The translations under genes and the position numbers were made by a program. 26,406 bases of DNA from a virus, in IMG/VR virus record IMGVR_UViG_3300007735_000549, positions 1 to 26,406 of that record. One strand, given 5' to 3'. Below, piece by piece: positions 1 through 26,406 of this stretch (within the stretch, counting starts at the first letter, position 1; every line of letters starts with the position of its first letter). Below the pieces are notes generated by a model. It saw only the letters and a program-made list of their open reading frames with translations, made no database searches and had not been told where the DNA came from.

Positions 1-978
1 ATCACAAAATCATTGAACATTGCAATTGATGTAAATGAATATTCTACAGAAGAAGGAAGAAAAGGTGGTTTAGAACAAAGAGCTTTAGGTATTGGTATTC
101 AAGGTTTGGCTGATGTATTTGCATTATTGAAATTAAAATTCACATCACCAGAAGCTAGAAAGCTAAATAAAGATATTTTTGAAACAATTTATTTCAATGC
201 ACTAAGACAATCATGTGACCTTGCAAAAGAAACTGGATTGGCATATGATGCATTTGAAGGTTCACCATTATCAGAAGGTATTTTCCAATGGCAAATGTGG
301 GGACTTAAAGATGAAGATTTATCAGGTATGTTTGATTGGAGGCAATTAAGAAAAGACATCAAAAAATACGGTGTTAGAAATTCATTGGTTACAACATGCC
401 CACCAACAGCAAGTTCAGCAAGGGTTATTGGTTCCAACGAAGCGTTTGAACCATTTACATCTAACCTATATGTTAGAAAAGTAACTGGTGGTGAGTTTGC
501 GATGGTAAATAAACATTTGGTTAGAGATTTGGAAGCACAAGGTCTATGGAGTAGAGATATACTAAATGAGTTGATTGCATATGAAGGCAGTGTTCAAAAC
601 ATCCCATCGTTGGATGAAGAAACCAAAGAAAGATACAAAACTGTTTGGGAGATATCACAAAAGGCTCTTATTGAAATGTCAGCAGATAGAGCACCATTTA
701 TTGACCAATCACAATCAATGAACATCTATATGGGTAACCCAACATTGTCAAAGATTTCATCTTCACACTTCTACGGATGGGAAAAAGGTTTAAAAACACT
801 TTGTTACTATGTTAGGACAAAGGCAATCTCAACAGGGGCAAAACATTTGGCGGTTGACATCTCAAAAGTTAACAAACCAAATCCAACTCCCGAACCTCCG
901 AAGGTAGATTACTCACACATGAATTTACCTCCAAAACCTAAAGATAGTGAATTTGATTGTTTTGGATGTTCATCCTAA
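1..978 (+). CDS. nrdA: Ribonucleoside-diphosphate reductase large (alpha) subunit, class I, C-terminal part (5' end outside window)
   Basis: The frame is open from base 1, so the gene is cut by the window edge; about 325 C-terminal residues remain of a family usually near 800. The enzyme reduces ribonucleoside diphosphates to deoxy forms for phage DNA synthesis. Counting from the TTG codon at base 13, I see the substrate-phosphate loop PTASSA (131-136), the conserved DQSQSMN (231-237), the adjacent tyrosines 265-266 in LCYYVRT that match the radical-transfer pair, and a C-terminal redox pair CFGC (316-319). The sequence resembles the eukaryote-like branch (compare human RRM1 around the same motifs) more than E. 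coli NrdA. The catalytic cysteine region lies upstream of the window. The gene ends in TAA and is followed by an intrinsic terminator that separates it from the baseplate genes. Family assignment is very secure; that it is intact upstream cannot be seen. Confidence 0.96.
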   Translation: MTKSLNIAIDVNEYSTEEGRKGGLEQRALGIGIQGLADVFALLKLKFTSPEARKLNKDIFETIYFNALRQSCDLAKETGLAYDAFEGSPLSEGIFQWQMWGLKDEDLSGMFDWRQLRKDIKKYGVRNSLVTTCPPTASSARVIGSNEAFEPFTSNLYVRKVTGGEFAMVNKHLVRDLEAQGLWSRDILNELIAYEGSVQNIPSLDEETKERYKTVWEISQKALIEMSADRAPFIDQSQSMNIYMGNPTLSKISSSHFYGWEKGLKTLCYYVRTKAISTGAKHLAVDISKVNKPNPTPEPPKVDYSHMNLPPKPKDSEFDCFGCSS

Positions 979-982
979 TATT

Positions 983-1010
983 AAAACCCGGCATAAGTCG
1001 GGTTTTTTAT
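983..1010 (+). terminator. Rho-independent terminator after the reductase gene
   Basis: AAAACCCG (983-990) and CGGGTTTT (999-1006) form a perfect 8-bp stem around an 8-nt loop, followed by a T-rich run to about 1013. It begins four bases after the reductase stop codon. It is the only strong GC-containing terminator hairpin I found in the window. Confidence 0.9.
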
Positions 1011-1013
1011 TTT

Positions 1014-1023
1014 AACTATTTAT
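1014..1023 (+). promoter_or_regulatory. AACTATTTAT motif, copy 1 (candidate late promoter)
   Basis: An exact AACTATTTAT lies between the reductase terminator and the gp25-like start, 31 nt before the ATG. The same decamer occurs in every plus-strand gap longer than 20 nt. It is an A+T block like the T4 late promoter TATAAATA, but not that sequence. The promoter role is inferred only from position and recurrence. Confidence 0.55.
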
Positions 1024-1055
1024 CAAATAACTGAGGACTTTATATTTATTTGATA
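1021..1055 (+). promoter_or_regulatory. Inverted repeat ending on the gp25-like start codon
   Basis: TATCAAATAA (1021-1030) and TTATTTGATA (1046-1055) are perfect 10-bp reverse complements around a 15-nt loop that contains GAGGA (1033-1037). The last base of the right arm is the A of the ATG. In RNA this would be a mostly A-U hairpin reaching into the start site. T4 gene 25 is known to have an RNA hairpin affecting its ribosome binding site, but the topology here differs because the purine run is in the loop. Confidence 0.45.
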
Positions 1056-1519
1056 TGGCTAACGGTAAAACATACGGTATAAATTTTCCTTTCCAAGATT
1101 CAAAAACAGGTAAATTTTTATCGCTTTCGGAAAATACTAATGATGAAATAAGAAGTAATTTAATTCATTTGTTATTGACTAGAAAGGGTTCGAGATATTT
1201 TTTACCTGATTTTGGTACTAGAATTTATGAATTCATTTTTGAACCATTAGATGGACCGACATTCAACGAGATTGAATCAGACATTAAAGATTCTGTTGAA
1301 AAATTCATACCTAATTTATTAATAAATAACGTATCAATTGTTCCATTATTAGAATTGGAAGAAGACCCAATTGCTCAAAACTCAAATCCTGACTTGGACC
1401 CTAGAATTTATATGTTACCTGGAAGGGGAACTCAAGAATACACCGCAAAAGTTAAAATTGAATACACAGTAACTGATGATGTATTTAATTCTAAGGACTT
1501 TGTAATTATTAATATATAA
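1055..1519 (+). CDS. gp25: Baseplate wedge protein, T4 gp25 / P2 W family
   Basis: This 154-aa protein carries the hallmark of the GPW_gp25 family: an amphipathic stretch starting EIRSNLIHLLLT (about residues 31-42), then the GSR..LPDFG segment (about 45-54) and the IFEP motif (about 60-63). In T4 and P2 this protein is an inner baseplate wedge component where the sheath meets the baseplate; it resembles lysozyme-like T6SS TssE proteins but has no enzymatic role. Length is close to the T4 protein (132 aa), with about 20 extra residues. The ATG at 1055 gives a start before the conserved core. The stop is one base before the gp6-like ATG, so the two are probably co-translated. Order 25-6 is the same as in T4 and as W-J in P2. 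Confidence 0.93.
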   Translation: MANGKTYGINFPFQDSKTGKFLSLSENTNDEIRSNLIHLLLTRKGSRYFLPDFGTRIYEFIFEPLDGPTFNEIESDIKDSVEKFIPNLLINNVSIVPLLELEEDPIAQNSNPDLDPRIYMLPGRGTQEYTAKVKIEYTVTDDVFNSKDFVIINI

Positions 1520-1520
1520 A

Positions 1521-3356
1521 ATGGCAAAACAAATATCATACACTGTAAGAGATTTTCAGAATATAAGAACTGAATTAATTAACTATGTTAAAAGTTATTA
1601 TCCTGATTTAATACAAAATGCAAATGATGCATCTGTCTTTTCAGTTTTTTTAGATTTGAACGCTGCCGTTGCGGACAATTTAAATTTCCATATTGACAGG
1701 TCTTTACAGGAGACAGTTTTACAATACGCCCAACAAAGGTCTTCAATATACAACATTGCGAGAACGTATGGTTTAAAAATACCAGGATTGAGACCTTCAG
1801 TTGCAATTTGTGAATTTACAATCACAGTACCTGCGGATGGGGACCAACCAGATAATACTTATTGTGGCAAATTGAGAAGAGGTTCCCAATTTGTAGGTGC
1901 GGGACAGGTTTTTGAAAATATATATGATATTGATTTTGCGGAACCTTTTAGTAATGATGGGGTAACACCTAGATTGGTAATTCCTAATAGGGATGTGAAT
2001 GGTAATATCATTAACTATAATATTGTGAAAAAAGAACCTGTAGTTAATGGAATAACTAAAGTTTTCAGAAGAGTTATTAATAATAATGATTCTCGACCAT
2101 TTTTTGAATTATTTTTACCTGAAAAGAATGTAATTGGTATTACAAGTGTTTTAATTAAACCAGGTACAAATTATGCGAATGTACCCGCCACACAAGAATT
2201 TTTAGGTTCTCAAAATAGATGGTATGAGGTTGATGCTTTGGCTCAGGACAGAATTTTTGTTGAAGACCCGTCCAGAACATCTGACGACCCTGGTTTAAAA
2301 GTTGGTAAATATTTGATAACTAACAATAGATTTATTTCCGAGTACACACCTGAAGGATTTTTAAAAATTACTTTTGGTGGAGGAAGTCAGTCGGTGGATG
2401 AAACACTTAGAGAATTTGCTAGAAATGGACAACCTTTAGACCTGTCAAAATATCAAAATAACTATTCTTTAGGTTCTACCATCCCACCAAATAGTACTAT
2501 GTTTGTACAATACAGAATAGGTGGAGGTTTAGGTACTAATCTAGGTGTTAGTGTTATTAATCAAGTTGGACAAGTTAATTTTGAGGTTAATGGACAATCA
2601 CAGACAATTAATACGTCTGTTGTAAATTCTTTAAATTGTAACAACCCATATCCCGCAATCGGAGGGGCTAATTTACCAACAGTGGAGGAAGTTAGAAATT
2701 TGGTTGGGTTTAATTTCGCGTCTCAAAATAGAGCGGTAACTATTAATGATTATGAAGCAATTTTAAGAAAAATGCCATCACAATTTGGAGCACCAGCTAA
2801 AGTATCAATTTTAGAGACGGATAATAAAATAGTAGTTTCTGTATTAACCTATGACGATAATGGTAAATTAAGTTCTACGGTATCAAATACTTTGTTAGAT
2901 AATATATCAATTTATTTATCTAACTATAGAATGATAAATGATTACGTAGTAGTTTCCGCGGCGAATGTGATTGACTTATCTTTTGACGTATCCATAGTTT
3001 TAGATTCAAGTCAAAATCAAGGTATTGTTATAACTAATGTGGTAAATACTATAACAAGTTTTATGAGTCCAAATAATAGAGAAATGGGACAACCGCTTTA
3101 TATTTCGGAAATAAAAAGATTAGTACAATCTTTGAACGGAGTATTATCAGTTTCTAATTTATCAGTGTTTAATAAAGTTGGAGGACTATACTCATCCTCA
3201 GAAGTATCTCAAAGTTATTCTAATGATGTTACAAGACAAATATCTTTAGTAAATGACACTATATACGCACAACCAAATCAGATGTTCCAATTAAGATTCC
3301 CAAATGTTGACGTATTAGTTAGAACTATCAATTCTCAAACGGTAAACATTTCCTAA
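1521..3356 (+). CDS. gp6: Baseplate wedge protein, T4 gp6 / P2 J (baseplate J-like) family
   Basis: At 611 aa this is close in size to T4 gp6 (660 aa). The N-terminus has the J-like pattern: a short helix YTVRDFQNIRTELINYVKSY, then NDASVFSVFLDLNAAVADNLNFHID and a following helical region to about residue 90. A second signature is the NRAVTINDYEAIL segment (about 403-415), typical of the conserved core where J-like proteins dimerise. gp6 forms the ring of the baseplate wedge and drives the hexagon-to-star change when the tail contracts. The gene starts one base after the gp25-like stop with no Shine-Dalgarno sequence, and directly precedes the giant protein gene. I am confident of the family; the outer domains are not aligned in detail. 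Confidence 0.92.
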   Translation: MAKQISYTVRDFQNIRTELINYVKSYYPDLIQNANDASVFSVFLDLNAAVADNLNFHIDRSLQETVLQYAQQRSSIYNIARTYGLKIPGLRPSVAICEFTITVPADGDQPDNTYCGKLRRGSQFVGAGQVFENIYDIDFAEPFSNDGVTPRLVIPNRDVNGNIINYNIVKKEPVVNGITKVFRRVINNNDSRPFFELFLPEKNVIGITSVLIKPGTNYANVPATQEFLGSQNRWYEVDALAQDRIFVEDPSRTSDDPGLKVGKYLITNNRFISEYTPEGFLKITFGGGSQSVDETLREFARNGQPLDLSKYQNNYSLGSTIPPNSTMFVQYRIGGGLGTNLGVSVINQVGQVNFEVNGQSQTINTSVVNSLNCNNPYPAIGGANLPTVEEVRNLVGFNFASQNRAVTINDYEAILRKMPSQFGAPAKVSILETDNKIVVSVLTYDDNGKLSSTVSNTLLDNISIYLSNYRMINDYVVVSAANVIDLSFDVSIVLDSSQNQGIVITNVVNTITSFMSPNNREMGQPLYISEIKRLVQSLNGVLSVSNLSVFNKVGGLYSSSEVSQSYSNDVTRQISLVNDTIYAQPNQMFQLRFPNVDVLVRTINSQTVNIS

Positions 3357-3396
3357 TAACTTAATTACAGCATTTATTTTTTCAAAATAGTGAATA

Positions 3397-3406
3397 AACT
3401 ATTTAT
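3397..3406 (+). promoter_or_regulatory. AACTATTTAT motif, copy 2 (candidate late promoter)
   Basis: The exact decamer lies 11 nt before the ATG of the giant protein gene in a 61-nt gap. It also forms the right arm of a 7-bp inverted repeat, AAATAGT (3385-3391) with ACTATTT (3398-3404). If it behaves like a -10 element, the transcript leader would be only about six bases. Confidence 0.55.
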
Positions 3407-3417
3407 TAAAAAAAACA

Positions 3418-6400
3418 ATGCCAAATTCATTTAGAATACGAACAAGCTTCAATAACGGGAAGATAAAATCTCAGAATAGGAATTTACAAGTAAAGTTAGA
3501 ACAAAATTTTGACACTTTAGAAATCTTGTCTTTAACTGTCACCCCTGATGAGATTTACACTAGAAGTTGTGCTGATTTTGGGGTTATTTGTGGTAGGGTT
3601 TTTTCAAATAACGGTTTTGGAATCCCAAATGCAAGAGTTTCAATATTTGTTCCGTTAGAAGCTCAAGATTTATACAATGATGTTGTTTCCGCATTATACC
3701 CTTATAAAACATTACAAGACGTAAATGAAGATGGGTATAAGTATAATTTATTACCATATACTTCATCACACAGTGGTCATATTCCCGTAGGTACTTTCCC
3801 TGATAGAACTGATGTTTTAACTGATAAAAATGTAATTGAAGTTTATGACAAGTATTACAAATTTACGGTACAAACAAATGATTCGGGTGATTATATGTTA
3901 TTTGGGATTCCTGTAGGGAATCAAGAGATATTCATGCAGGTTGACTTATCTGACATCGGTCCATTTTCACAAACTCCCCAAGATTTAATAAGAATGGGAA
4001 AGGCAAATGAGAGCCAAGTTGATGGGGACCTATTTAAGTTCTCAACGAATTATGATGCTTTACCTCAAATAGTTACAATTAGAAAAACTGTTTCGGTTGC
4101 TCATTTTTATGGGGAACCTGAAATCTGTAATTATAATATTTATCGCGCCGACTTTGACTTAACAAATGAATCGGGTGTTAAAATAGAACCTACTGCGGTT
4201 TTCATGGGGTCCATTTTTTCAACCAACGACTCCCAAAAAATAAATTATTCTAAATTTTTGACTGCCATTGGACCAAATAGATGTAAGAGTCCAATTAAAA
4301 TGGGTAATTTATGTGACTTAATTACAGGACCTGGTAGTATTGAAGCAATACGACAAACTGAAAAATTAGATGAAAATGGTTTACCTATTATTGAAGAATT
4401 TAAACTTGACAATGGTGGTAAAGTAATTGATGAAAATGGAGTTTGGGTTACAGAAGTCCCGATGAACTTGGACTATGTATATACTGATGAATACGGTAAT
4501 CAGAAAATTAGTTACGACCCAAATGTTGGTATTCCAACAAGAGGTAAATATAGATTTAAAGTTAAGTGGCAACAATCTAATAAACTGTCTGAGGAAACAA
4601 AAAGAGGATATTTCTTAGTACCAAACATTAAAGAATATGGATGGTTTGATGCTGATTTAGACCCCGCAAAAATAGATTTCCCAACCAGTGAACAAGAAGA
4701 AATAATACCTGTTGGTACAACAACTTTAAATTTAAATTCAGTTAATAATTACGTTTATAGAATTATTTCAGTTAAAAATGTAAAGAGTTATAAAATATAT
4801 AATGATGGTGAAAGGTATTACGGAAAAAATTTAAAACCATTAGGAGCACCTTATGAAATTCAATTTGAAGTTGATGACCCAAATCAACCTATAAATTTCA
4901 CATATATTTTATATCCATATCAAAAATACCTTTTAGAGGGGTCGTACGCATTTAGTTTAGATTGGAATGATTATGCTAATTTTGAAGATGCTATCGATTG
5001 TAAGGACACATTTTATGATATGTCATATAACAAGGTTTATACTGTTAGTAATTTAATTGACAGATTCCAAACAAGCAGATTTGTTTGGAATACAACCCAA
5101 GTTAAATATATACAAGATGACACATGTGAGGGTAATTATAACAAATTTCCAATAAACGATTCCCATTTTAGATTAAGTTTTATATGGTTTTTTGTTTCAT
5201 TTATGGTTTCCATTTTGCCGTATATCTTGTTTGCAATTGTTGCAGTTGTACATGTGTTGGCTTGGGTTTATGATAATATACTTCCGGTTATTGATAGTAT
5301 TATTAACACTGTTAGAAATTTCATAGAAAGAGCTTGTAATGCAATTAATAGGGCTTTAAGAAAAGTTGGGTTAGATTCATGGCAAATTAATTGCCCTGAT
5401 TGGGATGAAATTGACAGACCCCCAAATCCATTTTTAAATATTGGGTTACCTTTAGTTTTATACACTGACGATGGATGTGAAAGATGTCGATGTAATATAT
5501 CTACGGTTGTTGTTAGGTCACCACTACTTACAGGTTCTTACGGACAAAGTTCAATATTGTTTGATGCAACATCAGCAAATAGTTATAAGTTTGATAATTT
5601 AGTTGACACTACCGCATACTTTGATGATGGTACAAGTCAGGCGACTATTAACGATAGAACAAAAACTAAATGGTTAGATGCTGCCGGTCTTGTTTTGGCT
5701 GGAAATGATGACCCTGAACTTAAAGAAAGTGTTAATACTCCGTACACATATTATTTTGATACTGACAGAGGTGCTGATAGTATTATACTATCATCTCAGT
5801 TAAACATGTCAGCTTTATATAACTTGTTTAATTTAAAAGATAAGTATTTTGAAAAATATTACTCACAAGGAGGTGAAAATACATATTACACTGGTTGGAA
5901 TCAAATTAAAGTGAAGTGGCAACCTGAAAATAACTTACCTTTTGATAATACTCAAAAACACCACTTTGATAATATATTAATGTTAGTATTGGATGATGGA
6001 CAAGGTGATTTGGTTTCAGGGGATATTGTAACATTTCAAAATCCAGTAAAATCTTTAGATAAAAATTTTGACAAAGGATTGCCTTCACAACCTGGCTCCA
6101 CAGGATATACTAAGGCGGTAACTCAATTGACAGTTAGTTATGCTGACCCAGCTATTACTGATGGAAGTACTAACGCTAACAAAACAACTACTTATACAAT
6201 TACCGGATTTAATGAAAACATTGTTTGGAGCATTCAAAATCAATCAGGGCCTGGACCATCGGCACCAATTATCACATACGCATCATCAACTAGCAAAGGT
6301 AAATTTGCAAGTGATATTGAATATTTCCAGGTATTAACCGGAATGACCTTAGGTGAATTTAAAAGTAGGTCTGAAGAAAAACAAAATCCGTTCACTTTGG

Positions 6401-9336
6401 GTAGGAGATACCTGCAAATTAAAGATGAAACCAACCAACAGTTGGTTCAAAATAATCTTTATTTACCATTTAGTGATTATTTTACAAATAAACACCAAAT
6501 TGTTTTATGGTCTAGAGATGGTGGTAATATGGAAGTGGCTGATTGGCCTCCCACATGGACTTCCCAATATTTAGGAACAGTTGAACCGTCCCAAGACCCT
6601 AATTATTTAAACAAACGAGTTTTAATTTTAATGAGAGGGGTTGACGTTCATTCACCTAGTATTGATATGAAAATAGATTTATCACGTATTTTTGGTAAAT
6701 GGACATATGATTGGACACCTGGATATTATTCTGACAAATATGTTTTAAGTGGTAAATTTAAAATGAATATTCCAGTGCAGGCATCATACTCAACCGCAGG
6801 TGCGAATTCCATGAGTTGTTCTAATCATTATTTATTTAGTAATAACAATGGAAGTACGTCAGGTGGAGGATATGATAAAACAACAAAAAGTAGTATTTTT
6901 TATAAAAGCTATTTGTTTGAATATAAATCAGTTGGGCAGAATTCTTTCCAACCGTTTTTATCGCATATGCATAAATATTATTCAGGTGTTGGGCCCGCAT
7001 TAATTGACTCTTACGATACTTTATCTTGGAATTTAGGGGCTCAACAAAGTAATATTTTAGGTTTAGTTTCACAATATAGACAACAAATTGCTAACTCCTT
7101 GTATGCTAGTGGACAAGAATCAAGTCCACCAAATGGTGGATTTTATTATGTGCCAAGTAATTATTCTATTAGTTCTAAAAATTTAACAGTTTCCGAATCT
7201 AATTTTTATAGAAAAAGATTTACTGATTTATATGCAACTCCTGTACAGTATTCTTATTATGGAGTTAATAATATTGACACTGTCACATTCCAAACTGCGG
7301 GAAATTTAAATCAATTTTCATTAAGTAATTATTTAGTTAGTGAATATATTGAGGGGGGTGAAATGATGGAATCATCATTTGAAAAAGGTTCTAATTATTA
7401 CAATCTTAGTAGTGCTTATTGTAAAGTTCCTTCACAACCTGTAATAAATATATTCAATAATGAGTTACTGGGTGGATTGACTGCTCAAGATAAATTCATA
7501 TACAAATGGGGGCCAACTAATGAATTTATGAATAGTAGAAGAGGTGCGGTAATGTATAGCTTTGATTACTTCGCACCTGAGGACCCATCAGATATTTCAG
7601 ATGGTACATACCCAATTAATTTTAACTCATATCAGCATATTGTAGTTAGAACCGACAGGTTACCAAGTTCAACAACACTTAGTAGATTTGGGGCCAACAC
7701 TATGTTTTTACATCAAAATCCTGATTTTTCGGTATATAAAATATCTGAGTTTGGTACTAGCGAGTTAACAAACGTTACCCAAGTTGAAATATCTGCAAAT
7801 GAGGGTAATAGTTTATTACCTCCTGAATATGAAGGAGTTTTAAAATCAGTCCAAGAATGTGGCTCAGCGGTTATACAAAAATGTTATTCATTTGACACGG
7901 TAAATAATGTTCCCGTAATTTCAACCGACTGTCAAAGTTTAATGGTTAATGGAGATATCCTTAAATTTAAATACGGAACAGGATGTTATAATTTAGTTTC
8001 AGTTGCTTTCGATAGCTTTTCTACGGACATAGAGAGTGTTAAAGAATGGGCGGCTAGATTAAAAATGAATTTGGCGGTTTGTCTTGACGTGTTTTCACAT
8101 ACGTTCTCAAATCAATATATTAATGGTACTTTATATATGTACCCATTTAAAAATAACAGATTTTTTGATGAAAATAATCAACCATATAGTGAATATTGTA
8201 CAGATGTTGTTTATTTAAATGACTATTCAAATACTTTCTACTATCGAAGTAGTCCTTACCAAACATATATTGGCACAATCAATGACGGAAAATTTATTGG
8301 AAAACCAAACCCAATTGGAAATTCTTCAAATACCGGTAATAATAGGTTATTAGGGTCACCAACCACTGTTTTAGATTTAGGACCTAAAGTAATTTATACT
8401 CAAGAATTGGTTTATAATGATGATTATGATGGGTACATTATGAATCAGTTAAAATCAACTACATATCAGGGTATTACTCAAGTTATGAATATGTTTATTT
8501 TAAGTAGAATAACAAGCCCTACTTTATCTAAACTTGTAGTACCACAAAATGATGACCCAAATGAAGGGGATAATGATGTGGGAGTTCAATCACTTTTTCA
8601 AAATACTAGATGGTTTAAAAATCCTTCAAACATAGAAACTTTAATACCACAGTCAGTAGATGGTGATTTATCACAAATGTTATCAATAAATTCAGAACTT
8701 GGAATTTTACAATTTACGCCTGAAAATTACCCTGGAGATACGGTATATTTTGGATTTAGTAGTCAGGGAGTTTATGATGGGTTTGCGACATTTGGAATAT
8801 TTTTTACAGGTAATACTCAAATTAGAGATTATATTACACCAAGAAGAACAATATGGAATGAGAATGCATCATTTCCTGTTAATAATGATTATGATTTTAC
8901 AAGAATACCCGTAAAAACACAAGTTGTTCCATTTTATAATTGGAAAATTTCAGATTTTAATAGTTCTGGAGAATTAAACCCAACTACAATATTTGGTACA
9001 CAAAAGAATGATTGGTATACTGACACATTCAGTAGCGGAGTTTATGCTCAACAGTTCCAAAGCTTTGGGTATCAATCCCTTGATAGATTAGACCCATCAA
9101 GTCGATATTTCCAATCAAACATTGTTGGAAATAAAACAAAAACCGCTCAAAATTACATCACTAATCTTAATCCGACTAATGGTTCTTTATCATATTCTAT
9201 TCCAACAAATAGTAATTTTAGTAATTATTTTATAGCGGGGTCTCCATTCCATTTTTATTTTGGGTTAATTAATGGGTCATCCGCACTTGACGTGTTCATA
9301 AAAAAATATTTAAACGAAAATTCAATAGTTGAGTGA
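3418..9336 (+). CDS. Giant 1972-aa virion protein with a carboxypeptidase-regulatory-like N-terminal domain and a central hydrophobic segment
   Basis: I do not recognise the full-length protein. Residues about 54-175 look like a carboxypeptidase regulatory-like (transthyretin-type) beta-sandwich: GVICGRVFSNNGFGIPNARV at its start and TNDSGDYMLFGIPVGN near its end, with an insertion between. Residues 586-618 are a continuous hydrophobic stretch of about 33 residues, enough for one long or two short membrane segments. An amphipathic stretch follows (about 624-650), then a cysteine cluster CERCRC (687-692). The remaining roughly 1280 residues are Asn/Ser/Tyr-rich and beta-like, as in fibre and baseplate proteins. 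It follows gp6, where T4 has gp7 (1032 aa), but I see no gp7 signature here; that signature is in the 970-aa protein downstream. Its stop is TGA, overlapping the next start by 8 nt. A baseplate or tail role is inferred from position; the hydrophobic segment could contact the host membrane. Confidence 0.8.
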   Translation: MPNSFRIRTSFNNGKIKSQNRNLQVKLEQNFDTLEILSLTVTPDEIYTRSCADFGVICGRVFSNNGFGIPNARVSIFVPLEAQDLYNDVVSALYPYKTLQDVNEDGYKYNLLPYTSSHSGHIPVGTFPDRTDVLTDKNVIEVYDKYYKFTVQTNDSGDYMLFGIPVGNQEIFMQVDLSDIGPFSQTPQDLIRMGKANESQVDGDLFKFSTNYDALPQIVTIRKTVSVAHFYGEPEICNYNIYRADFDLTNESGVKIEPTAVFMGSIFSTNDSQKINYSKFLTAIGPNRCKSPIKMGNLCDLITGPGSIEAIRQTEKLDENGLPIIEEFKLDNGGKVIDENGVWVTEVPMNLDYVYTDEYGNQKISYDPNVGIPTRGKYRFKVKWQQSNKLSEETKRGYFLVPNIKEYGWFDADLDPAKIDFPTSEQEEIIPVGTTTLNLNSVNNYVYRIISVKNVKSYKIYNDGERYYGKNLKPLGAPYEIQFEVDDPNQPINFTYILYPYQKYLLEGSYAFSLDWNDYANFEDAIDCKDTFYDMSYNKVYTVSNLIDRFQTSRFVWNTTQVKYIQDDTCEGNYNKFPINDSHFRLSFIWFFVSFMVSILPYILFAIVAVVHVLAWVYDNILPVIDSIINTVRNFIERACNAINRALRKVGLDSWQINCPDWDEIDRPPNPFLNIGLPLVLYTDDGCERCRCNISTVVVRSPLLTGSYGQSSILFDATSANSYKFDNLVDTTAYFDDGTSQATINDRTKTKWLDAAGLVLAGNDDPELKESVNTPYTYYFDTDRGADSIILSSQLNMSALYNLFNLKDKYFEKYYSQGGENTYYTGWNQIKVKWQPENNLPFDNTQKHHFDNILMLVLDDGQGDLVSGDIVTFQNPVKSLDKNFDKGLPSQPGSTGYTKAVTQLTVSYADPAITDGSTNANKTTTYTITGFNENIVWSIQNQSGPGPSAPIITYASSTSKGKFASDIEYFQVLTGMTLGEFKSRSEEKQNPFTLGRRYLQIKDETNQQLVQNNLYLPFSDYFTNKHQIVLWSRDGGNMEVADWPPTWTSQYLGTVEPSQDPNYLNKRVLILMRGVDVHSPSIDMKIDLSRIFGKWTYDWTPGYYSDKYVLSGKFKMNIPVQASYSTAGANSMSCSNHYLFSNNNGSTSGGGYDKTTKSSIFYKSYLFEYKSVGQNSFQPFLSHMHKYYSGVGPALIDSYDTLSWNLGAQQSNILGLVSQYRQQIANSLYASGQESSPPNGGFYYVPSNYSISSKNLTVSESNFYRKRFTDLYATPVQYSYYGVNNIDTVTFQTAGNLNQFSLSNYLVSEYIEGGEMMESSFEKGSNYYNLSSAYCKVPSQPVINIFNNELLGGLTAQDKFIYKWGPTNEFMNSRRGAVMYSFDYFAPEDPSDISDGTYPINFNSYQHIVVRTDRLPSSTTLSRFGANTMFLHQNPDFSVYKISEFGTSELTNVTQVEISANEGNSLLPPEYEGVLKSVQECGSAVIQKCYSFDTVNNVPVISTDCQSLMVNGDILKFKYGTGCYNLVSVAFDSFSTDIESVKEWAARLKMNLAVCLDVFSHTFSNQYINGTLYMYPFKNNRFFDENNQPYSEYCTDVVYLNDYSNTFYYRSSPYQTYIGTINDGKFIGKPNPIGNSSNTGNNRLLGSPTTVLDLGPKVIYTQELVYNDDYDGYIMNQLKSTTYQGITQVMNMFILSRITSPTLSKLVVPQNDDPNEGDNDVGVQSLFQNTRWFKNPSNIETLIPQSVDGDLSQMLSINSELGILQFTPENYPGDTVYFGFSSQGVYDGFATFGIFFTGNTQIRDYITPRRTIWNENASFPVNNDYDFTRIPVKTQVVPFYNWKISDFNSSGELNPTTIFGTQKNDWYTDTFSSGVYAQQFQSFGYQSLDRLDPSSRYFQSNIVGNKTKTAQNYITNLNPTNGSLSYSIPTNSNFSNYFIAGSPFHFYFGLINGSSALDVFIKKYLNENSIVE

Positions 9337-11110
9337 TTTAGGGCAAATAACGATTATTAAAGGTGACCTTAGATATAAGGGTGCAAATGATTTGGATTTT
9401 AGATTACAAATTCCTTTAGATAATACTATAAAAGAAATTGATGAAAATGATAAAAACCTAACATTAGGATTACAACAACTTTTTGACACTGAAAGAAATA
9501 AGTGTACAATTTTCAGACCTACATGTAAATTTAGTTGGATTTTTTCTAATTCTTATTCAGGTATTACAATTGGGAATAACTCATCAACACCCTATAAACC
9601 ATTTAATAATCAATTATTTTATACTGATACTCCATTGTATAAACAATTACAATTGCAGGCGGGTAACGGACCTTCTAATCAAATACAGTGGGGAGGGTTT
9701 CCACAATATAATGAATTCTCACTAATAAGAAATGATTTGAATATTGATGGTTTCACAACGCTTAAAAATGAAAGACCTCATATACATGCGTCCCAAAACA
9801 TGGGACCGTACTATAATTGGTATATTAATTTATCTTACGCTTACACTGCAACAACCGCTCAAACATTACAATGTGTAATGTATGATGGGACAAACTATCA
9901 GTGGAATTGCTCGGATGGAATCCCTTACTATTTAAATAAAACATCTCAAAACGGAAAACCATTACTTCAATTTATATGTCCTATACCTCATAATATTAAT
10001 GTGGGAGATAGCATTATGCTATCAACAAGTTGTAACGGAGTTAGATTTTTTCAAGTTTATAGTTTAGGTAACGGGATTAGCGGATATGATAAATATATTT
10101 TAAATGTATATAATGTTGGATACTCATGTCCTTTAATTGGCCAAGGTAACAAAGGCACCCTAAAAAGAGTTGTTGGAGAGTCATCAGAAGGAGTTTCAAA
10201 GTATTATGTTAGAAGACATAAGATATTAACAAATTATACTGATGGCATAATAACAAATTCGGGGTTTGAAAAAAATGGTCTTAGGGTTGTAAAAAAATTT
10301 GAATCAAAACAGTTAACACCTAATTTAAAATCTAGAGTTTCAGTTAAAGAAGATAGTCAATCATATAATATTTCATTTAATAAGGATATTGATATTAATG
10401 GTTTATTAGATAATAGAAATAGACCCATAAGTGAAATTTATTTTACAATTACAAATAGAGGTTATTTTGGGTGGTTTAATAAACCAATTGGGTCCACCAA
10501 TACCGCATTAAAAAAAGGTTGGGAATTTAATTTAGGACCGGCTTTGAATCCTTGGTGGTCAGTGAGTAATACATTCTCAAATACCCAAATTCCTGTTGGT
10601 TCATATACAAGCTCTGTACCCGAGTACTCCTCAAAAAGTTTTTATTATAATCAAAATTTAAATGTTGGGGATGTTATTGACGGGGATTTTTGTGAATGGA
10701 ATGATTTAGAACAAAATGAAATAGTATTATCTGAACATTATCATAAAATATCATTTAACTCTAATGTTTTTAATATTGGAACTTCGTCCACAAACCCACT
10801 TGGATATTATTACAAAGTTCATCACAAAATGACTTTAAAAGTTTTTTCAAATTATGTTGAAGAAAGTGATGGACAAGTTATTGAAGATTTACCAAACTAT
10901 GCTTTTTATAAAGCATCAACTCAAGAATATATTTGGAGAGAACCCTACACTTATGGATTTATTGATAATGAAGACAGAGGGGTTGATTACCCATATATGA
11001 ATAACGCTCATTACCCATATTCAAATTTCCAATTTAGAATAATACCTGAAGGTAGTAACCTTGCAACTGGAACTACATCAAACATAATACTAACTGACCA
11101 TTGTGAATAA
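9329..11110 (+). CDS. Uncharacterised baseplate/tail-cluster protein, 593 aa
   Basis: I do not recognise this protein. The start is TTG at 9329: a TAG stop lies directly before it in the same frame (9326-9328), and the first internal methionine is only near residue 150, so TTG is the only sensible start. It overlaps the giant gene by 8 nt. The sequence is soluble-looking, rich in Asn, Tyr, Ser and Gly, with no signal peptide or membrane segment, and has scattered cysteines (for example NKCTIFRPTC near residue 51, then in the 180-280 region). The N-terminus, with DLRYKGANDLDFRLQIPLD, looks like a compact domain, and the middle and end have the alternating pattern of beta-rich structural proteins. 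Its place in the block suggests a baseplate or fibre-network component, perhaps partnering the giant protein. Confidence 0.75.
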   Translation: MSDLGQITIIKGDLRYKGANDLDFRLQIPLDNTIKEIDENDKNLTLGLQQLFDTERNKCTIFRPTCKFSWIFSNSYSGITIGNNSSTPYKPFNNQLFYTDTPLYKQLQLQAGNGPSNQIQWGGFPQYNEFSLIRNDLNIDGFTTLKNERPHIHASQNMGPYYNWYINLSYAYTATTAQTLQCVMYDGTNYQWNCSDGIPYYLNKTSQNGKPLLQFICPIPHNINVGDSIMLSTSCNGVRFFQVYSLGNGISGYDKYILNVYNVGYSCPLIGQGNKGTLKRVVGESSEGVSKYYVRRHKILTNYTDGIITNSGFEKNGLRVVKKFESKQLTPNLKSRVSVKEDSQSYNISFNKDIDINGLLDNRNRPISEIYFTITNRGYFGWFNKPIGSTNTALKKGWEFNLGPALNPWWSVSNTFSNTQIPVGSYTSSVPEYSSKSFYYNQNLNVGDVIDGDFCEWNDLEQNEIVLSEHYHKISFNSNVFNIGTSSTNPLGYYYKVHHKMTLKVFSNYVEESDGQVIEDLPNYAFYKASTQEYIWREPYTYGFIDNEDRGVDYPYMNNAHYPYSNFQFRIIPEGSNLATGTTSNIILTDHCE

Positions 11111-11864
11111 AATTAAAATTATAAAATCAGATGTTAATACAAGTATACCTATAACTTTAGGTGAAACTTGGGATTTCTCAAACAGGGAGGATTTGATAAA
11201 TACATATTCTGAAGAAGTTATGTATGAACTAATAGGTTCAGGTATTGACTATGAAACTGCTAGATTTTCAAAAAGACCGGTGTTTTTATCTGCGACTAAT
11301 TCTAATAGAACTTTAGTTATTCATAGATTTAAATTTTATAACCCTGAAAATAATACTTGGGAGTCAAAATACATTAATCCAAATTATTTTACTTTTGATG
11401 AGATAAAGAATAATAGTAAAGTTTTTAAAAATTCTTTTTTTAAGTTGGATATGTACGACTCAATGAGTCAATCAAAAAGAAAAAACTTTTTAACGACTAT
11501 ATTACAAAATAGTCAAAATAATTCTGATTTCACATTTAATGGTAAAACTTATAGTTTACCAATACCTGAATATTCTTTAGATTATTTAATTAATCCTGAA
11601 GGATTTTTTATTTATTGGTTTAAAGATAAAACTATTTTGAATTTAGATAGTTTGTACATGACGGCTAAATTCTTTAATGCTAAGACAGGGCAATTTGTGA
11701 CATTTTTAAATAAATCAACAACACAAACTAGAGTAATCGATTCTAATTTATATTATAAGTTAAATTTTAATTTTAATAATTATACTTACTACTATAGTAA
11801 TACTAATAATGACACTGAAATCGAATTGGTTGAGTGGTTTGAATATCTAAACCCAAGTGCCTAA
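11103..11864 (+). CDS. Uncharacterised tail-cluster protein, 253 aa
   Basis: I do not recognise this protein. The start is GTG at 11103, overlapping the preceding gene by 8 nt, the same overlap and the same KTGARTRA junction pattern as the previous pair. The first internal methionine is near residue 40, after a clearly continuous N-terminal domain, so GTG is preferred. The protein is 253 aa, Asn/Tyr/Phe-rich, without cysteines, signal peptide or transmembrane segment, and ends in an Asn/Tyr-rich tail and an acidic EIELVEWFEYL segment. Its stop shares bases with the next start (TAATG), implying translational coupling. Its position inside block (ii) suggests a small structural or adaptor subunit. 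Confidence 0.72.
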   Translation: MNKIKIIKSDVNTSIPITLGETWDFSNREDLINTYSEEVMYELIGSGIDYETARFSKRPVFLSATNSNRTLVIHRFKFYNPENNTWESKYINPNYFTFDEIKNNSKVFKNSFFKLDMYDSMSQSKRKNFLTTILQNSQNNSDFTFNGKTYSLPIPEYSLDYLINPEGFFIYWFKDKTILNLDSLYMTAKFFNAKTGQFVTFLNKSTTQTRVIDSNLYYKLNFNFNNYTYYYSNTNNDTEIELVEWFEYLNPSA

Positions 11865-12946
11865 TGGAAACTTTTAAAATTAAAATATCACCTGAGGTAC
11901 TTTCAAATGACATATTTGAAAAAACATATGATGGTTATACTTTTGGAATATATTCCGGATTATCTATGGTATTAAGTGGGGGACCAAACGGGACTTCTCT
12001 TTTAACAGGTCTGACTATTCCAGTATTTTTAACACAAGATTATCATGACGTTGGTTACTATTCAGTTTTTGATGGTAACATTTCACAACAAAATGTCGTC
12101 ACAAATTTCATATTTAGTGCAACTTCGGCAAATCCTTACACTTGTTATTTCTATAATACATCTGATAGTACTAATATATTCACACAAAACTCAACAAATA
12201 TAATCGATTGGGGTGATAATACAACAAGTAGCGTGTCAAGTTTTTCACCAAACTATGTGTCCCATGTTTATAGTACAACATCCGCACCTACAACCTATAC
12301 TATTACATTAACTCAAACAAATACTTGGGGTATTGTTAAGGTTAGAAAAAAAATAGTTGTACCATTTACCGGGGTTACAATTCCAAACCCGTTCGGTACT
12401 GTTACATATGTAAATACGTTCCCATTAACCGAAGATAATCCTTCATCTAACAATTATATTTTTTCAGGGGACGCGATATCGTCAGTTTCACAGGCGGTCA
12501 CCTCAAATTTTGTAGACATCCCATATGTGGTATCAGGTTATACCGAATCAAGATTATTTGATTTAGCACAATATGGAAGTACTAAATTCCCCGTTAATGA
12601 GACGATATCAATTGATGGAGGAGGTACTGGGATTATCTCAAATATAACTGAAGATGGTTATATATATTATCAAATTGACGGGATAAATTATGTGGATTTT
12701 ACAGGTGGTACCACAACCTTTTCAGTTAATTCTTCAGGATTTACGTCTAATAATTTAGTGTTATCCGCCTTAACTAAGAATGAGGCGTTGATAAATATAA
12801 TCGACCAACCACAAATATTTTCGAGTGTATTAGTTGAGAGGGGTAAAAATTCCGCATTAGAAAATTTTAGAAGAATTGGTGAAGTTGGTACGGTAGACGA
12901 ATTGGTAAAATATGGGTATGGTTTTTTTAATGTTATTAGCCAATAA
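11864..12946 (+). CDS. PKD-domain tail/baseplate protein, 360 aa
   Basis: Residues about 78-168 form a PKD-like beta-sandwich: IIDWGDNTT (113-121) with the family's WGD turn, then SHVYS (133-137), which fits the usual H.Y strand, and strands ending at RKKIVVPF (161-168). PKD domains are known from extracellular and adhesive proteins and are recurrent in phage structural proteins. A distinct C-terminus, VERGKNSALENFRRIGEVG plus a GYGFFNV ending (about 329-358), has the look of a conserved docking segment, though I cannot name its family. The middle (about 190-310) is beta-rich and Ser/Thr-rich. The ATG shares bases with the preceding stop (TAATG). It closes block (ii); its own stop is again within a TAATG, which here opens only a six-codon frame. 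Virion location is inferred. Confidence 0.78.
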   Translation: METFKIKISPEVLSNDIFEKTYDGYTFGIYSGLSMVLSGGPNGTSLLTGLTIPVFLTQDYHDVGYYSVFDGNISQQNVVTNFIFSATSANPYTCYFYNTSDSTNIFTQNSTNIIDWGDNTTSSVSSFSPNYVSHVYSTTSAPTTYTITLTQTNTWGIVKVRKKIVVPFTGVTIPNPFGTVTYVNTFPLTEDNPSSNNYIFSGDAISSVSQAVTSNFVDIPYVVSGYTESRLFDLAQYGSTKFPVNETISIDGGGTGIISNITEDGYIYYQIDGINYVDFTGGTTTFSVNSSGFTSNNLVLSALTKNEALINIIDQPQIFSSVLVERGKNSALENFRRIGEVGTVDELVKYGYGFFNVISQ

Positions 12947-12966
12947 TGGTTAAAAAATACTATTAA
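12946..12966 (+). other. Six-codon mini-ORF at a vestigial TAATG junction
   Basis: The stop of the PKD gene lies in TAATGG, whose ATG opens the frame M-V-K-K-Y-Y-stop. The 11-mer TAATGGTTAAA (12944-12954) recurs exactly at 13908-13918, where it is the working start of the 970-aa gene (M-V-K-Y-A-C). The mini-ORF is probably a remnant of such a start rather than a gene, although re-initiation or termination coupling is possible. Confidence 0.4.
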
Positions 12967-12976
12967 AACTATTTAT
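12967..12976 (+). promoter_or_regulatory. AACTATTTAT motif, copy 3 (candidate late promoter)
   Basis: The exact decamer lies 28 nt before the TTG start of the 301-aa gene, in a 58-nt gap. CTATTT inside it (12969-12974) pairs with AAATAG (12984-12989) as a weak inverted repeat, and an imperfect copy, TACTATTAAA, sits directly upstream. Confidence 0.55.
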
Positions 12977-13004
12977 TTAAATAAAATAGAAAAACAAAAA
13001 AACT

Positions 13005-13910
13005 TTGGCAACAGGTAATTACGGAACAATAAGATTGGCGGATGTTAGTCCACAAGATGTTGAGATAATTGTTAATTATACACCATCAAGAGATGCGGGT
13101 AATGATTTTACATTAACAAAATTAGATTCTTTACAGTATCTGACTCCATATTTTAACAATACAAATACAGGTGGTGCGGCTAACGAAGTTTTAGGGGGAT
13201 TATACAATTTGGTATTACCTACTGACCAATTTAACGCTTTAGGTATATATACATTAATGATAAGACCGGCACAAATTAGAACGGTAATTAATGATTGTGG
13301 TGTTTTGTCAGCACTACCAAACGTAAAAGGTATTATTATTGATTTACAAACAGTACCTGATGAATATAAAAACAAATTTGTAAATCAGGGGTTAGTTGGG
13401 TTTAGAGTTGAGTATTTGAATGATGACGGCTCAAAGGTCCCTAATTTTTTTAGAGTCATAACTTCTAATTTTTATTGCGAACCTGTAATACAAAATTTAA
13501 CAAATACTAATTTAAAAACTATAAGATATAGATATACTGATAGTAATTCTAATCTTATGTTTTGTACTTTAACCCCATCATCGTCACCTTCATCTAAACC
13601 AAACGCTACACCGTATATTGGAGTTGCCAATCAAAGTATAATCATTACGAATACATTTTTTAACCCAACTATGGTTGAAGTTGAAATTGCGGAACATGAT
13701 GCGTCAACTCTTGCAATTGCATTGTATGGTAACCAAACTAAATCCATGGATGATGGAATTTATACAATTTACGACACAAGTAATAACATTTATCGACAAT
13801 ATAATTTATATGAAATCAGAGACCAATACAATAACTTATTGTACGAGGTTAGACAGGATAGAGGTAGTAATATTGATTTCGGTAAAAGCTTTGCAAATAT
13901 TATTGGATAA
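13005..13910 (+). CDS. Uncharacterised tail-cluster protein, 301 aa
   Basis: I do not recognise this protein. The start is TTG at 13005, giving M-A-T-G-N-Y-G; an in-frame TAG at 12987 blocks extension and the first internal Met is near residue 85, so TTG is well bounded. It is the first gene of block (iii), after the AACTATTTAT motif. The sequence is mixed alpha/beta-looking, with segments such as KGIIIDLQTVPDEYKNKFVN (about 107-126), a Ser/Pro patch near 187-195 (PSSSPSSKP), and a charged C-terminal region YNLYEIRDQYNNLLYEVRQD. No signal peptide or membrane segment is present. Its last codons share TAATG with the gpI-like gene, so coupled translation with that baseplate protein is likely. 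The flanking repeat of TAATGGTTAAA suggests it may have been inserted between its neighbours. Confidence 0.75.
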   Translation: MATGNYGTIRLADVSPQDVEIIVNYTPSRDAGNDFTLTKLDSLQYLTPYFNNTNTGGAANEVLGGLYNLVLPTDQFNALGIYTLMIRPAQIRTVINDCGVLSALPNVKGIIIDLQTVPDEYKNKFVNQGLVGFRVEYLNDDGSKVPNFFRVITSNFYCEPVIQNLTNTNLKTIRYRYTDSNSNLMFCTLTPSSSPSSKPNATPYIGVANQSIIITNTFFNPTMVEVEIAEHDASTLAIALYGNQTKSMDDGIYTIYDTSNNIYRQYNLYEIRDQYNNLLYEVRQDRGSNIDFGKSFANIIG

Positions 13911-16822
13911 TGGTTAAATATGCTTGCCCACCACAAAGCGCGTCAGGAAGTGGAACTTTTGCTAACAATTTAGTTGGATTCCAACTCGTGCAAGGTGGAG
14001 GGTTAACAAATTCTAACTTTGTATTTTCTGAAGGTGTTGTAAGTAGAGTCGTTAGAAATTACGATGGTGGAGTTTTTTCTGAACCGATATCGCTGAACGA
14101 TTTAAATATAAGTAGTGATGGTAAGTCACAAGATATATTTAACAAAAATTTTAGGTTATACCCAAACTTTGTAAAATCAAATATTTTAAATTTTACAAAT
14201 TATGGTCCACTAACTAAAAGATTACAAGAAGCGGCTTTAGGTATTGTAAATTATTTTCCGGCTGGAATTGAAATAAGTAAATACTACAGTGATTTTACAA
14301 CCGGAAACACCGCAACTAACATAGAATTTGATAGTGAGAATAATTTTACGACACTAACTTTAAATTGTGATTTATTTAGAAATCCATTTGGTATTGATTA
14401 TACAATTGACGCTAAACAAAACATTAGTGAGTTAAGTTATTCAGTTTCTAAATATAGAAATTTTACAGAAAATTTTAGTAGTTACATTTTAGTATATAGT
14501 GGGTCTAACTATGAAGTTGTTGGTATGGAGGACGTGGATTCACTAAATTCTTCAACTATGGTGATTTTGGTTGATGGAAATCCATTTGGGTTAGAAACTG
14601 GGACAACATCAACTAACGAAAATCTTTTATTACGTTTAAATGATACAATCATAAATGAGGTTTATAATTTAGAGTTAGACGACGTACAGGAATTTTTATT
14701 AAATAGGTTTATACAACCAAAATATACTGCGTCTTTTCAAGTACCAACCGAAGGTAATGATGGAACTATTTTCAAATCATATCAGACAATTTCATGGCCA
14801 ATGGATGGTGTTTGGAATATTGATATAAGAACCCCTCAATTTACTTCATATTTAGAAAAACTTAATAATATTGGTCAAGAATTCGATAACTCAACTACGG
14901 ATTTAATATCTAGATTTTATACTACAAATGCTTTTAAAGAGTTTGACACACCAGGCTCTAAAGTTGATAAAACTTTAAAAATTTATGGTAGAAGTTTTGA
15001 TGAGATTAAAACTTATATTGATGGAATTAAGAATGTTAATTCAGTAAACTATAATGTGGGTAATGACATACCAACAGGGTTACTGACTAATTTGGCTCAA
15101 ACTTTAGGTTGGAGTACTAATATATCACCAATCAGTAATCAAGGGTTCATTAAATCATTATATGGTACAACTGAAAATGCATTTCCCGCATATTCGACTA
15201 GTCAAACATTACAAGATTTAAACGACCAATATTACAGAAATTTAATTTTAAATTCTGCTTGGTTGTATAAGTCAAAAGGTACTCGTAAAGCTATTGATTT
15301 TTTAATGGAGTTCATAGGGGTTCCTGATGCAATACTTGAATTTAATGAAAATGTTTATTTGGCAGATGCTCCAATAAACATGAGTAGGTTTAATGAGCAA
15401 TTCAATAAAATTTCAGGAGGCTCATTAATACCTGAAGTGCCTATACTTGATGAAAATAATGTATATCTATTAAGAGGTATACAGTACACCGCTTACACAT
15501 CATCAACTTCGGTGATTGAAGTAAGCACTACAAGACAAGATATACCTGTTGATGAAAACGGATACCCATCCTCTATAACTGAAAATAATGATTACTTTTT
15601 TCAAAAGGGTGAGGGATGGTTTGAGGTCACACCACAACACCAGGGACCACAGGTTGTTAATGATAATCTAAGTGTATTCACAGGTCAAAATTATGATATT
15701 CAAACCCAAATTGAAAACCCGAGTTACGGTCAAAAATATTTGGATTTATATCGTAATTTCCCATATATGGATTTAGGTTTTACGTTAAAAAAACAAACTG
15801 ATAACCGTAAAAGTTGGTCCTCACTAAGTGATAGTCGAGTTAATAATGATAATTTATTTGATTCTTATTATAGGGTTTATGATGATAGATTAACTTTAAA
15901 TGTTAAAAACACTGAGATATTTTTAAACCCATCACAAGGATTGATATATGATGTTTGGTATACCTCACAAATAAAAAATTATCCAATACCTTTAACAGGA
16001 TTATCTTTACCATACCCACAAGTTGGAGGAATTGATTCGACATTTATTGACCCAAAACCACAGACAAAAACTTTCTATGAGTTTTATAAAACGTTTTGGA
16101 AAAACATGATAAATGTTAGAAACAGACAATTTTCATCAGATGGTAAAACAAGTGGATACCCAACACTCCAATCAATATTTTGGAAGTATCTAACAATGTA
16201 TCAAGACACAGGAATTGAAAATGATAATTTCAATTACGGTAATATGATAGAATACATTAATGGATTGGGTGATTATTGGATAAGAGTTATTGAACAATTC
16301 ATACCTGCGTCGACAATATGGAATACGGGCACTAAATTTGAAAATTCTATATTTCATAGACAAAAATTTGTTTATAGAATGCAAAGAGGATGTCAAATAG
16401 TTACAAGTACAACTGCCGGAGCGGTTGTTGCCGGCTCAATAACACCACCATGTTCTCCTAAAATATTTACTATTAACTTAATATCATTAGCTCAAATACA
16501 AAGTAATTTTGAAGGTACAAATGTGTTAAGTAGACAATATCAGTTCTCATTTACAATCGGCTCAAGTACGTTTACATTTACCCTACCTGGAACCTTTAAC
16601 CAAACAAGTTTATACCCAACAAGTGAGTCAAATTATTTAACTTTAGTCCAAAGTGTGGTTAACTCCTATAATTTTGCGGCACAAGGGTTCTCTATTGTAT
16701 CCTCGCCAAGTCTAACCTCAATTGGTCAGGTTACATTTAAAATTAAAAATAATGACTGTACGTATAATGGAACTATTGGAACAACTACATTCTCAGTAAT
16801 AAATGAATCATATATACCATAA
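13910..16822 (+). CDS. Large baseplate protein with P2 tail protein I / T4 gp7-like core, 970 aa
   Basis: The key segment is YYRNLILNSAWLYKSKGTRK (441-460) followed by AIDFLMEFIGVPDAILEF, closely matching the 'NA..L..SKGT..AI..LL...G' signature of P2 tail protein I-like proteins, which correspond to the gp7 core of the T4 baseplate wedge. Together with gp25- and gp6-like proteins it would complete the minimal W-J-I wedge. A second conserved-looking block lies at about 786-828, GDYWIRVIEQFIPASTIWN and then NSIFHRQKFVYRMQRGC. Residues 1-400 and the last 115 residues are extra, beta-rich domains, making the protein several times larger than P2 gpI. The ATG overlaps the preceding stop (TAATG), and its own stop does the same with the SprB-repeat gene. 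Virion assignment is strong; the exact gp7 equivalence is likely but inferred from one motif and context. Confidence 0.83.
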   Translation: MVKYACPPQSASGSGTFANNLVGFQLVQGGGLTNSNFVFSEGVVSRVVRNYDGGVFSEPISLNDLNISSDGKSQDIFNKNFRLYPNFVKSNILNFTNYGPLTKRLQEAALGIVNYFPAGIEISKYYSDFTTGNTATNIEFDSENNFTTLTLNCDLFRNPFGIDYTIDAKQNISELSYSVSKYRNFTENFSSYILVYSGSNYEVVGMEDVDSLNSSTMVILVDGNPFGLETGTTSTNENLLLRLNDTIINEVYNLELDDVQEFLLNRFIQPKYTASFQVPTEGNDGTIFKSYQTISWPMDGVWNIDIRTPQFTSYLEKLNNIGQEFDNSTTDLISRFYTTNAFKEFDTPGSKVDKTLKIYGRSFDEIKTYIDGIKNVNSVNYNVGNDIPTGLLTNLAQTLGWSTNISPISNQGFIKSLYGTTENAFPAYSTSQTLQDLNDQYYRNLILNSAWLYKSKGTRKAIDFLMEFIGVPDAILEFNENVYLADAPINMSRFNEQFNKISGGSLIPEVPILDENNVYLLRGIQYTAYTSSTSVIEVSTTRQDIPVDENGYPSSITENNDYFFQKGEGWFEVTPQHQGPQVVNDNLSVFTGQNYDIQTQIENPSYGQKYLDLYRNFPYMDLGFTLKKQTDNRKSWSSLSDSRVNNDNLFDSYYRVYDDRLTLNVKNTEIFLNPSQGLIYDVWYTSQIKNYPIPLTGLSLPYPQVGGIDSTFIDPKPQTKTFYEFYKTFWKNMINVRNRQFSSDGKTSGYPTLQSIFWKYLTMYQDTGIENDNFNYGNMIEYINGLGDYWIRVIEQFIPASTIWNTGTKFENSIFHRQKFVYRMQRGCQIVTSTTAGAVVAGSITPPCSPKIFTINLISLAQIQSNFEGTNVLSRQYQFSFTIGSSTFTFTLPGTFNQTSLYPTSESNYLTLVQSVVNSYNFAAQGFSIVSSPSLTSIGQVTFKIKNNDCTYNGTIGTTTFSVINESYIP

Positions 16823-18960
16823 TGCCATTTAATTATAACATAACAGTAACAGGGGATTGTTCAAATAGTAACAACGGGGCTTTAAATCTCTATGTAAGTG
16901 GTGGAGGTAGTCCGTACACTATTACATGGAATAGTCCTGTTTATTCCACAAGTACATTTGACAATTATTACTACCTAACAGGATTAAGTTCTGGTACTTA
17001 CAATTTTAATTTAACGAACTCTTTAGTACCAACTAACGAAAGTATTAATAATATATCTTTTGTTATTAGTAGTGGGAATACCGCATATATAAGTAATGTT
17101 ACTAATACAACTTGTGGATTAGACAACGGCTCATTAATTTTTAATATTGGAAATTTTCAAGGGAACACTCAAGTATCGTTATATAAAAATAATGAACTTT
17201 ATCAAACAGTCACAACTTCACTATCTAATTTCTTATTTAGTTCTTTAGGTGATGGAATTTATTATTGTCATTATGTTGATTATGGTGGTTGTGAGGGTGA
17301 AACTGAGAATGTTGTTATAAGAAGTTCAAATATATTAGATTATGGATTACATACCATTGATAATCCCGCATGTGCGTTACAAAATGGTAAGATATATGTC
17401 ACAGGTATAACAGGTACCGCACCCTTTACTTACTTATGGTCAAGTGACCCAACTACTGCTAGTACACAGTATTATGTGACAGGATTGGCTGCTTCTAATT
17501 ATTCAGTAACTGTAACTGATAGTTTTGGATGTCAGGTAAGTAAAACTGTCACCATAAATCAAGCATCTCCAATAAACGTTGTTGGGTATACACCATCACA
17601 ACCAAGTTGTTCAGGATATGACGGATATGCCAATTTTACAATAACAGGAGGGACTGGTCCATATTTTTATTTATTAAGTAATGGTGATTCTTTAGTAAGT
17701 TACAGTAATAGTTTTGGGTTTTCAGGTTTAAATTCGGGTAATTATACTTTAACTGTTACTGATGTTGCGTTATGTAAATTAACTTATAATTTTGTTCTAA
17801 ATACCCCTAACTCTTTTGTTTTAGTTTCTGAAACTAAACAAGATATGAGATGTGGGTTTGAAAGTGGGTCAATTAATGTTGAAGTTCAGGGAGGGGTTTT
17901 ACCATATAATTTTGGTTTAACAAATAGTTCAGGTTTCACATCCAATCAAATAAGTTTTACACCATCTGCAACTTTTTCATCTTTAAGTTCTGACACGTAT
18001 ACATTAACAATTTCAGATTCGGCAAGCGCTTGTACGTATTCATCAAATATAACTATTAATAATGATATACCATTTGATATACAAGTTACAAGTCAAAGTA
18101 CCTATTGTCAACCTGCAAGTGGGGTTATTGATATAACCGTTAATGAAATTACACCTGGAGGATATTATAGATATGCGTTATCTAATGGACAGCAATCGTC
18201 ATATACTTCGGCAACGACCTTTTCATTTTCAGGACTACCTGCCAATGGGTACACCGTAACAGTTTATAACTTAGAAAACTGTTCTCAGAGTAAGACAATT
18301 TCTGTGACAGGGTTAGACCCATTTACAAGTATTTTAGTACCAACGAGTTGTTTAAATGGTAGTGACGGTACAATATCGGCTTTAATAATCGATGAAGAAG
18401 GACCATTTAATTTAACGTGGAGCGATAATGTTAATGGTCAAACAGGTGTATTTCTAACTGGTTTAACTGCGGGTACTTATTATTTAACTATAAGTGGTAC
18501 CAATGGTTGTCAAACAACTTTAAATACAACAATAAGTTGTAATCCCCCACAAGTAAGGTCACAAAGTATTACTTTAGACACAAACTCCGAAGAGGATAGT
18601 TTAACTTTATATGATTTTTCTAATTTACTTTATAACGGTTATGTCACAGTAACTGAAGGACATACTTTGTGTAAAATGAATAGTGCAACATTTTATTGTG
18701 ATGTTGAACTTAGTGGAATAACATATAGTTCAGAATTCTACACTACATTGTCCTTTGATGATATCCCGTCAATTCCTATCTTCTCAGGGATTTTAGAATA
18801 TATTTTACTTAATATTCCTTACATTGAATCGGTGGTTATTAATAACACTGACAATACTATTTTGATACAATCTCAAGTAGTTGGGGGAGTTGAGGTTTAT
18901 CGAGACGAAGATATTATAGTTTCAGTAAGAATTGAATACGATACTTCTTGTGTAACATAA
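16822..18960 (+). CDS. SprB-repeat tail protein, 712 aa (putative host-contact protein)
   Basis: Residues 1-572 are seven tandem SprB-like repeats with a period of about 83 residues. Each begins with a cysteine (C13, C98, C184, C263, C344, C429, C510) followed by an NG or SG turn, has a PY/PF segment, a GL..G.Y motif and, except in the first, a second cysteine near the end (C157, C237, C318, C404, C487, C563). The clearest is repeat 3, with APFTYLWSS, GLAASNYSVTVTDSFGC. SprB repeats are known from the giant gliding adhesins of Bacteroidota. The C-terminal 138 residues (575-712) are a separate, unrecognised domain. There is no signal peptide, fitting a virion protein rather than a secreted one. 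It is coupled by TAATG to the gpI-like gene. A role as an elongated arm, receptor-binding or glycan-binding protein is inferred. Confidence 0.85.
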   Translation: MPFNYNITVTGDCSNSNNGALNLYVSGGGSPYTITWNSPVYSTSTFDNYYYLTGLSSGTYNFNLTNSLVPTNESINNISFVISSGNTAYISNVTNTTCGLDNGSLIFNIGNFQGNTQVSLYKNNELYQTVTTSLSNFLFSSLGDGIYYCHYVDYGGCEGETENVVIRSSNILDYGLHTIDNPACALQNGKIYVTGITGTAPFTYLWSSDPTTASTQYYVTGLAASNYSVTVTDSFGCQVSKTVTINQASPINVVGYTPSQPSCSGYDGYANFTITGGTGPYFYLLSNGDSLVSYSNSFGFSGLNSGNYTLTVTDVALCKLTYNFVLNTPNSFVLVSETKQDMRCGFESGSINVEVQGGVLPYNFGLTNSSGFTSNQISFTPSATFSSLSSDTYTLTISDSASACTYSSNITINNDIPFDIQVTSQSTYCQPASGVIDITVNEITPGGYYRYALSNGQQSSYTSATTFSFSGLPANGYTVTVYNLENCSQSKTISVTGLDPFTSILVPTSCLNGSDGTISALIIDEEGPFNLTWSDNVNGQTGVFLTGLTAGTYYLTISGTNGCQTTLNTTISCNPPQVRSQSITLDTNSEEDSLTLYDFSNLLYNGYVTVTEGHTLCKMNSATFYCDVELSGITYSSEFYTTLSFDDIPSIPIFSGILEYILLNIPYIESVVINNTDNTILIQSQVVGGVEVYRDEDIIVSVRIEYDTSCVT
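16858..18537 (+). repeat. Seven-copy SprB-like protein repeat array
   Basis: First cysteines of successive units lie 85, 86, 79, 81, 85 and 81 residues apart. The copies are diverged at both protein and DNA level, so this is an old domain array and not a recent DNA tandem repeat. Unit 1 has lost the second cysteine and unit 2 the PY motif. Confidence 0.8.
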
Positions 18961-18969
18961 TTTATTCTA

Positions 18970-18979
18970 AACTATTTAT
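18970..18979 (+). promoter_or_regulatory. AACTATTTAT motif, copy 4 (candidate late promoter)
   Basis: The exact decamer fills most of the 24-nt gap before the 335-aa gene and ends only 5 nt before its ATG. If it is a -10-type element, transcription would begin at or next to the start codon and give a leaderless message. Confidence 0.52.
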
Positions 18980-18984
18980 GATTA

Positions 18985-19992
18985 ATGAGTTTAGTAGTAA
19001 TTCAAAATTTAAATGGTACCCCACCATACCAAGTTTATACTTGTGATGTATTTCAGTTTAATTGCGTTTATACCACAACTATTGAAGGGTATGTTCCACC
19101 TGAGGTTACAATATATTTACCATCAGAATTTGCTACCGCACCACAAGCTTTAATAAAGATTATTGACTCGACAGGATGTGTTTATACACAAACATATATG
19201 TGTGTAACACCAACCCCAACCCCAAGTATTACTCCATCAATAACTCCGACAGTATCATTAACTCCATCAATAACTCCAACTCCGAGTATTACACCTTCAA
19301 TCACACCTACAGTATCATTAACTCCAAGTATAACTCCTACACCAACAATCACTCCAAGTATTACTCCAACAAACACAATCACACCAACCCCAACAATCAC
19401 ACCAACCCCGAGTCCAACACCTGAGGCACCATTTGCTTACTTATTTATAGAACCATATAGTGGGTCGTCAAGTATTGGAAGCTATATGTATTCACAAGGT
19501 TCAAATTTCTACGGATTTACAAACGCAACCCAACCAAGTAGCAGTGCTTCAACATTCCAAACTGATATGTCGACTTACATTAACTTCTCAGGATGGTCAA
19601 ATGGGGAATTCCCAAAAGTGATTAAAGCGACCTATGGTGACTTTATTCAATTTTTAAACCCATTTGATAGTTATGGTAACCCTGCAATACCATATAATTT
19701 TGTAACTACTAAAGTTTCGGAGAATTATGTTTTAGATAAAGCTTGGTATACATGGGTAATACCTACAGGATATACAAATGGTGTTTATCAAGTTGAGATT
19801 GATTTGGCGTCAGTAAATCCAAATGTGTTCACTAGTTATAAAATGAACTCATCAATATATAATAATTCATTTAGTTATGTTGGACCAACTATTGGTAACA
19901 CGACATATAGAGTTTATACTACGTTCCCAAATGCGGCGTTTGAATTAGATAATAATGTTTCACTCTATTTTAGAGGTAGTTTAGTTGATTAA
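18985..19992 (+). CDS. Tail-cluster protein with four-cysteine module, Thr/Pro linker and C-terminal domain, 335 aa
   Basis: Three parts are visible. Residues 1-74 are a small module with [10 protein letters not shown] and IKIIDSTGC and cysteines at 20, 27, 65 and 73; the same module, shifted by one residue, makes up the 77-aa protein downstream. Residues 75-149 are a low-complexity linker of TP, SITP and TITP units with a 20-residue period. Residues 150-335 are an unrecognised globular-looking domain starting [13 protein letters not shown], ending with a beta-rich [14 protein letters not shown]. The plan, cap plus stalk plus head, is that of an extended surface attachment protein. It is the first gene of block (iv) and sits directly before the tail fibre gene, five bases away. 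A tail-tip or fibre-accessory role is inferred from this context. Confidence 0.78.
19225..19404 (+). repeat. Thr/Pro/Ser/Ile linker repeats, 60-bp period
   Basis: Units at 19225-19284 and 19285-19344 encode identical 20-residue segments ([20 protein letters not shown]), yet 9 of 20 codons differ; the third unit (19345-19404) is degenerate. The open frames in other phases and on the opposite strand here are by-products of the low complexity. Confidence 0.85.
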
Positions 19993-19997
19993 ATATT

Positions 19998-22448
19998 ATG
20001 AGTTTTCCATATAAAAATCCAATAACATCATTACAAGTAGGTACAACACAAAGTGTTCCACAATCTAATACATATGGGTTAGGTTATAGTGTTAATAATA
20101 TTGGTGGATACATGGAGGTCTATAGTGTTAATGATTTAGTTTATACTATACCTACAGGTACAACTGGAAGTGTTGAATATTCGGGTAATACAATACCAAT
20201 TGAGTTTACAAAAGGAGATGGTAATCCGTGGTCTAAAGATGTATTAATACTTGGTTCTGATAATATATCTTCAGGAAGACGACGACTTGGGATGTTAGTT
20301 TATGTAATTGAAAATGAATTAACATACCAGTTTAGTATTGATGGGTACGAAACACTTTGGAATAATGCGACAGGTGCAACAAATACGGTAAGTATTTCCG
20401 AATTTGGTACAATAGTTAATAATTCTACACCTGAAGGGCAGGCATTTATAAATGCTTGGACTGGTAGTACTATTGAGGGAGTTAATGGGAATACTAGGGG
20501 TACCTCTGTTTGGAAAAAATTTTACTATCTGTCTCTAAGTGGGGGAACGGTTAAAGGACCCACAATATTCCAAAGCGGGGTAACTGCAAACACATTAAAT
20601 GTTACAGGTTTAACAACTACAAATGGGCTCACATCAACAGGAGCCATAACATTCCCGCAAAAAACCGTTAGTAATACGTATACAATAACTGACACCGATT
20701 ATATGGTTGATATATCCGGTGGAACGTTCAACGTTCAATTAACCACTGCGGTTGGAGTACAGGGTAGATTATTGGCGATTAAAAATAATGGTGGAGGAGC
20801 GGTTACCATTTTACCATATGGAAGCGAAAGAATTGATGATAAATTATTATTGATTTTAAGTGAAACCAATGCTGTACAGCTTGTGAGTAACGGGTCCCAA
20901 TGGGTTATATTAGGACAGGATAGAAGTACCGTTAATAACTCAACAGGGGTATTCCAATTTTCAGGTTTATCAAAGGTTTCGTCCACACAGTTTTCAGTTG
21001 CCCGAGTTAGAGGATGGATAGTTGATACCACTTCAAATCCTCTTTCTCCTCAAATTTTGTATGTTGATTATAGTGGTGGAACACATACTGACTTATATGT
21101 TAATACTGCATTTGAAACTTATATATATTTGACAAGCGGCGCGACCATAGGGCAGTCACCCTCTCCATTAACCGAACAACAAAGAAGACAAAATATATTT
21201 TTAGGTAAAGTAGGACACCCTGAAAAAACATCTATTAACCTTGTTTTTAATCAACCTGACTTTGTCTTATCCCCGCTCGCCCAACTACGTGATGTATTTA
21301 CACCAATTAACTTAATTAATGGGGGTGTTTACCCATCACCAAACGGGGCGAATTTAACATTTAACTCTAGTGCTGGGTACATATACGGATTAGGTATTAA
21401 TTTTATATCAGATACTCTATCTCCAAATACTTTATATGTGCCAGGACAATCACCATGTACATTTCAGTATAGGACTCAAACAGGGGGGTCAGTTACTAAT
21501 GTCACAAATATCGACCCAACTAAATGGGATGTTGGAGGTGTGGTGACTAATTTGAGTGGCACTAAAACAACTAATCAAAGGATATACCTACTCCAAAATG
21601 GTACGTTTAGGGTTCAATATGGACAAACTCAATATAACCAATTATCTGCGGCAATTGCTGGGATTCAAACTGAATCATTTACGGTATTCCCTAATTTTAG
21701 AAATAATGCAATATTAATAGGTATATTAAGTATTGTCAGCTCTTGTACTGATTTAAGCGACACAACTAAAGCTCAGTTTTTCTTAGTTTCAAAATTTGGA
21801 GAAACTGTTGGTGCAGCTGGAGGTGTTGGGACCACAACATTACAACAAGCGTATAATAATTCATCTGACCCTGAAATAACTATCAATTCTACATTAGATG
21901 GATTATCAATTAAAAATGGAACAGGTAATGCTGATAATGTAACTCCATTATTACAGGGACAAAATACTGCAGGAACTGTAACTTCATTTATTAGAGCCGA
22001 CGGAGCGTTTTCAGGGAATTCAATATACGGGACAACAGTATCTGCAACAACTTATTATAATTTACCTGTTAGTGGATTAACACAAGGTTCAAACATTACA
22101 ATAACTAATAATGGAAGTGGTAATTACACTATTTCATCAACAGGTGGTGGAGGAGGAGGAATTGGAGGTTTAGGGACAACAAATTATATACCTAAATGGA
22201 CTGGTTCTACAGGTATTGGAGACAGCCAAATACAAGATAATGGAACTACAGTGTCCATTGGAGGTTCCTCAAGTGCCGCGGCGATATTAGAAGTTGCATC
22301 AACGTCGCAAGGAGTTTTATTTCCAAGAATGACACAATCCCAAAGAAGTGCAATATCGTCACCACCAGTAGGTTTAATTGTTTATCAGACAGATAGTCCT
22401 GATGGTTTATATATTTATAAAATTGGAGGATGGGTACAAATAATTTAA
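19998..22448 (+). CDS. Tail fibre protein, 816 aa
   Basis: Several fibre-type segments are visible. Residues about 180-205 have LSLSGGTVKGPTIFQSGVTA followed by NTLNVTGLTTTNG, a shaft pattern common in phage fibres. Residues about 223-273, TYTITDTDYMVDISGGTFNV through VQGRLLAIKNNGGGAVTILP, are a beta-rich element also common there. A Gly-rich hinge GGGGGGIGG near 715 precedes TTNYIPKWTGSTGIGDSQI. The C-terminus, LEVASTSQGVLFPRMTQSQR to the end (about 764-816), is the 'LFPRMT..QR.AI..P..GL..Y.T' element found at the ends of many Bacteroidota phage fibres and host surface proteins. The gene starts five bases after the 335-aa gene and is followed after one base by the 77-aa gene. It probably forms a trimeric fibre for host recognition; the trimeric state and receptor are inferred. 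Confidence 0.88.
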   Translation: MSFPYKNPITSLQVGTTQSVPQSNTYGLGYSVNNIGGYMEVYSVNDLVYTIPTGTTGSVEYSGNTIPIEFTKGDGNPWSKDVLILGSDNISSGRRRLGMLVYVIENELTYQFSIDGYETLWNNATGATNTVSISEFGTIVNNSTPEGQAFINAWTGSTIEGVNGNTRGTSVWKKFYYLSLSGGTVKGPTIFQSGVTANTLNVTGLTTTNGLTSTGAITFPQKTVSNTYTITDTDYMVDISGGTFNVQLTTAVGVQGRLLAIKNNGGGAVTILPYGSERIDDKLLLILSETNAVQLVSNGSQWVILGQDRSTVNNSTGVFQFSGLSKVSSTQFSVARVRGWIVDTTSNPLSPQILYVDYSGGTHTDLYVNTAFETYIYLTSGATIGQSPSPLTEQQRRQNIFLGKVGHPEKTSINLVFNQPDFVLSPLAQLRDVFTPINLINGGVYPSPNGANLTFNSSAGYIYGLGINFISDTLSPNTLYVPGQSPCTFQYRTQTGGSVTNVTNIDPTKWDVGGVVTNLSGTKTTNQRIYLLQNGTFRVQYGQTQYNQLSAAIAGIQTESFTVFPNFRNNAILIGILSIVSSCTDLSDTTKAQFFLVSKFGETVGAAGGVGTTTLQQAYNNSSDPEITINSTLDGLSIKNGTGNADNVTPLLQGQNTAGTVTSFIRADGAFSGNSIYGTTVSATTYYNLPVSGLTQGSNITITNNGSGNYTISSTGGGGGGIGGLGTTNYIPKWTGSTGIGDSQIQDNGTTVSIGGSSSAAAILEVASTSQGVLFPRMTQSQRSAISSPPVGLIVYQTDSPDGLYIYKIGGWVQII

Positions 22449-22449
22449 T

Positions 22450-22683
22450 ATGTCGGTAAATCTATCAATAACGGATATAACAGGTACACCACCATTTGAG
22501 GTGTATTTTTGCGACTCTAATGTCAATAATTGTCAGTTAGTTGAAACACTATACGACCCATTATATTGGCCAACAATAATTGATTTACCCGTAAGTTTAA
22601 GTGGGAGTACAACAATCTTTGTTAAAATTGTTGATTCTAATTTGTGTGAAACTTTTAAATTTATAAGTTGTGTTAGTTCTTAG
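22450..22683 (+). CDS. Free-standing four-cysteine module, 77 aa
   Basis: The whole protein is one copy of the module at the N-terminus of the 335-aa protein: GTPPFEVYFCD against [11 protein letters not shown], and VKIVDSNLC against IKIIDSTGC. Cysteines at 21, 28, 66 and 74 align without a net gap to 20, 27, 65 and 73 of the larger protein. The fold is unknown; the GTPP.Y and DS.GC elements recall one SprB repeat cut short. It lies one base after the fibre gene, where many phages carry a fibre assembly protein, but the paralogy points rather to a structural cap or adaptor. It ends in TAG and its last 11 bases overlap the end of the opposite-strand RuvC-like gene. There is no signal peptide. 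Confidence 0.78.
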   Translation: MSVNLSITDITGTPPFEVYFCDSNVNNCQLVETLYDPLYWPTIIDLPVSLSGSTTIFVKIVDSNLCETFKFISCVSS

Positions 22684-23266
22684 AATTAAGATAAGATAAA
22701 ACTACGGTATAAGCGTCAGTCATATCAAAATTCTCTTTCTTTAAAGTATTATTTCGAGTATATAACCATTGAATCTGAGGTTCACGTTTAGCAACCAATT
22801 CCCATATAATTTGTTTCTTGTCACAATCTTTAGGATAACCTCCAAATAAAACAAATTTACCCTTTTCGTTTTTTTGAACCAATTCAGGGAATGCTAATTT
22901 TCTTGAGTTATATGTTGAAATATATTCAGGGACGACACCAAGAACATCATAAACTTCTTTAGAAATAAGTGTATTATAACGAAGAAGAGTTGCGATAGTA
23001 TAAACGTTGTTACTATTCAACAACGGTTCCTCAATGATTACACGAATTACACCAATACCTTTATACTCCTCAAGTTTTTTACGGAATGAAGTTGATTTAT
23101 TAATCAACTCTTCCATTTTATTCTCGGTGACTGGTTTAGGTCTTGGAGATACGTGAGTTAATTCTAATAAATCTCTTGAAGATAAATCAAATAGTGCAAC
23201 ACCAATAGTTTTGGTTGAAACATCTAAGCCCAAAATCTTGGGGGAATTTTTGATACTTTTTGCCAT
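22673..23266 (-). CDS. ruvC: RuvC-like Holliday junction resolvase, 197 aa
   Basis: The RuvC-type RNase H fold is recognisable from ILGLDVSTKTIGVALFD (11-27) with the first catalytic aspartate D15, VIIEEPLL (76-83) with E79/E80, and DMTDAYTVV (181-189) supplying D181 and D184. The enzyme would cleave four-way and branched DNA, clearing junctions made by phage recombination-dependent replication before packaging; in T4 that job is done by the unrelated endonuclease VII (gp49). The length fits RuvC-like proteins (about 170-200 aa). The ATG start lies after an A+T-only 44-nt gap. It is transcribed toward the late structural block and its end overlaps the 77-aa gene tail to tail by 11 bp. The family is secure; the precise substrate is inferred. 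Confidence 0.9.
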   Translation of the reverse strand: MAKSIKNSPKILGLDVSTKTIGVALFDLSSRDLLELTHVSPRPKPVTENKMEELINKSTSFRKKLEEYKGIGVIRVIIEEPLLNSNNVYTIATLLRYNTLISKEVYDVLGVVPEYISTYNSRKLAFPELVQKNEKGKFVLFGGYPKDCDKKQIIWELVAKREPQIQWLYTRNNTLKKENFDMTDAYTVVLSYLNSKN

Positions 23267-23310
23267 AATTTAATTAATTATTAAATTATTAATTTAAAAT
23301 GTAAACAATT
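23267..23310 (-). promoter_or_regulatory. A+T-only gap upstream of the RuvC-like gene, possible promoter
   Basis: Read on the minus strand, TTTACA is followed after 16 bases by TAATAA, about 11 bases before the ATG, a loose sigma-70-like arrangement. The area also contains overlapping palindromes such as TAATTAATTA. Such matches arise easily in A+T-rich DNA, and the gap lacks the AACTATTTAT motif found before the late blocks. Confidence 0.25.
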
Positions 23311-25488
23311 TTAAAAATCTAATTTAATTGCGACTTGTTGAATACCTGTTCTAACCTGTGGTGATTGGAATTTTGATAATACTAATAAGTTCTTATCATT
23401 ATCATATAGTCCTATTTCACTCATATACGGTAATGTTCCTTGTGCCCAAGTGGGGTTAGAAGATTTTACAAATTGGTTATTTGGTAAATTAATCAAGTAC
23501 CTCATTTCATATATTGTTGCCTGAATATCTGTTTTAATATTTCCTATGAATAAATTTTCATCTCCAAATGTTAATTTTGTTGTGTTAGATGATATAGGAA
23601 TTTCAATTTGTTGATTCAATTGATATGTAGGAGCATTTGAATATAATGAAGGCGTTATAGTGAATGTTTTAGATATCATTCCTGTTGGGTTTATATTACC
23701 ATTTGATACTATATATGAACTTAGTTCATTACTTGTAAATCCTGTAATTTTTTTCCAACCTGTCGATGTAGGTCTTGAGGTTGAAGTTGAACCTGTTTGA
23801 GCGATTACGTAAAATAAATTTGAACTAAATCCTGTGGTTGAACCTGTGTTCATATAAGGGAAATCACCTCCAAAACTTACAGTTACATTTTGTTCAGTCA
23901 ATCCTACACCTGTCATTGGTCCGACAATGTTTGAGTAATAATTACAATGCATTCCTTGCCATCCGCCCTGAAATCCATAACTTACCCAAATTTGTTGAGA
24001 ATCATTATCTAATAACCCATTTGTTGAACTATCACCACAAGAACCTGGACTTATTAAACCTAATTTAGGTGCGGGTAATGTGTAATTTCTAAATGACGGT
24101 ATTGACATTGATGCAACAATTTCCTCATCATCAAAAATAATAATTTTATCATCAGGAAAAACTCTACCAACTCTGTTTGGATATCCATTAGAATTTGCGT
24201 GAGTGTCATACAAATTGTAAAAACGTATTCCCGGAGAATTCATATCTGAATTCTTTTTTGATGTGATATAATAAGGTGTTAATAAATCCAAACTTGAAAA
24301 TCCTGGAGGGTCAACATAAAAAGTTTCACCTGATGTTGAAGGTGATGGGTTTTTATGCCACATTAACCATGGGATATTAATTGTAAAGTTTCTTGCTTCA
24401 CCTGTTGAACCATTAACATAGACCTCAGTTGCAAATTTTTCACCATAAAAATTAATTATGGTATTATTTGTATAGTGTAATATTGCGATTGCCTTTTGTT
24501 CCACAGGAGATACAATAATTTCCTCATCAAAAGAATTATAATAAGTAACAGGAGTACTAGCACTCTGACCTGAAGACGAGATATAACCAAAATAATCTTT
24601 GGTAGATAGATAATCTTTAGAGTTAAATGTGTAGAAACCTTTGTAACTACTTGGATTTAAACCCGCAGGATTCTCACTCCACGGTATGTTAAGATTCCAA
24701 ACTTTTACAAAACCATCCGAAGGTGTACAAACTGATTCATAATTAATTACACTCTGACTCCAATAATTTGTAGGAGTTGGTAAATCGTACCCTGAAATAT
24801 TTGAGGTAGTAAAAATACAACGACCAAAACCTGTCATATTCATATTGGGTAATTGTCTATCGATATTTATACCTGCCGCTCCAAAACCTTCAAATACGAC
24901 TGATACAACTTTAAATGTTAGTATTGGGACATTGTAATTAATACAAGAACATGTATCAGCACTAGTTGCATATAACGTAACATATGTTCCGGCTGAAATT
25001 GGAGATGTTGATGAGTCAGAACAAGGAGACGCGCTCATTGTTAAAAATAATCCTGAACCATCTAATTGGTTTAAATTAAAAGCATATCTTGAATTGTAAG
25101 TATATGCGCTACTGGTTTGAATCTTATAACAGTTTGTTGATGCGGAATAAAATCCTGCTTCAGTTGCTGAATTAAATACTGATTCATCTGAAGACGCCAT
25201 AAATGGTAATCCGTAAGTTATTCCTGAAACTGTATCTAAATAAAATGGGTATTTAATTTCATTTTTTGTTGATGCGGGAATACCTGTTGAATTTTGAGCA
25301 TTATATGATGGTTCTAAAATTTTAAAATTAGATTTATTATATGTAGTTGGTAATTTAGCGTAGTTAACTTCACTATCACCTACTTGAAAATATGCGATAT
25401 TAAAATTACCTTCAGATAATTTTTTTCTGCCTGTGTCTGTTAATCTTGTTATGATTAATCCTTGTGTGTCTTTTATTATGTATCCCAT
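23311..25488 (-). CDS. Fibre-like tail protein with P2 H-type ends, 725 aa
   Basis: The N-terminus has LIITRLTDTGRKKLSEGN (11-28) and then IAYFQVGDSEVNYAK (31-45), the 'LTD.GR..L..G....F..F.GD..V' pattern seen at the start of many phage tail fibre and baseplate-attached proteins. The last 40 residues (SEIGLYDNDKNLLVLSKFQS and a KLDF ending) match the 'EIGLYD.....L.....' closing element of the same group. The roughly 600 residues between are beta-rich and Ser/Thr/Asn-rich with scattered cysteines and no recognised domain. No signal peptide or membrane segment is seen. It lies on the minus strand with the RuvC-like gene 44 nt downstream and another structural-looking gene 12 nt upstream. I call it a virion fibre or baseplate-periphery protein; its attachment site is unknown. 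Confidence 0.75.
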   Translation of the reverse strand: MGYIIKDTQGLIITRLTDTGRKKLSEGNFNIAYFQVGDSEVNYAKLPTTYNKSNFKILEPSYNAQNSTGIPASTKNEIKYPFYLDTVSGITYGLPFMASSDESVFNSATEAGFYSASTNCYKIQTSSAYTYNSRYAFNLNQLDGSGLFLTMSASPCSDSSTSPISAGTYVTLYATSADTCSCINYNVPILTFKVVSVVFEGFGAAGINIDRQLPNMNMTGFGRCIFTTSNISGYDLPTPTNYWSQSVINYESVCTPSDGFVKVWNLNIPWSENPAGLNPSSYKGFYTFNSKDYLSTKDYFGYISSSGQSASTPVTYYNSFDEEIIVSPVEQKAIAILHYTNNTIINFYGEKFATEVYVNGSTGEARNFTINIPWLMWHKNPSPSTSGETFYVDPPGFSSLDLLTPYYITSKKNSDMNSPGIRFYNLYDTHANSNGYPNRVGRVFPDDKIIIFDDEEIVASMSIPSFRNYTLPAPKLGLISPGSCGDSSTNGLLDNDSQQIWVSYGFQGGWQGMHCNYYSNIVGPMTGVGLTEQNVTVSFGGDFPYMNTGSTTGFSSNLFYVIAQTGSTSTSRPTSTGWKKITGFTSNELSSYIVSNGNINPTGMISKTFTITPSLYSNAPTYQLNQQIEIPISSNTTKLTFGDENLFIGNIKTDIQATIYEMRYLINLPNNQFVKSSNPTWAQGTLPYMSEIGLYDNDKNLLVLSKFQSPQVRTGIQQVAIKLDF

Positions 25489-25500
25489 TGTATTTAAATA

Positions 25501-26406
25501 TTAAGCAAATATGCATGTTTCTGTTTCAGTTACAGGAATGCTTATAAAATTAGGTGAATTACCGTATTCCGCGGCCACAGTTGAGTTTGTAATATTTAAA
25601 CTCCAAGCGTCGGCATTTCTAATTACAAACGACCTACGATAAACATTACCTATTGAATATGGTATCCCATTTATAGTTAAATTTTTACAAGTTGGCAATT
25701 GACCTACTGTAATAAAAGTAATGTCCACATCCTCAGCGTATGCTCTAACACAACCTGATTCTGGAGTGTAGTTATTACTATAGTTCCCTGTTTGATTGGC
25801 TCTCCATATAAAATTACTTAAATGTTTACCAGTTATAGTTGTACCATTTGTTATTGTTAAAGGGGCTGACTGACTACCGATTGAATACTCAATTTTGGCA
25901 ACTCCTGCTTGGTCAGTTGTGGTTGGACATTGTTGACTTTGAAAAGTATTTAATACTGTTGACGGAAGAGGAATTGCTGGAGTAACTAAACCTCCGCCAC
26001 TAGGAAGCCTTCTTCTGTACGTTGAGTTAAATGAACTTGAAAGAGTTTTTGTTAAAGTTCCTGATGTATTTGAGACCCAATTTAAACCTAGCTGAGCGTC
26101 CCATAAATTTATTGTTACACCTGGTTCATACTCGGTAATCGTGTATCCTCTATCCACTGGAAATGCGCCTAAACCACCATAATATAGCGCTTCTTGTAAA
26201 TAACTAATTACAAAATAACCTTGAATTGATTCTGAGCCATCTAAACCTGATACCGACACTGTATAATTATAAGTTCTACCGTACTGTTTAAGTTCTTGTG
26301 AGTTAACATTTTGGCCAGTGTCAGGGTCTGATGTTGTGTTATAAGTAGAACTTATTAACAAATTAATGGTTGGGTTAGGTGTGGTGTTAATTGTAAAGCT
26401 ACCAGT
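25501..26406 (-). CDS. Uncharacterised structural-looking protein, partial (5' end outside window)
   Basis: The reading frame is open to the right edge of the window, so the real start lies beyond base 26406; about 301 codons are visible. I do not recognise the family. The visible part is Thr/Ser/Asn-rich and beta-like, begins with a Thr/Asn/Pro-rich stretch (TINTTPNPTIN), and includes a short Arg patch YRRRLPSGGG, a Pro-rich TPAIPLPS and a C-terminal region with cysteines ending ETETCIFA. No membrane segment is seen. It is 12 bp upstream of the 725-aa fibre-like gene on the same strand, so it is probably co-transcribed with it. A virion surface or fibre role is likely but rests only on composition and neighbourhood. 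Confidence 0.65.
   Translation of the reverse strand, partial: TGSFTINTTPNPTINLLISSTYNTTSDPDTGQNVNSQELKQYGRTYNYTVSVSGLDGSESIQGYFVISYLQEALYYGGLGAFPVDRGYTITEYEPGVTINLWDAQLGLNWVSNTSGTLTKTLSSSFNSTYRRRLPSGGGLVTPAIPLPSTVLNTFQSQQCPTTTDQAGVAKIEYSIGSQSAPLTITNGTTITGKHLSNFIWRANQTGNYSNNYTPESGCVRAYAEDVDITFITVGQLPTCKNLTINGIPYSIGNVYRRSFVIRNADAWSLNITNSTVAAEYGNSPNFISIPVTETETCIFA

Follow-up and report, generated by a model that had tools for sequence, protein, structure and literature searches.

The DNA analysed here (the window) is a whole IMG/VR contig of 26,406 bases. It encodes the end of nrdA, proteins of the baseplate wedge and a tail fibre, and several large conserved proteins that match no PHROG. Phage records searched by megablast contained no match to the window. 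On its plus strand, gaps of more than 20 nt occur at 979-1054, 3357-3417, 12947-13004 and 18961-18984, and each of them precedes a block of genes. Block (i) begins with a gp25-like baseplate wedge protein (1055-1519, plus strand; phrog_261, E 4e-16), followed by a gp6-like baseplate wedge protein (1521-3356, plus strand; phrog_6, E 3e-21). Block (ii) opens with the gene for a 1972-aa protein of unassigned function (3418-9336, plus strand), which has no PHROG match, is conserved in the family and lies between baseplate and tail fibre genes. Block (iii) (13005-18960, plus strand) consists of three conserved genes for proteins of 301, 970 and 712 aa, again of unassigned function, and block (iv) (18985-22683, plus strand) encodes a threonine/proline-repeat protein, a tail fibre protein (phrog_16641, E 2e-19) and a 77-aa protein. 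By annotation, blocks (i) and (iv) hold virion genes. The first protein of block (iv) (18985-19992) contains long threonine/proline/serine repeats built of SITPT units, and genes with similar repeats are found at several places in G016, a related 296-kb contig that carries most of the window genes, the 1972-aa protein gene among them, in largely the same order. Downstream, a RuvC-like gene (22673-23266) and its neighbour (23311-25488) lie on the minus strand, opposite in orientation to their G016 orthologs (11414-12019 and 8732-11362, both plus strand).

Each of the four plus-strand gaps contains one copy of the decamer AACTATTTAT on the plus strand, at 1014-1023, 3397-3406, 12967-12976 and 18970-18979, and these copies end 31, 11, 28 and 5 nt before the start codons at 1055, 3418, 13005 (a TTG) and 18985. 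The first copy is situated directly downstream of an intrinsic terminator of the preceding nrdA (985-1008, plus strand; read from the sequence). No further exact copy exists on either strand of the window, and the 44-nt gap on the minus strand (23267-23310) has none, so that positions, gaps, distances and copy number are all as the original prediction had given them. AACTATTTAT is also the longest word common to all four gaps, while 5000 dinucleotide shuffles yielded shared words of at most 7 nt. The sharing thus goes beyond these shuffled controls, and it is not a chance effect; one-mismatch copies in the window, on the other hand, are at chance level (11 versus 11.2 expected).

The original prediction took the decamer as the element itself. 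Its sharing among the gaps stands, but the functional core is shorter, VTATTTAT, and AACTATTTAT is the local form of this looser element. Within window genes, TATTTAT has no clear strand preference. In the first gap, an extra copy of the core at 1043-1049 ends 5 nt before the ATG at 1055, and block (i) therefore carries two elements: a distal one on the plus strand at 1014-1023 (core 1017-1023) and a proximal one, ATATTTAT, on the same strand at 1042-1049. The notion of a single element per gap consequently holds for the exact decamer and fails for the core, the second copy in block (i) being the better placed. The two cores before the gp25-like gene start 26 bp apart in the window (1017 and 1043), and of 86 distinct orthologous gaps, 37 combine an element at 4-6 nt with another at 29-32 nt before the gp25-like ATG. 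Such pairs may be tandem promoters or a bipartite site.

Searching IMG/VR with the gp6 of the window identified at least 595 relatives. Among phages with names, Flavobacterium phage immuto and Microcystis phage Mel-JY01 have gp6 proteins 27-28% identical to that of the window, and the gp6 of the large relatives G016, G028 (304 kb), G029 (291 kb) and G030 (274 kb) is about 63-64% identical to it. Together, 80 relatives (860 kb) contain 88 forward and 5 reverse copies of the exact decamer. Non-ORF DNA, which makes up 21.6 kb of this set, has 82 sense copies and no antisense copy, whereas copies inside ORFs are split evenly (6 forward, 5 reverse). Of 97 distinct gaps orthologous to that before block (ii), 81 contain the exact decamer, with none antisense, and 89 contain the core, versus 5 antisense. 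On the gp25 side, before block (i), the core is found in 73 of 86 distinct orthologous gaps, versus 3 antisense, and a spacing of 5 nt is the mode before the gp25-like gene (57 sites). G016 keeps exact decamers before its orthologs of blocks (ii) and (iii), the block (iii) core lying at 293929. A further conserved box, approximately TTATTTTTTGAAAATAG, precedes the block (ii) element by 10-26 nt. It occupies 3372-3396 in the window and recurs in orthologous gaps after gp6; TTTTGAAAAT is present in 52 of the 97 orthologous block (ii) gaps, and the box is not general to other element sites.

A census of TATTTAT in three near-complete genomes (G016, G028 and G029; 291-304 kb) extends this orientation well beyond the blocks of the window. 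In gaps, 304 copies point toward the next gene and 52 away from it (binomial p 2e-44), and the bias is present in each genome separately (109/22 in G016, 101/20 in G028 and 94/10 in G029). Genic copies, in contrast, are symmetrical, with 298 sense and 287 antisense. The original prediction had named copies spread equally inside genes and on both strands as the outcome that would speak against it, and the gaps depart strongly from such a distribution. TATTTAT comes after a terminator in 41 cases and its reverse complement in 7. Furthermore, the G016 ortholog of the inverted gene at 23311-25488 has a core in the new orientation, that is, the core has turned along with the gene, which shows that the element follows the gene and not the strand of the chromosome.

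The anatomy of the element emerges from 248 thinned sites of G016, G028 and G029 aligned on the core. The base before the core is A, G or C, with T at a frequency of only 0.10. These sites have no -33/-35 box, no position from -40 to -22 rising above 0.05 bit, and an AT-rich segment is present directly downstream of the element. In the three genomes, G+C drops to ~5-6% at 15-16 nt upstream of TATTTAT, which may mark a weak upstream contact. Distances from the element to the start codon are bimodal, with 67 sites at 4-6 nt and 92 sites at 12-17 nt, a depletion at 7-11 nt (23 sites) and a tail that reaches past 40 nt. In the class with spacings of 12-19 nt, the positions 5, 6 and 7 nt past the element carry A at frequencies of 0.83, 0.95 and 0.90, and this A-run is fixed to the element rather than to the start codon, as it holds separately for spacings of 12-13, 14, 15 and 16-17 nt. 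In the short class (4-6 nt), the start codon is ATG in 66 of 67 sites and its A occupies the place of the A-run. The simplest reading of these patterns is that transcription would start 5-6 nt after the element, either on the A-run or directly on the start codon. In the short class, the predicted +1 coincides with the A that opens the start codon; these messages should be leaderless, and the leaderless block (iv) message that had been foreseen is predicted here too, its 5-nt spacing fitting the general 4-6 nt class.

The genes that follow the element fall into particular classes, which is most easily seen in immuto (NC_055915). In this phage, [ACG]TATTTAT precedes 19 of 31 genes in the virion half and 6 of 53 elsewhere (p 3e-6). 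A different motif, TATnTTTAG, precedes 19 of 53 first-half genes and 1 of 31 virion-half genes (p 5e-4), and all 20 of its sites have a TTG 23 nt upstream (TTG-N20-TATnTTTAG). Promoters of the form TTG-N20-TATnTTTAG(G) are located mostly within 1-78000 of the immuto genome. Bacteroidota sigma-A promoters have the form TTTG / TAnnTTTG (-33, -7) (PMC6847099), and the immuto motif forms a clear, probably early class and is a variant of this promoter, with A replacing the G of TTTG. In G016, VTATTTAT precedes 36 of 60 virion-region genes and 39 of 126 others (p 2e-4), and the few host-type promoters lie mostly outside the virion regions. The proposal of a late promoter is thus supported by the enrichment before virion genes in both phages, though not as an exclusive assignment given the 39 other genes in G016; since the enrichment leaves room for other genes, the class is fairly described as "late or middle-plus-late". 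Upstream of tRNA genes and arrays the element is almost absent. Because tRNA genes are usually early, this near-absence does not decide between a promoter and a translation signal.

A promoter of this kind had been expected to come with a gp55-like sigma factor in the same genome, and we find a candidate in the relatives. The phrog_234 profile (T4 gp55) matches immuto gp118 (E 0.008), a 232-aa protein annotated as hypothetical and encoded at 78174-78872 of NC_055915, just upstream of baseplate genes; very probably, gp118 serves immuto as its late sigma factor. Its family is strongly conserved (E 3e-21 for the G016 member) and has members in G016, G028, G029 and G030, all with window-type gp6. 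In a joint alignment, more members match phrog_234 (late sigma transcription factor) than any other family, 21 of 28 with a best E of 2.4e-4, and Pfam Sigma70_r2 is matched by 17 of 28, although the PHROG and Pfam sigma matches are weak per sequence. Predicted structures of both branches place T4 gp55 (7d7c_F) first or tied first, the model of the window-family branch giving Z 10.0 (rmsd 4.2, 121 of 137 residues) and that of the immuto branch Z 9.9, values that are moderate for a helical protein and below the caution line of the tool at ~13; nearly all other rows of this comparison are sigma factors. From these models, the gp118 family is predicted to contain sigma region 2 in a gp55-like fold, with conserved helices at the C-terminus. 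The likeness of fold to gp55 came from a second alignment step, as Foldseek alone gave no E below 0.1. In a direct profile comparison, an immuto-type sigma alignment did not reach significance against the T4 gp55 sequence taken singly, and a PDB sequence search with the same alignment returned chance matches only. The window is a 26-kb fragment without a sigma gene, and 15 window-family fragments searched with phrog_234 and phrog_12791 gave no match; the expected pairing of element and sigma is hence observed in immuto and in the near-complete relatives, and is linked to the window through gp6.

As for the polymerase itself, neither G016 nor immuto encodes a cellular-type multisubunit RNAP (PF00562), so host RNAP is the likely partner of the sigma factor. 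The corresponding search for a T7-type RNAP (PF00940) was silent even in controls and carries no evidential weight. A gp45-type clamp was sought in immuto and G016 with phrog_223 and gave no match, a search that a divergent clamp could escape.

Taken together, we consider it highly probable that the element is the switch by which a family of T4-related phages of aquatic Bacteroidota turns on its virion genes through a sigma factor of its own, and with similar assurance we regard it as a late promoter of the T4 type whose recognition sequence is new. AACTATTTAT, in its general form VTATTTAT, would act as the -10 element of a phage-specific promoter oriented with the downstream genes, a single box without a -33/-35 partner as at T4 late promoters, and it would be recognized by host RNA polymerase together with the phage-encoded gp55-type sigma, which is predicted to have a region 2 fold. 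We infer that this sigma reads the element and that it does so late, with transcription starting ~5-6 nt after the element, at either the A-run or the initial A of the start codon. For block (i), this would put a start at ~1028-1029 from the distal element and a leaderless start at 1055 from the proximal one. The block (ii) message would begin at ~3411-3412 with a leader of only 6-7 nt and the block (iii) message at ~12981-12983 with a leader of ~22-24 nt, both leaders being short and A-rich, and the block (iv) message, whose element lies 5 nt before the ATG at 18985, is predicted to be leaderless. The central idea of the original prediction, a phage-specific late promoter comparable in role to that of T4 and different in sequence, is thereby supported by the orientation of the element, the lack of a -35 box, the enrichment at virion genes and the sigma factor.

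Other readings need to be weighed against this one. The element might act in the leader as an RNA-level signal, either a translation enhancer or an mRNA processing site, in keeping with its proximity to start codons, its strand specificity, the tRNA genes that lack it, and hosts that do without Shine-Dalgarno signals and have A-rich leaders instead (PMC6847099). Such a signal should, however, keep one constant distance to the start codon, while the observed distances are bimodal, with a depleted interval and a long tail, and the A-run is anchored to the element rather than to the start codon. The excess of forward copies after terminators and the presence in these phages of a gp55-like sigma that needs a target also argue against an RNA signal, which we regard as unlikely. 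Reading by an unmodified host polymerase, with the element as a variant of the Bacteroidota sigma-A promoter (TTG / TAnnTTTG), strikes us as quite improbable. TATTTAT does have TA and TTT in common with the -7 element and the same phages contain host-type promoters, but it lacks both a TTG at -33 (19-21 nt before) and a G after TTT, whereas the host-type sites of immuto have their TTG 23 nt upstream without exception and differ from the element in the class of genes they precede.

That the motif is AT-rich low-complexity sequence, or an effect of assembly or chance, is barely credible: the A+T content of the gaps is indeed very high and the window holds no more one-mismatch copies than expected, yet the strand asymmetry on the same DNA, the conservation in more than 150 contigs and the shuffles all contradict it, and a chance AT-rich word was rejected on the asymmetry. 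A coding-sequence repeat was also considered and rejected. Finally, on the opposite strand the core reads ATAAATA, which is the T4 box minus its first base. This is probably a coincidence, and it appears very improbable that the gp55-like sigma reads the template strand, with the sequence of the late box kept and its orientation to transcription inverted. Promoter reading on the template strand is known in phage AR9 (PMC9209446). If true here, a template-strand switch together with a regular leaderless late class, in a phylum with few leaderless messages of its own, would, to our knowledge, be unprecedented for a gp55-type factor.

On the preferred reading, a T4-type late promoter with a new sequence, the late genes of a very common and almost uncultured group of large Bacteroidota phages acquire a switch that can be read, and Flavobacterium phage immuto is a cultured phage in which the element is testable. 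The T4 late strategy of a gp55-type sigma and a lone -10 box would then operate in another host phylum with an altered recognition sequence, and the co-evolution of gp55 and its box becomes a testable question. A regular class of leaderless virion messages is also predicted, in hosts without Shine-Dalgarno signals. This contrasts with the few leaderless messages of the hosts themselves, which amount to 5.5% in F. psychrophilum (PMC9723704).

Among comparable known systems are the moraphages, a lineage of aquatic Bacteroidota jumbo phages reported in 2025 that have a core sigma factor but lack an RNAP (PMC12619734). They resemble the window family in size range, habitat, host phylum, T4-like virion genes, the sigma and the lack of an RNAP, and the window family may belong to them or be close to them. 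The one promoter mentioned in that paper concerns a homing endonuclease, and it gives no phage promoter motif (PMC12619734); in the open papers that our literature search covered, we found no description of a VTATTTAT motif or of a T4-like late promoter in Bacteroidota. The Bacteroidota sigma-A type corresponds to the host-type, probably early promoter of these same phages, and the element differs from it in having neither a -33 box nor a TTTG end. At T4 late promoters, an 8-bp box precedes the start by about one helical turn, with an AT-rich stretch just downstream and no conservation at -35 (PMC2988020). Like the T4 late promoter (TATAAATA; gp55, gp33 and gp45), the element is a lone AT-rich box without a -35 partner and with AT-rich DNA downstream, it stands before virion genes, and the phages encode a gp55-type sigma. 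Unlike T4, many sites are predicted to be leaderless, the host belongs to the Bacteroidota, immuto and G016 have no phrog_223 match for a sliding clamp, and the core is VTATTTAT instead of TATAAATA or a close variant. Departures from the T4 box have precedents: TATAAATA is the late box in both T4 and KVP40, whereas the T4-like cyanophage S-PM2 has NATAAATA (PMC2984593), and the late promoter of Aeromonas phage Aeh1 has (A/G)C at -13/-12 instead of TA (PMC2988020). The cyanophage and Aeh1 boxes nevertheless keep AAATA after their first bases, where the element described here has TTTAT, and VTATTTAT is a larger departure from the T4 box than either of these variants.
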